Shown here one piece after another: positions 1-64,000 of a DNA stretch of 64,000 bases. The stretch is from assembly GCF_003600835.1 (NCBI RefSeq), contig NZ_NQYC01000001.1:2126001-2190000 (forward strand), read 5' to 3'. Numbering within the stretch: the first letter of the stretch is position 1; each line of letters starts with the position of its first letter. The stretch is from Bacillus sp. PK3_68. GTDB lineage: Bacteria > Bacillota > Bacilli > Bacillales > Domibacillaceae. Made by a program: the position numbers and the translations under genes. Below the pieces are notes generated by a model. That model made no database searches and was not told the DNA's origin. It saw nothing but the letters and a program-made list of their open reading frames with translations.

Positions 1-66
1 CACCTCACTTAAAAGTATAAACGGTTATTGTTCAACCCACCAATCAAATTCGATTTCTCTTTTATG

Positions 67-94
67 AAAAAAAGCTATCTTGTTAGATAGCTTT
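67..94 (-). terminator. Terminator after flgL
   Basis: A perfect 10-bp stem (71-80 with 85-94) closes a 4-nt loop and is followed on the minus strand by a run of six T. It sits just past the flgL stop codon and is a standard intrinsic terminator for the flagellar transcript. Confidence 0.85.
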
Positions 95-98
95 GTTC

Positions 99-986
99 TT
101 ATCTTAGAAAATCCATTAAACTCGGCTGAATAATGCGAGCACCTATTGACAGGGCGGCTCGATGAACACTTTCCTGTGCTATCAATTCTGTAATTACTTT
201 TTCAAAATCGATATCTTCGTTTTCAGACATTGCTTTTGTCGAAATAACCTCCTGCGTATCTACACGGTCTTCCATTAATTCAATACGATTTGCTCGTGCC
301 CCCAAGTCGGCACGAGCGTTTAAAACGTTAGCTTTATGTTTATCAACTACTTCTAAATACTGTCCAACTTCACTTCCAGACTTAGAAGGATCTTCTAGTG
401 TGATAATCAAGTCATCAATCTCTTTAAAGAGATTGCTATCAAAAGCTTCTTCAGGTTTAACGTTTACGGGTATATAGATTCCTTTTGATAATTCTAATTC
501 TACATCTCCATTATTACGCGGCGAATTAAAGGTTGGAGGTGTGCCATCTGTAACAGGAGCCTTTAACGTATCTGTCCCATTAAAAAGATACTTTTCCCCC
601 ACTTTTGTATTGGCTATATTCACCAAATGATTCCTCAACTGTTTAATCTCTTCAGCTGCCGCCTTACGTTGAGTGGCGTCATACGTATCATTGCTGACCT
701 GAACAGTTAACTCGCGAATCCGGTCTAAAGCTAATCCTGCCTTATCTAAACTTGAATCTGCGTTATCCACCCAGTTATAAGCTTCACCGAAATTTCTCTG
801 GTATTGCTGCACCTCTTGCAAATTACGCCGATAAGTAATCCCCTTCATAGCTACAAGCGGATCATCCGACGGCCGGCTGATTTTTTTCTGACTTGTAATT
901 TGCTCTTGATATTTCCCTAAACGGGAATAGCTATTGCTTAAATTACGGAGCATATTATTAGAAAGCATCGATTGTGTTACGCGCAT
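99..986 (-). CDS. flgL: Flagellar hook-filament junction protein FlgL
   Basis: Structural protein (HAP3) that joins the hook-associated protein FlgK to the flagellin filament outside the cell. The 295-residue product has the flagellin-like N-terminal helix (starting MRVTQSMLSNN, with an NSYSRLGKYQEQ segment) and a flagellin-like C-terminal helix rich in ESVHRAALS; length is normal for the family. The ATG at 986 is 15 bp after the flgK stop and is preceded by a GGCGGTG-type ribosome site. It is the last gene of the comF-flg block in this window; in B. subtilis fliW, csrA and hag follow, here outside the window. The terminator right behind it suggests the transcript ends here. Confidence 0.95.
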   Translation of the reverse strand: MRVTQSMLSNNMLRNLSNSYSRLGKYQEQITSQKKISRPSDDPLVAMKGITYRRNLQEVQQYQRNFGEAYNWVDNADSSLDKAGLALDRIRELTVQVSNDTYDATQRKAAAEEIKQLRNHLVNIANTKVGEKYLFNGTDTLKAPVTDGTPPTFNSPRNNGDVELELSKGIYIPVNVKPEEAFDSNLFKEIDDLIITLEDPSKSGSEVGQYLEVVDKHKANVLNARADLGARANRIELMEDRVDTQEVISTKAMSENEDIDFEKVITELIAQESVHRAALSIGARIIQPSLMDFLR

Positions 987-1001
987 TATTTAATCACCGC
1001 C

Positions 1002-2516
1002 TTATCTTCCTACAGTTCCCATGCCGTTAATAATCTTATCAAGCATTTCATCTACAACAGTAATATTTCGTGCTGCTGCATTATAGGCATGTTGGAACTT
1101 AATCATATTTGTCATTTCTTCATCTAACGCCACTGAGCTGACGGATTGCTTTCTTTCATCTACTGATTGTCGGAGAACAGCACTGTTGGCAGTAAGCCGA
1201 TTTGCTTGCAGCGCATCTACTCCCAACTTTCCAATCATTCCTTCATAGAAGGAATTAATTGTCGCATTTCCTAGTTCCGGTGTAGCTTCCCCTTGAATAC
1301 CAGCTAACTCAATGGCATTTTTCCCGTTACCGCTCGTACCATCTGCTGATGCAGCAATTTCATTCGTGTTTTTAATAGCAAGGATAAGCCCTTTAGCAGG
1401 ACGCTCTCCAGAATTAATCGTAAAAAAGTCACTGCCTTTGGCCGATGGGGAATTATTCTTATCTAAAATATGACCTTCTCTATGCTGAGCATTAAATGCA
1501 TTGGCAAACGCAGTGGCCATTTTATCTAAATCATTCAGCATTTCAATATAAATTCCCTTGCTTCCCCCGTTATCTTCATAACCGTAAGCTTCCATTAAAC
1601 CTCGAAGCTTACCTTGGGAAAAGTCCGGAACTGCAATACTCTTGCTGTTACCTTCACTATCAATAACCTCAAGAGTACTGATACTTTCTGGATTGCCATC
1701 TTTGACTCCAGTATCACTAATTTTACCAAAGTTTGATTTTGAGACTAATGTAGATTTTGAACCATCATTATTTACTAGCTTAATTTCATACAACCCTTCA
1801 GCTAAAGGAGAAGGGTTACCTCCTGAATCCTTTCTCTCAACCTCGATATTTATATACTGAGAAAGCTCATCAACTAGGCGATCACGCTCATCGTATAAAT
1901 CATTAGGCAAGTATCCATGGGGCTCAATTTCTCCAATTTGCTTATTAACGTTAGCAATTTGCTCTAGAAGCGAGTTAATTTCCTTTACACTAGCATCTAC
2001 TTGAGCACCATAATCCTTTTTTATCCCATTCAGTGAATCGGATAAGTAGTGAAAAGTATCCGCTACTGCTTGACCACGCTGTAAAACAACTTTACGCGCA
2101 CCTTCATCTTCTGGGTGGACACTCAGATCCTGTAAGGACTGCCAGAACTCTCCCATTACAGCAGAAAGGCCATTTTCACTTGGCTCATTCATAATATCTT
2201 CCATTTTACTTAAAGCAGTAGCTCTAGACTCCCAATATCCTAATTTATTATTCTCATTTCTATATTGAAGATCTAAAAAACTCTCTCTAACTCTTTGAAT
2301 AGACCCGGCTTCCACACCCGTTCCCATCTGTCCAGGAATTTGTGGTCTGTTCATTGAAGCGGCTGGGTAAGGCTGTGTTTGAACAAAGTTAACCCGTTGC
2401 CGTGTATAGCCGGGCGTGTTTGCATTTGCAATATTGTGGCCTGTTGTATAGAGAGCGCCTTGCTGCGTATTCATACCGCGTTTTGCTATCTCTAGCCCCA
2501 TAAATGTTGAGCGCAT
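1002..2516 (-). CDS. flgK: Flagellar hook-associated protein FlgK
   Basis: HAP1, the first junction protein between hook and filament, exported by the flagellar type III apparatus. The 504-residue product shows the rod/hook-family N-terminus with the NTPGYTRQRV motif near residues 34-43 and a C-terminal DEEMTNMIKFQHAYNAAAR coiled segment typical of FlgK; the middle third is variable. It lies between flgN (its export chaperone gene, 32 bp upstream) and flgL, the canonical B. subtilis order, so the three are almost certainly co-transcribed, largely from the SigD promoter upstream of flgM. Confidence 0.95.
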   Translation of the reverse strand: MRSTFMGLEIAKRGMNTQQGALYTTGHNIANANTPGYTRQRVNFVQTQPYPAASMNRPQIPGQMGTGVEAGSIQRVRESFLDLQYRNENNKLGYWESRATALSKMEDIMNEPSENGLSAVMGEFWQSLQDLSVHPEDEGARKVVLQRGQAVADTFHYLSDSLNGIKKDYGAQVDASVKEINSLLEQIANVNKQIGEIEPHGYLPNDLYDERDRLVDELSQYINIEVERKDSGGNPSPLAEGLYEIKLVNNDGSKSTLVSKSNFGKISDTGVKDGNPESISTLEVIDSEGNSKSIAVPDFSQGKLRGLMEAYGYEDNGGSKGIYIEMLNDLDKMATAFANAFNAQHREGHILDKNNSPSAKGSDFFTINSGERPAKGLILAIKNTNEIAASADGTSGNGKNAIELAGIQGEATPELGNATINSFYEGMIGKLGVDALQANRLTANSAVLRQSVDERKQSVSSVALDEEMTNMIKFQHAYNAAARNITVVDEMLDKIINGMGTVGR

Positions 2517-2548
2517 AGTAAAGCCTCCGTTCTTTTGCTTATCATCAA

Positions 2549-3025
2549 TTATGCTTGTGAATCAAACATCGATTGCTTTTTGTGCTGTGCACTGGAACGG
2601 GCCGGATGAGTATAAGTCGGTTGCTCAGGCTGCGGATTAATCATACTCAAATTCAAGTTAACGAACTGCAATGATTGATAAATCAATTGCTGGTTTAATT
2701 CATTTTGTTCCTTCAACCGTTTGATTGTTTCATGCAGAGTGCTTTGTAAAGACAATAAAGCATTTTTTTCATTTGCTTCCAACTTTGCGATGCATTCTGT
2801 CATAGTCGATTCGCTATTACCTGTTAGTACAGCAGCAGCTCTTTGTCGTTCCTGTTCCATTGTATGAATGGCTGCCACGAATTTTTGCTCATCCTTAAGC
2901 AGCTGATCCAGCCCGTCCATATCATTTTTCTTAATCACATCTGTTTTTTTAACCGCAAGTTCGAGCAGTAGCATATGCAGGCGGTCCAATTTATCCAATA
3001 CATCAATCAGCTTATGTGCAGCCAT
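2549..3025 (-). CDS. flgN: Flagellar export chaperone FlgN (YvyG)
   Basis: Small cytoplasmic chaperone that keeps FlgK and FlgL unfolded before flagellar export. The 158-residue product is almost wholly helical by composition, with leucine/glutamate heptad-like stretches (residues about 5-125) and a polar, proline-rich tail, as in B. subtilis YvyG. An AGAGGGG ribosome site precedes the ATG at 3025. The assignment rests on helical character plus position between flgM and flgK rather than a catalytic motif. Confidence 0.85.
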   Translation of the reverse strand: MAAHKLIDVLDKLDRLHMLLLELAVKKTDVIKKNDMDGLDQLLKDEQKFVAAIHTMEQERQRAAAVLTGNSESTMTECIAKLEANEKNALLSLQSTLHETIKRLKEQNELNQQLIYQSLQFVNLNLSMINPQPEQPTYTHPARSSAQHKKQSMFDSQA

Positions 3026-3074
3026 GATGTCCCCTCTGCTTTCTTAAAGCGGCACAAACGATGTGCCGCTCTCA

Positions 3075-3338
3075 TTATTTCTTATAAAACTTCACGATGC
3101 CTTCAGCGATTTTCTCCGGTTGCGGCTGGTACTCACCTTTCGCCACCTGTTGTTTCAGGCTTGCGATTTTTTCCATTCGTTCTTTTGTCATTTTAGACAC
3201 TTCCTGCATGCCTTTCGCCGCTGCAGAGATTTCCAGTTTATCCTTTGGCGCCTTAGCCGCTTGTTTCGTCCCTTGCACTTTGTTCAGCTGCTTTTGGTAT
3301 GGGTTGATGCCCGATACGCCAGATTGGTTAATTTTCAC
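3075..3338 (-). CDS. flgM: Anti-sigma-D factor FlgM
   Basis: Binds and inhibits the flagellar sigma factor SigD until the hook-basal body is complete. The 87-residue product has the usual length (B. subtilis FlgM is 88), the MKIN start, a central DKLEISAAAKGMQEV block and the C-terminal sigma-binding part ending with KIAEGIVKFYKK. The start is a GTG at 3338 behind a GAGGGATC ribosome site. A SigD-type promoter lies directly upstream (3392-3418), giving the known feedback in which SigD drives its own inhibitor and the flgN-flgK-flgL genes behind it. Confidence 0.92.
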   Translation of the reverse strand: MKINQSGVSGINPYQKQLNKVQGTKQAAKAPKDKLEISAAAKGMQEVSKMTKERMEKIASLKQQVAKGEYQPQPEKIAEGIVKFYKK

Positions 3339-3391
3339 GTCTGTTGATCCCTCGCTTTCTTTTTTCCGAATTTCTCATTTGATTATCCATT

Positions 3392-3418
3392 ATATCGGTT
3401 TTTCAGAAAAAAAGTTAA
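3392..3418 (-). promoter_or_regulatory. Candidate SigD promoter of flgM
   Basis: On the minus strand TTAA, a 15-base spacer and ACCGATAT match the B. subtilis SigD consensus (TAAA-N15-GCCGATAT) at three of four and seven of eight positions. It lies about 55 bp upstream of the flgM GTG. flgM is a known SigD target in B. subtilis. Confidence 0.7.
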
Positions 3419-3508
3419 CAGCGGATTCATAGGCGGTTTTTATCAATTTTATTCACGCGTCTCTTGCCGGCCAAAAAAAGTTTTTGGGTCTTATATACTA
3501 TACTCTTT

Positions 3509-3928
3509 TTAATTTCTTTTATTCGCCGCATAATATGTCGTTTGCTTATCATGCTCTTGCTTTTTCGCTTCAAATGCTTCCTGACGCTGGATTTGCTCTA
3601 ACTCGCTTTCAATGTCGTCCGTGCAATTTCGACATATTTTACCTTTATTAATAATAGCTCCGCAGCGGTCGCATGGATAGCCGAGGTTCGGAAAATGGGC
3701 TGCATGGAGTCGGCCTTTTTTCATCCATTTATGGATAAGTGATTCACTTACCCCTGTCACTTCCACAACCCGTTCAATCGTAGCTGCCCGATTTTCCCGC
3801 TGGCGTAAAAATTTATATACGATCTCATACATTTGCTCTTCTTCTTTTGCACATTTCGGACAGACATCACGAAAAGTATTTTCCATATAAAGCTCGCCGC
3901 AACGCGAACAGTTAACGATTTCCCCCAT
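3509..3928 (-). CDS. yvyF: Flagellar-operon protein YvyF, zinc-ribbon type
   Basis: Conserved gene of the comF-flgM operon in bacilli with a suspected regulatory role. The 139-residue product carries an N-terminal CSRCGELY...CPKC zinc ribbon (about residues 7-28), a central helix-turn-helix-like segment (TIERVVEVTGVSESLIHKWMKKG) and a second CDRCG...CRNC pair before a charged, glutamine-rich tail. Two cysteine knuckles flanking an HTH suggest nucleic-acid binding; that part is inference. It lies between comFC and flgM as in B. subtilis. Confidence 0.85.
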   Translation of the reverse strand: MGEIVNCSRCGELYMENTFRDVCPKCAKEEEQMYEIVYKFLRQRENRAATIERVVEVTGVSESLIHKWMKKGRLHAAHFPNLGYPCDRCGAIINKGKICRNCTDDIESELEQIQRQEAFEAKKQEHDKQTTYYAANKRN

Positions 3929-3951
3929 ATCTCGATACCTCCAACGATCTC

Positions 3952-4677
3952 TCAGATCCCCTGCCCTCTGGCCAGCGTGAGTGCCCGTACCTCCGCTGCT
4001 CCCGCCTGCTTTAATAGAAAGGCAGCTTGCCTGAGAGTAGAGCCTGTAGTATATATATCGTCGATAATAAGAATTTTTTTATGACAAATGGACGATTTTT
4101 CTCTAATCTGAAAAACTTGTGAAGACCGAAGGCGTTCCCTGCGTGACTTTTTTGACTGCTTCTCAGAGTGAAAGCGCTCAAGAATATGGAGGGTTTCGAG
4201 CCCTGCCTCTCGGGCCAGAGCCTCCGCCTGATTAAAGCCTCGTTCATAAAGTCTCTCTTTACTGAGCGGCACGCCAATCACAAGATCATGCACGATATTT
4301 TCTGCCGCTTTTTTTATTTCATTCGCAAATACTTTAGCGAGTATATAGTCTCCACGGTATTTAAAACGGGCAATAAATTCCTTCATCGCATCGTTATACG
4401 TATAGAGTGAATAATTACTGGCCAATGTATTCTGATAAAGCGGATCTTCTTCCCAGCGGAGACAATCGAGACAAACACCGTCCATAACAAAAGCTGGATC
4501 AAGCATGGCTAGCGGACGAGAGCAGCTCCGGCAGCTTTCACCTGCTACTTTTTCAAAAGGCTGACGGCATTCTTCACAAACGACAGGTGGCTCTTCCAGC
4601 CAGAAAAACTGGCGCCACCCTAAACTTTTACTCATTTCTTCAGCACATAAGAGACAAATGTTCACCTGTCCAGCCAC
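3952..4677 (-). CDS. comFC: Competence protein ComFC, phosphoribosyltransferase fold
   Basis: Late competence protein needed for transformation, working with the ComFA helicase on incoming single-stranded DNA. The 241-residue product has an N-terminal cysteine cluster (CLLC, CEEC, CRSC, CLDC within the first ~85 residues) and a C-terminal type I phosphoribosyltransferase domain with the PRPP loop ILIIDDIYTTGST near residues 205-217. Its start lies inside comFA (16-bp overlap), implying translational coupling. comFB, which separates comFA and comFC in B. subtilis, is absent here. Confidence 0.93.
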   Translation of the reverse strand: MAGQVNICLLCAEEMSKSLGWRQFFWLEEPPVVCEECRQPFEKVAGESCRSCSRPLAMLDPAFVMDGVCLDCLRWEEDPLYQNTLASNYSLYTYNDAMKEFIARFKYRGDYILAKVFANEIKKAAENIVHDLVIGVPLSKERLYERGFNQAEALAREAGLETLHILERFHSEKQSKKSRRERLRSSQVFQIREKSSICHKKILIIDDIYTTGSTLRQAAFLLKQAGAAEVRALTLARGQGI

Positions 4678-6032
4678 CCCTTCTCTAATCCTTCTTTATT
4701 CATTTGGCGAATGTGATCGACTGCTTGAACGATGGCTTTTGTTTTCCCATAGTGGAAAAAGCGAACTTCTCCCTCCGGAAAGTCGGCGCTCCTGCCAGCA
4801 CGGCCCGCAATTTGTACGAGCGCACTTTCGGTAAATATGTCATCTTCTGAGCCGATGACAGCCACATCAATATTGGGAAACGTTACCCCTCTCTCTAAAA
4901 TTGTCGTTGACAGCAAGAGAGGCAGCTTTTGTTCACGCATGGAATTAACCTTTTCCTTCCTGTCAGGGTCTTCTGCATGAACGGCGTCAATCGAGGGATC
5001 GAGCTGTTGAAATAACGGGAGGGCCTGTTGCATGGAGTCAATATGCGGAAAAAAGAGGAGCGCCTGTTTCTTCGCTTGCAGGCGTTTCATCGCCCATTCC
5101 TTCACTTGGATAGGCAGTTTCCCCTTTTTGATGGCTTTTTTCCAGTTTCCGCTCCAGGTAAGTACAGGGACTGGCAGCGGCTGTCTGTGAAAGCGGGCAG
5201 AGATTTTCACGAATGGCCTTTTTCCCTTTAGACAGTCTTTTTGCCATGTTTCATGAGGAGTGGCGGTTAAATAGATGAGGGAAGAAGGAGATTTCCGAGC
5301 CTTTTGTACAGCCCGTTGCAAGGAGGGGTCATAAGAGTAGGGAAACGCATCCACTTCATCAACAATCATGACGTCGAATGCCTTGAAAAAACGAAGTAAT
5401 TGGTGAGTAGTAGTAACAACAAGCGGACTGTACAGGTGGCGGTCAGGACTGCCGCCGTACAAAGCGGCAACGGGAATACCAGGAAACACTTTTTGCAGGC
5501 GCGGGGCAAGCTCAAGAACAACATCCGTCCGCGGTGTGGCGATGCACACTCGCTTGCCCGCAAGCAGCGCTGACTCAATCCCAGCAAACAGCACTTCTGT
5601 TTTTCCAGCTCCACACACCGCCCAAATCAGCTGTTCTTCATCATCCTGAATTGCCTGAATGACTGCCTGCGAGGCAGCGGACTGTCCCTCTGACAGCTGG
5701 CCTATCCACTGAAGAACGCCGTCGCCTTCGTACGGCGGCTCAGGACCTGTCCAATAAATGAGCCGAGAGCAGCCAGCAACACGTCCCATCATGAGACAGT
5801 GGCGGCAATACGGACAAATTGTTCGGCAGCGAGCACAGGGAAAAACGGCAAACCGCTCTTTTTTATTATTCCCGCAGCGTTCACAGTAAAAATATTGATG
5901 TTTTTTTGAAATGCCGGGAAGCTTCTGAATATGCGGAGAAACTGGCAGAAGGAAAGGAACTTCTTCTTCAAGGAGGAGGCGGCCGGAAAGAAAGGAAACC
6001 AGCGAAGAGGATATATTTGAGGAACTCATCAT
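4662..6032 (-). CDS. comFA: Competence DNA-translocating helicase ComFA
   Basis: ATP-driven superfamily 2 helicase/translocase of the late competence machinery, thought to pull single-stranded DNA into the cytoplasm. The 456-residue product has a four-cysteine zinc cluster (CERCG...CARC...CPYCRHC, residues 50-79), Walker A CGAGKT at 140-145, a DEVD Walker B at about 225-228, and a helicase C-terminal domain with QIAGRAGR. An AAGGAG ribosome site precedes tandem ATGs at 6032. A Bacillus-type operon with comFC, yvyF and flagellar genes follows downstream. Confidence 0.95.
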   Translation of the reverse strand: MMSSSNISSSLVSFLSGRLLLEEEVPFLLPVSPHIQKLPGISKKHQYFYCERCGNNKKERFAVFPCARCRTICPYCRHCLMMGRVAGCSRLIYWTGPEPPYEGDGVLQWIGQLSEGQSAASQAVIQAIQDDEEQLIWAVCGAGKTEVLFAGIESALLAGKRVCIATPRTDVVLELAPRLQKVFPGIPVAALYGGSPDRHLYSPLVVTTTHQLLRFFKAFDVMIVDEVDAFPYSYDPSLQRAVQKARKSPSSLIYLTATPHETWQKDCLKGKRPFVKISARFHRQPLPVPVLTWSGNWKKAIKKGKLPIQVKEWAMKRLQAKKQALLFFPHIDSMQQALPLFQQLDPSIDAVHAEDPDRKEKVNSMREQKLPLLLSTTILERGVTFPNIDVAVIGSEDDIFTESALVQIAGRAGRSADFPEGEVRFFHYGKTKAIVQAVDHIRQMNKEGLEKGWLDR

Positions 6033-6178
6033 TTCATCTCCTTATTGGTAGAGTTTCTTCTATTATATATGACTTCTTATTTAAAGGGGGCTTTTTTCCC
6101 TTTTAAACAAGTACATACTTATACTATCATGTAAGTTGATCTTTTCCATTAGCTTCCTATGATAAGGAATTGCTAATA

Positions 6179-6187
6179 TGATATAAT
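6179..6187 (+). promoter_or_regulatory. Extended -10 promoter element for the SLH gene
   Basis: TGATATAAT is a perfect extended -10 box (TGn plus TATAAT) 38 bp before the chosen ATG; no good -35 box is seen at the right distance, as is common with extended -10 promoters. Confidence 0.5.
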
Positions 6188-6224
6188 GTCAAGGGTTAAA
6201 AATTCCATCGGGAAAGGGGAAATT

Positions 6225-8516
6225 ATGAAAAAATTACTAGCGAGCCTGACCGTGATCGTTTTGTTTTTTACGTTAACGGTTCAAGCGTCTGCTCAAGTAT
6301 TCAATGATGCCAAGAATCATTGGGCTGCGAAAGAAATCCAGACGCTTGTCGATGCCGGTGTCATTAACGGCTATCATGATGGAACATTCCGGCCAGATGC
6401 TCAAGTAACAAGAGGACAGTTTATTGCATTTTTGGTTCGGGCCTTGGATCTGCCACCCGGGGATTCTGCTTTCAAGGATGTTCCTTCCGGCAGCAATTTA
6501 TATAAAGACATTGCAGCAGCGAAAAAAGCGGGGCTTCTTTTAGGAAATGCCGAGGGCTATGCGCTCGCCAATGATCCAGTCACACGTTCGGATGTAGCTG
6601 TTATGCTTGATCGGGCCATGCAGCTAAAAGGAGAGTACCCAACAAAAGCTGCACTTACGTATAAGGATGCAGCAGATATTACCCGGTACGCCTATGAATC
6701 TGTACAGCGCATGACTCATTACGGACTCATTAAAGGAACAGCAGATAATTATTTTTTACCGAAGAAAATTGCTACACGCGGTGAATCAGCCGTGTTTGTG
6801 TATCGATTGATGGAAAAGCTTGATTTATTCTCTGGAAGCAAAGATCCGATTACGATTCCTAAGCCGATCGATTCCTCAGAGGTTGTCGTTCCAGTCAATG
6901 ACTACCAATATATTAAAGTAAGAATGAATACACGCGGTGTGCCTCTTACATACAATAAGCGTACGACAGATGTGCACATTCGCTCGACAGACTATCATTA
7001 TTACTATCATATGGGGAACGCCTCTAAGCCGCTTGGCTCCTTGAGAGTGACGCTGAGGAAGCTGGAGAATGGCGATGTATTCGTCTTTACAAAATTCATC
7101 CATAACGGCGACAACACGTACTCTGCCTCGGTCATTGTGCCATTCCAGCAGTCGAATAGCTATTCACTGGCTAAATATAATACGTTCGGCCAGGTAGATC
7201 AAAAGCATGACGATACGTTCGGCGTTGATAAAACGTCGCATCCAGTCGGCATTTTATCAGTGAAAAAAGGCAATACAGTGGTCAATGAAATGATGATCGG
7301 CAAAAACTACATTTCTCTTGATCGCCAAACGAATTATGCCAATGGGCAGCGCTCTGTTCTCCGTGAGCTGCTCAATGAGTATGAAAGCCATCAAGTATAC
7401 ACGGATACCGAGCGAAACCTTGTCACTACCCATGTAAATATGTCTGTTAAAGGAAAAGCGATTTCTGAAAATTGGGTATTGCTTTCCGACAAACGACTGT
7501 TTGCCGATAACAACAATCGAGATGAGTGGTTTAAGCGATCGATTAAAGAGTATACGTCGATTAATAACTGGTTAACGGCGGATGGAGCTTATACAAAGCT
7601 GCCATGGTCGATTGAACCTGGTTACAAAATGGGATACGGACGTAATATCGGCCGATTGCAGGGAGGCATTTATTTAACAGCTTACGAAGGGAACAAAGAA
7701 CGTTACTTTGAAGACCTTGTAGTAAATGCTATTGCCGATCTTGATGTTTTCTCTGGCGGAATAATCTCTGCAGGCAAGACACCTATTTTCAAAACGGAGT
7801 ATACGAGCACCTGGCTTAAAAATGCTTATGGAACGACCGCTCCTTATGTGGATACGCGCCATAATGAAAATGCTGCGCTATTCTTGAAAAACGCCGCAGA
7901 AAGCCTGAATATTCCGCAACTGTCTGAAGCGAATCTTCGCTATGCGGATTTTCTCGTGAAGCAAAAGGAAATCGGCAACGTTATTCAAGTCACATCATCT
8001 AGTCATTTAATTGCTGACTATTATGCAAAAGGCAGTCAAAAAACACACGTATCGCTTAACCATGCTTTAGGCGAAATGAGATTTCTACTAGAAACATATA
8101 AACAGACGAAAGATCCGACGTATTTAAAAACAGCCCGTGAGTTAAAAGCGGGGATTGAAAACCTTTATCCACGATGGATCCGCTCCAACGGCGATTTATG
8201 GTATCAAGTAAACGGCAAGCTGCAATTTACCGGCAATGACTATGATTGGCTAACATTAATGGACTTGCTGCTTTCACAAACAGCTTTTGAGGAAAACGGC
8301 ATAGGGCGCAGTACGATTTTCGATGCGATGATCCGCTCTAAAGCTCAATATCTGGTTGATAACAATATCCCTATTAAGTCGCAAATTATCATGCTTCTCG
8401 AACAGCAAGGATTTGGTGATATCGTTAAACCTATTTCTGCAAGTTCAAAAGAAAAGAAGGCAAAGCTCGATCTTAATGAATTGCCAAAAGATGAATTAGA
8501 TTTGCTTGCTGAGTAA
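6225..8516 (+). CDS. S-layer-homology (SLH) surface protein, unassigned C-terminus
   Basis: Predicted secreted protein held on the cell surface by binding pyruvylated secondary wall polysaccharide. The start is the ATG at 6225 behind GGAAAGGGG; a longer frame opening at 6186 lacks a ribosome site. The 763-residue product begins with a signal peptide (MKKLL, hydrophobic core, cleavage probably after ASA at 23), then three SLH repeats at about 24-77, 80-140 and 142-205, seen as HWAAKEI/GYHDGTFRPD, LYKDIAAAKK and YAYESVQRMTHYG blocks. The remaining ~550 residues are not recognised; the last 250 are helical with a GDLWYQ...DYDWLTLMDLL stretch recalling alpha/alpha-barrel epimerase or glycan-active enzymes, a weak resemblance only. 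The secA2-slaP-patAB genes of this window could serve its export and anchoring. Confidence 0.85.
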   Translation: MKKLLASLTVIVLFFTLTVQASAQVFNDAKNHWAAKEIQTLVDAGVINGYHDGTFRPDAQVTRGQFIAFLVRALDLPPGDSAFKDVPSGSNLYKDIAAAKKAGLLLGNAEGYALANDPVTRSDVAVMLDRAMQLKGEYPTKAALTYKDAADITRYAYESVQRMTHYGLIKGTADNYFLPKKIATRGESAVFVYRLMEKLDLFSGSKDPITIPKPIDSSEVVVPVNDYQYIKVRMNTRGVPLTYNKRTTDVHIRSTDYHYYYHMGNASKPLGSLRVTLRKLENGDVFVFTKFIHNGDNTYSASVIVPFQQSNSYSLAKYNTFGQVDQKHDDTFGVDKTSHPVGILSVKKGNTVVNEMMIGKNYISLDRQTNYANGQRSVLRELLNEYESHQVYTDTERNLVTTHVNMSVKGKAISENWVLLSDKRLFADNNNRDEWFKRSIKEYTSINNWLTADGAYTKLPWSIEPGYKMGYGRNIGRLQGGIYLTAYEGNKERYFEDLVVNAIADLDVFSGGIISAGKTPIFKTEYTSTWLKNAYGTTAPYVDTRHNENAALFLKNAAESLNIPQLSEANLRYADFLVKQKEIGNVIQVTSSSHLIADYYAKGSQKTHVSLNHALGEMRFLLETYKQTKDPTYLKTARELKAGIENLYPRWIRSNGDLWYQVNGKLQFTGNDYDWLTLMDLLLSQTAFEENGIGRSTIFDAMIRSKAQYLVDNNIPIKSQIIMLLEQQGFGDIVKPISASSKEKKAKLDLNELPKDELDLLAE

Positions 8517-8520
8517 GCAA

Positions 8521-8553
8521 AAAAGCTCTCCCTTAAGAGAAGGGAGAGCTTTT
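8521..8553. terminator. Bidirectional terminator between SLH gene and lysE
   Basis: A perfect 14-bp stem (8521-8534 with 8540-8553), GC-rich in the middle and flanked by A and T runs, works in both directions between two convergent genes. Confidence 0.9.
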
Positions 8554-8565
8554 TTCATTGCTGCG

Positions 8566-9192
8566 TTATCGGCTTTGAAAAGCAACCTTTAAACCGAGTG
8601 CAATGTAAATCGTTCCAACAATTTTTCCGCTCCAACGGCCTATCCAGGAAATCCGTTTGATCAATTTTCCGAGCGGCCGTATGCCTACAGCAATCAGCGT
8701 GGTATAGGTAATGCTCATCAGCACAAAGATTAAACCGAGAACTAAAAACTGGATGATCGGTGTTCCCTGTTCAGGATGGACAAACTGCGGCAAGAACGCT
8801 AAGAAGAAAAGAGCTGTTTTAGGATTGAGCACTTCAGCGACGATAGCTTGACTGTATACACTCAGCGTTGAAACAGGAGTCGCTGCAGGTGCCGCTGCAT
8901 CAGCTGATTTTTCCAATATGGCTTTAATTCCCATGTAGAGCAAATAAGCGGCTCCTGCTAGTTTAACGATATTAAAAGCGAGCGCAGACGTCATCAGGAT
9001 AGCAGACAGCCCTACAGCTGCGCACACCGTATGAATAAAATCACCAGTGGCAATGCCTGCCCCTGCCATAATGCCTGCTTTTTGGCCTCCCTGCGCTGTT
9101 CGGGTAATTGTAAGAAAAACAGCGGGCCCCGGGATTAAAAAGAGACCCATAACGACCACTACAAATGTACTCAGAGTTGAAATATCAAACAT
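8566..9192 (-). CDS. LysE/RhtB-family amino acid exporter
   Basis: Inner-membrane exporter of the LysE/RhtB superfamily, members of which export lysine, threonine, homoserine or other small molecules. The 208-residue product has six hydrophobic segments and the family signature FLIPGPAVFLTITRTAQGG followed by GIMAGAGIATGDFIHT within the first 60 residues. The start is the ATG at 9192 behind AGGGGGA; an upstream in-frame ATG at 9216 has no ribosome site. It stands alone between two terminator-bounded units. The substrate cannot be told from sequence. Confidence 0.85.
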   Translation of the reverse strand: MFDISTLSTFVVVVMGLFLIPGPAVFLTITRTAQGGQKAGIMAGAGIATGDFIHTVCAAVGLSAILMTSALAFNIVKLAGAAYLLYMGIKAILEKSADAAAPAATPVSTLSVYSQAIVAEVLNPKTALFFLAFLPQFVHPEQGTPIIQFLVLGLIFVLMSITYTTLIAVGIRPLGKLIKRISWIGRWSGKIVGTIYIALGLKVAFQSR

Positions 9193-9363
9193 AAAACTTC
9201 CCCCTCTATCTTTCATAGATCACAAACCTGTTAGCTGCTTGTTTGTTTTATCAGAACAATAAAGTTTATGAAACAAGAAGCTTTATTTAAGAACAAAAAG
9301 GAAGGCTTATTCTCCAAAGATTCATTTTATCGTCTGAATCCACGCTTTTATTAGCCAAACAAA

Positions 9364-10215
9364 TTAATCTCGCTTCTTTGTCCAGCCAAATCCAAGGGCG
9401 CCTTCGCCAAGATGAGTGCCGATAACAGGCCCGAAGTAACTGATGGAAAATGAGGCATTAGGAAAACGCTCCTCCAGCTCTCCGATCCAGCGGCGAGCTT
9501 CCGTTTCTCTGTTAGCGTGAATAATGACGGCTTCCAGCGGCTCACCTTTTTGGTAGTCTTCTTCAAACAGGTCCGCCACCCGCTTCAGTGCTTTTTTGCT
9601 CGTGCGGATTTTTTCAAACGGAACAATAACTTTGTCCACGAACTGAAGCAACGGCTTAACCTGTAAGAGCCCGCCGATCAAAGCTTGCGCACTGCTTAAA
9701 CGGCCGCCGCGCTTCAAATGGTTCAAGTCGTCTACAACGAAATATGCTTTAACGGACGACCGCATTTTTTCCAGCTCTTGAATAATATCATCCGGCCCTT
9801 TCCCTTCACGGGCGAGTTCTACAGCTCGAAGTACATAAAATCCTTGGGGGCCGCAACTAATTTCTGAATCAAAAGAGCGAACCGTTAGCCCCTCCACCAG
9901 ATCGGCCGCTGCGAGGGATGTCTGGTAAGTACCACTAATCCCGCTTGATAAATAAACACCTACCACTGCCTCATACCCTTGCTCTAGCAGCTGTTCATAC
10001 AATTTAACAAACTCGCCAATAGGCGGCTGTGTCGTTGTCGGCAGCTTTTCTTGCGTGCGGACGACTTCATAAAAGTCCCCTGCTTGAATATCTACTTCTT
10101 CTCTATAAGTCTCCTGCCCAATAACCACACTTAATGGGATCATATGTATATGCAACTGGTCACGCAACTCTTTCGAAAGATAGCTAGTGCTGTCCGTTAC
10201 AATTGCCGTTTTCAT
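9364..10215 (-). CDS. degV: DegV-family fatty acid-binding protein
   Basis: DegV proteins bind fatty acids and present them to fatty acid kinase (FakA) in Firmicutes. The 283-residue product opens with the typical MKTAIVTDSTSYL and has the SSGISGTYQ lipid-head-group loop near residues 90-100 and the NHLKRGGRLS motif around 170. The ATG at 10215 follows AGGTGA at 5 bp; a GTG three codons earlier overlaps that site and is unlikely. In B. subtilis degV (yviA) lies between degU and comFA; here it remains near comFA but is separated from degU by about 26 kb of inserted genes. Confidence 0.92.
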   Translation of the reverse strand: MKTAIVTDSTSYLSKELRDQLHIHMIPLSVVIGQETYREEVDIQAGDFYEVVRTQEKLPTTTQPPIGEFVKLYEQLLEQGYEAVVGVYLSSGISGTYQTSLAAADLVEGLTVRSFDSEISCGPQGFYVLRAVELAREGKGPDDIIQELEKMRSSVKAYFVVDDLNHLKRGGRLSSAQALIGGLLQVKPLLQFVDKVIVPFEKIRTSKKALKRVADLFEEDYQKGEPLEAVIIHANRETEARRWIGELEERFPNASFSISYFGPVIGTHLGEGALGFGWTKKRD

Positions 10216-10361
10216 AAAGTTCACCTGCCTTGTTCATAATATTAAAGCTTCAGAGTGTAGACGAAGTCTATTTTCCATTCTATCAGCTTGTAGCTTGCAA
10301 TAAGCTTTTCTTCTATTCTATTAGATATACAGTGGATTTGCATCTCTTTTCAGTAAAAACC

Positions 10362-10393
10362 AAAAACGGCTATTCCCTAAATTGGAACAGCCG
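10362..10393 (-). terminator. Terminator of the 2-oxoacid dehydrogenase operon
   Basis: A 10-bp stem with one G-U pair (10367-10376 with 10384-10393) and a 7-nt loop is followed on the minus strand by five T. It lies 16 bp past the lipoamide dehydrogenase stop. Confidence 0.85.
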
Positions 10394-10408
10394 CTTATTA
10401 AGCAGTTT

Positions 10409-11824
10409 TTATTTTTTTGGCACCATGTGAATCGCCTGGCCAATAAGGCCTTCAGCCGCTTCAAGCAACCCTTCATTGAAGCTTGGGTGCGCGTAGGCCG
10501 GAAATTTCACATCTTCCTCTTTGGCAGCCATTTCAAGCAATTGGACAAACGTGCTGGATAGCTCAACTGCTCCTTCGCCGATCATGTGAATTCCAAGGAC
10601 GATTTCATTAGAAGCATCAGAAATCACCTTAACAAAGCCATCTTTTTTGCCAGTAATCATTGCATAGCCATTGCCACCAAGGGCAAACTGGCCCACACGA
10701 ATATCTATTCCGAGTTCACGTGCCTGCTGTTCAGTTAAGCCAGCTGAGGCAATCGGCGGAACGGAATGAACGATTGTTGGAAGAAACGTCAAATCGACTT
10801 CCGGCTTGCCGCCAGCAATTGCTTCCACTGCCGCCTTTCCTTGCTTGATCGCTTTCACCGCTAAAAGCGGCCCCTCAGTAACGTCGCCAATCGCATAGAT
10901 GGAAGGAACCGAAGACTGCATGTTTCCATTCACCTTCACAAATCCTTCAGACGTTTGCTCAACACCAAAGCGGTTGATCCCTAAGTCCTGAACGTTTGGC
11001 TGGCGGCTGCCGTCCACAAATAAATGAGAGCCTGTTACTTCTTCTTCTTTTCCGCCGGCAGTAAACATTACGCGTACGCCGTCTTCTGTTTCTTCTGCCG
11101 ACTGAATCACTGCTTCTTTGATCGCTTTGATTTTCTTTTTCTTCAACAATCGGTTCAATTCTTTAGTGATGGACTCATCAAATGGAAAAGCAGCTGCCTG
11201 TTCCAAAAGGATGGTCACCTTAGCTCCTAAAGCGTGAAAACTCGTCGCTACTTCTAAAGAAATATAGTCGTTGCCATAGACGATCAAATGCTCAGGCAGC
11301 TCTTGTAAATCAAACATTTCATGAGAAAGCAAAATGCGCTCGCTATTTTTTCGTAGACCTTGGGGTAAAACTGGCGTACTTCCTGTGGCGATAATCGCTT
11401 GTTTGAACACATAAATATCAAACTGGTGGCCATTTTCGACACCGACACGGTCTTCTGCAATCAAACCTGCTTTTCCTTTTAGCACTTCAACCTTATTGGC
11501 TTTACAAAGAGCTTCCACACCTTTTCTCAATTGTTCAGTCACTTTCGACTTGTAAGAGACCAGCTTTTCTAAATCAAACGTGCCGTCTCCTGTCGGGAGT
11601 CCAAGCTCTTTCATATGAGCCGTTTCCGCCTGCTTTTTCGCAGCATATGTAAATACCTTAGAAGGGATGCACCCTTTATTTAAGCAAACACCGCCGAGAT
11701 CAGCTTGCTCAATTAATGTCACTGGCAAGCCGAGCTGTGCAGCCCGGATCGCTGCACTATAGCCGCCCGGGCCGCCGCCGATAATAATAAGATCTCTTTC
11801 CTGACTGATTTCCCCAACAACCAT
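10409..11824 (-). CDS. lpd: Dihydrolipoamide dehydrogenase (E3)
   Basis: FAD-dependent E3 component that reoxidises the lipoyl group of E2 with NAD. The 471-residue product shows the FAD-binding GGGPGGYSAA motif at the N-terminus, the redox disulfide GGVCLNKGCIPSK near residues 40-52, and the C-terminal HPSFNEGLLEAA dimer-interface/catalytic histidine motif. Its ATG directly abuts the E2 stop codon, so the two are translationally linked. As last gene of the E1-E2-E3 set behind phenylalanine dehydrogenase it is likely dedicated to that complex; sharing with other 2-oxoacid dehydrogenases cannot be excluded. Confidence 0.93.
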   Translation of the reverse strand: MVVGEISQERDLIIIGGGPGGYSAAIRAAQLGLPVTLIEQADLGGVCLNKGCIPSKVFTYAAKKQAETAHMKELGLPTGDGTFDLEKLVSYKSKVTEQLRKGVEALCKANKVEVLKGKAGLIAEDRVGVENGHQFDIYVFKQAIIATGSTPVLPQGLRKNSERILLSHEMFDLQELPEHLIVYGNDYISLEVATSFHALGAKVTILLEQAAAFPFDESITKELNRLLKKKKIKAIKEAVIQSAEETEDGVRVMFTAGGKEEEVTGSHLFVDGSRQPNVQDLGINRFGVEQTSEGFVKVNGNMQSSVPSIYAIGDVTEGPLLAVKAIKQGKAAVEAIAGGKPEVDLTFLPTIVHSVPPIASAGLTEQQARELGIDIRVGQFALGGNGYAMITGKKDGFVKVISDASNEIVLGIHMIGEGAVELSSTFVQLLEMAAKEEDVKFPAYAHPSFNEGLLEAAEGLIGQAIHMVPKK

Positions 11825-13039
11825 TTATATCATCTCCAGCATCAATTTGTTCGGCTGCTCAATTAAGCTGGCAAACCGGTTCGTGAACGCAACAGCGGTT
11901 GCTCCATCAGCGACGCGATGGTCAAATGACATGGATAGTGTCATCATGTGACCAATCACGATTTCATCCTTTTCGTTCACAATCGGTACTTTTTTCGTCT
12001 TATGGAAAGCAATTAATGCTGTTTCTGGATAGTTGATAATCGGCGTCGCACCGATACTGCCGAGCGGTCCAACATTGCTGACAGTAAATGTGCTATTTTG
12101 AATGTCAGCCGGTGCTAATTTTCCGTCTCGTGCTTTCTCATTCAAGCGCTTAATATCATCATGAATCGTTTTGATTGATTTTTTATCGGCATCGTGAACA
12201 ACTGGAACAATTAAGCCATCTTTTGTATCTACAGCCATACCGATGTGATAGTTTTTCTTCAACAAAATCTTTTCATTTTCTTCATCAAGTTCTGCATTGA
12301 ATACCGGAAAGTCTTTTAAAGCGATCACTAGGGCTTTTACGAAAAATGCGGGGACCGATACCGACACACCTGCCGCTTTTAATTCCTCGCGCAGCTTAAG
12401 CAGGTTTGTCATATTCACTTCATCGAAGTGCGTGACGTGCGGAATAGTGAAAAGTGATTTTGTCATCTTTTTCGCAATTTGCTTGCGCATGCCCCGGAAT
12501 GGAATTTCATCAGGCGTTGTTTGTTGTGCGGAGACAGGTGGTTCACTTGGCGAAGCGGCTTCTTGCTGTGGCTGCTGTTCCCCTTTTATGAACCGGTATA
12601 CATCTTCCTCTGTTACCCGGCCCGACGGATCAGATGGTGTCACATCCTCAATATTAATATTGTGATCGCGAGCAATTTTACGTGTATAAGGAGTGGCTAG
12701 TACACGGTTAAAAGAAGCAATAAATGTCTTTTTCTCTTGCTTCTTTTCAGCCTGCGTTTCTGCTTTTTCTGCTGGCTTTGCTTCAGCAGCAGCTGCCGGG
12801 CTGCCCTCTCCTTCAATATAAAGTAGCGTCGTGCCAACCTGGACCGTTGTTCCTGTATCAATAACGATTTCTTTCACTGTACCGGCCCCCGGCGACGGCA
12901 ATTCCGCCACCATCTTATCAGTCTGCACTTCAACAAGCGGCTGGTCAGCCGTTACCCGATCTCCTGGTTTGACAAGATAATGAAGAATTTCGCCTTCTGT
13001 CATCCCTTCTCCAATATCATGAAGTTTCACCTCTAACAC
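11825..13039 (-). CDS. 2-oxoacid dehydrogenase E2, dihydrolipoamide acyltransferase
   Basis: Core E2 subunit that carries the acyl group on lipoyl-lysine and passes it to CoA. The 404-residue product has one lipoyl domain (residues about 1-80, lipoyl lysine in VQTDKMV), a glutamate/alanine-rich linker, a peripheral-subunit-binding domain (TPYTRKIARDHNI...GRVTEEDV) and a catalytic domain ending with the DHRVADG active-site motif. The start is a GTG at 13039 behind AAAGGGGGA; the longer frame to 13090 runs into repeat DNA. The gene is separated from E1-beta by 312 bp holding a terminator-like hairpin and two repeat copies, unusual inside such an operon. The acyl group is probably phenylacetyl and/or branched acyl; this is inference from context. 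Confidence 0.9.
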   Translation of the reverse strand: MLEVKLHDIGEGMTEGEILHYLVKPGDRVTADQPLVEVQTDKMVAELPSPGAGTVKEIVIDTGTTVQVGTTLLYIEGEGSPAAAAEAKPAEKAETQAEKKQEKKTFIASFNRVLATPYTRKIARDHNINIEDVTPSDPSGRVTEEDVYRFIKGEQQPQQEAASPSEPPVSAQQTTPDEIPFRGMRKQIAKKMTKSLFTIPHVTHFDEVNMTNLLKLREELKAAGVSVSVPAFFVKALVIALKDFPVFNAELDEENEKILLKKNYHIGMAVDTKDGLIVPVVHDADKKSIKTIHDDIKRLNEKARDGKLAPADIQNSTFTVSNVGPLGSIGATPIINYPETALIAFHKTKKVPIVNEKDEIVIGHMMTLSMSFDHRVADGATAVAFTNRFASLIEQPNKLMLEMI

Positions 13040-13084
13040 ATCGTTTCCCCCTTTATTTAAAAGTGTAAGGCGTCCGCTTAGCGG

Positions 13085-13298
13085 CGACAAGCATAAGACA
13101 AGCTGGCTAGAAGGCTGCTTTTTTGCCTTCTGGACAGATTGGCTTATGGCCTCGAGCCGCTGACGCCTGAAGCTGGATAGTTATAAAAGTGTGCGCGCCT
13201 GTATTGGCCCGACAAGCACAAAGCAAGCTGACTGGAAGGCTGCTTTTTTGCCTTCTGGACAGACTGGCTTATGACCTCGAGCCGCTGACGCCTGAAGT
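13085..13298 (-). repeat. Two direct copies of an 89-bp interspersed repeat
   Basis: Positions 13085-13173 and 13210-13298 are near-identical 89-bp copies, 125 bp apart, in the E1-beta/E2 gap. Read on the minus strand each starts near TTCAGGCGTCAGCGGCTCGAGG, holds an AAGGC...GCCTT hairpin and ends in GCTTGTCG. The outer blocks (CTATCCAGCT, CTCGAGG, CTTATGCTTGTCGC) are shared with the tandem repeat at 34831-35099, so both belong to one interspersed family. Confidence 0.8.
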
Positions 13299-13316
13299 TA
13301 AATAATAGAAAAACAG

Positions 13317-13340
13317 AAGGCGCCCGGTTCGTGGCGCCTT
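13317..13340 (-). terminator. Terminator-like hairpin between E1-beta and E2
   Basis: A perfect 8-bp GC-rich stem (13333-13340 with 13317-13324 read on the minus strand), 8-nt loop, then CTGTTTTTC. It lies 12 bp past the E1-beta stop, in the middle of a set of genes that should be co-expressed, and may attenuate or end transcription there. Confidence 0.6.
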
Positions 13341-13351
13341 AAGCCGGACAA

Positions 13352-14377
13352 TTAAAAATGAACAACTTTTTCAATACCTTCCAAGACACGTGCCGGCGTT
13401 GGAAGAAAATCCTCTTCAAGAGCGAAGAATGGAACAGGCACATCAAAGCCGGTAACACGCTCAATCGGTGCCCGTAGATATAAGAAAGAGGTATCATTAA
13501 TAATGGAAGCAATGTCATTGCCCAGTCCGCCTGTTGAGTGAGCTTCATGTACGATCACGGCCCTGCCTGTTTTTTGTACAGACTCGGCAATAATGTCACT
13601 GTCGATTGGATAGAGTGTACGCAAATCAATGATTTCACAGCTGATGCCTTTTTTCTCTGCTTGTTCAGCTGCTTTTTCAACGACTGTCATCATCGCTCCC
13701 CAAGCAATTAATGTTACATCTGTTCCTTCTTTTACCTTTTTCCCTTTGCCGATTTCAACTGTGTATTTGCCAGTCGGCACTTCTTCCCTCTTAGCACGAT
13801 AGCTCTTCATCGGCTCCAGCATGAGCACAGGGTCCGGATCTTCCATCGCTGCGATGAGCAATCCTTTTGCATCGTATGGAGTGGACGGACAAACAACTTT
13901 AATTCCCGGCATATGGGTAAACAGTGTTTCTGTGCTATCGGAATGGATCTCCGGCGAGCGGATGCCGGCTCCATATGGCGCACGAATGACCATTGGCACA
14001 GTAAAGTGGCCCATCGTTCTCATTCGAATCCGGGATACATGTGTCATAATTTGTTCGTAAGCCGGATAAATAAAGCCGAGAAACTGAATTTCAGCAATTG
14101 GTTTAAATCCATTTACCGCGAGACCGATGGACGTTCCGATAATACCCGCTTCTGCCAGCGGTGTATCAATCACACGATCAGCACCGAATTTTTCCTGAAG
14201 TCCTTCTGTCGCCCGGAATACTCCGCCGTTTTTTCCGATATCTTCCCCAAGAATCATGACGCTGTCATCTGTTTCAAGCAATGTTTTCATGCCATCATTT
14301 ACAGCCTGCACGATGGTCAAAAACTGAGTAGTCTCTTTCTTTTGCGGTATGTCTCTTACTTCCATTTCCATTGCCAT
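13352..14377 (-). CDS. 2-oxoacid dehydrogenase E1, beta subunit
   Basis: Beta subunit of the thiamine-diphosphate-dependent E1 decarboxylase, forming an alpha2-beta2 enzyme with the preceding gene product. The 341-residue product has the transketolase pyrimidine-domain hallmarks: MILGEDIGKNGGVFRAT near residues 41-57, FGADRVIDTPLAE, and a C-terminal transketolase domain (VIVHEAHSTGGLGNDIAS). It starts one base after the E1-alpha stop behind GGAGGGGG. Length and motifs fit PdhB/BkdAB; which 2-oxoacid is used is inferred only from the neighbouring phenylalanine dehydrogenase. Confidence 0.92.
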   Translation of the reverse strand: MAMEMEVRDIPQKKETTQFLTIVQAVNDGMKTLLETDDSVMILGEDIGKNGGVFRATEGLQEKFGADRVIDTPLAEAGIIGTSIGLAVNGFKPIAEIQFLGFIYPAYEQIMTHVSRIRMRTMGHFTVPMVIRAPYGAGIRSPEIHSDSTETLFTHMPGIKVVCPSTPYDAKGLLIAAMEDPDPVLMLEPMKSYRAKREEVPTGKYTVEIGKGKKVKEGTDVTLIAWGAMMTVVEKAAEQAEKKGISCEIIDLRTLYPIDSDIIAESVQKTGRAVIVHEAHSTGGLGNDIASIINDTSFLYLRAPIERVTGFDVPVPFFALEEDFLPTPARVLEGIEKVVHF

Positions 14378-14378
14378 T

Positions 14379-15434
14379 TTACCCCCTCCTCAAATGCGCG
14401 AGATAGGATTCTTTCTGGTCAGCGAGCTGAGCTGGCATTTCCGCATATACATGATCAAACAAATCTTCGACATTGGCCTTCGGATAACTCTCCATTGCTT
14501 CAACAGCCGCTTCTACTTCTGCTTTAATCTTTTCGTCTATTTCAGCGATCCACGCTTCATCCCAGTAACCGTGATTTTTCATGAAGCGCTCCATGCGTAA
14601 GAGCGGTTCTACGATATGCTTGCCCTGGTCTTCCGGACGGTATTTTGTCGGGTCATCAGCCGTGGTGTGCGCGCCTGTGCGCCAAGTTACCGCTTCAATT
14701 AATGTCGGGCCGTTGCCGCTGCGGGCATGATCGAGTGCCTTCTTCACTTCAAAGTAAACAGAGAAACAGTCATTGCCATCAATGCGCACCCCTGGCATTC
14801 CATATGCGACGGCTTTTTGAGCGATCGTTTCGGAATTCATCTGCTTTTCAATTGGCACAGAGATCGCATAACGGTTGTTTTGGTTAAAAAAGATAACCGG
14901 CACTTTAAAGACGCTGGCAAAATTCAGCCCTTCATGGAAATCTCCCTCTGACGTAGCTCCGTCACCAAAGTAGGCGATAGCTGCATTTTTCGTTCCTTTG
15001 CGCTTTTCAGCCCAAGCCGCGCCTGTTGCATGCGGCAGCTGTGTCGCAATCGGTACAGCCGGTGGAAAAATGTTTTTTCCTTCCGGCGGCACGCAGCCTT
15101 CTACCCGTCCATTCCAATAAAGATAAGTTTTAGCCATATCAGCGCCAAAAGTAAGCTTTGCTCCATGGTCACGATAAGTTGGAAACATCCAGTCGTCTTC
15201 GCCAAGTGCCAGCGCACTGCCAACCTGAGAAGCTTCCTGTCCTTCAAATGGTGCATAAGTGCCGAGGCGCCCCTGACGCTGTAAGCTAATCGCTTTTCTA
15301 TCAAACGTTCTAATTCTATACATATGGTAATAAAGCTGCTTTACGAGCTGCTCATCCAGTTGCTCCTGATAAGAAGCATCTACCAAATTTCCTTCATCAT
15401 CAATGATTCTTTTGATTGGATATTGAGTCTCCAT
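14379..15434 (-). CDS. 2-oxoacid dehydrogenase E1, alpha subunit
   Basis: Thiamine-diphosphate-binding alpha subunit that decarboxylates the 2-oxoacid and reductively acylates E2. The 351-residue product carries the cofactor motif GDGATSEGDFHEGLNF...QNNRYAIS (about residues 160-195) and the phosphorylation-loop-like region RTGAHTTADDPTKYR. The sequence is closer to PdhA-type than to BkdAA-type subunits. The ATG at 15434 follows GGGGAGG; an earlier in-frame start at 15473 overlaps the dehydrogenase gene end and has no ribosome site. It lies 20 bp behind phenylalanine dehydrogenase, pointing to phenylpyruvate as a natural substrate. Confidence 0.9.
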   Translation of the reverse strand: METQYPIKRIIDDEGNLVDASYQEQLDEQLVKQLYYHMYRIRTFDRKAISLQRQGRLGTYAPFEGQEASQVGSALALGEDDWMFPTYRDHGAKLTFGADMAKTYLYWNGRVEGCVPPEGKNIFPPAVPIATQLPHATGAAWAEKRKGTKNAAIAYFGDGATSEGDFHEGLNFASVFKVPVIFFNQNNRYAISVPIEKQMNSETIAQKAVAYGMPGVRIDGNDCFSVYFEVKKALDHARSGNGPTLIEAVTWRTGAHTTADDPTKYRPEDQGKHIVEPLLRMERFMKNHGYWDEAWIAEIDEKIKAEVEAAVEAMESYPKANVEDLFDHVYAEMPAQLADQKESYLAHLRRG

Positions 15435-15454
15435 GATAGCCTCCCCGAACAATA

Positions 15455-16597
15455 TTAGTTGCGAATATCCCATTTTGGCTTAACAGAAGAAGTGAAAAAG
15501 CTGTTTCGTCTGCCTCTTGCTGCCATTCTCTGCTCACACATTCTGTTGGCGGCTTCCATTGTTGTTACCCGATCCAGTTCAGCTTGCTGATATACTTCTA
15601 GAATGGCATCATAAATGTGCTTCGTTTTAGCAAGTACACGCTCTTTATTCACCCCGTATAATTCATCTGCTACTTGAATAAGACCGCCGGAGTTAATGAT
15701 GTAGTCTGGAGCGTAAAGGATCCCTTTGTCTGCAAGCTGTCTGCCATGATCTTCCGTCAGCAATTGATTGTTAGCTGAACCAGCGATGGCTTTCACTTTG
15801 AACTGCTTCATCGTTTCATCATTGACGACTCCACCAAAAGCACAAGGAACAAACACATCCGCTTCCTGAGAGTAAATGTCATCGCTGGCTACTACAGTGA
15901 CAGAACCCGGTGTTGATTTTGCTTTTTCCTGGATCGCCTGCAGGCTTTGTTCGTTAATGTCTGTCACAAACAAATCAGCCCCTTCCTCCAGCAAGCCTTC
16001 TGCTACTTTGTAGCCCACTTTGCCAAGCCCTTGAATGGCATAAGTAATGCCACCGAGATCATCTTTGCCAAACAGCATTTTGTTCGTTGCTTTAATTCCG
16101 TACAGAACACCCATCGCCGTTGGAATCGAAGAATCGCCGCCACCGCCATAAGCTTCCGGCACACCGACGATGCAATTGGTTTCTTTCATCGCGTGAATGA
16201 AGTCCTCCATGTTCGTTCCCATATCCGTTCCTGTGTAAAAGCGGCCGCCAAGAGAATCGACGAACTGTCCAAAAGCCCGGAATAATTCAGGGGATTTATC
16301 CTTTTGCGGATCGCCGATAATCACTGCTTTTCCTCCGCCGAAATCTACATCAGAAGCCGCACATTTATAACTCATTCCTTTGGAGAGACGAAGAGCATCT
16401 TCCAGAGCATCCTCTACACTGTTGTACGGCTGCATGCGGCAACCGCCAAGCGCCGGCCCGAGTGTCGTGTCGTGAATCGCGATAATGGCCTTTAACCCTG
16501 TTGCCGGGTCGTTGCAGAAAACAACTTGTTCGTGCTCAGACATTTTGTCAAAAAGTGTGAAATCTTCTGTAATGGAGGTTTTTTTTACTAGACTCAT
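15455..16597 (-). CDS. pdh: Phenylalanine dehydrogenase
   Basis: NAD-dependent oxidative deamination of L-phenylalanine to phenylpyruvate (Glu/Leu/Phe/Val dehydrogenase family). The 380-residue product has substrate lysine K78 and catalytic lysine K90 ([15 protein letters not shown]), D125 ([11 protein letters not shown]) and a GLGKVG dinucleotide fold near 200. From memory it is close to the 380-residue B. badius enzyme over its whole length, including the MSLV start and the C-terminal [11 protein letters not shown]; leucine dehydrogenases differ at TGTDMGTN and the tail. The ATG at 16597 lies 6 bp after AGGGA. It heads the 2-oxoacid dehydrogenase genes and follows an Lrp regulator and an amino acid symporter, all one strand: a phenylalanine catabolism unit. 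Confidence 0.88.
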
Positions 16598-16876
16598 ATT
16601 CAATCCCTGCTTTCATTATGAATAGTTACATCTTCTTATGCGGCCGCGAAAAAAACGCTAGCCTCGTTGTCATTTTTTATTTTTTGTAAGCCCTTTCACA
16701 AAGGCGTCAAACAGCTGATTTATAAACATATTATTTACTTTAATTATAAAAGGTTAAATTACATATATATATATCAATGTGATTGAATTTTCAGACCTTC
16801 ATTTACTTTTCGTATGTATTTTTTATTATTCCTATTCATTTTGTAAAACGCTTTCATTTCCAGAAATGACAGCCAT
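16598..16876 (-). other. Promoter region upstream of phenylalanine dehydrogenase
   Basis: No gene is seen. On the minus strand there is a TTTTATAAT -10-like box near 16757 with no convincing -35 box. Two catabolite-control-like elements lie here: 16685-16698 (13 of 14 against the cre consensus, mismatched in the central CG) and a 15-base variant around 16842-16856 starting TGAAAGCG. An AT-dinucleotide run lies at 16761-16775. Confidence 0.5.
16685..16698 (-). promoter_or_regulatory. Weak candidate cre site upstream of pdh
   Basis: TGAAAGGGCTTACA on the minus strand fits TGWAANCGNTNWCA at 13 of 14 positions, but the miss is in the conserved central CG, so binding by CcpA is uncertain. Confidence 0.35.
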
Positions 16877-16906
16877 AAAAAAACCTCTTTCTGTATATGA
16901 AAGAGG
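16877..16906 (-). terminator. Terminator after the Lrp gene
   Basis: An 8-bp perfect stem (16884-16891 with 16899-16906), 7-nt loop and seven T on the minus strand. It separates the regulator transcript from the phenylalanine dehydrogenase promoter region. Confidence 0.85.
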
Positions 16907-16962
16907 CTTCAACACGCAAACAACTTTTTACTTTTTACCTGCTAGTTTATCCACAGTCTTAT

Positions 16963-17418
16963 TTACGGCCATTCCTGTTCGTCGTCCGAGGGCAAAATAA
17001 TCTTTTCAGGAACCGGGGACTTCAGTACGATGGACGTATGAATAATGCCGTATCGGATTAAATAATCAATCAGCTTATTCAAATGCTCCATATCGTTGAC
17101 CGCTGCTTTTAATAAGTAATTGACTGTGCCGGTCAAACGGTGACACTCGATAATATCCGGGTGTTCAAGCGTCATTTGTTCAAATTCATCATAAGGAACT
17201 CTTACCTCACTCACCTGGATAAATAAAAGAATGTTGCGGCCGACAGCATTGGGAGATACTCTTGCGCTTATCTTGTCTATCACCCCTTTTTCCATTAGCC
17301 TCGTAAATCGTTCGGCTACGCTTGGCCGACTAAGGGATAACTTCTTCGATAGATCGCTTAATGTAATTCTTCCGTCCTCTTGAAGAATTTTCAAAAGTTG
17401 AATATCTGTCTCATCCAT
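16963..17418 (-). CDS. Lrp/AsnC-family regulator
   Basis: Feast/famine transcription regulator that usually responds to an amino acid. The 151-residue product has an N-terminal winged HTH (MDETDIQLLKILQEDGR...SLSRPSVAERFTRLMEKGVI, residues 1-48) and a C-terminal RAM ligand domain containing HRLTGTVNYLLKAAV. It lies between the amino acid symporter and phenylalanine dehydrogenase on the same strand, so phenylalanine is the likely effector and the flanking genes the likely targets; both are inference. A perfect 12-bp palindrome lies just upstream of its ribosome site. Confidence 0.88.
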   Translation of the reverse strand: MDETDIQLLKILQEDGRITLSDLSKKLSLSRPSVAERFTRLMEKGVIDKISARVSPNAVGRNILLFIQVSEVRVPYDEFEQMTLEHPDIIECHRLTGTVNYLLKAAVNDMEHLNKLIDYLIRYGIIHTSIVLKSPVPEKIILPSDDEQEWP

Positions 17419-17428
17419 GCTTTCACCT

Positions 17429-17440
17429 TCAAACGTTTGA
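17429..17440. promoter_or_regulatory. Palindrome upstream of the Lrp gene
   Basis: TCAAACGTTTGA is a perfect 12-bp palindrome overlapping the 5' side of the Lrp ribosome-binding region, placed where an autoregulatory operator could act. No second copy was noticed nearby. Confidence 0.35.
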
Positions 17441-17483
17441 TTTCACTCTATTCTTATGCTTTTTCCGGCCTTTACTGCTTATA

Positions 17484-18827
17484 TTAAATGATGCCGAGCA
17501 CATCCAAGTAAACAATGATAATAGCAATTGGCGCTAAATATTTAATTAATAAGAACCAAGCTGAGAAAATCTTCTTTCCGATAGATGACCCCGAAGAAAT
17601 CTCTTCCAACAATCTTTGCTTCGGAATCTTTAACGGAACAAAAATAGCAATTAACAAAGCGCCGAGCGGCATTAGCAAGTTGCTGACGAGAAAGTCGGCT
17701 GCATCAAAAATTGATTTATTAAAAATTAATACATCACTCCACACGCCAAAAGACAAAGCGGACGGAACACCGACGATAAAAATAAGCATTCCAATAATCC
17801 AAGAAAATTTCATACGCTTGCTGTCATTCCCTTTTGCCAACACAGCGACGATAATTTCCAGCATGGAAAAGGCTGATGTTAATGTTGCAAATAAAAATAG
17901 AACTAAAAAGGCAATTAGAAAGACTACGCCAAATGGAATTTGGTTAAAGACCGTCGGCAATACGTTAAACAGTAAAACTGGACCTGCATCCGGCTTTAAT
18001 CCGAATGAGAAAACAGCTGGGAAAATAGCCAGTCCCGCTAAAATAGCGACGAGCAGGTTCAATACAACAATGGAAATAGCCGACTGCGGGATGCTTTCTT
18101 TTTTAGATAAGTAGGAGCTGTATGTGACCATGACTGATACCCCAACACTTAGCGCAAAGAAAGACTGTCCCATCGCAAACAAAATCGTTTCCGATGTAAT
18201 CTTTGATAGATCAGGCTTCAAGAAAAACTCAATGCCTTCCATCGATCCGTCTAGTGTGACAGAGCGTATAATGATAAGCAAGAATAAAATAAATAAAGCA
18301 GGCATCATAAACTGGCTGGCCTTTTCAATTCCTGCTGTTACTCCTTTAGAGACAACATAAATGGTAATGACCATAAAGAGAAACTGAGCAAAGACAGCCA
18401 AGAATGGACTGGAAATCGTTTCTCCAAATAAAGAACCATACTGGGCTTCTGTCAATCCACTTAAATCTCCAGTCAATCCTTTAAAAATATAAATTAATAT
18501 CCAGCCGCCTACCACGCTATAAAACGATAATAAAACGAAGCATGTGAAGATGCCGAGTCTGCCAATAAAATGCCAGGACGAATTCGGCGCCAGCTCCTTA
18601 TATGATTCAATTGCATCTTTTTGCGTACTTCTGCCGACAATAAATTCCCCGATTAAAAGCGGCAGTCCGACAAGAAGCGTAAAGAGGATAAAAATTAAAA
18701 GAAAAATTCCTCCCCCACTCGTTCCAGCTACATAAGGGAATTTCCAGATGGCACCAAGCCCAATAGCTGAACCTGCGGCTGCCAAAATGAACCCTAGCTT
18801 AGACGACCATTGTTCTTTTTGTTCCAT
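17484..18827 (-). CDS. Sodium-dependent amino acid symporter (NSS/SNF family)
   Basis: Membrane symporter of the neurotransmitter:sodium symporter family that imports amino acids with Na+. The 447-residue product has about eleven to twelve hydrophobic segments, starts with [31 protein letters not shown] (the unwound TM1 substrate/Na+ site, key residues A, G, L, G, N/K-F-P), and matches the 11-12-TM bacterial subset that includes tryptophan- and tyrosine-type transporters. Next to Lrp and phenylalanine dehydrogenase genes, aromatic amino acid uptake is the simplest role. A near-consensus cre site lies 30 bp upstream of its start. Confidence 0.88.
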
Positions 18828-19127
18828 TTTTTCACCCCATAAAAGTTGTTGAAATCAGAAAACGCTTACATTATTTTTTCTTTAATATTACCCTTTTTAT
18901 GTATAACGTTATTCCAACGTCATTTTACCAATCGGTAATAGATGAGTCAACAATGTTTTTAGAAAAGTCTTTCTCTTCCAAAATTACAGCATTTTCTCGA
19001 TAAAAAAAGAGAGCGGCTAATCCCCTCTCCAATGAAAAGCTTTTTTAAGAAAATGATTTCACTTCTCATAGTCATGCACCTGAACATATTACCACGGATG
19101 ACCCTTGCCGGCAATAGGAGGTGCTGT
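18828..19127. other. 300-bp gap between symporter and FabK-like gene
   Basis: No gene is seen. Besides the cre candidate at 18857-18870 it contains short A/T-rich stretches and a weak GAGAGNGG-type inverted repeat around 19010-19030 that may end the transcript of the oxidoreductase gene. Confidence 0.5.
18857..18870 (-). promoter_or_regulatory. Candidate cre site of the symporter gene
   Basis: TGTAAGCGTTTTCT on the minus strand matches the CcpA consensus TGWAANCGNTNWCA at 13 of 14 positions with the central CG intact. It lies just before the symporter start, a position where CcpA binding would block elongation. Confidence 0.6.
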
Positions 19128-20102
19128 TTATTTTCCCGCTCGTGACCTCACTTCTCTTAGTTCCTGCGCCGAGCGATTCAACTGTTCATCCGCCTCTTCC
19201 ACCATTCTTTCAAGCAATTCTTTTACAGTCGGAACATCTTCAATCAGGCCTGCAATTTGGCCGCTATTAATAAAGCCTTTTTCCATATCGCCTTCCATCG
19301 CCCCTTTGACATGCTTTTCTTCAGACGTCCATTCCGCGTATTGTTCAAGCGTCATTCCCGCCTGCTCCTGCTCAGTTAATTGCTTGGCATAAGGTGTTTT
19401 CAAAATCCGTCTTACCCGCCCTACGCTGCGTCCAAAAATCGTTGTCTCTGTATCGCCTGCTTGCACCAGATTGTTCTTGTATACTTCATGAAAGGGCGCT
19501 TCCTTCGTTGCAATAAGCCGTGTCCCCATTTGCACACCACTCGCGCCAAGCATAAGAGCCGCCGCCAATCCTTTGCCGTCGCCAATTCCTCCTGCCGCAA
19601 GCACCGGCACGTTCACATGCTTCACAATTTGCGGAATGAGCGCAAAGGTTGTCAATTCGAGGCTAGAGTTGATTCCTGCCGCTTCAAAGCCTTCTGCCAC
19701 AAGAATGTCCGCTCCCGCCGCTTCTGCTTTTTGCGCATGCTTCACAGATGCAACAAGCGTAATCACTTTTATCCCATGGTCATGCAGCACCGGGATAAGC
19801 GGAGCCGGATTGCCAGCTGACAACGATACAACGGGTACGTTATGCTGGATAACCAGGTCAATCAGTTCCTTTGTATAAGGCGACACGCTAATCGCGATAT
19901 TCACCGCAAAATTTTTATTTGTGCGCTGCTTTGTTTCTAGAATAATTTTTTCCACTTCGTCAGGGGGCATTGTACCACAGCCAATCGTGCCCAGCCCGCC
20001 CGCCTCTGAGACAGCAGCCGTCAACTGAGCATTGCTAATATTGCCCATTCCCCCTTGAATAATGGGATAGTCAATCTGGAGCAATTCACAAACGTCTATC
20101 AT
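19128..20102 (-). CDS. FMN oxidoreductase, nitronate monooxygenase/FabK family
   Basis: TIM-barrel flavoprotein of the family that includes nitronate monooxygenases (2-nitropropane dioxygenases) and the enoyl-ACP reductase FabK. The 324-residue product has YPIIQGGMGN at the start, VSLSAGNP, AEGFEAAG and the FMN phosphate loops AAGGIGDGKGLAAAL and GVQMGTRLIAT. FabK-type and nitronate-type members cannot be separated by eye; the GRVRRILKTPYAKQL segment is more FabK-like. The ATG at 20102 follows AGGAGGAG; the frame continues upstream without a site. It is divergent from the paaY-like gene, inside the catabolic island, but no role in it is established. Confidence 0.75.
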   Translation of the reverse strand: MIDVCELLQIDYPIIQGGMGNISNAQLTAAVSEAGGLGTIGCGTMPPDEVEKIILETKQRTNKNFAVNIAISVSPYTKELIDLVIQHNVPVVSLSAGNPAPLIPVLHDHGIKVITLVASVKHAQKAEAAGADILVAEGFEAAGINSSLELTTFALIPQIVKHVNVPVLAAGGIGDGKGLAAALMLGASGVQMGTRLIATKEAPFHEVYKNNLVQAGDTETTIFGRSVGRVRRILKTPYAKQLTEQEQAGMTLEQYAEWTSEEKHVKGAMEGDMEKGFINSGQIAGLIEDVPTVKELLERMVEEADEQLNRSAQELREVRSRAGK

Positions 20103-20184
20103 TTTTTCTCCTCCTCTTAAAAGAAATGTTATAATAAATAAAAAAGAAAAACAATTGCGTAAATTCATATTTGGAGGGTATGTC

Positions 20185-20703
20185 ATGATTGTTACATATA
20201 ACGGAAAAAATCCGCAGCTCGAAGAAAACGTATTTATTGCACCTGGTGCTTATCTTATCGGAGATGTGCATATCGGTTCGGAATCAACCATTTGGTTTAA
20301 TGCTGTACTGCGGGGGGATGAGGGCACCATCACGATCGGCAAGCGGTGCAGCGTTCAGGATAACTCAACGATTCACTTGTATGAAGGAGCGCCGGTAGTC
20401 GTTGAGGATGAAGTAACGGTCGGCCATAATGTTATTTTACACGGCTGCAAGATAGGAAAACGCTCCATTGTCGGCATGGGCTCAACCATTCTTGACCATG
20501 CAGAAATTGGAGAAGAGTGCATCATTGGCGCCAACACTTTAGTTCCAAGTGGCAAAAAGATTCCTCCCCGCTCGCTCGTCGTCGGTTCGCCCGGAAAGGT
20601 CGTTCGCGAACTAAGCGACAAGGATTTCGAGCTCATTCAGCTATCCATTGATACTTACGTCCAAAAAGGCTATGAATTCCGAGAGACTTTTAAAGAAAAG
20701 TAA
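20185..20703 (+). CDS. PaaY-like gamma-carbonic anhydrase-fold protein
   Basis: Left-handed beta-helix protein built from hexapeptide repeats; relatives are gamma-carbonic anhydrases and the PaaY thioesterase that salvages dead-end CoA esters of the phenylacetate pathway. The 172-residue product has repeated I-G-x-x-x-x/V turns and the three metal-ligand histidines in the patterns STIHL and GHNVILHGC. The ATG at 20185 follows GGAGGG; a start at 20155 lacks a site. It converges on paaX, as paaX and paaY are neighbours in E. coli, which favours a PaaY-type role over generic carbonic anhydrase; that choice is inference. Confidence 0.75.
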   Translation: MIVTYNGKNPQLEENVFIAPGAYLIGDVHIGSESTIWFNAVLRGDEGTITIGKRCSVQDNSTIHLYEGAPVVVEDEVTVGHNVILHGCKIGKRSIVGMGSTILDHAEIGEECIIGANTLVPSGKKIPPRSLVVGSPGKVVRELSDKDFELIQLSIDTYVQKGYEFRETFKEK

Positions 20704-20764
20704 TGGATCTTCCCACGCGCCGAGACATCATTAAAAGCATCTTTTCTGACATTTTATCCGTAAA

Positions 20765-20791
20765 AAAGAAAGGTGCTCTGCACCTTTCTTT
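20765..20791. terminator. Bidirectional terminator between paaY-like gene and paaX
   Basis: A perfect 12-bp stem (20765-20776 with 20780-20791) with a 3-nt loop, A-rich on the left and T-rich on the right, lies between two convergent genes. Confidence 0.85.
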
Positions 20792-20796
20792 TTCAT

Positions 20797-21675
20797 TTAA
20801 TTCACGATATATGGATGATCAGCAGCGTCATACGACTTGTCCTTGCGGCGCATATCATTGTCTTCACGGAATACTTCCTCGAAAAACCGGCTGGCTGGTT
20901 CAGCAAGCAATTTATAATACTGAGCGAATAAAAGAGCCGCATGATCGCCATTCCACATAGACGGCAGCAGTTCTTTCGGAAGCCCAGGATCGGTAAAAAG
21001 AAACTTGCGGTATTCATGCACAAGATTCGTCCGCTCAACAAAACACTCAGCATCGGTCATTTGTCCACTTGCCATGGCACTTTGATGAACAATATATCTT
21101 TTGCTGTATGTAGAAATAAATTCTTCATACTTACCTTCAATTTCATCAAGCGGCCAGCTTTTTTCAACAAGCGCACGGTCTTCCTGCGGTCCTTTATAAT
21201 CTGCGACAAAGAAATCGACATAGGAACTAATATCGTATTTCTCTACAAGCATTTTCACTTCTTTTTCAAGGTCATTTGGTGAAATCCAACATCCGTTGGA
21301 AAAGCTGCCGAAACCGCTCCACAAGAGCTCTTTGCGCAATTCATCGCGAATTTGCCGTTTCTCCTCAGGAATGGTATACATCAGCATGCGCCATTTGCCA
21401 TCCCACTCGTGCGCCTTTAATTTAAAAATCCGGCGGGCGGCTTCTTCCATGCGCACTTCTCCACGTGGTGTCAGAAAATAATAGCTTTTATTTCCTTTCT
21501 TCTCCGATTGGATCCACCCCTGCTTCACCATTCGTGAAACGGCCACACGAACGGACTGCTCATTATGGCCAAATTCTTTCAATACACGGATTAAGCTGCC
21601 GATCCATATCTTATTGCCGTAATGGCGAATGTAATCGCCATAAATCGTGAAGATCATTGATTGTGTATTCGCCAT
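20797..21675 (-). CDS. paaX: PaaX-type repressor of phenylacetate catabolism
   Basis: GntR-like winged-helix repressor that releases paa promoters when phenylacetyl-CoA binds. The 292-residue product has the PaaX N-terminal domain (SMIFTIYGDYIRHYGNKIW, then QSVRVAVSRMVKQGWI) and the characteristic middle and C-terminal PaaX domains (HEWDGKWRMLMYTIPEEKR, and LPSMWNGDHAALLFAQYY). The start is the ATG at 21675; a GTG three codons earlier is also possible since ribosome spacing is poor for both. It ends the paa gene row and a 12-base element upstream recurs at the paaA promoter. Confidence 0.9.
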   Translation of the reverse strand: MANTQSMIFTIYGDYIRHYGNKIWIGSLIRVLKEFGHNEQSVRVAVSRMVKQGWIQSEKKGNKSYYFLTPRGEVRMEEAARRIFKLKAHEWDGKWRMLMYTIPEEKRQIRDELRKELLWSGFGSFSNGCWISPNDLEKEVKMLVEKYDISSYVDFFVADYKGPQEDRALVEKSWPLDEIEGKYEEFISTYSKRYIVHQSAMASGQMTDAECFVERTNLVHEYRKFLFTDPGLPKELLPSMWNGDHAALLFAQYYKLLAEPASRFFEEVFREDNDMRRKDKSYDAADHPYIVN

Positions 21676-21731
21676 CTCTCCCACTCTTTCTTCTTTGATC
21701 GTCGTTGCATCACTTTCCTTTGATTCTCTTA

Positions 21732-21743
21732 TTATAACGTGAT
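21732..21743. promoter_or_regulatory. Shared 12-mer upstream of paaX
   Basis: TTATAACGTGAT here and TTATAACGTAAT at 31007-31018 (paaA promoter) agree at 11 of 12 positions in the same orientation. A common operator for PaaX is a natural reading; the motif is not itself palindromic. Confidence 0.45.
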
Positions 21744-21757
21744 ATTGGAAAAATTAC

Positions 21758-22534
21758 TTACTTTCCAATAAATTTTGGTGCTCTTTTTTCACTGAATGCC
21801 TGAAGCGCCTCTAAGCGATCTTCTGTCGGAATCGTGAGTTCGTACGCTTTCGACTCAATAGCAAGTCCTGTTTGCAAATCGGTATTCATTCCTTGGATAA
21901 TGGCATATTTGGCTTGCTTTAAGGCAACAGGTCCATTTTTCATCATATCGGCGGCAAGCTGTTCACAGGCAGTCATTAATTCTTCCTTCTGCACAACTTT
22001 TAATACTACACCGAGTGCTAAGCCTTCTTCAGCCGTAAATTTCTTGGCGGTAAAAATAAGTTCTTTCGCTTTCATTTCTCCTACCAATCTTGGCAAACGC
22101 TGTGTGCCGCCAGCTCCCGGGATGATCGCCCAGCTTGTTTCTGTAAGCCCCATCTGGACCCCCGCTGCCGCGATTGGGAAGTCGCAGGCGATCATCAATT
22201 CAAACCCGCCACCAAGCGCGTAGCCATTTACAGCAGCAATTGTCGGCTGTGGAAGGGCAGCAATGCTGTTAAAAACATCACGAATCGCTTTAACATTTCG
22301 GCGGACTTCTGTTTCTGTCAATGTTTTACGCTCTTTTAAATCCGCACCGGCACTGAATGCTTTTTCACCGGCACCGGTAAAAATTACGACCTTTACTTCC
22401 GGGTCAATGGAGATTTCATCGGTTACTTCTTGCAGGCGTTTAAGTGTCTCGTAGTTAAAACAGTTGAGAGCTTTTTCACGGTTAATCGTTACATAGGCAA
22501 TGTTGTTTTCCTTTGTATATAAAACAGTCGACAT
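21758..22534 (-). CDS. Enoyl-CoA hydratase/isomerase (third crotonase of the cluster)
   Basis: Crotonase-family enzyme of 258 residues. Oxyanion-hole segments are KAFSAGADLKE and GYALGGGFELM, the first catalytic glutamate is in GGGFEL and the second in GLTETSWAIIPGAGG, so it should be an active hydratase. The sequence style (methylglutaconyl- or short-chain enoyl-CoA hydratase) differs from the PaaF and PaaG homologues upstream. It lies behind paaJ and in front of paaX. It might supply an extra hydratase step or act on the ring-opened intermediates; no assignment can be made from sequence alone. Confidence 0.85.
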   Translation of the reverse strand: MSTVLYTKENNIAYVTINREKALNCFNYETLKRLQEVTDEISIDPEVKVVIFTGAGEKAFSAGADLKERKTLTETEVRRNVKAIRDVFNSIAALPQPTIAAVNGYALGGGFELMIACDFPIAAAGVQMGLTETSWAIIPGAGGTQRLPRLVGEMKAKELIFTAKKFTAEEGLALGVVLKVVQKEELMTACEQLAADMMKNGPVALKQAKYAIIQGMNTDLQTGLAIESKAYELTIPTEDRLEALQAFSEKRAPKFIGK

Positions 22535-22728
22535 GTTTCTTCTCCCTTTCTATCAAAAAAGCTGTCCAACGCCTGCCGCTGCTCTTCCTTTTCCTTAGCA
22601 GAAAAGAGCTCTGGCGCCTGAAGGACAGCCTGTTTATCGAGTGATCCTATTTATCCCAGATCGTAGACAAACGAAACGATTTCAATCAGCCTAAAAGCTT
22701 AGAAAATCGACTTTTCCTACAATCTTTA

Positions 22729-23934
22729 TTATTCGTTTATATTTTCTACGATTGCAGCAATCCCTTGGCCGACGCCAATACACATCGTTGCCAATCCATA
22801 TTTTTCATCGCGTTTTTTCATTTCATAAAGAAGCGTTGTTAAAATACGAGCGCCGCTTGCGCCAAGCGGATGGCCAAAAGCAATCGCCCCGCCGTTGACA
22901 TTTACTTTGCTTTGGTCCAGCTCTAACTGGCGGATACATTCAAGCGATTGAGAAGCAAACGCTTCATTCAACTCAATAAGCCCCAGGTCGTCCACTGTCA
23001 AGCCAGCGCGTCCGAGTGCTTTTCTTGATGCGTAGATCGGTCCAAGCCCCATTACAGCAGGCTCTAGTCCCGCTGTCGCTCCTGTAACGTATTTGGCAAG
23101 CGGCTTCAAGTCCAATTCCTTCGCTTTTTCGGCGCTCATAATTAGCAAAGCAGAAGCTCCATCATTTACACCTGAGGCATTTCCAGCTGTCACTGTTCCA
23201 TCTGCAAACAGTGGTCTTAGCTTGCCAAGCTTTTCAATAGTTGTATCTGGTCGCGGATGCTCATCCGTATCGATGACAATTTCATTCCCTTTGCGGTCTT
23301 TATATACGACCGGCACAATCTCTTCCGCAAAACGGTTTTCTTCCATGGCTTTTTTTGCACGCTGCTGGCTTTCAAACGCAAATTTATCCTGATCCTCACG
23401 GGAAATGTTATAACGCTGCGCTACATTTTCTGCCGTTTGCGGCATAGAATCTGTTCCGTACATTTCGTGAAGCTTTGGATTCGTAAAGCGCCAGCCAATC
23501 GTCGTATCTTGCAATTCCATGTTTCCACGCGGGAAGTCCTTATCCGGCTTTGCCATAACGAGCGGTGCGCGTGTCATGCTTTCTGTTCCCCCGGCAATAA
23601 AGATGTCCCCTTCGCCAACGGCAATCGCTCTCGCTGCATACATCACAGCATCAAGCCCTGAACCGCACAGACGGTTCACTGTCGTGCCGCCGACTTCCAC
23701 TGGAAGTCCCGCAAGCAAAGCGGACATTCTCGCTACGTTACGGTTGTCTTCACCCGCCTGATTGGCATTGCCAAAAATGACTTCTTCAATTTGTTCAGGC
23801 GGAAGACTCGGATTTCTTTCAAGCAGCGCTTTAATAACAACGGCGCCAAGATCATCCGGTCTAACGTCTTTTAAAGCTCCTTTATATCTACCAATCGGTG
23901 TGCGGACTGCATCAACAATGACTACTTCTCTCAT
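22729..23934 (-). CDS. paaJ: 3-oxoadipyl-CoA thiolase
   Basis: Thiolase that cleaves 3-oxoadipyl-CoA (and 3-oxo-5,6-dehydrosuberyl-CoA) to succinyl-CoA or its precursor plus acetyl-CoA in the phenylacetate route. The 401-residue length equals that of E. coli PaaJ. Nucleophile C90 lies in [10 protein letters not shown]; the C-terminal [17 protein letters not shown] and CIGVGQG boxes supply the catalytic histidine and cysteine. Its start overlaps the end of the 3-hydroxyacyl-CoA dehydrogenase gene by 4 bp. A general acetyl-CoA acetyltransferase cannot be excluded by motif, but context strongly favours PaaJ. Confidence 0.88.
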
Positions 23935-24802
23935 TTTTTTACCAACTCTTCCTTGTTCGTATAATCGTAAACGCCTTTTCCACTTTTACGGCCAAGTCTT
24001 CCCGCTTTCACATATTGTTCAAGAAGCGGTGCCGGACGGTACTTCTCGCCAAGCTTTTCATGCAAATATTTTAAGTTGTTCAAGCGTGCATCCAAACCAA
24101 CAAGGTCAACCAATTCAAATGGACCCATTGGATAATTTAAGCCGAGCTTGATCGCTTTGTCGATCTCTTCCGGGGTACCGAGGCCTTCCTGTAGCATGTA
24201 AAACGCCTCGTTGCCGACTAAAGCACTGATCCGACTGGTTACGAATCCAGGAAACTCGTTAATAACGACTGTTTCCTTGCCCATTTTCTCGGCTACTTCT
24301 CTAATCACGGCTGCTGTTTCATCACTTGTTTCCAAGCCGCGGATAATTTCAACGAGAGGCATTTTATGTACCGGATTAAAAAATGCATCGCGATAGTTTT
24401 TTCCGGGCGCTTCGCGTATGAAGCAATCTCTGTCGGGCTCATTGTAGAAGTATTCGTTGCAAAGAAGCAATGCTCCGGAGCATGCTCTTCAATCGTCTCA
24501 AACACTTGCTTCTTAATTTCCGCTTTTTCAGGAACAGCTTCGATAATTAAGTCAGCGGCAGCTGCCACTTGTGCCAGGTCGCTTTCATAGCTTAAATTCT
24601 TGCGCGCTTGCTCAGCAGCTTCTGCTGTAATCTTGCCGCGCGATAGGCCTTTTTCAAAAATCGAATCAATCTCCTGTTTCGCATTTTGCAAGGCCGCTTC
24701 ATTAATATCTACTACTGTCACTGAGTAACCGCCAACGGCTCCCACATAGGCAATTCCTCTGCCCATCACACCGGAACCGACGACTCCAATGCGGTTGATC
24801 AT
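23931..24802 (-). pseudogene. paaH: 3-hydroxyacyl-CoA dehydrogenase PaaH, interrupted by a frameshift
   Basis: NAD-dependent oxidation of 3-hydroxyadipyl-CoA. The N-terminal part (from ATG at 24802 behind AAGGGGGAG) has the GSGVMGRGIA Rossmann motif and NTSTMSPTEIA; the C-terminal part, in another frame, has NEFPGFVTSR and GLNYPMGPFEL. The expected catalytic HFFNPVH motif is split: frame one reads MHFLIRY, frame three reads FFNPVHKMPL. Adding one T to the six-T run (A run at 24378-24383 on the plus strand) would restore a ~290-residue enzyme of normal length. The break coincides with U-UUU-UUA, a classical -1 slippery heptamer in the correct phase. It may be a sequencing error, a real mutation, or a partly rescued frameshift. 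Confidence 0.85.
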
Positions 24803-24872
24803 GTTGTTCTCCCCCTTATGCGTGAAAACGGACAAGAGGCCTGAATGCCACCTGTCCGTCTTCATCAATAAA

Positions 24873-26390
24873 TTAAACTCCTAATGGATTGATCGGACGG
24901 CTGCCATAGTAAGACAGGATGCTCTTCGTTTCTGTGTAGAGATCCAGTGACTCAATGCTTAGCTCACGGCCAAAGCCGGATTGTTTGTATCCGCCGAATG
25001 GTGTGCCCGGGAATGCAGAGAATGGACAGTTGACCATAACGATTCCTGCTTGGATTTGATTGGCTACCCGAGTTGCACGGGCACCGTCTTTTGTCCAGAT
25101 TGCAGAGCCAAGGCCGAACTCTGTATCATTCGCCAGTCTGATCGCTTCTTTTTCATCCTTGAATTTCATTACGACAACAACTGGACCAAAGATTTCTTCT
25201 TTAACGACTTTCATGTCATGGTTCACATTTGCAATGACAGTCGGCTCATACCAGAAGCCATTCTCATAGCCTTCAGGCTGTGCTACATTTCCGCCGGCAA
25301 GAATTTCAGCGCCGTCTTCGATCGCAGACTTCACATAGCCGTCAATTGTGTCAAGCTGACCTTGGTCAATGATGGCGCCCATGTGTGTTCCTTTATCAAA
25401 TGGATCACCGAGTTTAATACTTTTTGCTTTTTCAACAAATTTGCTAACGAACTCATCATAGATATCTTCATGAACATACAGGCGAGAACGTGCTTCACAA
25501 GATTGTCCGCTATTATAGAAGATTCCGAATAATGAACCATCTACTGCTGCATCAATGTCCGCATCGGCAAATACAAGATTAGGAGATTTACCGCCAAGTT
25601 CAAGTGTTACGCGTTTTAATGTTTGAGAAGCTTTGGCCATAATGTCTTTCCCAATTGGTGTAGAGCCAGTGAAGGCTACTTTGTCTACTTGTGGGTGTCC
25701 TACTAAATAATCGCCTACTTCCGCTCCTGATCCCGGAACGATATTTACAACGCCTGCTGGAACGCCTGCTTCCTGACAGATTTCACCGAGGACAATCGTT
25801 GTCAGCGGAGTAAGGGATGCCGGCTTAACAATAACAGAACAGCCAACAGCAATAGCAGGGGCAATTTTCCAAGCAGCCATCATCATTGGATAGTTCCATG
25901 GAGTAATTTGCGCACAAACACCAACCGGTTCTTTTTCAGTATAGTTATGGAATTGTCCAGGAACATTGTTAACTGTGCCGCGGTGACCCACGATCGCTCC
26001 AGCATAAAATTCAAAGTCTTCAATCGCTTGCGTGATCTGTCCTTGAGCAGCGTGGATCGTCTTGCCTGTGTCAAGAATTTCAAGCTCAACAAGTTCATTA
26101 AAACGAGAACGCATAATCGCAGCAATTTTATTTAGCACCTGTGCACGACGACCTACAGGATACTTCTTCCATTTACCATTATCGAATGCTTCACGTGCTG
26201 CTGCAACTGCTTTTTCTGTATCTTCCTTTGATGCCTTTGCTACTTCAGCCACCAGCTCACCCGTTGCCGGATTGTATGTCTTGATCGTTTCACCTGTGCT
26301 GCTTTTTACTTTCTCGCCATTGATGATTAAATGATAAAAATCGCGTTTAATTGCTTCTTGTTCTACTTTTGTTTCTTGAGTTGTTGACAT
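24873..26390 (-). CDS. Aldehyde dehydrogenase of the paa cluster
   Basis: NAD(P)-dependent aldehyde dehydrogenase of 505 residues. Catalytic glutamate in LELGGKSP (about 275), nucleophilic cysteine in NSGQSCEAR (about 308), PWNYPMMMAAWK cofactor-site asparagine near 175. It is placed between paaG and paaH, where Gram-negative clusters have the fused PaaZ; it lacks any hydratase extension, so it could be the stand-alone dehydrogenase that oxidises the ring-opened semialdehyde (3-oxo-5,6-dehydrosuberyl-CoA semialdehyde), or a phenylacetaldehyde dehydrogenase. The ATG at 26390 follows GGGAG at 8 bp; a GTG three codons earlier is less likely. Confidence 0.85.
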   Translation of the reverse strand: MSTTQETKVEQEAIKRDFYHLIINGEKVKSSTGETIKTYNPATGELVAEVAKASKEDTEKAVAAAREAFDNGKWKKYPVGRRAQVLNKIAAIMRSRFNELVELEILDTGKTIHAAQGQITQAIEDFEFYAGAIVGHRGTVNNVPGQFHNYTEKEPVGVCAQITPWNYPMMMAAWKIAPAIAVGCSVIVKPASLTPLTTIVLGEICQEAGVPAGVVNIVPGSGAEVGDYLVGHPQVDKVAFTGSTPIGKDIMAKASQTLKRVTLELGGKSPNLVFADADIDAAVDGSLFGIFYNSGQSCEARSRLYVHEDIYDEFVSKFVEKAKSIKLGDPFDKGTHMGAIIDQGQLDTIDGYVKSAIEDGAEILAGGNVAQPEGYENGFWYEPTVIANVNHDMKVVKEEIFGPVVVVMKFKDEKEAIRLANDTEFGLGSAIWTKDGARATRVANQIQAGIVMVNCPFSAFPGTPFGGYKQSGFGRELSIESLDLYTETKSILSYYGSRPINPLGV

Positions 26391-26404
26391 AGGTTCCACT
26401 CCCT

Positions 26405-27178
26405 TTATTTTCCTGAGAAAACAGGTTTTCTTTTTTGCATGAATGCTTCGACACCCTCGCGGTGATCAGCCGTTAATCCTGCTGTCCGCTGTCCTTGTGC
26501 TTCTTGCTCAAGGTAGTCTTCAAAAGAAAGCACAGAAGCGGCTTTCAATGAGCGTTTAATTAAGCCAATTGCTTTTGTTGGCATAGCGGCAAGGCGAGCC
26601 GCAAATGCGCTCACTTCGTCTGTGAATGTTTCTGCGGAAATCATCTGGTTGGCAAGGCCGAGCGCCACCGCTTTTTCTGCTGGCACTTTCTCTCCCAAAA
26701 TCGATAATTCTGCTGCTTTTGCCTGGCCGACAAGCTGCGTGAGGAAATAAAGATTGCCTGAGTCAGGAATGAGTCCTACATGAACAAAGGCATTGACAAA
26801 GCTAGCTTTCTCCGAAACCAGTCTGAAATCACAAGCCAGCGCCAAGGAAAATCCTGCACCGGCAGCTACCCCATTAACAGCAGCCACAATCGGCTTTTCA
26901 CATTGTCTGATTTGTTTAACCATTGGCCCATAATGTTTTCTTAAAATGTCACCATGGTCCATATTTTCATCCACTTCCGACAAGTCCTGGCCGGAGCAAA
27001 ATGCCCGTCCTTCTCCTGTAATCACGATACAGCGCACCTCATCATCCTGTGAGGCAGCTTTGACTGCGTCTTTAATCTCGCGGTTCATTTGCGCTGTAAA
27101 CGCATTCAGCTTGTCAGGCCTGTTTAAAAAGAGCCAGGCGACTCCGTCTTTCACGTCATAACGGATCGTTTCAAACAT
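26405..27178 (-). CDS. paaG: Ring 1,2-epoxyphenylacetyl-CoA isomerase PaaG
   Basis: Crotonase-family isomerase that converts the ring-1,2-epoxide of phenylacetyl-CoA into the oxepin-CoA and also acts in the lower pathway. The 257-residue product has the PaaG hallmarks: GRAFCSGQDLSEV, GVAAGAGFSLALACD (no first hydratase glutamate) and the general-base aspartate in HVGLIPDSGNLYFL. The chosen ATG at 27178 follows AAGGGG; the frame opening at 27235 extends into the previous gene. It sits between paaF and the aldehyde dehydrogenase gene. Confidence 0.9.
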   Translation of the reverse strand: MFETIRYDVKDGVAWLFLNRPDKLNAFTAQMNREIKDAVKAASQDDEVRCIVITGEGRAFCSGQDLSEVDENMDHGDILRKHYGPMVKQIRQCEKPIVAAVNGVAAGAGFSLALACDFRLVSEKASFVNAFVHVGLIPDSGNLYFLTQLVGQAKAAELSILGEKVPAEKAVALGLANQMISAETFTDEVSAFAARLAAMPTKAIGLIKRSLKAASVLSFEDYLEQEAQGQRTAGLTADHREGVEAFMQKRKPVFSGK

Positions 27179-27191
27179 TCGACAAAGCCCC

Positions 27192-27968
27192 TTACCTTCC
27201 TCTATAATTCGGTTTCCTTTTTTCGACAAACGCATTCATGCCTTCTTTTTGATCCTGCGAGGCAAACAACAAATAGAAATTTTTTCGTTCATACTGCATG
27301 CCTTCATACAGCGAGTAATCGACTGCCTTATTGACCGAATCTTTGATGAGCCGTACGGAAAGAGGCGGCTGTTTCGCAATTCTGCCTGCAAACTTCATCG
27401 CTTCTTCCATTAGTAGCTCCGGCGCGACAATTTTATTAATGACCCCGTGAGCAAGAGCAGCCTCTGCTGGAATCCGTTCACCTGTCCATAGCCATTCCAG
27501 CGCTTTCGTGCGGCCAACGAGCTTTGTCAGTCTTTGTGTACCGCCCGCCCCCGGCATGACACCGATCGACACTTCAGGAAAGGAAAACTCCGTGCCGGCT
27601 GCCGCGATCAATATGTCACAGCTGAGCGCTAGCTCGAATCCGCCGCCAAAGACAAACCCTTTAACAGCGCCGATAATCGGCTTTTTCACTAATGATAGCC
27701 TGTCCCAATCGGCAAACTGATTTAAAAGCTCAAGGCGGATCGGATCATCTTCTGCCATTTCATCAATGTCCGCACCAGCTGAGAAAGAATGTCCTTTTCC
27801 CGTCAACAAGATGACAAGAACTTCTTCGTCACGGTCGAATGTCTCGATCGCTTCTACGATCTCACCGACCATTCTACGATTCAGCGCATTCAGTTGGCGG
27901 GGGCGGTTTAATTCAATAACCGCCGTGCCGCCCTTTACGGATGTTTCGATGAATTCAAAACGGCTCAT
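27192..27968 (-). CDS. paaF: Enoyl-CoA hydratase PaaF
   Basis: Hydrates 2,3-dehydroadipyl-CoA to 3-hydroxyadipyl-CoA. The 258-residue crotonase has both hydratase glutamates, in GGGFELALSCD and FPEVSIGVMPGAGG, and the oxyanion-hole motif HSFSAGADIDEMAED. Position directly ahead of paaG and presence of the two glutamates support PaaF over an isomerase. Its ATG overlaps the EthD-like gene stop by 4 bp. Confidence 0.85.
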   Translation of the reverse strand: MSRFEFIETSVKGGTAVIELNRPRQLNALNRRMVGEIVEAIETFDRDEEVLVILLTGKGHSFSAGADIDEMAEDDPIRLELLNQFADWDRLSLVKKPIIGAVKGFVFGGGFELALSCDILIAAAGTEFSFPEVSIGVMPGAGGTQRLTKLVGRTKALEWLWTGERIPAEAALAHGVINKIVAPELLMEEAMKFAGRIAKQPPLSVRLIKDSVNKAVDYSLYEGMQYERKNFYLLFASQDQKEGMNAFVEKRKPNYRGR

Positions 27969-28273
27969 TCTACTTCCTCACCGATCATTAATGTAACGAG
28001 ATCACCTGCAAATCCCATTAAATCTTTTCCAGAAGCTTTTCCTTCATCTGAGCGCATGCCATTCTTTAAATCTTCCATGCTATCGTAAATCATTTCGCAC
28101 ATCAGATAATATTCTGCTTCTCCGCCTGTCATAACGGATTTATTAAATTTTGTTACTTTCATTTCACGAAGGCCCGGAATTTTTGCTGTAATCGGTCCAT
28201 GAACATTAAAATAATGCTCGTCGAATGTTTCTTTATCTTTTGGTTGCTTATATAAAGCTACTACTTTTGCCAC
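27965..28273 (-). CDS. EthD-family dimeric alpha/beta-barrel protein
   Basis: Small (102-residue) protein of the EthD family, whose members adopt a ferredoxin-like dimeric barrel as in muconolactone isomerases and monooxygenase accessory proteins. The family pattern is visible as VALYKQPKDKETFDEHYFNVHGPITAKIPG near the N-terminus and a C-terminal FAGDLVTLMIGEE. The start is a GTG at 28273 behind GGAGGGATG. It is tightly packed between paaD and paaF (4-bp overlap), so it belongs to the paa transcript; its job there is not established and it is not among the classical paa genes. Confidence 0.8.
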   Translation of the reverse strand: MAKVVALYKQPKDKETFDEHYFNVHGPITAKIPGLREMKVTKFNKSVMTGGEAEYYLMCEMIYDSMEDLKNGMRSDEGKASGKDLMGFAGDLVTLMIGEEVE

Positions 28274-28290
28274 TGTACATCCCTCCACTT

Positions 28291-28791
28291 TTACATCATT
28301 GTTGAAACAGGCTTCATTGCCTCAAACGGATTTTTACAGCTCTTACAATATAAGATGCTTCTGCAGGCCGTCGGTCCGAAAATGTTCTCCATTGTGACAT
28401 AAGTAGACCCGCAATACGGGCAATCTACATGCCACGAACCATCTTCTTCAAAGTGCTTGGGCGGCGGGGCAATCCCGAACGCACGCAGGCCTTTATGACC
28501 TTCTTCTGTAATACGATCCGACGTCCATGGCGGATGAAAAACAAATTCTACGTCTACTTCTTCAACGAAAGAAAGTTCTTTCACAGCGCTGACTGTGTTC
28601 TTTTTAATAATTTCAAGTGCTGGACATCCTAAGAATGTTGGTAGAAGAACCACTTTTACATGACTTCCTTCAGCGCTGACTTCCTTTACCATACCGAGAT
28701 CAATAATGCTAACTGTGTCGATCTCTGGATCTTTCACATTTGTTAGTGCCTCATATACTTGCTGACCAGCAGATTCTATAGGTGTATTCAT
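28291..28791 (-). CDS. paaD: Phenylacetyl-CoA epoxidase assembly subunit PaaD
   Basis: MIP18/DUF59-type protein needed for maturation of the PaaABC monooxygenase, probably of its metal centre. The 166-residue product has an N-terminal DUF59 domain (VYEALTNVKDPEIDTVSIIDLGMV, then FLGCPALEIIKK) and a C-terminal zinc knuckle (CPYCGS...CRSILYCKSCKNPFEAMKP). The ATG at 28791 follows GAGGTGG. It lies between paaC and the EthD-like gene. Confidence 0.92.
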   Translation of the reverse strand: MNTPIESAGQQVYEALTNVKDPEIDTVSIIDLGMVKEVSAEGSHVKVVLLPTFLGCPALEIIKKNTVSAVKELSFVEEVDVEFVFHPPWTSDRITEEGHKGLRAFGIAPPPKHFEEDGSWHVDCPYCGSTYVTMENIFGPTACRSILYCKSCKNPFEAMKPVSTMM

Positions 28792-28817
28792 TAAGGCCAC
28801 CTCTTTTCGGTATTAAA

Positions 28818-29633
28818 TTACCAAGCAGCTGCAGGGTCTAGTCTGTATACTTCAGAAAGAGTCGCCAGTGCTGCTGTTAAGTCTTCTGTATGTTCGCCAT
28901 TCCGGCCATTTTTAGCTGGTGTTTCAGGAATTACAGGCACTGCCATTCCAAGAGATTCAAAGACTGGCGCCATGTTCGCTTTCCATTTATCTTTCAATTC
29001 TTCTTCGCTAGCCATCAGATTGTTGCTTTCAATAGCCGCTTTCTTATTACCATACGAGAAAACATCTCCAAAATCCTTCATTACCATTTCAATAGCGTCG
29101 TTCATTTTTTGTTTCGCTTCATCTGTTGAGCTTAACAATTGAACAAACCATGTTTTCCAGTGCAGCAAGTGATAGTAAAGTTCCATGTTCACTTTCACGG
29201 CTGTTTCCGCAAGCGGTTGGTAAGAGCTTTGACGCAAAGAGTCAATTTTCACTTTTTTTGCTTGAGCATAAAAGAAATTTCTAACGACAGCATACGCCCA
29301 ATCGTACTGAGGCGTCTCCATGTAATAACCTTCACCGTTCACACGTTCAGCAAGCACGCTGTTTTTTCTTTCCTGAGCCGGACGCAGATGAGCAAGGTCA
29401 TCCGCTTTTCCTGCCTCTAGTTCCTCAAGGAGAGAGTAATACATTGCCGCATGCCCCATTGTATCTTGGCTGATGGATGAGGAAGCAACGTCTTCCTCGA
29501 TATGAGGAGCGAGCCCGAGCCATTCAGAGCCGCGGAAGGAAATTAAGAAGTCGTCATCTGCCAGTTGAAATAACAGATTCGTTACTGCTTCTTTATATTC
29601 CGGGCTTAATACGTTGTTTTCTGTGCTGCTCAT
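28818..29633 (-). CDS. paaC: Phenylacetyl-CoA epoxidase structural subunit PaaC
   Basis: Non-catalytic ferritin-like partner of PaaA in the phenylacetyl-CoA 1,2-epoxidase. The 271-residue product is helical, with ADDDFLISFRGSEWLGLAP, QDTMGHAAMYYSLLEEL and VNMELYYHLLHWKTWF blocks in the places of the four-helix bundle of PaaC proteins. The ATG at 29633 overlaps the paaB stop by 4 bp and is preceded by GGGGAGGAG. Confidence 0.9.
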   Translation of the reverse strand: MSSTENNVLSPEYKEAVTNLLFQLADDDFLISFRGSEWLGLAPHIEEDVASSSISQDTMGHAAMYYSLLEELEAGKADDLAHLRPAQERKNSVLAERVNGEGYYMETPQYDWAYAVVRNFFYAQAKKVKIDSLRQSSYQPLAETAVKVNMELYYHLLHWKTWFVQLLSSTDEAKQKMNDAIEMVMKDFGDVFSYGNKKAAIESNNLMASEEELKDKWKANMAPVFESLGMAVPVIPETPAKNGRNGEHTEDLTAALATLSEVYRLDPAAAW

Positions 29634-29974
29634 TTGCCGTCTCCTCCCCATGACAAGATTTCTTTTTCATCCAGCATTTGCTGTTCATAATGACGCCACT
29701 TTTTCTTTAAGTAACCATACCCTTTTGTCGTGCGGTACTGCTTATTATCTAACCGGCCAAGTGTTAATTTTTCCTCTGCATCCATTGACCGAATATGTTT
29801 TCTATTGACGATCCAAATGTCGGCAACCGGCTCGCGACGCATAAAGTTCTCTTGAGCCATGATAAGCGCCATGTCTTCGTTCGGGGCAAGCAGGCTGAAC
29901 TGATGCTGAAATGCAGAGCTCGGCGTCCGCTTGCTGAATACTTCATATTCTTGGTAAAATGTTTTTTCTGCCAT
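29630..29974 (-). CDS. paaB: Phenylacetyl-CoA epoxidase subunit PaaB
   Basis: Small subunit bridging PaaAC heterodimers of the epoxidase. The 114-residue product has the PaaB pattern YQEYEVFSKRTPSSAFQHQFSL and NFMRREPVADIWIVNR, with a charged C-terminal extension slightly longer than the ~95-residue E. coli protein. An AGAAGGAAA ribosome site precedes the ATG at 29974; 25 bp separate it from paaA. Confidence 0.92.
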   Translation of the reverse strand: MAEKTFYQEYEVFSKRTPSSAFQHQFSLLAPNEDMALIMAQENFMRREPVADIWIVNRKHIRSMDAEEKLTLGRLDNKQYRTTKGYGYLKKKWRHYEQQMLDEKEILSWGGDGK

Positions 29975-29999
29975 TTTCCTTCTGCTCCTCTCGATTCGC

Positions 30000-30953
30000 T
30001 TAGCTTACTGTAGCTGCAAGGGCATCGCGCACCCAGGCATTATTTTCATAAGAAGTTCTGCGCAAGTTCAAGCGTGCTTGAGAACGCGGACCTTGATTTT
30101 TAATAATTTTCTTGAATTCTGACCAATCTGGCTGCTGGTAAACCCACACTTTATTTTCCTCGTCATAATGCATAGTGGAGTCTGGAAGCTTTAATCCCAG
30201 TGATAGAATGCGCGGAATATATTTATCAAAGAAATCCTGTCTCAATTGCTCGTTTGTTTTTGTGCGGATCTTATATTTAATGGTCACGTCCTGTTTAGAA
30301 GAACCAGTTGTGTCTTTACTTGCTGGCCCGAAGAACATAAGCAGTGCATCCCACCAGCGATTTAATGCGTCCTGGATCATCGCTCTTTGTTCTTCTGTTC
30401 CTTCTGCAAGCGCCATGATGATCGCTTCACCGTGCTGTGCATGAAACACTTCCTCTGCACAAATGCGCTGCAGTGCTCTTGCATACGGTCCGTAGGAAGA
30501 ACCAAGCATATTTGTTTGCGTAATAATCGCTGCACCGTCAACAAGCCATCCGATTAACCCTGCATCTCCCCATGTTCTTGTATCCATGTGAAAAACGTTA
30601 TGGAACTTCAAGTCACCGTTGAATAAATCCTGCATTAAGTCACCGCGGTTTTTGCCGTATGGTTTCAACAAGTCTTCTGCTACGCGAAGAAGAAGCTGTC
30701 CGTGTCCCATTTCATCCTGCACTTTCGCCATAATGCCGAGCTTTCTATGAAGGGAAGGAGCTTTCGGCACCCACTCTTTCTCTGGAAGCGCTCCCATTAT
30801 TTCGCTGATCCCATGCATAGAAATTAACTTAACAAGCGCCATGCGGTATTCTTCAGGCATCCAGTCATCCGCTTCAATTTTATCCCCGGCTTCAATCCGC
30901 TGCATAAATTGTGCTAACTTTTCTTCTTCTGTCATCATTGTCAGATTAGACAT
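30000..30953 (-). CDS. paaA: Phenylacetyl-CoA epoxidase catalytic subunit PaaA
   Basis: Di-iron subunit that epoxidises the aromatic ring of phenylacetyl-CoA with O2 and reductant. The 317-residue product has the two carboxylate-histidine iron motifs, AKVQDEMGHGQLLLR and CAEEVFHAQHGEAI, and the family sequence FQ/FHNVFHMDTRTWGDAGLIGWLVDGAA. The ATG at 30953 follows AAAGGAGGAG; the longer frame opening at 31040 begins inside the promoter -35 box and is not a real start. It heads paaA-B-C-D-ethD-paaF-paaG-aldehyde dehydrogenase-paaH-paaJ. Confidence 0.95.
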   Translation of the reverse strand: MSNLTMMTEEEKLAQFMQRIEAGDKIEADDWMPEEYRMALVKLISMHGISEIMGALPEKEWVPKAPSLHRKLGIMAKVQDEMGHGQLLLRVAEDLLKPYGKNRGDLMQDLFNGDLKFHNVFHMDTRTWGDAGLIGWLVDGAAIITQTNMLGSSYGPYARALQRICAEEVFHAQHGEAIIMALAEGTEEQRAMIQDALNRWWDALLMFFGPASKDTTGSSKQDVTIKYKIRTKTNEQLRQDFFDKYIPRILSLGLKLPDSTMHYDEENKVWVYQQPDWSEFKKIIKNQGPRSQARLNLRRTSYENNAWVRDALAATVS

Positions 30954-31006
30954 TGTCTGCTCCTCCTTTAATTCTATCGCAGTCCTAAAACTTATATATA
31001 ACATTT

Positions 31007-31018
31007 TTATAACGTAAT
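31007..31018. promoter_or_regulatory. Shared 12-mer at the paaA promoter (candidate PaaX operator)
   Basis: TTATAACGTAAT overlaps and follows the -10 box of the paaA promoter and matches the element upstream of paaX at 11 of 12 positions. Binding here would occlude the start region. Confidence 0.5.
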
Positions 31019-31045
31019 TATAAATTATTGTTATACACAATGCAA
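31017..31045 (-). promoter_or_regulatory. SigA-type promoter of the paaA operon
   Basis: On the minus strand TTGCAT (31040-31045), exactly 17 bases, then TATAAT (31017-31022). It lies about 65 bp before the paaA ATG and is the best housekeeping promoter match in the island. Confidence 0.8.
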
Positions 31046-31086
31046 ATATATTCTGATAATTTTTAATGAAATTTTCTTAATTGCCC

Positions 31087-31133
31087 ATATACATAGAAAC
31101 GCCGGTCTTATAGACCGGCGTTTCTATGTATAT
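31087..31133. terminator. Long perfect hairpin between ferredoxin gene and paaA
   Basis: A 22-bp perfect inverted repeat with a 3-nt loop (31087-31108 with 31112-31133), GC-rich near the loop. It may terminate the paaK-reductase-ferredoxin transcript, but there is no U tract behind the stem on the minus strand, so an RNA-stabilising or processing role is also possible. Confidence 0.6.
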
Positions 31134-31154
31134 CTTATGAAAGGAATATTGACT

Positions 31155-31433
<279 letters not shown>

Positions 31434-32435
31434 TTATTTTGCATCTCCCATTACAGACGTACTATGTAACGGCTGTACTTTCGCTTTTGGATCAATGTAT
31501 ACTTTCGCGTTGCTGACAGCCGTCGGCGCTTCGCCGAAGCCGCTCGCAATCAGCTTCACCTTTCCTTCATACGTACAAATATCTCCCGCTGCGTAAATCC
31601 CCGGGATGTTCGTTTCCATCCGAGAATTGACGACGATGCTGTTCTTCTCAATGTCTAGTCCCCAGTTTTTAATGGGACCGAGGGAAGAAACAAATCCGTA
31701 AGTAACGACAACGTCATCGACCTCGATCACCTCTTGCTGTTCCCCTTTCACTTCTTGGAGAATGACCTGTTCGATTCTCTCTTCCCCAACAAGTTCAGTC
31801 GGCACAAATGGCGTTTTGATATTGACTGAAGAATTCTTCATCGTTTCCACACTGTGCTCGTGGGCACGGAATTTATCGCGGCGGTGGGCAATGGTCACCT
31901 GCTCGGCGATCGGCTCCAGCATCAGCGCCCAGTCCACCGCCGAGTCGCCGCCACCGAAGACCTGTACTTTCTTTCCGGCAAACTGGTTCAGGTCGTTGAT
32001 AAAATAGTGAAGGTTCTTTCCTTCGTATTTTTCCGAGCCGGCAAGCTCCAGCTTTCTCGGCTGGAACGCCCCGTTCCCTGCTGTAATAATCACTGTTTTC
32101 GTATAGTGCGTACCCGCATTCGTTGTCAGCTTGAACGTACCATCTTCCTGCTTTTCCAGTCCTTCGACTGCTTCCTCGAGGCAGACGGTCGGATCAAACT
32201 GATTCATTTGCTCTTTTAAATTATCGACAAGCTCCTGAGCTCTCACTTTAGGAAAGCCGGCTACGTCATAAATGTATTTTTCCGGGTAAAGGGCCGACAG
32301 CTGGCCGCCTAGCTGCGGCAAGCTTTCAATGATCTTGCAAGACATCTGTCTCATTCCCGCATAGAAAGCGGTGAATAATCCTACTGGCCCTCCCCCGATA
32401 ATCGTGATGTCAAAAACTTGCTGGTTGTCAGACAT
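31434..32435 (-). CDS. Ferredoxin-NADP reductase, thioredoxin-reductase-like (YumC type)
   Basis: FAD enzyme that moves electrons from NADPH to ferredoxin. The 333-residue product has the FAD motif [16 protein letters not shown], an NAD(P) motif [15 protein letters not shown] near residues 155-169 and the C-terminal AAGDICTY...[10 protein letters not shown] block; it lacks the CxxC active site of true thioredoxin reductases, as expected for this class. AAGGAGG precedes the ATG. It lies between paaK and the ferredoxin gene on the same strand. Confidence 0.9.
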
Positions 32436-32470
32436 TCCGTAATTCCTCCTTCAATCTAGTCATTCTCTTA

Positions 32471-33799
32471 TTATACGCCGACCGTGTCGGAATTTCTCAA
32501 ATCAACGATTCGGATTGCTTTTCCTTCTGACCTTGGAATCGCTTTAGGGATATTAAAGATTGTATTCATTGACACCAAACAGGTGGATTTCATCAAATGC
32601 TGGATTTCTTTTTTCATTTGCTGAATGCGCAAGTGGGACAAATCTTCTCCGATTTCTCGATACAATTCGCTCTCCACTTCTACATGAAGTTCTACGCCAT
32701 CCATTGTGCCTTTTCTAACAAGGTGAATTTGATAATGCGGCACAAGGCCTTCAATTTGCAAAAGGACACGTTCGATTTCAGATGGGAAAACATTAACGCC
32801 ACGAATAATGAGCATGTCATCTGTACGCCCTTTTACTCTAGACATTCTCACTGTTGTCCGTCCACATTTGCAGGTTTCTCTTGTAATGGATGCAAGGTCA
32901 CCCGTACGGTATCGGATAATCGGAAACGCTTCCTTCGTTAAGCTCGTAAAGACAAGCTCACCGATTTCCCCTTCAGCAACCGGCTCAAGCGTATCTGGAT
33001 TAATTACTTCAACGAAAAAATGGTCCTCTTGAACGTGCAAACCATCTTGTGCTTCATAACATTCAATAGACACGCCAGGCCCCATAATTTCGCTCAAGCC
33101 GTAAATATCAACCGCTTTCAAATTTAACGTTTCTTCGAGCTTAGTACGCATTTCTTCAGACCATGGCTCCGCACCAAAAATACCATATTCAATCGATGTA
33201 TCTCTTGGGTCCTTGCCCATTTCCTGCATTTTTTCAGCAATATTTAAAATGTAAGAAGGCGTACCGCAAATGCCTCTTGGCTTAAAGTCTTCAATGACTG
33301 TAATTTGTCTTTCTGTGTTTCCTCCTGAAATAGGAACAACAGCTGCCCCAAGAGCTTCCGCCCCGTAATGTAGACCAAGACCGCCAGTGAACAAGCCATA
33401 GCCATAAGCGTTATGAAAAATGTCTGATTTCTTTCCGCCTGCCGCTACAATGGAACGGGCTACTACTTCACTCCACACGTTAATGTCATTCTGTGTATAG
33501 CCAACGACAGTCGGTTTTCCGCTTGTACCGGAAGATCCATGAATGCGAACAACTTCTTCCTGCGGAACAGCAAATAAACCAAATGGATAATTATCGCGTA
33601 AATCTTGTTTTTTTGTAAATGGCAGCTTAACAATATCATCTAAGCTTTTAATATCTTCCGGAGTGATCCCTAATTCTTCAAATTTCTTTTTATAGAATTC
33701 AACATTCTCATATACTCTTTCGACTGTTTTTTGAAGGCGTCCAAGCTGTAAACTCTCCATTTCAGAACGCGCCATTGTTTCAATTTGCGGATTATACAT
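32471..33799 (-). CDS. paaK: Phenylacetate-CoA ligase
   Basis: AMP-forming ligase that activates phenylacetate to phenylacetyl-CoA. The 442-residue product has the P-loop-like [17 protein letters not shown] (about residues 85-101), [10 protein letters not shown], and YRTGDLASI with a CKCGRT zinc-like segment and C-terminal domain typical of PaaK (E. coli PaaK is 437). The start is the ATG at 33799 behind TTGGAGGG; the frame reaches 33862 without a site. It heads a likely paaK-reductase-ferredoxin transcript; a perfect cre-like sequence lies upstream. Confidence 0.93.
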
Positions 33800-34252
33800 T
33801 GTGTAGCCCTCCAATTGCATAATATATAGCCTTTGTTTGAAAAATCCTTCTCGAAAACTCATAACGATTTTAATACGATGATTGGAATAATAGTAATATG
33901 TTTAAATTTTAAAATTTACGCAGCTTGTTGTCAATGATAATTTCTGAAAATTCATATTTGAACCTCTCATTTGTATATTCGTTTCATTCAGTTTTGTTAT
34001 CGTTTTCAATCCTCCTCTTAAAGCGGCCCACATTAAGACAGAATAGTTCGAACTTTCGATTTACATAACGAGAAGGCTATGGTACTTTTATCTAAAGAAT
34101 TTATAAGCCATTACTGGTTTAGCGTTTTAAAATCGTATGATGCTATTTTTCTAGATCATCCATCTATTCCTTACATAGCGCTTTTTACTCAAGTGAAGCG
34201 TTAAAGCGGGAGGGCAGAACCAATTTAGAAAATTCACGGGAAGGTGATTAAA
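33800..34252. other. Divergent control region between paaK and paaI
   Basis: About 450 bp without a gene. It contains a full-consensus cre-like site (33995-34008) and an ATAACG element (33859-33870) loosely like the paaA/paaX 12-mer. No convincing -35/-10 pair was found by eye for either gene. Confidence 0.5.
33995..34008. promoter_or_regulatory. Candidate cre site between paaK and paaI
   Basis: TGTTATCGTTTTCA, which reads TGAAAACGATAACA on the minus strand, fits TGWAANCGNTNWCA at all 14 positions. It is the best of the three cre-like sites in the catabolic island. Confidence 0.65.
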
Positions 34253-34705
34253 TTGACTAGACAACTAGACGAGCAAGAAATCCATGCTGAACACTATGAC
34301 CAGATTGTCGAAACATTCAAGCAGGAGCCGTACGCCAATCACTTAGGTATTCAGTTAACTGCGCTTGGCAAAGGAACCGCTTCGGCTGAAATGCAAATTG
34401 AAGACTATATGTTGAACTCTCATGGAACTGTTCATGGTGCTGTTATGTTCGCCATTGCGGATTACGTATTTGCAGCAGCAAGCAATTCTTATGGGAAAGT
34501 CTCTGTCGGCTTATCCACCAATATGAATTTTATGGCTCCTGGCCGCAAAGGAGCCACTTTAACTGCTACAGCCGTTGAAGAAAAGAAAACCCGGCGCATC
34601 GCATGGTATCGAATCACTGTTGAAAGTGAAGGAAATCTTCTTGCAACAATGGAAGCCACCGTGTATAGAAAAGACCAATACTTTGTCCCGGTGGATGAAT
34701 CTTAA
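34253..34705 (+). CDS. paaI: Hotdog-fold thioesterase PaaI
   Basis: Acyl-CoA thioesterase thought to release CoA from dead-end ring-hydroxylated phenylacetyl-CoA species. The 150-residue product has the hotdog motif HGTVHGAVMFAIADYVFA with the conserved histidine and aspartate, then STNMNFMAPGRKG. The start is either the TTG at 34253 (AAGGTGAT at 5 bp, preferred) or a GTG at 34244. It is divergent from paaK and followed by its own terminator. Confidence 0.88.
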   Translation: MTRQLDEQEIHAEHYDQIVETFKQEPYANHLGIQLTALGKGTASAEMQIEDYMLNSHGTVHGAVMFAIADYVFAAASNSYGKVSVGLSTNMNFMAPGRKGATLTATAVEEKKTRRIAWYRITVESEGNLLATMEATVYRKDQYFVPVDES

Positions 34706-34711
34706 AAAGGA

Positions 34712-34744
34712 AGACTGTCAGAAAAAACTGGCAGTCTCTTTTTG
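34712..34744 (+). terminator. Terminator of paaI
   Basis: A 10-bp stem with one G-U pair (34712-34721 with 34728-34737), 6-A loop and a T-rich tail lie just past the stop codon. Confidence 0.85.
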
Positions 34745-34830
34745 TTTTGAAAAGTTTTCTTTACACATAAAACAATCTTCATAGACAGCTTGTCTTAAGG
34801 GGAAGCGATGGGAAAACAGATGGCCTCGTA

Positions 34831-35099
34831 CAGGCGGCTTCGCTTTTATTCTATCCAGCTCCGCCTCCTTGGAGCTCGAGGTCATATGCCGACCTGGTTG
34901 TGTGGCTGAGGAACGCCACTTCACCATTTCGTCTTATGCTTGTCGCTCCAGTGCAGGCGGCTTCGCTTTTATTCTATCCAGCTCTGCCTTCTTGGAGCTC
35001 GAGGTCATATGCCCGACCTGGTTGTGTAGCTGAGGAACGCCACTTCACCATTTCGTCTTATGCTTGTCGCTCCAGTGCAGGCGGCTTCGCTTTTATTCT
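34831..35099 (+). repeat. Tandem repeat, 2.2 copies of a 123/124-bp unit
   Basis: Unit one 34831-34953, unit two 34954-35077, and 22 bases of a third at 35078-35099 that stop at the luxS stop codon. The two full units differ at only a few positions. Each holds CTATCCAGCT, CTCGAGGTCAT and CTTATGCTTGTCGC blocks also found in the 13085-13298 repeats. No coding potential or transposase is seen. Confidence 0.85.
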
Positions 35100-35569
35100 T
35101 AAAATACTTCCGTCCACTCTTCGCGTTTTGATAGCATATACCGGGCAAGTTCTTTTGCTCCTTCAAGGCTGTGGCTAGCCGCCCATCCGCATTGCACTTC
35201 GTTGCAGGCAGGAACTTCTGTTGCTTCGAGTACATCTTTTAATGTGGCTTCTACAATGCGCAAAATGTCATCAAAATCTTCGTGGTTAATGACGGATAAG
35301 TAATAGCCTGTCTGACATCCCATCGGACTAATGTCTACAATTTTATCCGAATGGTTGCGGCTGAATTCCGCCATCATATGCTCGAGGGAATGAATGGCAG
35401 GCATGTCCATATGTTCTTTATTTGGCTGGGAAAAGCGCAGATCATATTTGTAAATTTGATCTCCATTGATCCCTTCTTTTTTGCCAGCAAGCCGAATATA
35501 AGGTGCTTTTACTTTCGTATGGTCAAGGTTAAAGCTTTCTACGTTCATCTGTTTTTGTTCTGCCATCAT
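35099..35569 (-). CDS. luxS: S-ribosylhomocysteine lyase LuxS
   Basis: Cleaves S-ribosylhomocysteine to homocysteine and the autoinducer-2 precursor DPD. The 156-residue product has zinc ligands H60 and H64 (HSLEH) and C127 (QCGW), and catalytic C85 (MGCQTGYY). AGGAG precedes tandem ATGs at 35569. The stop codon abuts the tandem repeat, leaving no obvious terminator. Confidence 0.95.
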
Positions 35570-35626
35570 GATCGCTCCTTTATCAGAAAGTTAACTCTAT
35601 TATATCAGTTCTCCTGAACATTTGGA

Positions 35627-36184
35627 CTATTTCATCGCAGATAAAGCGGTTTGTTTCCAACCGTCTTTCTCTTTATTAAACTTCATCACTTGCCGCGTCG
35701 TTTCTGCGACTTCCTTTCCTGTCTGCAAATCTTTTGTGACAGATTTCATTGCCACGAATATATAAGCCTCTTTTTTCTTATCATCATACTTAATGATAGC
35801 TGTATGTTGAGGTTCCATTTTTGCATCAAATGTATCAAATACCTTTTTCACGTAAAGACGCTCTTCCTCATAATTGCGTTCTGTATTTTTAGAAATGGTC
35901 TCCATATATGCATCGAGATCTTTTCCGTTAAAGGCATCTACGTGCTGGGCAAGCGTCTTCATTAACTCCTCTTTTTCTTTTGGAGGCACATTATCTACAT
36001 CTTCAATTGGCTGAGTCACGACAGGCTGTTTCGTTTCCTCAGGCTGATCAGCTGCCGGCTTAGGGTCTTCTGCTGCTTGTGGTTGATCTGCCTTTTCTTT
36101 CTTTGCCTCTTCATCACCACATCCAGCCAAGAGAATCCCGGCCAGCAAAGCAGGCACCATTAATCTTCGTATCAACGTCTTCAC
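35627..36184 (-). CDS. Secreted lipoprotein, function unknown
   Basis: A 185-residue predicted lipoprotein with lipobox LLAGC near residue 22, a ~50-residue proline/glutamate/aspartate-rich linker, and a C-terminal domain (about 70-185) whose pattern HVDAFNGKDLDAYMETI recalls NTF2/SnoaL-like folds. No catalytic residues can be named. The GTG at 36184 is very close to its AAAGGA site; a TTG at 36175 has better spacing, so the first few residues are uncertain. Confidence 0.75.
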   Translation of the reverse strand: MKTLIRRLMVPALLAGILLAGCGDEEAKKEKADQPQAAEDPKPAADQPEETKQPVVTQPIEDVDNVPPKEKEELMKTLAQHVDAFNGKDLDAYMETISKNTERNYEEERLYVKKVFDTFDAKMEPQHTAIIKYDDKKKEAYIFVAMKSVTKDLQTGKEVAETTRQVMKFNKEKDGWKQTALSAMK

Positions 36185-36554
36185 GTCCTTTCTGCCCTAT
36201 TGTATGTCAAGTTGCCCTTTTTCCTCAACTGCTGAACATAGAAAAAATTAGCGAATTGCGTGGGCAGGAGGAATGGCACTTCGAAGCTTGATTACTGATT
36301 AAAGCACCGACCGGCTACTTGCCGGGCATCCGAACGGTGCTTGCTGATCAATGCGGGCAAGTATCCTTCATAGAAATAAGGATCGGTCAGGCCGCCAAAG
36401 AGGCACCCCTGGATGCTGACGCACCGCCTCTCCTTCAGAACCCATCTGCCAGCCTCTCATTTGCTCCCCCTGCACAGTGTTTTTTCCCCTTAATCGAAAA
36501 CTCCTTATATGATGTGTAATGGCCTAGCTAAGTACCGCTAAAACCTTCCACACT
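36185..36554 (-). other. Structured leader-like region upstream of the lipoprotein gene
   Basis: About 370 bp without a listed gene. A two-tier hairpin lies at 36302-36342 (AAGCACCG pairing with CGGTGCTT, and CCGGC with GCCGG inside). On the minus strand a 30-codon frame at 36368-36460 begins with ATG behind GGGGGAG and ends before the hairpin. The layout resembles a leader peptide plus regulatory RNA, but no known class was recognised. Confidence 0.35.
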
Positions 36555-36586
36555 AAAAAAGCAGCAGGCATGACTACCTGCTGCTT
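36555..36586 (-). terminator. Terminator of degU
   Basis: A perfect 10-bp stem (36559-36568 with 36577-36586), 8-nt loop and six T on the minus strand, just past the degU stop. Confidence 0.88.
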
Positions 36587-36590
36587 CCAT

Positions 36591-37271
36591 TTATCTAACC
36601 TCTACCCAGCCTTTTTTAATAGCAGTAACAACAGCCTGTGTTCGGTCATTTACATTCATTTTCTGTAAAATATTGCTGACATGGTTTTTAACCGTTTTCT
36701 CACTGATATATAATGCTTCGCCGATCGCTCGGTTGCTTTTTCCATCTGCAAGAAGCTGAAGCACTTCACATTCGCGTCGAGTGAGCAAATGAAGCGGACG
36801 ACGCACTTCTGTTTGCTGGAACCCTTTTCCCTTTCCTTCATCATTGGCCAGACGGCGATAATCAGAAATCAGATTATGTGTTACGCGCGGATGCAAATAA
36901 GAACCGCCATCAGAAACAACTTTAACAGCTTCAATTAATGCATCGGCATCCATTTCTTTTAACAGATAACCCATAGCTCCTGATTTCAGTGCATGCGTCA
37001 CATAATTCTCATCATCATGAATGGAAAGGATAATCACTTTTGTGTCCGGGAACTTTACTACAAGTTCACGTGTCGCCTCTACACCATTCACCTCTGGCAT
37101 ATTAATATCCATCAAGACGACATTTGGATGGTATTGCTCAATCAGTTCAACAGCATCCTTGCCATCGTCCCCTTCCGCTACTACTTCGAATGATTCCTCG
37201 AATTCTAAAATCCGCTTAACCCCTTCACGGAATAATTGATGGTCATCAATAATAACGATTTTCGTTGTCAT
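36591..37271 (-). CDS. degU: Response regulator DegU
   Basis: Controls exoenzymes, competence and motility in bacilli when phosphorylated by DegS. The 226-residue product has a receiver domain (acidic D9-D10, phospho-acceptor D55 in [11 protein letters not shown] near 105) and a LuxR-type HTH ([25 protein letters not shown]...[13 protein letters not shown]). It follows degS by 25 bp. In B. subtilis degV and comFA come next; here a terminator and then unrelated genes follow. Confidence 0.95.
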
Positions 37272-37296
37272 TGGTCTTCCTCCCTTAATTCAATCT

Positions 37297-38454
37297 CTAC
37301 TCTACAATTGGAACACGAATCATCACAAGTGTTCCTTCGTCCGGTTTAGAATGGATAGAAAGGTCACCTTCCAACAATTCAAGGCGTTCTTTCATTCCCA
37401 TAATGCCGAACGAACTGGTCTTTTTCTCTCTTATATCAAATCCTTGGCCATTATCTTTAATAACAGCCAGCACTTGATGTGCTTTTATTTCTAGTTTTAC
37501 CGTAATGGATGTCGCTTCTGAGTGCTTTAATGCATTCTGCACCGATTCCTGTATGAGCCGGAATAAAGCGACTTCCAATTTGGACGAAAGCCGTTTTTCG
37601 CTTCCCATATTTGTAAAATGAATTTTTGTCGATTTTTTTAATGATTGTACATGTTCCTCGACGGTTGCCAAGTATTTTTTCAATGTGGGAACAAGACCAA
37701 GATCGTCGAGAGCCATTGGGCGTAGATCATAAATAATCCTGCGGACTTCGTACAAAGCGGAGCGAACCATTTGTTTCAAGTTGCGAATTTCTTTAAATGC
37801 TTCATCCACACCCCGTTCTCTATACAGCCGCTCAATCAAATCAGATCTAAGCAGCACGTTTGCCATCATCTGCGCCGGACCATCATGTATTTCACGCGAT
37901 AACCGCTTTCGTTCTTCTTCCTGCGCCTCCATAATTTGCAGGCCGAATTCCTGTTTTAAACGGGCATCCTCCAGTACTTCGCCGATTTGCTTCATGTCTT
38001 GTGTCAAATAATTTAAGACAACAGATACTTGGGAAACGAGATGCTCTGCTCGTTCGATTGTCGATTCAATCGTCGACAATCTTCTTTCCAAGTCGTTCCT
38101 TTTTTCAAGAAACTGCTTCTCCCTTTGCCGGGAAACGAGCAGCTTCATTTGCAGATCGTGAGCTTTTTCGTAGGCCTTACGGACAGTCTCTTCAGAGTAT
38201 GTATGAAAATTTTGACTCACTTCCGACAAACGGTTCCTAGCCATTTTGACCTTTGTTTCAAGTTCATCTTGTTCATCAATTAACTGATGTACCTGAATAC
38301 GGACTTGTTCGAGTTCTCCCAGCAAGGATTCATAGTCGTGTCTGCTCTGCTCAGCAATCGCGAATAATTCTCCTTTACTCTGGTCTACCGTCACAATCAT
38401 TTTTTTTAAAATGGTATCTAAAAGTGATGTATTGGTGTTTTTAGCAGCCATCAT
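37297..38454 (-). CDS. degS: Sensor histidine kinase DegS
   Basis: Cytoplasmic HisKA_3-type kinase partner of DegU. The 385-residue product has an N-terminal coiled-coil sensor domain (about 1-180), phospho-accepting H190 in LSREIHDGPAQM (B. subtilis H189), and a GHKL ATPase domain with HSEATSITV, DNGQGFDI and FGIMGMKERLELLEG. No membrane segment is present, as usual for DegS. Two ATGs (38454, 38451) are equally possible. Confidence 0.95.
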   Translation of the reverse strand: MMAAKNTNTSLLDTILKKMIVTVDQSKGELFAIAEQSRHDYESLLGELEQVRIQVHQLIDEQDELETKVKMARNRLSEVSQNFHTYSEETVRKAYEKAHDLQMKLLVSRQREKQFLEKRNDLERRLSTIESTIERAEHLVSQVSVVLNYLTQDMKQIGEVLEDARLKQEFGLQIMEAQEEERKRLSREIHDGPAQMMANVLLRSDLIERLYRERGVDEAFKEIRNLKQMVRSALYEVRRIIYDLRPMALDDLGLVPTLKKYLATVEEHVQSLKKSTKIHFTNMGSEKRLSSKLEVALFRLIQESVQNALKHSEATSITVKLEIKAHQVLAVIKDNGQGFDIREKKTSSFGIMGMKERLELLEGDLSIHSKPDEGTLVMIRVPIVE

Positions 38455-38885
38455 TAGGTAATCCCTTCCTCGACATCCCTATTTTACCTTTATTTCATCT
38501 ATATCACTATGATGAGGATAGGTATTTGTATAAAATCCCTCTAAAAGACCCTTAAAAATTAAAATCTCTGGGAGAGAGGAGCTTATATAGAACTACTTTT
38601 CCGATAAGTTATCGTAGTTTTAAAAAGGACCTCTTTACCACTTTAACCCGTCTACTTGGCGATTATACAACATTGAGGATGCATTCATTATATCATGACT
38701 GAATTTCCTATACATTAAAGTTTAATTACTATTGCGTTAAAAAGATTTCCATTTGCGTACAAAGAACCATATGGCTTTGCTCCTCTCCTTTTTTCATATA
38801 TCATAAGAATGATTAGTACCCATCTTTTTGTCGTTTAAACATATTATTTGCCTAATTTTCAAATTTTTTATTGGAGGAATGAACC
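38455..38885. other. Divergent region between degS and yvyE
   Basis: About 430 bp, AT-rich, holding the outward promoters of degS and yvyE by position. An inverted repeat around CGATAAGTTATCG at 38600-38612 is visible. No gene or recognised RNA element is seen. Confidence 0.4.
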
Positions 38886-39527
38886 TTGCTCCCTCATTAT
38901 TATACCGTTAAGGGCTACGGCGAAGAGGAAATCGTTATACAGAAATCCCGCTTTATCGCCTACGTCACCCGTGCAGAAACCGAAGAACAAGCTCAGCAAT
39001 TTATTGCTGAAATCAAAAAGAAAAATTGGAATGCTACTCATAATTGTTCTGCTTACATGATCGGTGAGACGAATCATATCCAAAAAGCAAATGATGATGG
39101 AGAACCGAGCGGAACAGCCGGCCTTCCTATTCTCGAAGTGTTAAAAAAACGCGGTTTAAAAGATACAGTCGTTGTCGTTACTCGTTATTTTGGCGGGATT
39201 AAGCTCGGCGCAGGCGGTCTTATCCGCGCATATGGAAAGGCTGCTTCTGAAGGGATCGATGCGGCAAAAGTTGTTGAACGCCGGCTGATGCAGATCATGG
39301 AAATTGCGATTGATTATACTTGGCTTGGCAAAGTTGAGAATGAGCTGCGATCCTCTGTCTATTCTATCAAAGACATTCATTATCTCGATAAAGTAACGGT
39401 AGAGACATTTGTCGAGGAAAATCAAAAGGAAACATTTACTGACTGGATGACAGAATTAACGAATGGCCAGACTGTCATTCAAGAAGGTGCGCTTCTCTAT
39501 CAGGAGAAAGTTGTCAAATCTTCATAG
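38886..39527 (+). CDS. yvyE: YvyE/YigZ-family (IMPACT-like) protein
   Basis: Member of the UPF0029/IMPACT family, relatives of which bind nucleic acid or affect translation; the exact bacterial function is unsettled. The 213-residue product has the hallmark NCSAYMIG...ANDDGEPSGTAGLPILEVL and VTRYFGGIKLGAGGLIRAYG (residues about 55-120) and a C-terminal DUF1949-like domain. The start is a TTG at 38886 behind GGAGG. It lies between degS and an LCP gene, as in B. subtilis. Confidence 0.9.
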   Translation: MLPHYYTVKGYGEEEIVIQKSRFIAYVTRAETEEQAQQFIAEIKKKNWNATHNCSAYMIGETNHIQKANDDGEPSGTAGLPILEVLKKRGLKDTVVVVTRYFGGIKLGAGGLIRAYGKAASEGIDAAKVVERRLMQIMEIAIDYTWLGKVENELRSSVYSIKDIHYLDKVTVETFVEENQKETFTDWMTELTNGQTVIQEGALLYQEKVVKSS

Positions 39528-39663
39528 AATTTTAGCGAATATGCCAAAAATTAAATTTACGCCTGCTGCGTTTCATAGTAAAATGTTACTTGGCCTCTGG
39601 AGAATGATAACTATTTGAATAGTTGATTCTTGCCGCATTACTCTATTGAAGGAGCTAAACTAT

Positions 39664-40644
39664 ATGTCATCAGATAGACAGCGTTTGCAAAAACGCAAAA
39701 GACAGAGAAAAAAGCGTCGCGTTGCTTTTTTCATCCTATTGCCTATCGTATTTCTCACATTCACAGCCGCCGGCTACGGTGCCTTTTTATATAAAAAAGC
39801 AGAAACTATTTTTACAGATTCTTATATGGATGATGGCCGTAAAAAATCGGACTTGCGTGATGCAGAAGTTCATCCGCTTAAAGATAACATTTCCATCTTA
39901 TTTATCGGGATTGATGAAAGTGATGTGCGTACAAAAGAAGATAAGACACGCTCAGATGCCTTAATGCTGGCTACTTTAAATGTAAAAGATAAGTCCATTA
40001 AATTACTTAGCATTCCGCGTGATTCCTATGCATATATTCCAGAAGTCGGCTACAAAACAAAGATTAATCATGCGCATGCTTTTGGCGGGCCAAAAGCAAC
40101 CATTGATGCCGTTGAGGACTTACTGGATGTTCCTGTTGATTACTACGTCCGCATGAATTTTTACGCGTTTATGGACGTGGTTGATGCCTTGGACGGTATC
40201 AAGTTTAACGTTCCTTATAAGCTGTCAGAGAAAGATTCTAACGATCGCCATAATGCCATCAAGCTTGAACCTGGCCTTCAAGAATTAAATGGCGAAGAGG
40301 CTTTGGCTTTAGCGCGGACCCGCCATTATGATAATGATATTGAGCGTGGCAAACGTCAGCAGCAGCTATTGAGAGCCGTGATTAAAAAAGCAACCTCTTT
40401 CAACTCGATTACAAAATATGATGAAATTCTCGAGGCAGTTGGCTCCAACATGAAAACCAATATGACATTCAGCGAAATGAAGTCGCTTATCAACTATGGG
40501 AAATCAGGAAATATAGAATTTGAATCCCTCACCTTAATCGGTGATGATGATAAAATGTCTAATGGCGCTTATATTTACCGTCTTGATGAAGACGAGCTCG
40601 AAGTCGTCAAACGTAAACTTGCCCGTCACCTAGAAATTGACTAA
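39664..40644 (+). CDS. LytR-CpsA-Psr (LCP) wall polymer ligase, TagU/TagV type
   Basis: Membrane-anchored transferase that attaches undecaprenyl-linked anionic or secondary wall polymers to peptidoglycan. The 326-residue product has a basic N-terminus, one membrane segment (about 22-42), and LCP motifs FIGIDESD, RSDALMLATLN, SIPRDSYAYIP and ARTRHYDNDIERGKRQQ supplying the pyrophosphate-binding arginines and aspartates. The ATG at 39664 follows GAAGGAG. It converges on tagO, whose product starts the polymers it would attach. Confidence 0.92.
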   Translation: MSSDRQRLQKRKRQRKKRRVAFFILLPIVFLTFTAAGYGAFLYKKAETIFTDSYMDDGRKKSDLRDAEVHPLKDNISILFIGIDESDVRTKEDKTRSDALMLATLNVKDKSIKLLSIPRDSYAYIPEVGYKTKINHAHAFGGPKATIDAVEDLLDVPVDYYVRMNFYAFMDVVDALDGIKFNVPYKLSEKDSNDRHNAIKLEPGLQELNGEEALALARTRHYDNDIERGKRQQQLLRAVIKKATSFNSITKYDEILEAVGSNMKTNMTFSEMKSLINYGKSGNIEFESLTLIGDDDKMSNGAYIYRLDEDELEVVKRKLARHLEID

Positions 40645-40671
40645 CCAACGAATGAAAAGCGTAGCCCGCCC

Positions 40672-40704
40672 AAAAAAGCTGTCGGATGATCCGACAGCTT
40701 TTTT
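40672..40704. terminator. Bidirectional terminator between LCP gene and tagO
   Basis: A 14-16-bp perfect stem with A run on the left and T run on the right (40672-40685 with 40691-40704) lies between two convergent genes. Confidence 0.9.
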
Positions 40705-40712
40705 TCGTAGGC

Positions 40713-41762
40713 TTAATTCTTTTTATCGCGAACACGCATAAAGTTAAGGAGTGGCTTGTAATTAGAGCTAACGAGACCGATACTTTCAACGAACAGCTCG
40801 ATAGCAATCACAATCACTGCAATCATAATAAATGCACCCCAAATGGTTGCCATAGAAAAAATAACAGCAGCTAAACCAAACATAGAGGCGATTGCATAAA
40901 TAATAATTACCGTTTGCTTATGAGTGTATCCCATGCGCAGTAAACAATGATGCAAATGTGATTTGTCAGGGGCCGATAAAGGCTGTTTGTTTACTTTTCT
41001 TCTAACGATTGCAAAGAATGTATCAGAAATAGGCACACCGAGAATAATAATTGGGATAATTAGTGAAATAACGGTAATATTTTTAAAGCCAAGCAAAGAA
41101 AGGACGGCAATAATGTAGCCAAGAAACAGAGCGCCCGTATCTCCCATAAAAATTTTGGCTGGGTGAAAGTTGTAACGCAAAAAGCCAAATGTGCTTCCTA
41201 AAACAAGCAAAGCCATGCTCATTACGTATATATCGCCCTTCATAAATGCCATCAGGCTGATGGTTAACAGGGCAATGGATGATACGCCTGCCGCCAGTCC
41301 ATCCAGCCCATCGATTAAATTGATCGCATTTGTAATGCCGACGATCCACAGAAGAGTCAATGGTACGCTAAGAACTCCAAATTCCATTTCACCGCCAAAT
41401 GGCAGAGTAATGAATTCCATCTTTACACCGCCGTATAACACAACAACGAGAGCAGCAAGCAGCTGCCCTCCCAGCTTTACTTTCGCCGATAACTCAAACC
41501 GATCATCAAGTACACCTGTTATAATAATAATCACACTGCCAATAACGATAGCAGCATTAAAGGGCGACTGCGGTTTCAATAAAAGTAAGCCGATCATAAA
41601 ACTAATAAATATCGCTAATCCCCCCATACGGGGCATAACTGTTTCATGGACTTTCCGATAATTCGGCTTGTCGATCGCACCGACAGCAATAGCCATCTTC
41701 TTTACGAGCGGGGTGATCGCGAGCGATAGTAATACACACATCAAAAAGGCAAAGAGAACCAT
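40713..41762 (-). CDS. tagO: Undecaprenyl-phosphate GlcNAc-1-phosphate transferase TagO
   Basis: Membrane enzyme that makes the first lipid intermediate of teichoic acids and secondary wall polysaccharides. The 349-residue product has about ten to eleven membrane segments and the MraY/WecA motifs VLDDRFEL, NAINLIDGLDGLAAG, FMGDTGALFLG and the cytoplasmic SHLHHCLLRMG. GAGGAGG precedes the ATG at 41762. It lies between the LCP ligase and secA2-slaP, linking polymer synthesis with S-layer anchoring. Confidence 0.95.
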   Translation of the reverse strand: MVLFAFLMCVLLSLAITPLVKKMAIAVGAIDKPNYRKVHETVMPRMGGLAIFISFMIGLLLLKPQSPFNAAIVIGSVIIIITGVLDDRFELSAKVKLGGQLLAALVVVLYGGVKMEFITLPFGGEMEFGVLSVPLTLLWIVGITNAINLIDGLDGLAAGVSSIALLTISLMAFMKGDIYVMSMALLVLGSTFGFLRYNFHPAKIFMGDTGALFLGYIIAVLSLLGFKNITVISLIIPIIILGVPISDTFFAIVRRKVNKQPLSAPDKSHLHHCLLRMGYTHKQTVIIIYAIASMFGLAAVIFSMATIWGAFIMIAVIVIAIELFVESIGLVSSNYKPLLNFMRVRDKKN

Positions 41763-42131
41763 GAAGTACCTCCTCTAGCTATACAGACGAGTTTTGCATT
41801 TTTTCTTCCATATAAATTAACAGCATTTAACATCAGCATGCTGCTAATGACTTGCTTATTTTATTTTCCCTCATAAATTCATTTCACTTCAACATTATAA
41901 TGGTAATTCAAAATAACTTCTATAAAAACAAGTAAATTCGCTATTTTCTTTTTCCTGTTTTGCTGGCTCTCTAAACGCTTTTCCCTCTAACCTTGTACAT
42001 AGCTTTTGCTTTATTTTTACAGAGACTTAGATATATTAGTCAATCGATTCTTCTTTTGGTAAAATAAAATAATGATTTAACTATCCCACACTGCACTTAA
42101 TTGAAATTTCTCCAAGGGAGCGTAAAGATAT
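41763..42131. other. Divergent region between tagO and secA2
   Basis: About 370 bp, AT-rich, with promoters expected for both genes. TTGTACAT near 41993 and TAAAATAAAATAAT near 42060-42073 are possible promoter pieces for secA2, but spacing is poor. No gene is seen. Confidence 0.4.
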
Positions 42132-44489
42132 ATGATTTCGTTTTTTAAAAAGCTGGGCGATTCAAATGATCAGCGTTTAAAGAAGTATTACAAAACAGTA
42201 GAAGAGATCAATGCGCTGGAAGCTGATTTTGAAAAGCTTTCAGATGAGGAATTAGCACATATGACCGTCGTCTTCAAAGAAAGGCTCGCAAACGGTGCAA
42301 CCGTTGACGAAATCAAGGCGGAAGCCTTCGCTGTGGTCCGCGAAGCTTCTAAACGCGTGCTTGGCATGCGTCACTACGATGTGCAGCTAATTGGCGGAAT
42401 GGTGCTTACAGAGGCAAATATCGCTGAAATGGCGACAGGTGAAGGGAAAACTCTCGTCGCTTCTTTACCAAGCTATTTGCGTGCTCTAGAAGGAAAAGGT
42501 GTACACGTTATTACAGTTAACGATTACTTGGCAAGCCGTGACCGGGAGACCATCGGCCCGCTTCATGAATTCCTCGGATTGACAGTCGGTCTCAACTTGC
42601 CGCTGATGGATCCTGCTGAAAAACAAAAAGCTTATAAGGCCGATATTACGTATGGAGTCGGCACGGAATTCGGGTTTGATTATTTGCGTGACAATATGGT
42701 ATGGCACCCTTCTCAGCGTGTGCAACGCCCATACCACTTTGCGATTATTGATGAAGTAGACAGTGTCTTAATTGATGAAGCGAAAACACCGCTGATTATT
42801 GCTGGTAAAATGCCGGCAAGCGCTGATCTTCATGTTATTGGGGCCCGTGTTGCCAGCCGTTTTGTGAAGGACGAAGATTACCATTTGGATGACGAGACAA
42901 AGGCGGTCAGCCTCACTGAGCAAGGGATTGAAAAAGTAGAAAAAGCGTTTGGTATCGATAATTTGTACGAGCTAGAACACCAGACATTGTATCATTATAT
43001 GATCCAAGCTGTGCGTGCCCATGTCATGTTTGAACGGGATGTTGATTATATTGTGAAAGACGGAAAGATTTTGCTCGTTGATATGTTCACTGGGCGAACA
43101 ATGGAAGGCCGAACATTGAGTGATGGACTCCATCAGGCAATTGAAGCAAAAGAAGGCTTGGAGATCACCGATGAAAACAAAACACAAGCCTCCATTACCA
43201 TCCAAAATTACTTCCGAATGTACCCTTATCTTTCCGGCATGACAGGTACAGCAAAAACAGAAGAAAAAGAATTCCAGCAAGTGTACAACATGCAGGTCAT
43301 TCAAATCCCTACAAACCGCCCTAAACAACGGATAGATAGACCAGATAATATTTATGTGACGGAAGAAGTAAAATATAAAGCAGTAACAGAAGAAGTAAAA
43401 AAGCGGCACGCCACGGGCCAGCCAGTCCTCGTCGGCACGACCTCTATTCTTCAATCGGAAAAAGTAGCTGAATATTTTAAAGAAGCTGGACTGTCTTTTG
43501 AACTGCTCAATGCAAAAAGTGTAGAGCAAGAAGTTGAGCTCATCTCCAGATCTGGTCAAAAAAAACATATTACAATTGCTACTAATATGGCTGGGCGTGG
43601 CACGGACATTCTTTTAGGCGAAGGAGTTGCCGAGCTTGGCGGACTCTTCGTGCTAGGGACCGAACGCCATGAAAGCCGCCGGATTGATAACCAGCTCAAA
43701 GGCCGCTCTGGCCGGCAAGGAGATCCGGGAGAGAGCCAGTTCTTTATCTCACTAGAAGACACGATGTTCCGCCGCTTTGCGAAAGAAGATATAGAAAAAC
43801 TCGAGAAAAAACTGCAAACAGATGCCGATGGAATTGTGCTCAACAAAAAGATGCATGAATTTGTAGACCGTGTTCAGCGCATCGTAGAAGGCGCCAATTT
43901 TTCTATGCGCGAATATAATTTAAAGCTGGATGACGTAATTAACGAACAGCGCGGCATTATATTCGGCCTTCGCAATAAGGCGGTTGATTTAGATGAACAT
44001 TTTGACCGTTTTCTCTCTATTCTGCAGGAAGCTGTGCGCAATGAAATAGACCGCCTTTGCCCCGAGGACGAACCTTCTGATGAATGGCAGGTGGACCAAC
44101 TGGCAGGCAATATCAGTGCTTTGCTAGGCAGCCGCCCGGTTCAGCTACCGGAAGAAGTCATAAACAGAAAAGAAATCGAAGAGGTTGTGGAGCAGTCTTT
44201 ATCTGCCTATGTATCAGCACTTACTGCAGCGTACCAAACAGAATGGGATGAATACATTAAGCGCATTATTCTCTCCACAATCGACCGGCTCTGGGTCGAA
44301 CATCTAGAGAATATGACTCGTTTAAAAGAAGGAATTGGCCTTCGCTATTACCAACAGGAAGATCCAATGAGAATTTATGCACGCGAGGGGCTTCAGCTGT
44401 TTACAGATATGCACCATCAGCTCCAAAAAGAAATTGCCATCCAATTCGGCCATCTCGTTAAGGAATTAAATAGTGAGGAGTTGCAATAA
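42132..44489 (+). CDS. secA2: Accessory Sec translocase ATPase SecA2
   Basis: ATPase that drives export of a subset of proteins, in B. anthracis the S-layer proteins. The 785-residue product has Walker A TGEGKT (102-107), IIDEVDSVLIDEAKTPLI (about 205-222), the GMTGTAKTEEKEF motif, NMAGRGTDI and LKGRSGRQGDPG. It stops at EELQ without the C-terminal linker and zinc-binding CxC...CC domain of housekeeping SecA, and its length matches SecA2 (about 790) rather than SecA1 (about 840). Two bases separate it from slaP. The usual secA-prfB context is absent, another argument for SecA2. Confidence 0.92.
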   Translation: MISFFKKLGDSNDQRLKKYYKTVEEINALEADFEKLSDEELAHMTVVFKERLANGATVDEIKAEAFAVVREASKRVLGMRHYDVQLIGGMVLTEANIAEMATGEGKTLVASLPSYLRALEGKGVHVITVNDYLASRDRETIGPLHEFLGLTVGLNLPLMDPAEKQKAYKADITYGVGTEFGFDYLRDNMVWHPSQRVQRPYHFAIIDEVDSVLIDEAKTPLIIAGKMPASADLHVIGARVASRFVKDEDYHLDDETKAVSLTEQGIEKVEKAFGIDNLYELEHQTLYHYMIQAVRAHVMFERDVDYIVKDGKILLVDMFTGRTMEGRTLSDGLHQAIEAKEGLEITDENKTQASITIQNYFRMYPYLSGMTGTAKTEEKEFQQVYNMQVIQIPTNRPKQRIDRPDNIYVTEEVKYKAVTEEVKKRHATGQPVLVGTTSILQSEKVAEYFKEAGLSFELLNAKSVEQEVELISRSGQKKHITIATNMAGRGTDILLGEGVAELGGLFVLGTERHESRRIDNQLKGRSGRQGDPGESQFFISLEDTMFRRFAKEDIEKLEKKLQTDADGIVLNKKMHEFVDRVQRIVEGANFSMREYNLKLDDVINEQRGIIFGLRNKAVDLDEHFDRFLSILQEAVRNEIDRLCPEDEPSDEWQVDQLAGNISALLGSRPVQLPEEVINRKEIEEVVEQSLSAYVSALTAAYQTEWDEYIKRIILSTIDRLWVEHLENMTRLKEGIGLRYYQQEDPMRIYAREGLQLFTDMHHQLQKEIAIQFGHLVKELNSEELQ

Positions 44490-44491
44490 TT

Positions 44492-45394
44492 ATGTTTTCA
44501 TTTTTTAAAAAGAAGCAAAGCGATTCAGATCAATTGAAGAATGATGGACGTGAAAGTGCCATCGCATCAAGCGAATTAACAGATAGCACAGCTGCAGAAT
44601 CTGCTGAAGAAGTAGAAACTGAGCTGTCTATTCATCCATCGTCTACTATCCCTAAAGAACAAATGTATGTCTTGCGCTTTTTAAACAACGAACTCCCGCC
44701 TTTAAAAGCGAACCAGCTGTCCCTATCCGGCATTGAATGGGATGAGCAGCCAGAAGGACTAGCTGTCTCCGCTTTCGTGCGCAACTCTGTTGAGAAAGGC
44801 ATTCAGCTCGGCAAGGTGCCTCTCTTATTGATTAATGAGAAAAATGAGGTTAAAGCCAGACATGAGTTTAATCTGGCAGAAATAGGCGAAATTCCTGCTA
44901 AAAGCAGCCGGCCGTGGACATTTATTTTTCCTGCCTCGTCCATTGAAAAACAAGTAGGCCTAGAGAAAGAAAATTGGACATTAGCTTTTGATTTAACATC
45001 TAAGGAGCATAAGTTGGATTTGGCTGATTCCTGGAAGGAAGCTTTACCGGAAGCAGAACAAGAAAAACTCCAGCAGATTGTTGAACAGCTTGGTGATCCG
45101 GGGAAAAATGAATTGAATTTTACCGGGCTCCAGGCAAGACGAGCGGAGGATGGTACATTCCATGTTACTGTTCTCATTCGCAATGGGTATGACCGCTCGA
45201 TCAATATTGAACAGCTGCCGTTGCAAGTATTGGATAGCCACAAGGAGATCATTGCCGAAGGGCAATTTAACGTAGGAAATCTGGAAATCAAAGCAAATAC
45301 AACAAAGCCATGGTCCTTTATTTTTCCAAAAGAGCTATTAAAAAATGAAACTCCTGATCTTTCAAGATGGAGCGTACACGTGAAAAGCAACTAA
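44492..45394 (+). CDS. slaP: Accessory Sec S-layer assembly protein SlaP
   Basis: Partner of SecA2 for S-layer protein secretion in B. anthracis-type systems. The 300-residue product has no signal peptide and consists of an acidic N-terminus plus two related ~105-residue repeats: the first ends in SSRPWTFIFPASSIE (about residue 140), the second in TTKPWSFIFPKELLK (about 280), with matching LPLLLIN/LPLQVLD and FNLAEIG/FNVGNLE blocks. A GAGGAG site overlaps the secA2 end, so the two are translationally coupled. Confidence 0.88.
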   Translation: MFSFFKKKQSDSDQLKNDGRESAIASSELTDSTAAESAEEVETELSIHPSSTIPKEQMYVLRFLNNELPPLKANQLSLSGIEWDEQPEGLAVSAFVRNSVEKGIQLGKVPLLLINEKNEVKARHEFNLAEIGEIPAKSSRPWTFIFPASSIEKQVGLEKENWTLAFDLTSKEHKLDLADSWKEALPEAEQEKLQQIVEQLGDPGKNELNFTGLQARRAEDGTFHVTVLIRNGYDRSINIEQLPLQVLDSHKEIIAEGQFNVGNLEIKANTTKPWSFIFPKELLKNETPDLSRWSVHVKSN

Positions 45395-45414
45395 CTTGTT
45401 CACTTCTAATCTTT

Positions 45415-45445
45415 AAAGCTGTCAGCATCCAACTGACAGCTTTTT
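45415..45445 (+). terminator. Terminator of secA2-slaP
   Basis: A perfect 11-bp stem (45415-45425 with 45433-45443), 7-nt loop and T run lie 20 bp past the slaP stop. Confidence 0.88.
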
Positions 45446-45486
45446 ATATTTAATCGAAGAAATAAGCAGCGATCATTTGGCGCTAA

Positions 45487-45520
45487 AAATAAAAAAAGAG
45501 GCTTTATGAAAGCCTCTTTT
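45487..45520 (-). terminator. Terminator of the phosphodiester glycosidase gene
   Basis: A perfect 12-bp stem (45494-45505 with 45509-45520), 3-nt loop and a T tract on the minus strand, just past the stop codon. Confidence 0.85.
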
Positions 45521-45526
45521 CTATTC

Positions 45527-46720
45527 TTATTTAGCTTGAAATATTTCTAAAATAGCAGAAACTGTTCTTTCTCGGCCGTCTGAAGGTATGTTCAATACTT
45601 TCGCCTTGCTAGAACCGATGGCACGGCCAGCCATTGTGGTTGACCCTCCGCCGTCCAAATTTAATGCTTGATAGCCACCCAAGCTTTTTAAGTAGCCGGC
45701 AAATTCCATTAGTGTCATGCCTGCACTTCTTTTTTGACGGCCGTCCACAGTGACAAAATACACCTTTTTCCCCGAACGATCAACCATTACGGCCGAGCGC
45801 GGCGCCCTTGCACGTGCATTGGGACTCTTTGTTGACATGGTCATCGCTACTTTCCCTTTTTGAACAAGCAGCGGGCCACTGGCTAGCATGAAACGGCTGT
45901 CCTTCCATTTTTCTTCCGGATTAATTGTTAATGAAACAGGATCTCCTGTCTTCAATGATTTCAATAACTGAGTTTTCTCTCCATGCGCTGATAGCACAAA
46001 TCCATTTTTAGGGATCACGGAGCTTGAACGCTCGCCATATTTTCTAATAGCTGTTACCTTTCCTGTAACAGGCTCACCGAATTTTGCACCTGGATCCAGC
46101 GGATGATCAAGACCCTCGACCGTCACTTCATAGCCATACGGGTTCGTTCTTGTATTGTTGAACTTCATACTTCTTGTATAAAGAATCAACTCTTCTTGTT
46201 CACGGGATTCATTATAGCCTGTTATAGGAAAAGCAGCCTTTTTCGAATTTGCGGTCATAGACAACCGGAAACGGTCAATCATCGCTGCCCCGTCTTTCTT
46301 CACACCGAATGCAGCCGGCACATACATATAATCCGTGTTTTTATTCGATACGGCTCCCAGATTGTCCAGTTTGTTCTCTTTAACAAGTAAATAAGCCGGC
46401 TCTCTCGTACTAAAATGGAAAAAGGAAGCATTAATCGCTCCAAGCTGTCTCTGCCCTGTCGGCATTTGGCGGTTAGATAAAGCAGATACTTTATTAAGAC
46501 GATAATACGGCATGGGCAGATGATAAGAGATGCTGTGTCCCCTTTTCGTTAAGTCTGCTGCCATAATATTAATCGACTGATATTTCCCATTCACTTTTGT
46601 ATAGACATGTCTCCAATTGACGCTATTGCTCAATGCTGTTGTTTTAGCCAGACTCTCCATCGGGAAAGCTAGCAGCAGGACAAGCAAAAAAAGCAGCAGT
46701 CCTGTTTTTTTCTTTCGCAA
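45527..46720 (-). CDS. Secreted phosphodiester glycosidase (NAGPA-family) protein
   Basis: Member of the phosphodiester glycosidase family (related to the human uncovering enzyme NAGPA), probably hydrolysing or remodelling sugar-phosphodiester or peptidoglycan/exopolysaccharide substrates outside the cell. The 397-residue product has a signal/membrane segment (GLLLFLLVLLLAFPMESLA, about 6-25) and the family blocks GAINASFF, ARAPRSAVMVD, VTVDGRQKRSAGMTLMEFA and the strictly kept LNLDGGGSTTM. The start is a TTG at 46720 behind GAGGGGGA; the frame to 46840 has no site. It separates slaP from the acetylation pair. Confidence 0.85.
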   Translation of the reverse strand: MRKKKTGLLLFLLVLLLAFPMESLAKTTALSNSVNWRHVYTKVNGKYQSINIMAADLTKRGHSISYHLPMPYYRLNKVSALSNRQMPTGQRQLGAINASFFHFSTREPAYLLVKENKLDNLGAVSNKNTDYMYVPAAFGVKKDGAAMIDRFRLSMTANSKKAAFPITGYNESREQEELILYTRSMKFNNTRTNPYGYEVTVEGLDHPLDPGAKFGEPVTGKVTAIRKYGERSSSVIPKNGFVLSAHGEKTQLLKSLKTGDPVSLTINPEEKWKDSRFMLASGPLLVQKGKVAMTMSTKSPNARARAPRSAVMVDRSGKKVYFVTVDGRQKRSAGMTLMEFAGYLKSLGGYQALNLDGGGSTTMAGRAIGSSKAKVLNIPSDGRERTVSAILEIFQAK

Positions 46721-46802
46721 AACTATGTCCCCCTCTTTTTCTAAACTAGTACAATTATACCAAACTGCCAATCTATCTTGACCACTTTTTCCCAAAAAGA
46801 AA

Positions 46803-46831
46803 AAGCATCTGCTCATTAAGAGCAGATGCTT
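46803..46831 (-). terminator. Orphan terminator-like hairpin
   Basis: A perfect 12-bp stem (46803-46814 with 46820-46831) with a 5-nt loop; on the minus strand it is followed by TTTTTCTTTTT. No annotated minus-strand gene lies between it and the divergent plus-strand gene, so the transcript it ends is unknown. Confidence 0.6.
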
Positions 46832-46976
46832 CCGGGCCATCCAACCGTTGCCACTTCATTATTGTCAAATTACAAAACAGAAAACTATACTTTTATTGTA
46901 CCATATCTCTTCATTTTCACAAGAAATATTTTCATTTACTGGATATAATATCTTAAAGCGAGAAAATAACGTGTCA

Positions 46977-47005
46977 TTGTATTCATTTGGTGATTATAGT
47001 ATGAT
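46977..47005 (+). promoter_or_regulatory. SigA-type promoter of the acetylation pair
   Basis: TTGTAT, exactly 17 bases, then TATGAT, 43 bp before the TTG start of the PatA-like gene. Confidence 0.65.
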
Positions 47006-47047
47006 TAGTTCGCTATTATTTTCCGATGTTTTTTGGAGGAGATCCAC

Positions 47048-48493
47048 TTGATTTTTAATTCATTTGAATTTATTTTTCTGTTTCTTCCTATTGTTTTATT
47101 GGTTTACTTCCTATTTAATAATTGGAGTTTTACACTTGCTAAAGCATGGCTTCTTGGCGGTTCCTTATTTTTCTATGCTTGGTGGAACCCGCTATACTTA
47201 CCGCTCATTCTTTGTTCACTCGTTGTAAATTTTATCGTCGGTACATTGCTTGGCAAACAATATTCTGTTTCCAGAAAAAAATTAATTTTAACGAGCGGCA
47301 TTATCTTCAACGTTGTCCTGCTCGGCTATTTTAAATACTATGATTTTTTCATGGAAAATATCAATTTCCTATTTAATGAATCTATTCCTTTGAAACAACT
47401 GATTTTGCCGCTGGCCATTTCTTTTTATACGTTTCAGCAAATCGGTTATTTAGTGGATTCTTTTCGCGGCGAAACAAAAGGATACAATTTTTTAGACTAC
47501 TGTTTGTTTGTTACATTCTTTCCGCAGTTGATTGCCGGTCCGATTGTTCATCACAGTCAAGTAATGGGACAGTTCCAGCAAAAGGAAAACCGCCGATTAA
47601 ATCCGCAGAATTTTGCGCTTGGATTGCTTATATTTAGCATCGGTTTGTTTAAAAAAGTCATCATTGCTGATTCTTTCGCAGTCTGGGCTAACAAAGGATA
47701 TGCACTAGCTGATCAGTTGACATTTGTGGATGGATGGATGACAGCACTCGCTTATACGTTCCAGCTTTATTTCGATTTTAGCGGCTACTCTGATATGGCA
47801 ATTGGTGCTGGCCTGTTATTTAATATTCATTTGCCTAAGAACTTCTTTTCTCCTTACAAAGCGCTCGATATTCAGGATTTTTGGAGGAGATGGCACATTA
47901 CGTTAAATACCTTTTTAACTCAGTATATTTATATTCCGCTCGGTGGCAGCCGCAAAGGAGCGGCTAGGACTTATATCAATATACTGATCATTTTCTTCAT
48001 AAGTGGTTTTTGGCACGGAGCCGGCTGGACCTTTATCATTTGGGGAATGATGCACGGGATAGCAAGCGTTATTGCTCGTGCATGGAAACGCGCTGGGCAT
48101 TCGATGAATAAATGGCTTGCCTGGTTTATTACCTTTAACTTCGTAAATCTATCATGGGTATTCTTCCGATCTCCTGATTTTGAAACGGCCCTCCATGTAT
48201 TAAAGAGCATGTTTGGGCTTAATGGCGTCTATTTACCTAAAGAAGTGATTGAAGCGTTACATATTCCGCTTGGCAGTCCGGTTTTATTTAATTTTGAACT
48301 CGGCAGTTCATTCCTAGAGGTACTGCTTTACATTATTGGCGGTTTTCTCATTGTTTTATTTGCTAAAAACTCCATTCAATGGAGAGATGAGTTTGAGCCT
48401 AAAAAAACCATCGCTTTGTATGCTTCTGTTCTTTTTCTTTATTCTGTGATGCAATTACAACAAGTGACCGCTTTCCTCTATTTTAACTTTTAA
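47048..48493 (+). CDS. MBOAT O-acyltransferase, PatA-like
   Basis: Polytopic membrane O-acyltransferase that would move acetyl groups across the membrane for wall polysaccharide modification. The 481-residue product has about eleven membrane segments and MBOAT hallmarks: WWNPLYLP, SFYTFQQIGYLVDSFRGE, FDFSGYSDMAIG, DFWRRWHITLNTFL and the catalytic histidine in FFISGFWHGAGWTFI. A TTG at 47048 lies 7 bp after GGAGGA. AlgI/DltB-like relatives exist, but pairing with the next gene and nearness of secA2-slaP suggest the PatA role (acetylation of secondary wall polysaccharide for S-layer binding). Confidence 0.85.
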   Translation: MIFNSFEFIFLFLPIVLLVYFLFNNWSFTLAKAWLLGGSLFFYAWWNPLYLPLILCSLVVNFIVGTLLGKQYSVSRKKLILTSGIIFNVVLLGYFKYYDFFMENINFLFNESIPLKQLILPLAISFYTFQQIGYLVDSFRGETKGYNFLDYCLFVTFFPQLIAGPIVHHSQVMGQFQQKENRRLNPQNFALGLLIFSIGLFKKVIIADSFAVWANKGYALADQLTFVDGWMTALAYTFQLYFDFSGYSDMAIGAGLLFNIHLPKNFFSPYKALDIQDFWRRWHITLNTFLTQYIYIPLGGSRKGAARTYINILIIFFISGFWHGAGWTFIIWGMMHGIASVIARAWKRAGHSMNKWLAWFITFNFVNLSWVFFRSPDFETALHVLKSMFGLNGVYLPKEVIEALHIPLGSPVLFNFELGSSFLEVLLYIIGGFLIVLFAKNSIQWRDEFEPKKTIALYASVLFLYSVMQLQQVTAFLYFNF

Positions 48494-48504
48494 GGTGGAT
48501 CATC

Positions 48505-49542
48505 ATGAAACAAGCTAAGCAATTTATCGTTATTTTTTTTCTCCCTGTTATTTTTGTTTTGAGTGGAATGGCTGCTTTTAACTTTTATATAGATCCCTAT
48601 TGGACCTATGGGCATAATCACTCGTACAATGATCATCAAATATCTGTGGATGAACGGGAGCAAAAGACAAACCGAATTTACTTTCAGGATTTTTCCTACG
48701 ATACTATTATTCTCGGGAGCAGCCGGACGACCTATATTAATCAAAATCGTTTTAAAGGCATGAAAGCTTATAATTTTGCTGTAAACAACATGTCCATTAG
48801 AGAATATGATACTTTTTTGCAATTTGCAAAGGAGCAAAGCACACAAAAGGTTAAACGCGTTATTATTGGCGTTGATTTTTTCAAATCTAGCATCCAGGAA
48901 AGTGAACAGCCCATTTCTTTGAAAAACTATGAAGCCAAAGTGCAGCAGCGATTTTACCGTGCCAGAAACTTGATTTCTTCAGACATTTTCAAGTACTCTC
49001 TGCAAAACTTTAACATGTCCAAAAGCAATGAGGTCAATGACCTGCGTGTCTATGACCGCTATAATGTGGCCTCTGCTAAAAATATCAATACAAAAGAAAA
49101 ACTAAAGAACACATCAGAAAAGATTGAACGGTTTCGAGATGAGTTTTACGGAAGAAATTATCAATATAACCCAAGATATAAAGAATATTTAATGCTCTTT
49201 AAAAAACGCCACCCGGATGTTGAATTTATTATTTTTACCACGCCGATTTCAGCGAAGCTCTTTCAAACCATGGTTGAAGAAGGGCAACTGGATGATTATG
49301 AACGCTGGCTGCGTGATGTAACGGATGTGTTTGGCGGCGTGTACAATTTTATGTATCCCAATAAGGTAACACTTGACCTTGATAATTATCTTGATGGCCA
49401 CCACTTCTATCCACATGTTGGCGATCAAATTGCAAACCGCATCTTGCAAGGACCTGATGTAAAAAACAGCTCGTTTGGTGTATATGTAACAAATCAAACG
49501 ATTGACGATCACCTAAGAAAAGTCGAGCAACTGGCAAGATAA
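48505..49542 (+). CDS. SGNH/DltD-like acyltransferase partner, PatB-like
   Basis: Extracellular, membrane-tethered SGNH-type protein expected to take acetyl groups from the MBOAT partner and place them on wall polysaccharide. The 345-residue product has one N-terminal membrane segment (about 8-28), a GDS-like nucleophile block IILGSSRTTYI (about 70-80) and a C-terminal catalytic D-H pair in DGHHFYPHVG (about 292-301). It follows the MBOAT gene by 11 bp behind AAGGTGG. Confidence 0.82.
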   Translation: MKQAKQFIVIFFLPVIFVLSGMAAFNFYIDPYWTYGHNHSYNDHQISVDEREQKTNRIYFQDFSYDTIILGSSRTTYINQNRFKGMKAYNFAVNNMSIREYDTFLQFAKEQSTQKVKRVIIGVDFFKSSIQESEQPISLKNYEAKVQQRFYRARNLISSDIFKYSLQNFNMSKSNEVNDLRVYDRYNVASAKNINTKEKLKNTSEKIERFRDEFYGRNYQYNPRYKEYLMLFKKRHPDVEFIIFTTPISAKLFQTMVEEGQLDDYERWLRDVTDVFGGVYNFMYPNKVTLDLDNYLDGHHFYPHVGDQIANRILQGPDVKNSSFGVYVTNQTIDDHLRKVEQLAR

Positions 49543-49617
49543 GAAATTGCTTTAGAGGGCCAACTTTTATATCTAACTGGCTTTATATAAAGCTTCCTTC
49601 CTATTTAAATAACAAGC

Positions 49618-49647
49618 AAGGAGATGGGATACACATCCCATCTCCTT
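49618..49647. terminator. Hairpin terminator between PatB-like and LysM genes
   Basis: A perfect 12-bp stem (49618-49629 with 49636-49647) with a 6-nt loop lies between convergent genes, directly after the position where the un-shifted LysM reading frame would stop (49650). The T tail is short. Confidence 0.65.
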
Positions 49648-49649
49648 TA

Positions 49650-51523
49650 TTAATAGAACCGCTTAAAGCTGTCAAACCGCTGTTTAAAGTATGAGTTATC
49701 TAAACTTGTAATGGTAATCCCTGGGAGGAGCTTGCCTGAATAAATTGATTGCCTCCTATATATATCCCCATATGCGAGATTCCTTTTTTATACGTATTCG
49801 CAAAGAAAACAAGATCTCCTACTTGCGGCTTGCTCACCAAATAAGAACGACTGTAATAGCCATCTGTACTTGTTCTAGGGATATTCTTCCCGGCTTTGTT
49901 AAAAACATAATAAATAAAACCGCTGCAGTCAAAGCCCGAGGGCTGAGCGCCTCCCCAGACATATGGGGTACCGAGATGCTTTTTAGATTCCGCAATTAAG
50001 GCCGTGATGGAAAAAGACGTACCGGAAGAATCGGGCTTGTTAGAAGATGGCTTATCCTCTTCTGTTGCCCCGCCTGCTACCTTCAGTTTTTGACCAACGA
50101 ATATGACGTCAGACGTTAGTTTATTCAGCTGTTTCAACTTAGCTACACTCATTTTATATTTTTTTGCAATTAAGCTTAAGGAGTCCCCACTTTTTACTGT
50201 ATAAGTGCCCGTGGTAGAAGGGTTTGTTACAGGTAAAGTTGGAGTCGGCTTTGGTGTTGATGGCTTCGGTGTAGTAGTCGCCGGCTTGCCGCTTACTTTT
50301 AATTTCTGACCAACGAATATGACGTCAGACGTTAAGTTATTCAGCTGTTTTAATTGCGCTACACTCATCTTATATTTTTTAGCAATCAAGCTCAATGAGT
50401 CCCCACTTTTTACTGTATAAGTGCCTGCTGACGGCGGATTCGTTACAGGAGTGGTTGGTTTTGAAGCTGGTGGCACAGTAGCAGGCGGCTTTGATTGGCC
50501 ACTTACTTTTAACTTTTGACCGACGAATATTATATCGGACGTTAAGTTATTCAACTGCTTTAGTTGCGCTATGCTCATTTTATGATTTTTAGCAATTAAG
50601 CTTAAGGAGTCGCCGCTTTTTACTGTATAGGTTCCCTTAGCAGCAGGCGTCGTTACAGGCGCAGTTGGTTTGGGTGCTGCTGGCGTGACAACAGCTGGCT
50701 TGCCGCTTACCTTCAGTTTTTGACCGGCATAAATCATATGAGACGTCAGCCCATTCAACTTTTGCAGCTCGGCGACTGTCATATGATGCGCTTTGGCGAT
50801 GGCACTGAGTGAATCACCGCTTTTTATCGTGTAAGTGCCTGAGGAAGCTATTTTAGTAGTCATCGTGGACGGTTGACTCTTTGAAAGCGGCTGGCCGCTT
50901 ACTTTTAGTGTTTGGCCGGCATAAACTGTGTTGTTTTTGAGATCATTCAACTCTCGCAGCTGGGCAGAATCCATCTGATAGGCTTTTGCGATCGCTCCTA
51001 ATGTATCGCCATTTTGAACTATGTAGGTTCCTGTAGCGACCACCTGCTTGGCGCCGGCCTCAACTGCAGGCTTTGCTGCTTTTGTATGAGATTCCGCCGA
51101 AGGCAGCGGGCGCTGAACAGCAGGCGGCTGACTAGCGGCAGCCTCTCCGGTCACTTTCAACTCTTGACCGATCACAATATTCTGGTCTTGGAGCTCATTC
51201 ATTTGCTGTATCTCTGCTTCATTCATTCCATAGAGCTTAGCAATAGAATGGATCGTCTCCCCCTCTTTGACAATATGGGTTCTTGTAGAAATAGTGACAG
51301 CGCTCTTAGATACCTGCAAGATCTGGTTTTCCTGCAAGTCACTCGTTTTTAAGCCGTTTAACTCCTTGAGCATATCGACATCCATTTCATATTGCTTGGC
51401 AATGCTGTACAATGTTTCACCGGGTTTGACGACATGCTGTTCAGCCGCATGAACGACGGTAGCCGCTCCCGCCCCGGTGGAAAGAAAAGCAGCTGTTGAT
51501 AGTGTAAATAAACTTTTTCTCAT
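49650..51523 (-). CDS. LysM-NlpC/P60 peptidoglycan endopeptidase, apparent C-terminal frameshift
   Basis: Secreted D,L-endopeptidase of the LytF/CwlS type. A signal peptide (residues 1-26, cleavage after VHAA) is followed by seven LysM domains of ~44 residues separated by proline/threonine-rich linkers, copies 5-7 nearly identical, then an NlpC/P60 domain with catalytic cysteine in GFDCSGFIY and histidine in ISHMGIYIG. As read, the frame ends early at 49700 ([11 protein letters not shown]). Inserting one G in the run complementary to 49719-49721 restores the usual P60 ending [20 protein letters not shown] and a stop at 49650, so a one-base deletion or sequencing error is likely. GGGG lies 6 bp before the ATG. 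Confidence 0.88.
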
Positions 51524-51655
51524 CTCAAACCCCTTATCACCGGAAAAATCCGTTTTCTTTTTTAATATCGGTTATCTTTCATATTTTTTAATTTCGACAA
51601 CAAGATCTATACAAATTACTTCTACAAGAGGAAAGGATTACCTTCTAGAATGTAA

Positions 51656-51702
51656 AAAAAGCCGCCGAAAAAACGGGAAAATCCGCTTTTTCTGGCGACT
51701 CA
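51656..51702 (-). terminator. Terminator of the penicillin-binding protein gene
   Basis: An imperfect 17-bp stem (GTCGCC/GGCGGC plus an A-T-rich middle) with an ATTTT loop and seven T on the minus strand follows the stop codon at 51707. Confidence 0.7.
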
Positions 51703-51706
51703 CTAT

Positions 51707-53719
51707 TTAAGAGCTTATTTCTTTCCACTTAAGGAAAACTTGCTTGCTTACGCCGATAGCTGCTTTACTTCCCCCTTCCTCTTCAGCCCCTTCTACCATC
51801 AAAGCCATAATAAAGGCTGGATTTTTCTGATCGTATGCAACAAAAAGGCCATTTTCTTTGCCGGTTGTTCCCTGTTCCAATTTTATTTCAGCTGTACCCG
51901 TCTTACCAGCGAGTGCAAAGCCTGGCATGTCTGCTTCTTTCGCCGTTCCTTTTTGGATAACGAGCCGTAGATCTTGCTTTAACAACGCAGCTGACTCTTT
52001 AGAAAGAAGGTCTTTCTTCCATACGTCTGCTTTTTCTCCGACATAAAGCTGCGGCTTCATCATCACACCATCATTTACGATCGCACCATAGGTAGAAGCA
52101 AGGTGCAGCATACTTGTCAGCACTTCTCCTTGCCCATATCCTGTATCACCAAGCAAGATCTCTTTATCTAATGATCCACTGTTGGAAATTTGTGACGCCC
52201 TTATCGGATAGGCAAACGGGAGTTTTTCAGCGAAGCCAAAGGAACGAAGCCCGTTAGCCATTTTTTCCTTCCCCGCTTCAAGAGCAGTTTGTGCAAAATA
52301 AATATTATCAGAGTATATAAACGCTCTCTGAAGATTGATTGGCTCTCCTGGGTCTTTTACCCTTGTTACGGAGTAACTGCCCCACGATGCATCCTTTTGC
52401 CAATGAAGGCCTTTAATCGGTCGTTCTTCCGCTGGATCAAGCGTACCAGCCTTCAGCCCGATTGCTGCTGTAATCGGCTTAATGGTTGAACCAGGTGCAT
52501 ACGTAGCGGCGAACCGATTTAAAAGCGGTTTGGCCGGATCATTTTCAAGCTCCTCGTAACGGCTGCCTGACACCCCAAGAACAAATTCATTCGGATCAAA
52601 TGCTGGGGAGCTGACGAGCGCTAATACTTCACCATTTTTTGGATCAATAGCCGCTGCTGTTCCAGGCTTCCCTTTTAATTGTTCATAAATCGTCTTTTGC
52701 ATCTCTGCATTGATCGCTACTTTAATATCTTTTCCGTTTTTCGGAGGCTTTTCTGCAACTGTTACTGGTTCACCTTTTTCCTTTTCAATATAAATTCTTT
52801 TGCCATCTTGAGCATGGAGCTCCTCTTCCAGCAACTGCTCCAGCCCACGTTTGCCTACCTTGTCTTGTTCACTATACCCTTTTGATTTTAGCTTCTTTAA
52901 TTCTTCACTGTTAATATCGCCAATATAACCAGTTAAGTGCCCCAAGGCTTCTTTATAAGGATATTGGCGCATCGTTATTTCTTCTACAGCAAATCCTGGT
53001 ATTGTCCGCAGCTGCTGAAGCTTCTTATTGTCATAGGCAGATATATTTTTCAAAGGGACAAAATGACCAGGCTGCACCCAGCTTTGCTTCAACTGTTTGT
53101 CAATAAACTCCGTCTTAATGCCAAGCAACTCGGCTAATTTGCTTTTAGCTGCTGTATCATTATCTATTTCTCCTGCCTTCACTCCTGCTGAATAGCCTTG
53201 TCCGTTAACAGCCAATGAATTGCCGTTGCGGTCAAAAATCTGTCCGCGGCTTCCTTTCCTTGTCTCGATTCGAATCTTATCGCCCTCCTCCATTTGCGGG
53301 AAGATATAAGAAGGATTCCAATCGATAAACCAGGCTTCTTCCTTATCCGTTTCTTCCTTCTTCAACGTAGCTTTCTTTTTAAAAGAGACAGGGCCGGCAC
53401 TTGTATCCATTTGGACGTTGATCGGAAGAACGGCTTTTTCCCCCTTCCAATCTTTTTCTTCTTTCGCAAGCGGCGTTACTTTTATACTTTTTATTCCCAA
53501 GCTCTTATAGATAGTTTGATAACGGTCAACATAGTCTTCCTTCTTAACCTTTTCTTTCGTAGAAGGAGCTACATAGCTTTTGTACATTTCTGCAAAATTT
53601 TGATCATTCCACAACTTTGTATACTCATTCAGCCGCTCCTCCGGTGAAGCCAATTTGTTGCAGCCGGCTAAACTGAAAAGCAACACTAGCAAGCCGGTTA
53701 AAAATAGATATTTTCGCAT
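51707..53719 (-). CDS. pbpC: Lipoprotein penicillin-binding transpeptidase (PBP3/MecA-like)
   Basis: Class B transpeptidase cross-linking peptidoglycan. The 670-residue product has a lipobox (LFSLAGC, C20), an NTF2-like MecA N-terminal domain (about 25-140), a dimerisation domain with GSRGQIFDRNGNSLA (157-170), and the transpeptidase domain with S411-x-x-K414 (APGSTIKP), S470-D-N472 and K606-T-G608. Length and order match B. subtilis PbpC (PBP3) and staphylococcal PBP2a; intrinsic low beta-lactam affinity is possible but unproven. The ATG at 53719 follows CGGAGGG; the frame to 53809 has no site. Confidence 0.9.
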   Translation of the reverse strand: MRKYLFLTGLLVLLFSLAGCNKLASPEERLNEYTKLWNDQNFAEMYKSYVAPSTKEKVKKEDYVDRYQTIYKSLGIKSIKVTPLAKEEKDWKGEKAVLPINVQMDTSAGPVSFKKKATLKKEETDKEEAWFIDWNPSYIFPQMEEGDKIRIETRKGSRGQIFDRNGNSLAVNGQGYSAGVKAGEIDNDTAAKSKLAELLGIKTEFIDKQLKQSWVQPGHFVPLKNISAYDNKKLQQLRTIPGFAVEEITMRQYPYKEALGHLTGYIGDINSEELKKLKSKGYSEQDKVGKRGLEQLLEEELHAQDGKRIYIEKEKGEPVTVAEKPPKNGKDIKVAINAEMQKTIYEQLKGKPGTAAAIDPKNGEVLALVSSPAFDPNEFVLGVSGSRYEELENDPAKPLLNRFAATYAPGSTIKPITAAIGLKAGTLDPAEERPIKGLHWQKDASWGSYSVTRVKDPGEPINLQRAFIYSDNIYFAQTALEAGKEKMANGLRSFGFAEKLPFAYPIRASQISNSGSLDKEILLGDTGYGQGEVLTSMLHLASTYGAIVNDGVMMKPQLYVGEKADVWKKDLLSKESAALLKQDLRLVIQKGTAKEADMPGFALAGKTGTAEIKLEQGTTGKENGLFVAYDQKNPAFIMALMVEGAEEEGGSKAAIGVSKQVFLKWKEISS

Positions 53720-53799
53720 TCTTGCACCCTCCGATTTAAATTCAACATTCTGCCGAATTTCTCTCTCATCGTACTTTCTCCTTATTATAACAAACAAAG

Positions 53800-53823
53800 C
53801 GCCTGACACTTAAGTGCCAGGCG
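53800..53823 (-). terminator. Terminator overlapping the transporter stop codon
   Basis: A 12-bp stem with one non-Watson-Crick pair (53800-53811 with 53812-53823) spans the stop codon at 53810-53812 and is followed on the minus strand by TTTGTTTGTT. Confidence 0.65.
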
Positions 53824-54766
53824 TTATTTGTTTGGCATGGGAAACATAGCTGTGCAGCACCATGCCGATGACAATTAATATCATGCCGGCAATAGAAATA
53901 GGGGCCGGTAAAGGGGCCGATAGCAAAGCCATCTCTCCAACAACGGCAAATAAAACTTCTAACGATTGAGTGGCCTCTACGGCTCCCAGCTTGCTCATAT
54001 TGCCTCTTACAAGGTCAGTCGCGGCAAAAAATAAGACGGTAGCAAAAACGCCTGAAAAAAGAGCGACCAATCCTGATTGCCCAACTTGACTTTTACTAGG
54101 CCATCCATCCACGTACATAGCTACTCCTGAGAGGATGAGCCAAAATGGCAAGCTCGCCAGTGTCATACCAAGTACACGTTGGTAAGCATCGAGGCGGTTA
54201 GAGCAAACATCCATCATTTTACGATTCCCAAGCGGATAAGCAAATGATGCTACAATAATTGGCAACATGCATAGCAAAACAGCCTCCAAAGACAATTGCC
54301 GTGCGTGCTCAGCCTGCATAAGAGCAACCCCGGCTAGTATAATAAATGACATCGCAAGGCCTCTGAATGGAACCTTCCCTCTTACCTCTTTTGGTCCGCT
54401 TGGCGTTTGGATTGTTATGTAAAAAAGCGGCACCAAGAGGGAGCCGGAAATGATTGTTACTTGCCATGTACCCGCAATTAGCCATCCCGGTCCATAAGCC
54501 GCCGCAAAACAAAGCGGAGCATAAAATAAACCGAACCCAATTGTGCTCCATAATAGCCAGGCAGAGGGGTTCTTTCTCATTTCAGCAAATAGCGGTCTAA
54601 TCCCCTTGCGACTGCCAACGATTACGGCAAGCAATGGCACCATAAATAAATACCGCAAAGAAGCGCTCCACATCCAGCTGCCTCCTTCTGCATCCATCAG
54701 CCGATTTAGCACAAATGTAAAAGCAAAAAAGAAAGCAGAAAGTACACCTAACATAATCGGTCTCAT
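53810..54766 (-). CDS. DMT-superfamily (EmrE-like) membrane transporter
   Basis: Predicted ten-segment drug/metabolite transporter. The 318-residue product alternates hydrophobic helices throughout and contains two related halves, with AFTFVLNRLMDAEG in the first and ATDLVRGNMSKLGAVEATQSLEVLF in the second, typical of the bacterial multidrug-efflux EmrE-like group. The ATG at 54766 follows GGGGGATC. It stands alone between terminators. Substrate unknown. Confidence 0.78.
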   Translation of the reverse strand: MRPIMLGVLSAFFFAFTFVLNRLMDAEGGSWMWSASLRYLFMVPLLAVIVGSRKGIRPLFAEMRKNPSAWLLWSTIGFGLFYAPLCFAAAYGPGWLIAGTWQVTIISGSLLVPLFYITIQTPSGPKEVRGKVPFRGLAMSFIILAGVALMQAEHARQLSLEAVLLCMLPIIVASFAYPLGNRKMMDVCSNRLDAYQRVLGMTLASLPFWLILSGVAMYVDGWPSKSQVGQSGLVALFSGVFATVLFFAATDLVRGNMSKLGAVEATQSLEVLFAVVGEMALLSAPLPAPISIAGMILIVIGMVLHSYVSHAKQITPGT

Positions 54767-54874
54767 AAGATAGATCCCCCAATAACAAACAAAAACCTCT
54801 GCCCTCACTATAACGCACCTTTAATTTCACACGCAATGCTAAATTTTCAGAAAGCAATTGTTTTAACGAATAAA

Positions 54875-54901
54875 AGCAGCGGGGGATTTTCCCCCGCTGC
54901 T
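54875..54901 (-). terminator. Terminator of the hyuA-hyuB operon
   Basis: A perfect 11-bp GC-rich stem (54875-54885 with 54891-54901), 5-nt loop and TTTTATT on the minus strand, just past the hyuB stop. Confidence 0.85.
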
Positions 54902-54907
54902 GCTTGG

Positions 54908-56869
54908 TTATGCCCAGTACGCAAGTGAACGCTGTTCGAGCATTTCCCGATTTTGTTCCGTTGTCTTTTTAAGAACCGTTTCGGTTGCCAAATCAACAAT
55001 GACACCATATCTGCGAATTAAATCTAATTGATCAATTTCTCCGTTGCGATATTTGGAAAGGACACTGTCTACATCTTCTTTCAGCCAGCCTGCACGTGAT
55101 TCACGGATAAATTGTCTTTCTGCCTTTGTAGCTTCCTCATCAATTTCAAACAGATCAATTTCCCTATCAATCTCATGAATAACAACACCGTAATCTTTCT
55201 TTGCGCGTTCAATAGAAACATATTCATCGATCACATCTTCCAGCACAGCTTTCGGGTCACGCTCAAGCGGATCACCAAGTCCGCCACCGCCAGCAGATGG
55301 CCTTGTAAATGTGTCACCTTTTTTTAGCTTAACGTTCGAGAAAATGGCACCTAAGAATTGGCCGTCTTCTTTGTCTTTATTTAACCAAGCACCGTGTGGG
55401 GTAGACGGAAGTCCGCCAAAGATTCCCCATGTAACGGAGCGGGAGCGGTCACAACAGTAAGACATGACTGTATCATTCGCATCTGTTAAGATCCCGCCTT
55501 TTTCTACCCCACAGCCGCCGCGGAATTGACCTGGACCTGCGGAGTCTGTGACGATTTCATGCTTCGTTGTAATGACTGGAGACAGGCGCTCTTGTCCTTC
55601 ACAAGGCTGGATGCTGAGGCCCACACCAAAAACCGGGGACAGGGCGTTCGCTCCGTCACGCTTATCACGGCCGCCGTGTCCGCCTGCCATCCAGTCATAC
55701 CACATAAAGTAGTTGTCATAGCCTTGACGCTTATCCCAGCCGCCGATCAATAAATATTCCAGGTTGAAGGAGCAGGCGAGTGCGCGTTCCGGCATCACAT
55801 GAGACCACAGCTCAAAGCAGGCATTCATAATTTTTTCGTATGCGCCCGAACAGAAGCCAGTAACCGCCACTGGCCAAGCTGCATTCACTACTGAATTTTC
55901 CGGCAAGTCCACATGCACTACTCGGTAAAAACCGGAGTTTAACGGGATATCCGGGAAGAATGTTTTTGTGCCGGCATAAGCGGCAGACATCGAAGACCCG
56001 AAGGCGGAGTTTAAGAAACAGCCGATATAATCATGGGAACCGGCTAAATCATAAAAAATTTCGTCACCTTTAATCGTCATTTTCACTTTAATTGGAATAA
56101 GACCATCGCCTACTTCTGGATCCATATCAATATAATCTGTTGTTTCCCACTCACCATCAGGAAGAGCAGCTACTTTTGCCCGCGCAAGGCGTTCTACATA
56201 ATCCTGCACCTCCGCAAAAGCAGTTAAAATTGTGTCTAATCCGTATTTCTCCACAAGAGCAAGCAACTGTGTTTCACCCGTCTTTGTAGCCTCTGCTTGG
56301 GAGCGTAAATCACCAAGACGCTCTTCCGGAAGACGCATGTTGGAAACAAGAACGTTTGCCACGTCGTGTAAGTATTCGCCTTTTCTCCAAATACGCAGCG
56401 GTGGAATTCTCATCCCTTCTCCATAATGGTCTTTTGACGTAATATCGAAAGATCCTGGCACAGAACCGCCCATGTCTGCCCAATGGCCGTTCAACTGCAT
56501 GAAAGCGATCAACTTATCTTCATAAAACACTGGACGAATCACACGTGTATCGTTAAAATGGGTGCCGCCACGATACGGATCATTAACAATAAAAACGTCT
56601 CCCGGGTGAATATCGTCGCCGAAGTCTTCAATGACCGCTTTTGCTGTTAGGTGAAGCGTGCCAACGTGAACAGAAATGTCCTGCGTTCCCTGCATAACAG
56701 TATTCCCTTCCGCGTCGCACAAAGCCGCACTAAAATCGCGGTTGTAAATAACGAAGGAATAACAAGTCCTTAAGACTTGCTCGGACATTTGGTCAACTAA
56801 ATTGACAAAACCATTTTTCAAAACCTCAAATGTAACAGGATCTAACTGGCTCTCAAATACTTTGCTCAT
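54908..56869 (-). CDS. HyuB-type subunit (hydantoinase B/oxoprolinase family)
   Basis: Subunit of the ATP-dependent amidohydrolase/carboxylase family that includes N-methylhydantoinase, 5-oxoprolinase, caprolactamase and acetone/acetophenone carboxylases. The 653-residue product has VNDPYRGGTHFNDTRVI, HWADMGGSVPGSF, and the C-terminal AGPGQFRGGCGVEKG and PSAGGGGLGDPLERDP blocks. It is longer than many HyuB proteins (about 520-590) through a ~100-residue charged C-terminal part ending EQRSLAYWA. It lies 13 bp behind hyuA. The substrate cannot be deduced. Confidence 0.85.
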   Translation of the reverse strand: MSKVFESQLDPVTFEVLKNGFVNLVDQMSEQVLRTCYSFVIYNRDFSAALCDAEGNTVMQGTQDISVHVGTLHLTAKAVIEDFGDDIHPGDVFIVNDPYRGGTHFNDTRVIRPVFYEDKLIAFMQLNGHWADMGGSVPGSFDITSKDHYGEGMRIPPLRIWRKGEYLHDVANVLVSNMRLPEERLGDLRSQAEATKTGETQLLALVEKYGLDTILTAFAEVQDYVERLARAKVAALPDGEWETTDYIDMDPEVGDGLIPIKVKMTIKGDEIFYDLAGSHDYIGCFLNSAFGSSMSAAYAGTKTFFPDIPLNSGFYRVVHVDLPENSVVNAAWPVAVTGFCSGAYEKIMNACFELWSHVMPERALACSFNLEYLLIGGWDKRQGYDNYFMWYDWMAGGHGGRDKRDGANALSPVFGVGLSIQPCEGQERLSPVITTKHEIVTDSAGPGQFRGGCGVEKGGILTDANDTVMSYCCDRSRSVTWGIFGGLPSTPHGAWLNKDKEDGQFLGAIFSNVKLKKGDTFTRPSAGGGGLGDPLERDPKAVLEDVIDEYVSIERAKKDYGVVIHEIDREIDLFEIDEEATKAERQFIRESRAGWLKEDVDSVLSKYRNGEIDQLDLIRRYGVIVDLATETVLKKTTEQNREMLEQRSLAYWA

Positions 56870-56882
56870 ATTCCCACCCCTT

Positions 56883-58970
56883 TTAGTTGGCTAATGTTGG
56901 TACTGTCGCGTCTTTTTCTTTTTGGCCTTCTTCTTTTTTTACAAACGACATAATAATGTTGCGATATTCATCTACTTTTACCGTGCAATATGGAGGCACA
57001 ACAACCGTGGAATCAAGCTGGTCAATAATTGCTGGACCAGAGAATTCAGATAGAACAGGAATTTTCACACGGTCGTAAACAACTGTTTCTGTAAACCCTC
57101 CAGCTTCTTCAAAATATACTTCACGGGTTTCTTTCCGTGCGTCTTTTAATGTTCCGGACGGCTCTTCTTTATTGAATTCTGGTTTATTGACTGTTCCGAT
57201 CGCCTCTACACGCAAGCCGTAAATTTCGATGCCTGTTGCCTCATCTCTGAAGGCGAATTCACGTTCATGCTCTTGATGGAAACGCTCAACTGCATTTTCA
57301 AGCGACTGCAGCGGACGATCCACAGTGACAGACAGCGTTCTCCATTGACCGACATAACGCATATCTACATAACGAATTAAATTCATATTTTCCGGCGCAA
57401 TGCCCTCTTCTTCTAGCAAGCTGATCGCTTCTTTTTCCATTTCAATAAATTCTTTTTCTAAATCCTCTTTCTGAATCTCCGCTACGTTCGCTAAATATGT
57501 TTTCGTCACGTCATGGCGCACATCCACAAGCAAACATCCCATCGCTGCTGCCACTCCCGGGTGAGCCGGTACGATGACATGTGGGATCTCCATTTCTTTC
57601 GCCAGTTCTGCACCATGCAAGGCACCGGCCCCACCAAAGGCAACAAGTGCAAAGTCACGCGGGTCATAGCCGCGGCGGACAGAGATCAAACGGAGGGCGT
57701 CACACATATTTGCGTTGGCCACCTTAATAATCGCATCCGCTGCTTCGTATACGTTGTAATCCAGCTTAGAAGCTACAGTCTTTTCGATCGCTTTAACAGC
57801 TGCCTCTTTATCCAGTGTCATCTGGCCGTCAAGAAGCTTTGTGCCTAATCGCCCGAGCACAACGTTTGCATCTGAGTTTGTCGGCTCTGTTCCACCGCGT
57901 TGATAGCACGCAGGCCCTGGTACAGCACCAGCACTTTGCGGACCATTCCGTAAAGAACCGCCTTCATCGATCCATGACAAGCTGCCGCCACCAGCCCCAA
58001 TGGTTAAAATCTCGATGCTCGGGAAGCCGATCGGATAGCCGTACTCAATGTACCAGTCTTTCGTTACACGCAAATCGTTCTCGTACATTAAGGAAATATC
58101 CGTACTTGTTCCGCCCATATCCAAACCGATGGCATTTTTAAAGCCGCACATATTAGCAATATGCTTACTTGCAATCGCTCCAGCTGCAATCCCTGAGCTT
58201 GCCAGACGGGCTGCATAGCGGGGAACTGTTTCTGACGTCATGACACCGCCTCCGGAATGAAGAACGAGAATGTCTCCTTTATAGCCAATCCCTTTCATTT
58301 CTTCTTCCAGTACTTTAATGTACTTGCTGATGGTTGGACCAAGAACAGCGTTTACGATCGTTGTGCTCATCCGCTCATGCTCAAAGATTTCCGGAAGTGT
58401 TTCAGACGACGTACAAATGTACACATCTGGCATTTCTGCTTGCAAAATTTCTTTCACGCGCTTTTCATTGTCGCCATTTACATAAGCATTCATGAAACAG
58501 ATCGCAATGGATTCTACCTGACGCTTTTTCAATATTCGTGCAAGCTCGCGCACTTCATCTTCATTCACTTCTGTCATAATGTTTCCGGAATAATCTACCC
58601 GCTCTGTTACCTCAAATCGGTCACGGCGCTTAATATAAGGCTCAGCAACATCGTTATAAGCATCCCACAGATCAAGCTTTGTACCGCGGCGAATTTCCGT
58701 CACATCACGAAAGCCTTTCGTCGTAACGAGCGCAGCTTTTGGCAGCTTTCTTTCGATTAAGGCGTTTGTTCCAACCGTTGTTCCATGAGAGAACATCGCA
58801 ATTTGATCGCCTGTCAGCTTCGCTTTAGCGATTCCGTCCATCATTCCTTTTTCCGGATTAGACGGAGTGGAAGACGTTTTTGTTACATAGATTTTCCCTG
58901 TTTTTTCATCGAATACGAATACGTCCGTAAATGTTCCCCCAACATCAACAGCTACATGATATTTACTCAC
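56883..58970 (-). CDS. HyuA-type ATPase subunit (hydantoinase A/oxoprolinase family)
   Basis: ATP-binding partner that phosphorylates the substrate carbonyl in this family. The 695-residue product has the actin-like phosphate motif VAVDVGGTFTDVFVFD at the very start, NALIERKLPKAALVTT, a second phosphate loop GLDMGGTSTDISLMYE, and VAFGGAGALHG. The start is a GTG at 58970 behind GGAGGCGATC; the open frame to 59135 runs into pxpC. It follows pxpC by 148 bp, room enough for mRNA processing or a weak promoter, and precedes hyuB. Confidence 0.87.
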   Translation of the reverse strand: MSKYHVAVDVGGTFTDVFVFDEKTGKIYVTKTSSTPSNPEKGMMDGIAKAKLTGDQIAMFSHGTTVGTNALIERKLPKAALVTTKGFRDVTEIRRGTKLDLWDAYNDVAEPYIKRRDRFEVTERVDYSGNIMTEVNEDEVRELARILKKRQVESIAICFMNAYVNGDNEKRVKEILQAEMPDVYICTSSETLPEIFEHERMSTTIVNAVLGPTISKYIKVLEEEMKGIGYKGDILVLHSGGGVMTSETVPRYAARLASSGIAAGAIASKHIANMCGFKNAIGLDMGGTSTDISLMYENDLRVTKDWYIEYGYPIGFPSIEILTIGAGGGSLSWIDEGGSLRNGPQSAGAVPGPACYQRGGTEPTNSDANVVLGRLGTKLLDGQMTLDKEAAVKAIEKTVASKLDYNVYEAADAIIKVANANMCDALRLISVRRGYDPRDFALVAFGGAGALHGAELAKEMEIPHVIVPAHPGVAAAMGCLLVDVRHDVTKTYLANVAEIQKEDLEKEFIEMEKEAISLLEEEGIAPENMNLIRYVDMRYVGQWRTLSVTVDRPLQSLENAVERFHQEHEREFAFRDEATGIEIYGLRVEAIGTVNKPEFNKEEPSGTLKDARKETREVYFEEAGGFTETVVYDRVKIPVLSEFSGPAIIDQLDSTVVVPPYCTVKVDEYRNIIMSFVKKEEGQKEKDATVPTLAN

Positions 58971-59118
58971 TTGATCGCCTCCAGTATTTATTAAAAAAAT
59001 AAATTTATTTATTAATTGATCGCTGATCCCTTTTAGTGCTTTTCGGCACCACCTCCTAAATTGAACAGCCTGAAATAGACGAAATATTCTGAATTTATTT
59101 TTGGCAGCAAGCGACTCG

Positions 59119-60099
59119 TCACGCTTGCTGGACATTTATTTTTACTTTTTCAATGAGCTGTTCTTTTTGACGGCGTAATTGAAACGCCTGTTCCACTGTC
59201 ACAGCATGAAAACGGACAACCGCTTGTGGCCTCGCTTGAGAAAGTACACTAATATCCGAACTAATCACAGTTCCTGTTGTCACAAAGCCGCCTCCACCTG
59301 TGCCGTCATTCAACAGAATGATCAATTCCTCTTCATTTGGCACAATGACTCCGCCGATCGGATAAGGAATATCCACAATGTTTCCCGGACTGTTTCCCGA
59401 TCCGAACGGAGCTGCTTCTTGGATATAACGAACACGCTCTCCGTGCAGGCGGTAGGCTACCCGGTTAGATTGCGGATGAATTTTCCACTCATTATTGAGC
59501 AGACCTGTTAGCCCTTCATCACTGATTCTTTCACTGGCAATGCCTAATACGAGATGAATATCAAGCTGCCGGCTAAAGACTGGCTTCATTTCATTTGATA
59601 TACTTCTTCCGACCTGACGATGAACTCCCGGGAGCGGCTCATTGAGCGGGAGCTGGTCGCCTTTCAAAAGCTTTCGACCGAGCACACCGGGAAATCCACT
59701 GGCGAAACAAGCAGAACGGCTGCCAAGCATTTCAGGAGTAGCAAGCCCGCCGGAAACAGTCAGATATGTAAAAATCCCTTCATAAATTTTCCCTACCGCT
59801 AGCACATCTCCGGAAGATACAGCTACCGGCTGCCAGAGTGGCAGCTTTTCTCCGTTTAGCTTCGCTTCTGCCGGTGCTCCGGTGAGCACGATGACTGTCT
59901 TTTTCCGAAACTCAATGACTGGACCTTCCAGCATTATTTCCAAGCCAGCGTAATCAGGAGGATTGCCAAGAAGGGCATTTCCCAATAAAAAAGAATGTTT
60001 ATCTGCCGCTCCTGACGGAGGCACTCCCATATGGTAATGCCCAAAACGGCCGGTGTCTTGAATCGTTGTCTTTAAGCCTGGTTCCAGGATATGAAGCAC
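59119..60099 (-). CDS. pxpC: PxpC/KipA-like subunit (allophanate hydrolase subunit 2 family)
   Basis: Subunit of ATP-dependent amide-opening complexes; with PxpA and PxpB it forms bacterial 5-oxoprolinase. The 326-residue product has the family start ILEPGLKTTIQDTGRFGHYHMGVPPSGAAD, then GLEIMLEGPVIEF and GIASERISDEG. It starts with GTG at 60099 behind GGAGGG, 2 bp after pxpB. No PxpA (LamB/YcsF family) gene accompanies it here; instead hyuA-hyuB follow. Confidence 0.85.
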   Translation of the reverse strand: MLHILEPGLKTTIQDTGRFGHYHMGVPPSGAADKHSFLLGNALLGNPPDYAGLEIMLEGPVIEFRKKTVIVLTGAPAEAKLNGEKLPLWQPVAVSSGDVLAVGKIYEGIFTYLTVSGGLATPEMLGSRSACFASGFPGVLGRKLLKGDQLPLNEPLPGVHRQVGRSISNEMKPVFSRQLDIHLVLGIASERISDEGLTGLLNNEWKIHPQSNRVAYRLHGERVRYIQEAAPFGSGNSPGNIVDIPYPIGGVIVPNEEELIILLNDGTGGGGFVTTGTVISSDISVLSQARPQAVVRFHAVTVEQAFQLRRQKEQLIEKVKINVQQA

Positions 60100-60101
60100 A
60101 G

Positions 60102-60986
60102 TTAAAATCCCTCCATCAGTTGAGAAATGTAATGGATGCCGTTTTCATCATATTGCTCGGCAGAAAATTGAATGGGCTTTACCTTATACTCATATGTGCG
60201 CTTTTCCACCTCTTCACGAATGTTATAATACTCGGCTTCTGTTACCGGTCGATATTTCCATAAGTCTCCCGGTTTGGCGAGAAAGAATGAATCTCGGAAG
60301 ATGGGCAGGCTTTGTCCTGTATCATACACAGGGACTGCTGATACACCGATTAGCTGGTAGCTTCCAGTAGATTCCGATGGGTAAACGACGGTGAACGCAC
60401 CGCCTATGCCTAGGGCCTCGCTCGGTGTATACGGACGCGGACTAGAATATTTCGGTGCTTGAATAATGCGATTTTGCGGCACACCGAGCGGAAATCCCCA
60501 CGCGGTTCCAGGCTTAAACCCTAGTGATGTAATGAAATACGGCGGAGATGAATGGGCAGTGATAAAGGCCTCTACATCCGTAAATCCATTCGTTCTCATG
60601 ACATATGCAAAGTCATCTCCCTCTGCTTCTGGCTGCAAATGCTGATATTTCTCTATCGTCTTCTTTGTCACTTTGTCGTTGTACCAAACAGGGATTTCAA
60701 TGATCCGGCTGCTAAAATGCAATTCCGAACGATCACTCTTCTGCTGATCAATTTCTTGTAAATAATCAAGCAAATGATAAGGAGAAATGACATTCGGATC
60801 ATAGCGGATCAAATAAGAGGCATTACTTGGATACACTTCAATCATGCCAGGAATATTGCGTTGTCTTAATTCATTTGTGATGGAAATGGCTTTGAAATTG
60901 CTCTCAATTCTCATTTCTGTTGAAATTTCTGCGTAAATATATTCATCACCGCAAAAATCAAATTTCGTTTCCGGAAAAATTAACAC
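60102..60986 (-). CDS. pxpB: PxpB/KipI-like subunit (allophanate hydrolase subunit 1 family)
   Basis: Partner of PxpC. The 294-residue product is longer than B. subtilis KipI (240) but has its core: NASYLIRYDP, a central IEIPVWYNDK strand, and FITSLGFKPGTAWGFPLGVPQNRIIQAPKYSSPRPYTPSEALGIGG split over residues 150-200, with GVSAVPVYD. A GTG at 60986 follows AAGGAG. It lies 13 bp behind the sigma-54 activator gene, so the two are co-transcribed. Confidence 0.83.
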   Translation of the reverse strand: MLIFPETKFDFCGDEYIYAEISTEMRIESNFKAISITNELRQRNIPGMIEVYPSNASYLIRYDPNVISPYHLLDYLQEIDQQKSDRSELHFSSRIIEIPVWYNDKVTKKTIEKYQHLQPEAEGDDFAYVMRTNGFTDVEAFITAHSSPPYFITSLGFKPGTAWGFPLGVPQNRIIQAPKYSSPRPYTPSEALGIGGAFTVVYPSESTGSYQLIGVSAVPVYDTGQSLPIFRDSFFLAKPGDLWKYRPVTEAEYYNIREEVEKRTYEYKVKPIQFSAEQYDENGIHYISQLMEGF

Positions 60987-60999
60987 GTTGTTGTCTCCT

Positions 61000-63030
61000 T
61001 CATTTCGATGCTTTTTTCATTCTCCGGCTGACTGTCGATGCGCTGACTCCCAATGCATCTGACGCTCTGGCCGCTGTTTTGTATTTTCCAAGAGCAAGTC
61101 GTATTAACTGGTCTTCCACTTCCTGAACTGCTTCTTTCAGCGGCATAATTCCACGAACCGTTAAATGCCCCTGCTCTTCCGATTCACTGTCCCAGACAGC
61201 TCGAAACACGTCGTCACCGGAGATGACTTCTTGCCTTCCGATGACTACAAGCCTTTCCATCACATTTTGCAATTCTCGAATATTTCCTGGCCATTGATAA
61301 CTTTCCAGCAGCTGCAAACCTTCTCTTGATAATTTTTTCTCTTTTTTATATGTTTCATTTAATCTTTCAAGAAAAGAAAGGGAAAGCGGTGCAATATCTT
61401 CCTTTCGTTTTCTAAGCGGTGGAATTTGTAATGGCACAACGTGCAAACGGTAAAATAAATCCTCACGAAACTTTTGAGCGGCAACCATTTTTCTTAAGTT
61501 TCTATTCGTTGCCGCCAGTACACGAACATCTACTTTGATCGGTGTAAGGCCGCCAACGCGAACAACTTCACGTTCTTGCAAGACCCGTAGAAGCTTTACC
61601 TGCATATGAAGCGGAATCTCAGAAACTTCATCAAGAAAAATAGTCCCGCCGTCAGCCGCTTCAAATAGTCCTTTCTTTTTATCTACAGCGCTTGTAAATG
61701 CGCCTTTTTCATGACCAAACAATTCACTTTCTAGCAGATTCTCAGGAATGGCGCCACAATTAATAGTGACAAAAGGTGCTTCTGCACGCCGGCTATAAAA
61801 ATGAATATGGCTAGCAACCACCTCTTTTCCAGCGCCCGATTCCCCGGTAATCAAAACCGTTGACTCCGTTTCTGCTATTTCCTTTATCTTTTTCACCAGC
61901 TCGGCCATTTCTTGAGAACGGTACACTAGCTTTTTCGTTAAATCGGGTGTAAGCTGGTTTTCACTTTCCATGTTCTGTTTTTCTGAAATTTCCTCCGTAC
62001 TCACATCACGGGAAAGAACGATAATTTTTTCTAACTTTCCCTTCTTCAAAACTGGAGCAGCAGTCGATAAAATCTTTACATTCCTTCGGCTAGTTTGTGT
62101 CATGCTAATTCTTTGCTTCTCTTTTAGGCAGTGATCTACAATATTAGGCTCAAACAGCCCTTCTACTTCTAACTCGTATATATTTTTTCCAATCAAATCA
62201 TCTTTTGAATAAGGCCGCCAAAAATTCTCAAGGAAAGCACCCGCTATGTTGGAGATTTCCCCAGACGGCCGTATAGCCATGATTTGTTCGTTGGATGCCG
62301 CGTAAATCGTCTGAAGCTCTTCCGTCAGCTCACGAACAAACTCCAACCCGCTCACTGCTTTTTCCAAATGTTCCTGCAAATAAAACACATGGACAACTCC
62401 CTCTATTTGTCCTTCATGATATACAGGGGAAAAGTGGCCGGTCATTTTCTTAAAGTTAAAAGAACTGTCAACACCAAATTTCTTCTCACCTGCCAAAACA
62501 TTTTCCATTTCCACATCAGCAGCGATAATTTTTTTATAATTTCTTCCCGCAAGGATCGAGCGGGACAATCCTAAAATCTGGCCGGCCGTTTCATTCATAA
62601 AATTCACTTCAAACTGCTGATTCGTTGTAATAATTCCAATTTCTGCGCTGTTCAGGCTATGATTTAAAATTTCTAGCTGCAGCTGGGCAAGCTGGTTTTT
62701 AGCTTCCTCAATAGTAATATAACCGACTGCCTGTTTTTGCTCATCGACCCCGGCGACAATATGGCAGTTGTGACAAAACTCTACCCACCCTGTCTCACGG
62801 ACAAGAAGCAAATCCTTTTCGTATTCAATCGGCTGGTTTAATGATTCAGCCCCCTTTACTTGTTTCATTAAATCGCCGAGGGTAAGATAGCCGACTAGTT
62901 CTTCTTTTTCATAGACAAATGCCGTGTGGCTCTCTTCCCGCGCAAGCAAGCTGATGGCACCCTGTACTGTAGCTTCGCTTGATAGGCCAGGTGGCAAAGG
63001 CAATAAAATCTCCTGCCATCTCCATCTCAT
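61000..63030 (-). CDS. Sigma-54 enhancer-binding activator with CBS and PAS domains
   Basis: Transcription activator for SigL (sigma-54) RNA polymerase. The 676-residue product has a CBS pair (about 1-115), two PAS-like domains (about 125-220 and 235-345), an AAA+ domain with Walker A GESGAGK (396-402), loop GAFTSA (443-448, variant of GAFTGA) and Walker B GGTIFLDE (461-468), and a Fis-type HTH (AARASDALGVSASTVSRR). No receiver domain, so a ligand rather than phosphorylation is the likely signal. The first gene behind a consensus sigma-54 promoter, it probably activates its own operon. The ATG at 63030 and GTG at 63036 are both possible starts. Confidence 0.92.
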   Translation of the reverse strand: MRWRWQEILLPLPPGLSSEATVQGAISLLAREESHTAFVYEKEELVGYLTLGDLMKQVKGAESLNQPIEYEKDLLLVRETGWVEFCHNCHIVAGVDEQKQAVGYITIEEAKNQLAQLQLEILNHSLNSAEIGIITTNQQFEVNFMNETAGQILGLSRSILAGRNYKKIIAADVEMENVLAGEKKFGVDSSFNFKKMTGHFSPVYHEGQIEGVVHVFYLQEHLEKAVSGLEFVRELTEELQTIYAASNEQIMAIRPSGEISNIAGAFLENFWRPYSKDDLIGKNIYELEVEGLFEPNIVDHCLKEKQRISMTQTSRRNVKILSTAAPVLKKGKLEKIIVLSRDVSTEEISEKQNMESENQLTPDLTKKLVYRSQEMAELVKKIKEIAETESTVLITGESGAGKEVVASHIHFYSRRAEAPFVTINCGAIPENLLESELFGHEKGAFTSAVDKKKGLFEAADGGTIFLDEVSEIPLHMQVKLLRVLQEREVVRVGGLTPIKVDVRVLAATNRNLRKMVAAQKFREDLFYRLHVVPLQIPPLRKRKEDIAPLSLSFLERLNETYKKEKKLSREGLQLLESYQWPGNIRELQNVMERLVVIGRQEVISGDDVFRAVWDSESEEQGHLTVRGIMPLKEAVQEVEDQLIRLALGKYKTAARASDALGVSASTVSRRMKKASK

Positions 63031-63131
63031 AGTCACTGAACCCCTTTCCATTGAATCAACGGGAAAAGAACTTTCTACCTGGCAAACAAACGATTCAAAA
63101 AGTTGAATACGTTTACATCTGCTTTTATATA

Positions 63132-63147
63132 AGCAATTATCGTGCCA
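63132..63147 (-). promoter_or_regulatory. Sigma-54 (SigL) -24/-12 promoter
   Basis: TGGCACGATAATTGCT on the minus strand matches TGGCACG-N4-TTGCW at every fixed position. It lies about 100 bp upstream of the activator start. Confidence 0.88.
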
Positions 63148-63275
63148 AATAGAAGTTATTCTAAAAATAAATGAAAAATTCAGAAAAGAGCACCTCTTTT
63201 CCTTGCTGTTTCAGCTCTTCGCTTTTCCCTCTACCTGTAACAGTATTCGACAGTTATATTTAAAACCCCTTTTCT

Positions 63276-63317
63276 GTTCTTGCAAAGCTGCAATCATTAT
63301 TGCAGTTTTGCAAGAAC
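63276..63317. promoter_or_regulatory. Upstream activator palindrome
   Basis: Inverted repeat with 19-bp arms (63276-63294 and 63299-63317), one mismatch, 4-base centre; arm core TTCTTGCAAA. It lies about 130 bp upstream of the -24 element, the usual place for an enhancer-binding protein site. There is no T run that would make it a terminator. Confidence 0.72.
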
Positions 63318-63475
63318 TCTGTATTACTTCAAATTAAAAGTAGGAGCCTATTTGTAAAATAAATATCCAAAACTGAAGATTATGCTTTTTAATATAGAAA
63401 TGCCGCCGGAATCAGACGGAGGCAAACGGCTATTCTTGCAAACTTGAAATACGCAGTGCCCAGGCGGTGCACTGC

Positions 63476-64000
63476 CTATGAAGAGCTGTCACAGGAGGCG
63501 TTTCTTGCTCGCTTTGAAGAATACAAACGAAGAAGCTGTTCGGCTGTTTGACTCGCTTGGTAAGCAGCTACTCCAGGATTCATAGCCTGTTCAACAGTCA
63601 AGCAGTCTGACTGAATTGAAAAGATGCCGTCAAAGTATGGATGAAGTGATGCTACATCTTTTCCAAGCCTGCCAGCAAGAGCAATAACAGGTTTATTGTG
63701 CAGTTTTGCAAGCTTTGCTACACCAACAGGGACCTTCCCAAGCAAACTCTGTCCATCAAGACTTCCTTCCCCTGTAACGACTAAATCAGCCTTCTTAATG
63801 TCTGACTCCAGCCCAACCAACTGGATAACCATTTCAACGCCTGATATAATTTCACCGCCAAGTGCGGCAGCTACAGCCCCACCAATTCCACCGGCTGCTC
63901 CGCTTCCTCTTACCTTCTGTACATCGGTCCCGTAAGCTTGCTGAAACAAACAGGCGACCCTTTGCAAGGCTTGATCCAACCGCTCCACCTCCTGCTCGTT
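63476..64000 (-). CDS. Glycerate kinase, C-terminal part (cut by window end)
   Basis: Type 1 glycerate kinase (GlxK/GarK family), phosphorylating D-glycerate. Only the last ~175 residues are in the window; full proteins are about 380. Visible family blocks are GSGAAGGIGGAVAAALGGEIISGVE split across residues about 28-52, ADLVVTGEGSLDGQSLLGKVP and KPVIALAGRLG. The frame stays open to position 64000, so the gene starts outside. It lies upstream of the sigma-54 operon on the same strand, with a weak terminator between them. Confidence 0.88.
   Translation of the reverse strand, partial: NEQEVERLDQALQRVACLFQQAYGTDVQKVRGSGAAGGIGGAVAAALGGEIISGVEMVIQLVGLESDIKKADLVVTGEGSLDGQSLLGKVPVGVAKLAKLHNKPVIALAGRLGKDVASLHPYFDGIFSIQSDCLTVEQAMNPGVAAYQASQTAEQLLRLYSSKRARNASCDSSS

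Follow-up and report, generated by a model that had tools for sequence, protein, structure and literature searches.

A putative phenylalanine catabolic cluster with a third 2-oxoacid dehydrogenase complex between degV and degU in Bacillus sp. PK3_68

In Bacillus sp. PK3_68, ~24 kb of phenylalanine-catabolic genes, followed by luxS and a lipoprotein gene, lie between degV and degU. We consider it likely that they form a self-contained phenylalanine catabolic cluster, comprising uptake, phenylalanine dehydrogenase (PheDH), a third 2-oxoacid dehydrogenase complex and the Paa pathway to acetyl-CoA and succinyl-CoA. The proper centre of the finding is the complex. In the route we propose, a Na+ symporter would take up phenylalanine, PheDH would deaminate it to phenylpyruvate, and the third E1/E2/E3 complex, neither pyruvate dehydrogenase (PDH) nor branched-chain dehydrogenase (BKD), would decarboxylate phenylpyruvate oxidatively to phenylacetyl-CoA. 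PaaABC(D) would epoxidize the ring, with electrons probably coming from the adjoining ferredoxin and ferredoxin-NADP reductase (FNR) in place of PaaE, and PaaG, crotonases, an aldehyde dehydrogenase, PaaJ and PaaH would take the product to acetyl-CoA and succinyl-CoA. PaaK would serve free phenylacetate, while PaaX, and perhaps CcpA, would control the cluster.

Results

Gene content of the degU-degV interval

The window analysed is a stretch of 64,000 nucleotides (contig NZ_NQYC01000001.1, positions 2,126,001 to 2,190,000). An earlier note on this DNA had described one coherent pathway in the degU-degV interval, one that begins with the uptake and deamination of phenylalanine and leads on to beta-oxidation. 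The gene content supports this description: both borders are in place, with degV on one side and degU, degS and yvyE on the other, and all of the pathway genes that it named lie between degV and degU. Its gene list needs amending, since paaH is broken and the ferredoxin, FNR and EthD-like genes had been overlooked. From degV to degU the order is E3, E2, E1β, E1α, PheDH, Lrp, SNF symporter, FabK/nitronate-monooxygenase-like, PaaY, PaaX, Ech1, PaaJ, PaaH (frame-broken), aldehyde dehydrogenase, PaaG, Ech2, EthD-like, PaaDCBA, ferredoxin, FNR, PaaK, PaaI, LuxS and lipoprotein (Table 1). In relatives, paaH is open in all 20 gene sets where it was found.

An assembly join, one of two outcomes that the earlier note thought would undo its claim, was ruled out: four relatives (G001, G002, G003 and G006) carry the cluster at the same site with the same interval content. 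Nor do close relatives carry these genes scattered, the other outcome it had named; three relatives of the same genus have the same gene order. Certain other families hold the Paa genes away from PheDH and the complex (e.g. G059, 189 kb).

Table 1. Features of the phenylalanine catabolic cluster and its borders, with positions in the window.
Feature	Position	Strand	Basis or remark
'comFA' ORF	4662-6032		helicase domains only; name from the earlier note and position
degV (EDD/FakB-type), left border	9364-10224	-	TIGR00762 336.7 bits, cut-off 99.7
E3 dihydrolipoyl dehydrogenase, third complex	10409-11824	-	TIGR01350 421.6 bits, cut-off 408.8
E2 dihydrolipoyl acyltransferase	11825-13090	-	lipoyl, E3-binding and catalytic domains
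E1β, third complex	13352-14377	-	
E1α, third complex	14379-15473	-	TIGR03181 (named PDH E1 alpha) 479.6 bits, cut-off 411.35
PheDH	15455-16603	-	ELFV dehydrogenase domains PF02812 and PF00208, both above cut-off
cre-like palindrome upstream of pheDH	16685-16698	.	1 mismatch; kept in 5/5 family members with cluster at this place
Lrp/AsnC-type regulator	16963-17418	-	
Na+-dependent symporter (SNF)	17484-18827	-	closest solved structure 4us3
cre-like site upstream of symporter	18857-18870	-	perfect; kept in 5/5
FabK/nitronate-monooxygenase-like flavoprotein	19128-20186	-	in 23/25 Paa gene sets
PaaY-like hexapeptide protein	20155-20703	+	
PaaX repressor	20797-21684	-	TIGR02277 above cut-off
Crotonase Ech1 (PaaF candidate)	21758-22534	-	
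PaaJ 3-oxoadipyl-CoA thiolase	22729-23934	-	TIGR02430 above cut-off
paaH, frame-broken	23931-24868	-	ORFs 24305-24868 and 23931-24470
Aldehyde dehydrogenase (PaaZ-type oxidation step)	24873-26399	-	PF00171 only, without PaaZ hydratase domain
PaaG-type isomerase	26405-27235	-	TIGR02280 best hit, below cut-off
Crotonase Ech2 (candidate oxepin-CoA hydrolase or PaaF)	27192-27968	-	
EthD-like small protein	27965-28288	-	TIGR02118, PF07110; in 25/25 Paa gene sets compared
PaaD	28291-28800	-	TIGR02159 above cut-off
PaaC	28818-29651	-	TIGR02158 above cut-off
PaaB	29630-29974	-	TIGR02157 above cut-off
PaaA	30000-31040	-	TIGR02156 above cut-off
4Fe-4S ferredoxin, 79 aa	31155-31394	-	PF13370
FNR	31434-32435	-	solved relatives 6gas, 3lzw
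PaaK phenylacetate-CoA ligase	32471-33862	-	TIGR02155 652.7 bits, cut-off 646.3
cre-like site upstream of paaK	33995-34008	-	perfect; not kept in G002 or G006
PaaI-like hotdog thioesterase	34244-34705	+	TIGR02286 best hit, below cut-off
LuxS	35099-35569	-	curated NCBIfam cut-off passed; usual interval resident in host family
Lipoprotein-like ORF	35627-36184	-	no family match; usual interval resident in host family
degU, right border	36591-37271	-	response regulator with LuxR-type domain; name by position
degS	37297-38454		PF05384
yvyE	38886-39527		TIGR00257

A third 2-oxoacid dehydrogenase complex

E1α, E1β, E2 and E3 are encoded together, the full make-up of a 2-oxoacid dehydrogenase complex. 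PDH has an operon of its own in this genome, and a BKD-like operon lies next to a gene of the ELFV (leucine-dehydrogenase-like) type, following the same logic of an amino acid dehydrogenase beside a complex. In the tree, cluster-type E1α forms a clade of its own (26 rows, 97/90) and groups with neither the Bacillus PDH clade (11 rows, 100/100) nor the BKD clade (6 rows, 98/96). Judged by sequence, the complex beside PheDH is thus a third one, distinct from PDH and BKD. At residue 72 of E1α, the aligned counterpart of human BCKD Phe85α, Thr stands in all 26 clade rows, in 11/11 further rows and also in 3 rows outside the clade; Phe stands there in 12/12 PDH-type rows, 6/6 BKD-type rows and the single other E1α row. 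A passage of a docking study lists Phe85α among the residues that bind the branched side chain (PMC12655727).

The adjacent amino acid dehydrogenase carries the motifs FYTGTDMGT and GGLIQV, where its LeuDH-like counterpart at the BKD-like locus has YITAEDVGT and GGVINV. Reportedly, Gly and Leu in the side-chain pocket of PheDH replace the Ala and Val of LeuDH (B. sphaericus mutant work), and by this motif comparison the enzyme encoded here has Gly and Leu. We predict it to be a phenylalanine dehydrogenase catalysing NAD-dependent deamination.

Among 299 genomes sampled from the host order, 107 combine PheDH, the complex and Paa, and in 100 of 107 genomes holding both PheDH and cluster-type E1α the latter starts <2 kb away. 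The complex follows PheDH in 20/20 named Bacilli loci and in 0/18 other loci. PaaA is present in 116 of the 123 genomes with cluster-type E1α, a count that leaves aside the weaker matches (48-51%) of G030, G087, G096, G263 and G284. From this linkage and the pocket, the probable reaction of the complex is a direct conversion of phenylpyruvate to phenylacetyl-CoA that bypasses PaaK, which would therefore be unnecessary for phenylalanine. With PaaK kept in 24/25 Paa genomes, we ruled out its replacement by the complex as a general rule. G058 is the only one of the 25 without PaaK, and there the complex adjoins the Paa genes.

Because E1α occurs without PaaA in 7/123 genomes, and PaaA without E1α in 9/125 (including G007 and G013 of the host family), the complex may have further 2-oxo acids among its substrates. 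One could go further and have it act broadly on aromatic or bulky 2-oxo acids (phenyl-, 4-hydroxyphenyl- and indolepyruvate), with phenylpyruvate as only one substrate. Copies without Paa are linked to aminotransferases: all seven loci with the complex in genomes lacking PheDH and PaaA have a class I/II aminotransferase within ~3 kb. 4-Hydroxyphenylpyruvate dioxygenase (HPPD) and an aminotransferase adjoin the complex in G026, G033, G050 and G052, and the present genome has a second E1α/E1β/E2 set (G000:C1:2029857), whose neighbours are an NhaC-type antiporter and a broken PheDH-like gene. These observations favour broad activity; however, the strong link to PaaA, whose known substrate is phenylacetyl-CoA, argues against it, and we regard it as possible but rather unlikely. 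HPPD also lies within ~6 kb in 6/6 examined loci that have PheDH and lack both such an E1α and PaaA. We count both neighbour swaps, this one and that of the seven aminotransferase loci, in favour of the proposed route as well.

A scheme in which the complex acts as another PDH (or BKD), while phenylpyruvate is decarboxylated and oxidized to phenylacetate that PaaK then activates, seems to us distinctly improbable. The retention of PaaK would suit such a scheme, as would the NCBIfam name of E1α, given by a model whose cut-off the genome's own PDH E1α passes as well; a passage of the 2008 Exiguobacterium genome paper likewise has a PDH beside PheDH yielding phenylacetate rather than phenylacetyl-CoA (PMC2615787). 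Yet the genome already has its PDH and BKD-like operons, and the separate E1α clade, the Thr in place of Phe and the coupling to PheDH or aminotransferases all speak for an enzyme of another kind.

Epoxidase and regulation

The epoxidase core of PaaA, PaaB and PaaC is present, and in the host family ferredoxin and FNR genes lie between paaA and paaK. A search of this genome for PaaE was negative, the best PaaE-model score being 118.6 bits against a cut-off of 420.8; none of 14 control genomes passed either, so the search had no positive control. Bacilli are reported, in a passage of one paper, to have almost only partial epoxidase sets (PMC13186573).

With the cre consensus, we found two perfect cre-like sites in the window, one upstream of paaK and one upstream of the symporter, where 0.26 were expected; two or more also arose in 5 of 100 shuffles. 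The comparison of site conservation sets aside the paaK row of G035, a contig-edge artefact. No operator common to the paa and pheDH promoters (PaaX-type) was found.

Distribution and origin

The linkage seen in the island is widespread in the order and not peculiar to this locus. Only the degU-degV placement is lineage-specific, found in 5 of the 22 host-family members in which DegS and DegV share a contig; insertion between degU and degV describes the host lineage alone, the rest of the order having the cluster at different sites. Across the 16 family intervals compared, the degU-degV interval varies in content. No Rfam element reached its gathering score.

Recent horizontal transfer of the island into the degU-degV interval would fit the restricted placement and Rummeliibacillus stabekisii, whose PheDH is 88% identical and has the same Lrp-symporter order, with no degV within 10 kb on that side, but it is unlikely: the GC check that the earlier note had proposed gave 44.6% in the island against 43.0% for the remainder of the window, so that composition shows no sign of recent import; the window has no tRNA gene, ruling out tRNA-linked insertion; and the cluster is common to two genera, with PheDH diverging like DegS (identities of 97-85% and 95-81% in G001-G003 and G006).

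Discussion

If the complex does convert phenylpyruvate to phenylacetyl-CoA, Bacillus phenylalanine dehydrogenases would gain a natural role and context, and the 'pyruvate dehydrogenase' annotation of the E1α complex, likely misleading, would be corrected. The phenylacetyl-CoA pathway would have a ligase-free entry, sparing ATP and bypassing free phenylacetaldehyde, and the reduction of PaaABC in Bacilli becomes a testable question. A wider proposal, which we advance tentatively and at somewhat less than even chances, is that Bacillales have a distinct aromatic 2-oxo acid dehydrogenase family with the Phe-to-Thr pocket, break down phenylalanine without PaaK or ATP, and use a PaaE-less epoxidase that is fed by ferredoxin/FNR and needs the EthD-like partner.

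The bcd-bkd operon of Bacillus combines leucine dehydrogenase with the branched-chain 2-oxoacid dehydrogenase. It too places an amino acid dehydrogenase beside its own E1/E2/E3 complex, and a similar-looking set exists in this genome; the cluster differs in its PheDH, its third E1 clade and a product that would enter the Paa pathway.

A PDH beside PheDH has already been noted in Exiguobacterium sibiricum, in the 2008 genome paper (PMC2615787), with the same neighbours and the same idea of a PDH acting on phenylpyruvate. That passage deals with one genome, gives phenylacetate as the product and contains no clade, pocket or conservation analysis. Beyond it, the passages of open-licence PMC literature seen here hold no description of a PheDH-complex-paa cluster. 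In Exiguobacterium sp. RIT 594, an EthD-family gene lies inside the paa cluster and the listed genes name no PaaE, as here, although the passages make no cross-genome comparison (PMC9416434). For the PDH-like PglB/PglC of Streptomyces pristinaespiralis, a passage suggests the same reaction, from phenylpyruvate to phenylacetyl-CoA (PMC7089894); this gives a precedent for the reaction, although that system is biosynthetic (phenylglycine).

With the Paa pathway of the E. coli/Pseudomonas type, the cluster shares PaaABCD, PaaG, PaaJ, PaaK, PaaX, PaaY and PaaI, along with a PaaH that is broken here. It differs in that no PaaE was found, the aldehyde dehydrogenase lacks a hydratase domain, and an EthD-like gene, a ferredoxin and an FNR are present, and in that the pathway here is coupled to PheDH and the complex.

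Phenylalanine cluster across the order

Bacillus sp. PK3_68 (G000) has a 4.83 Mb genome on two contigs. The earlier note listed a phenylalanine-to-central-metabolism island between degU and degV: its genes are present as named, but the list needed additions and corrections, since a ferredoxin and a ferredoxin-NADP reductase (FNR) gene lie in the paaA–paaK gap, paaH is broken and PaaE was not found. The insertion, which that note took as the point of interest, is less telling than two features it overlooked: a third 2-oxoacid dehydrogenase complex beside phenylalanine dehydrogenase (PheDH), and an epoxidase for which no PaaE was found. These are the main interest of the locus. The cluster itself is real, coherent and conserved, and spread more widely than had been assumed. 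Within the genus, PheDH is 97% identical to that of the window in B. wudalianchiensis (G003), 95% in B. badius (G002; Pseudobacillus in NCBI taxonomy) and 91% in B. aerolatus (G001); B. thermotolerans (G006), from another genus of the family, has 85%.

We searched 61 genomes (the window's own and 60 relatives) for PaaA at E up to 0.001. Matches occurred in 27, of which 25 had 66% identity or more; the remaining two were paralogues at 32%. In the stretches fetched for these 25 Paa genomes, where some misses reflect contig ends or genes located elsewhere, we found PaaA, PaaB, PaaC and EthD in 25 each; PaaD and PaaG in 24; FabK-like, PaaY and PaaX in 23; ALDH and Ech2 in 22; PaaJ, PaaH, E1α and E1β in 21; PheDH in 20; PaaK in 18; Ech1 in 15; and ferredoxin and FNR in seven each. 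In G038 and G039 the complex and an ELFV dehydrogenase are present on other contigs than the Paa genes. The FabK/NMO-like gene is almost always paired with paaY; in G059 this pair remains with PheDH and the complex, PaaA lying 189 kb off.

In an evenly drawn order-wide sample of 299 genomes, with match thresholds of our choosing, cluster-type E1α occurred in 123, PheDH in 116, PaaA in 125 and all three in 107. The markers co-occur (Fisher p < 1e-50), although with related genomes such values are not true probabilities. In 100 of the 107 genomes having both, E1α and PheDH start within 2 kb of each other; PheDH and PaaA share a contig in 95 of 108 and lie at most 25 kb apart in 89 of 108. That 16 genomes hold E1α without PheDH, nine PheDH without E1α, nine PaaA without E1α and seven E1α without PaaA speaks against a fixed gene set.

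A single PheDH search of genome contigs gave 38 named loci. E1α adjoins PheDH in all 20 from Bacilli (68–97%), with Paa genes in the fetched flank of 19 (the exception, L105, is a short contig); the complex was found in none of the 18 non-Bacilli loci (42–51%). At L100, from Rummeliibacillus stabekisii, a different genus, PheDH is 88% identical and the order Lrp-symporter-FabK-PaaY-PaaX is that of the window; transfer between lineages is possible.

Features and their coordinates
Feature	Genome	Location
Window	G000	C1:2126001-2190000
FabK/NMO-like gene and paaY	G000	window 19128-20703
FNR copy outside the cluster	G000	C1:1827386-1828375
Second cluster-type E1α/E1β/E2 set	G000	L067 (C1:2022000-2041999), 7852-13948
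Open PheDH-like copy	G001	C11:24758-25861
Other E1α/E1β/E2 set in degU-degV interval	G004, G008, G012, G010, G022, G020	L047, L049, L050, L051, L053, L054, respectively
Repeat, E2-E1β gap	G000	window 13085-13324
Repeat, paaI-luxS gap	G000	window 34828-35099
Three 204-nt direct repeats	G000	window 50072-50701
607-aa ORF holding them	G000	window 49700-51523

The third complex

NCBIfam names the E1α of the third complex pyruvate dehydrogenase (PDH). The genome's own PDH E1α, at 3.99 Mb, clears the same model, which therefore cannot tell the two apart. A further set at 1.11 Mb adjoins an ELFV dehydrogenase gene, and its E1α scores under the PDH cut-off; from this neighbourhood we call it BKD-like. 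An E1α tree of 47 rows puts the cluster type in a single clade of 26 rows (support 97/90), separate from the PDH (11 rows, 100/100) and BKD (six rows, 98/96) clades; support is weak (90/67) for the fork uniting it with PDH.

Residue 72 of E1α is Thr in 26/26 rows of the clade, in 11/11 further rows and in three that fall outside the clade; Phe occupies the position in 12 PDH-type, six BKD-type and one acetoin-type rows. By alignment it corresponds to Phe85α of human E1b, and Tyr100 to Tyr113. A docking study (PMC12655727) assigns binding of the branched side chain to Phe85, Met87, Tyr113, Met146 and Leu164 of chain α. A residue smaller than Phe at position 72 would suit a phenyl ring.

The neighbours of a second cluster-type set elsewhere in G000 are an NhaC-type antiporter and a PheDH-like gene that is broken; B. 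aerolatus (G001) retains an open PheDH-like copy (65%).

Cluster-type E1α occurs without PheDH in 16 genomes, of which we examined 14 (leaving out G082 and G117). A class I/II aminotransferase lies less than about 3 kb from the complex in all seven that also lack PaaA; two are HisC-like by NCBIfam, and the rest are 60–65% identical to one of these. A class IV aminotransferase occurs in G058 and G251, a HisC-type one at a distance of a few kb in G203 and G292, and the ELFV dehydrogenase in G038 and G039; none of these enzymes was seen beside the complex in G228. Conversely, six of the nine genomes with PheDH and no cluster-type E1α were examined, all without PaaA (G126, G148 and G153 were left out), and 4-hydroxyphenylpyruvate dioxygenase lies within about 6 kb in all six (two of them scanned with the family model). 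Both swaps are consistent with a common intermediate, an aromatic 2-oxo acid.

The degU-degV interval

Of 61 genomes searched for DegS and DegV, four (G023, G037, G038, G057) were excluded as a partner was absent or weakly matched, leaving coordinates for 57, of which 53 have both genes on the same contig. In the window's family the two genes are 2.2 to 30 kb apart in 22/22 genomes; in other families, 18 of 31 have a gap no larger than 1.6 kb, space for degU and little more. Among 16 family members whose interval we read, all have the lipoprotein, 15 luxS (G011 gave no match) and five the Phe cluster (G000-G003, G006). Six of the seven genomes read from genus g2 hold a different E1α/E1β/E2 set, which we take to be acetoin-type; for the E1α of G008 the nearest model is TIGR03182, with a score under cut-off. 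Content differs among members: for this family the interval is a slot with variable occupants, the Phe cluster being one of them, and it seems to attract E1α/E1β/E2 operons.

Epoxidase electron supply and paaH

No PaaE was found in G000 in a search without positive control, as no control genome passed the cut-off. The seven genomes with clustered ferredoxin and FNR are exactly the Paa-bearing members of the window's family, where the pair is plausibly positioned as a PaaE substitute. The role stays no more than plausible, since G000 has six FNR-type genes (E up to 1e-60), including the cluster copy. One is 97% identical to the cluster copy and looks like a recent duplication. Outside the family there are 18 Paa genomes: 16 carry FNR at 67–80% identity away from the cluster, G026 has distant genes only and G039 none at threshold (E up to 1e-60). 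An earlier paper that describes EthD in a paa cluster remarks that the protein is proposed to be a ferredoxin-associated reductase (PMC9416434).

In G000 paaH is split into two ORFs. It is a single ORF with both motifs in 20/20 of the relatives' sets in which it was detected, and absent from four; at L100, L102 and L103, where the motif pattern had no match, both halves lie in one frame without a stop. The break reflects either an error in sequencing or a recent loss.

Regulation and repeats

Two perfect matches to the CcpA operator consensus (cre-like sites) lie in the window, one upstream of the symporter, the other upstream of paaK (0.26 expected; at least two in 5/100 shuffles). The symporter site is kept in 5/5 family members (one mismatch in G006). 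The site at paaK is less well kept: it is perfect in G000, perfect but differently oriented and placed in G001, with one mismatch in G003, and not found upstream of paaK in G002 or G006. Among 21 pheDH upstream stretches, five have a perfect site (G012, G035, G046, G052, G057), five, from the five family members, one with one mismatch, and 11 none. These matches hint at a possible cre-based regulation of the cluster.

The two intergenic repeats are tandem-duplicated and non-coding, with a period of ~125 bp. A CTCGAGGTCATA-like core seems common to both, which may represent a dispersed intergenic element. The 204-nt repeats are 75–76% identical to the reference.

Entry into the phenylacetyl-CoA pathway

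Of the 25 Paa genomes, 24 have PaaK (61% or more), so it and the complex mostly coexist; G058, whose complex adjoins its Paa genes, has none (E up to 1e-40). Free phenylacetate would then enter through PaaK, and phenylalanine through the complex. In the open-licence PMC literature searched, we found no earlier description of the linkage across the order, the distinct E1 clade or the Phe-to-Thr difference. For the conversion of phenylpyruvate to phenylacetyl-CoA there is prior art in PglB/C of Streptomyces, for which this reaction has been suggested (PMC7089894).
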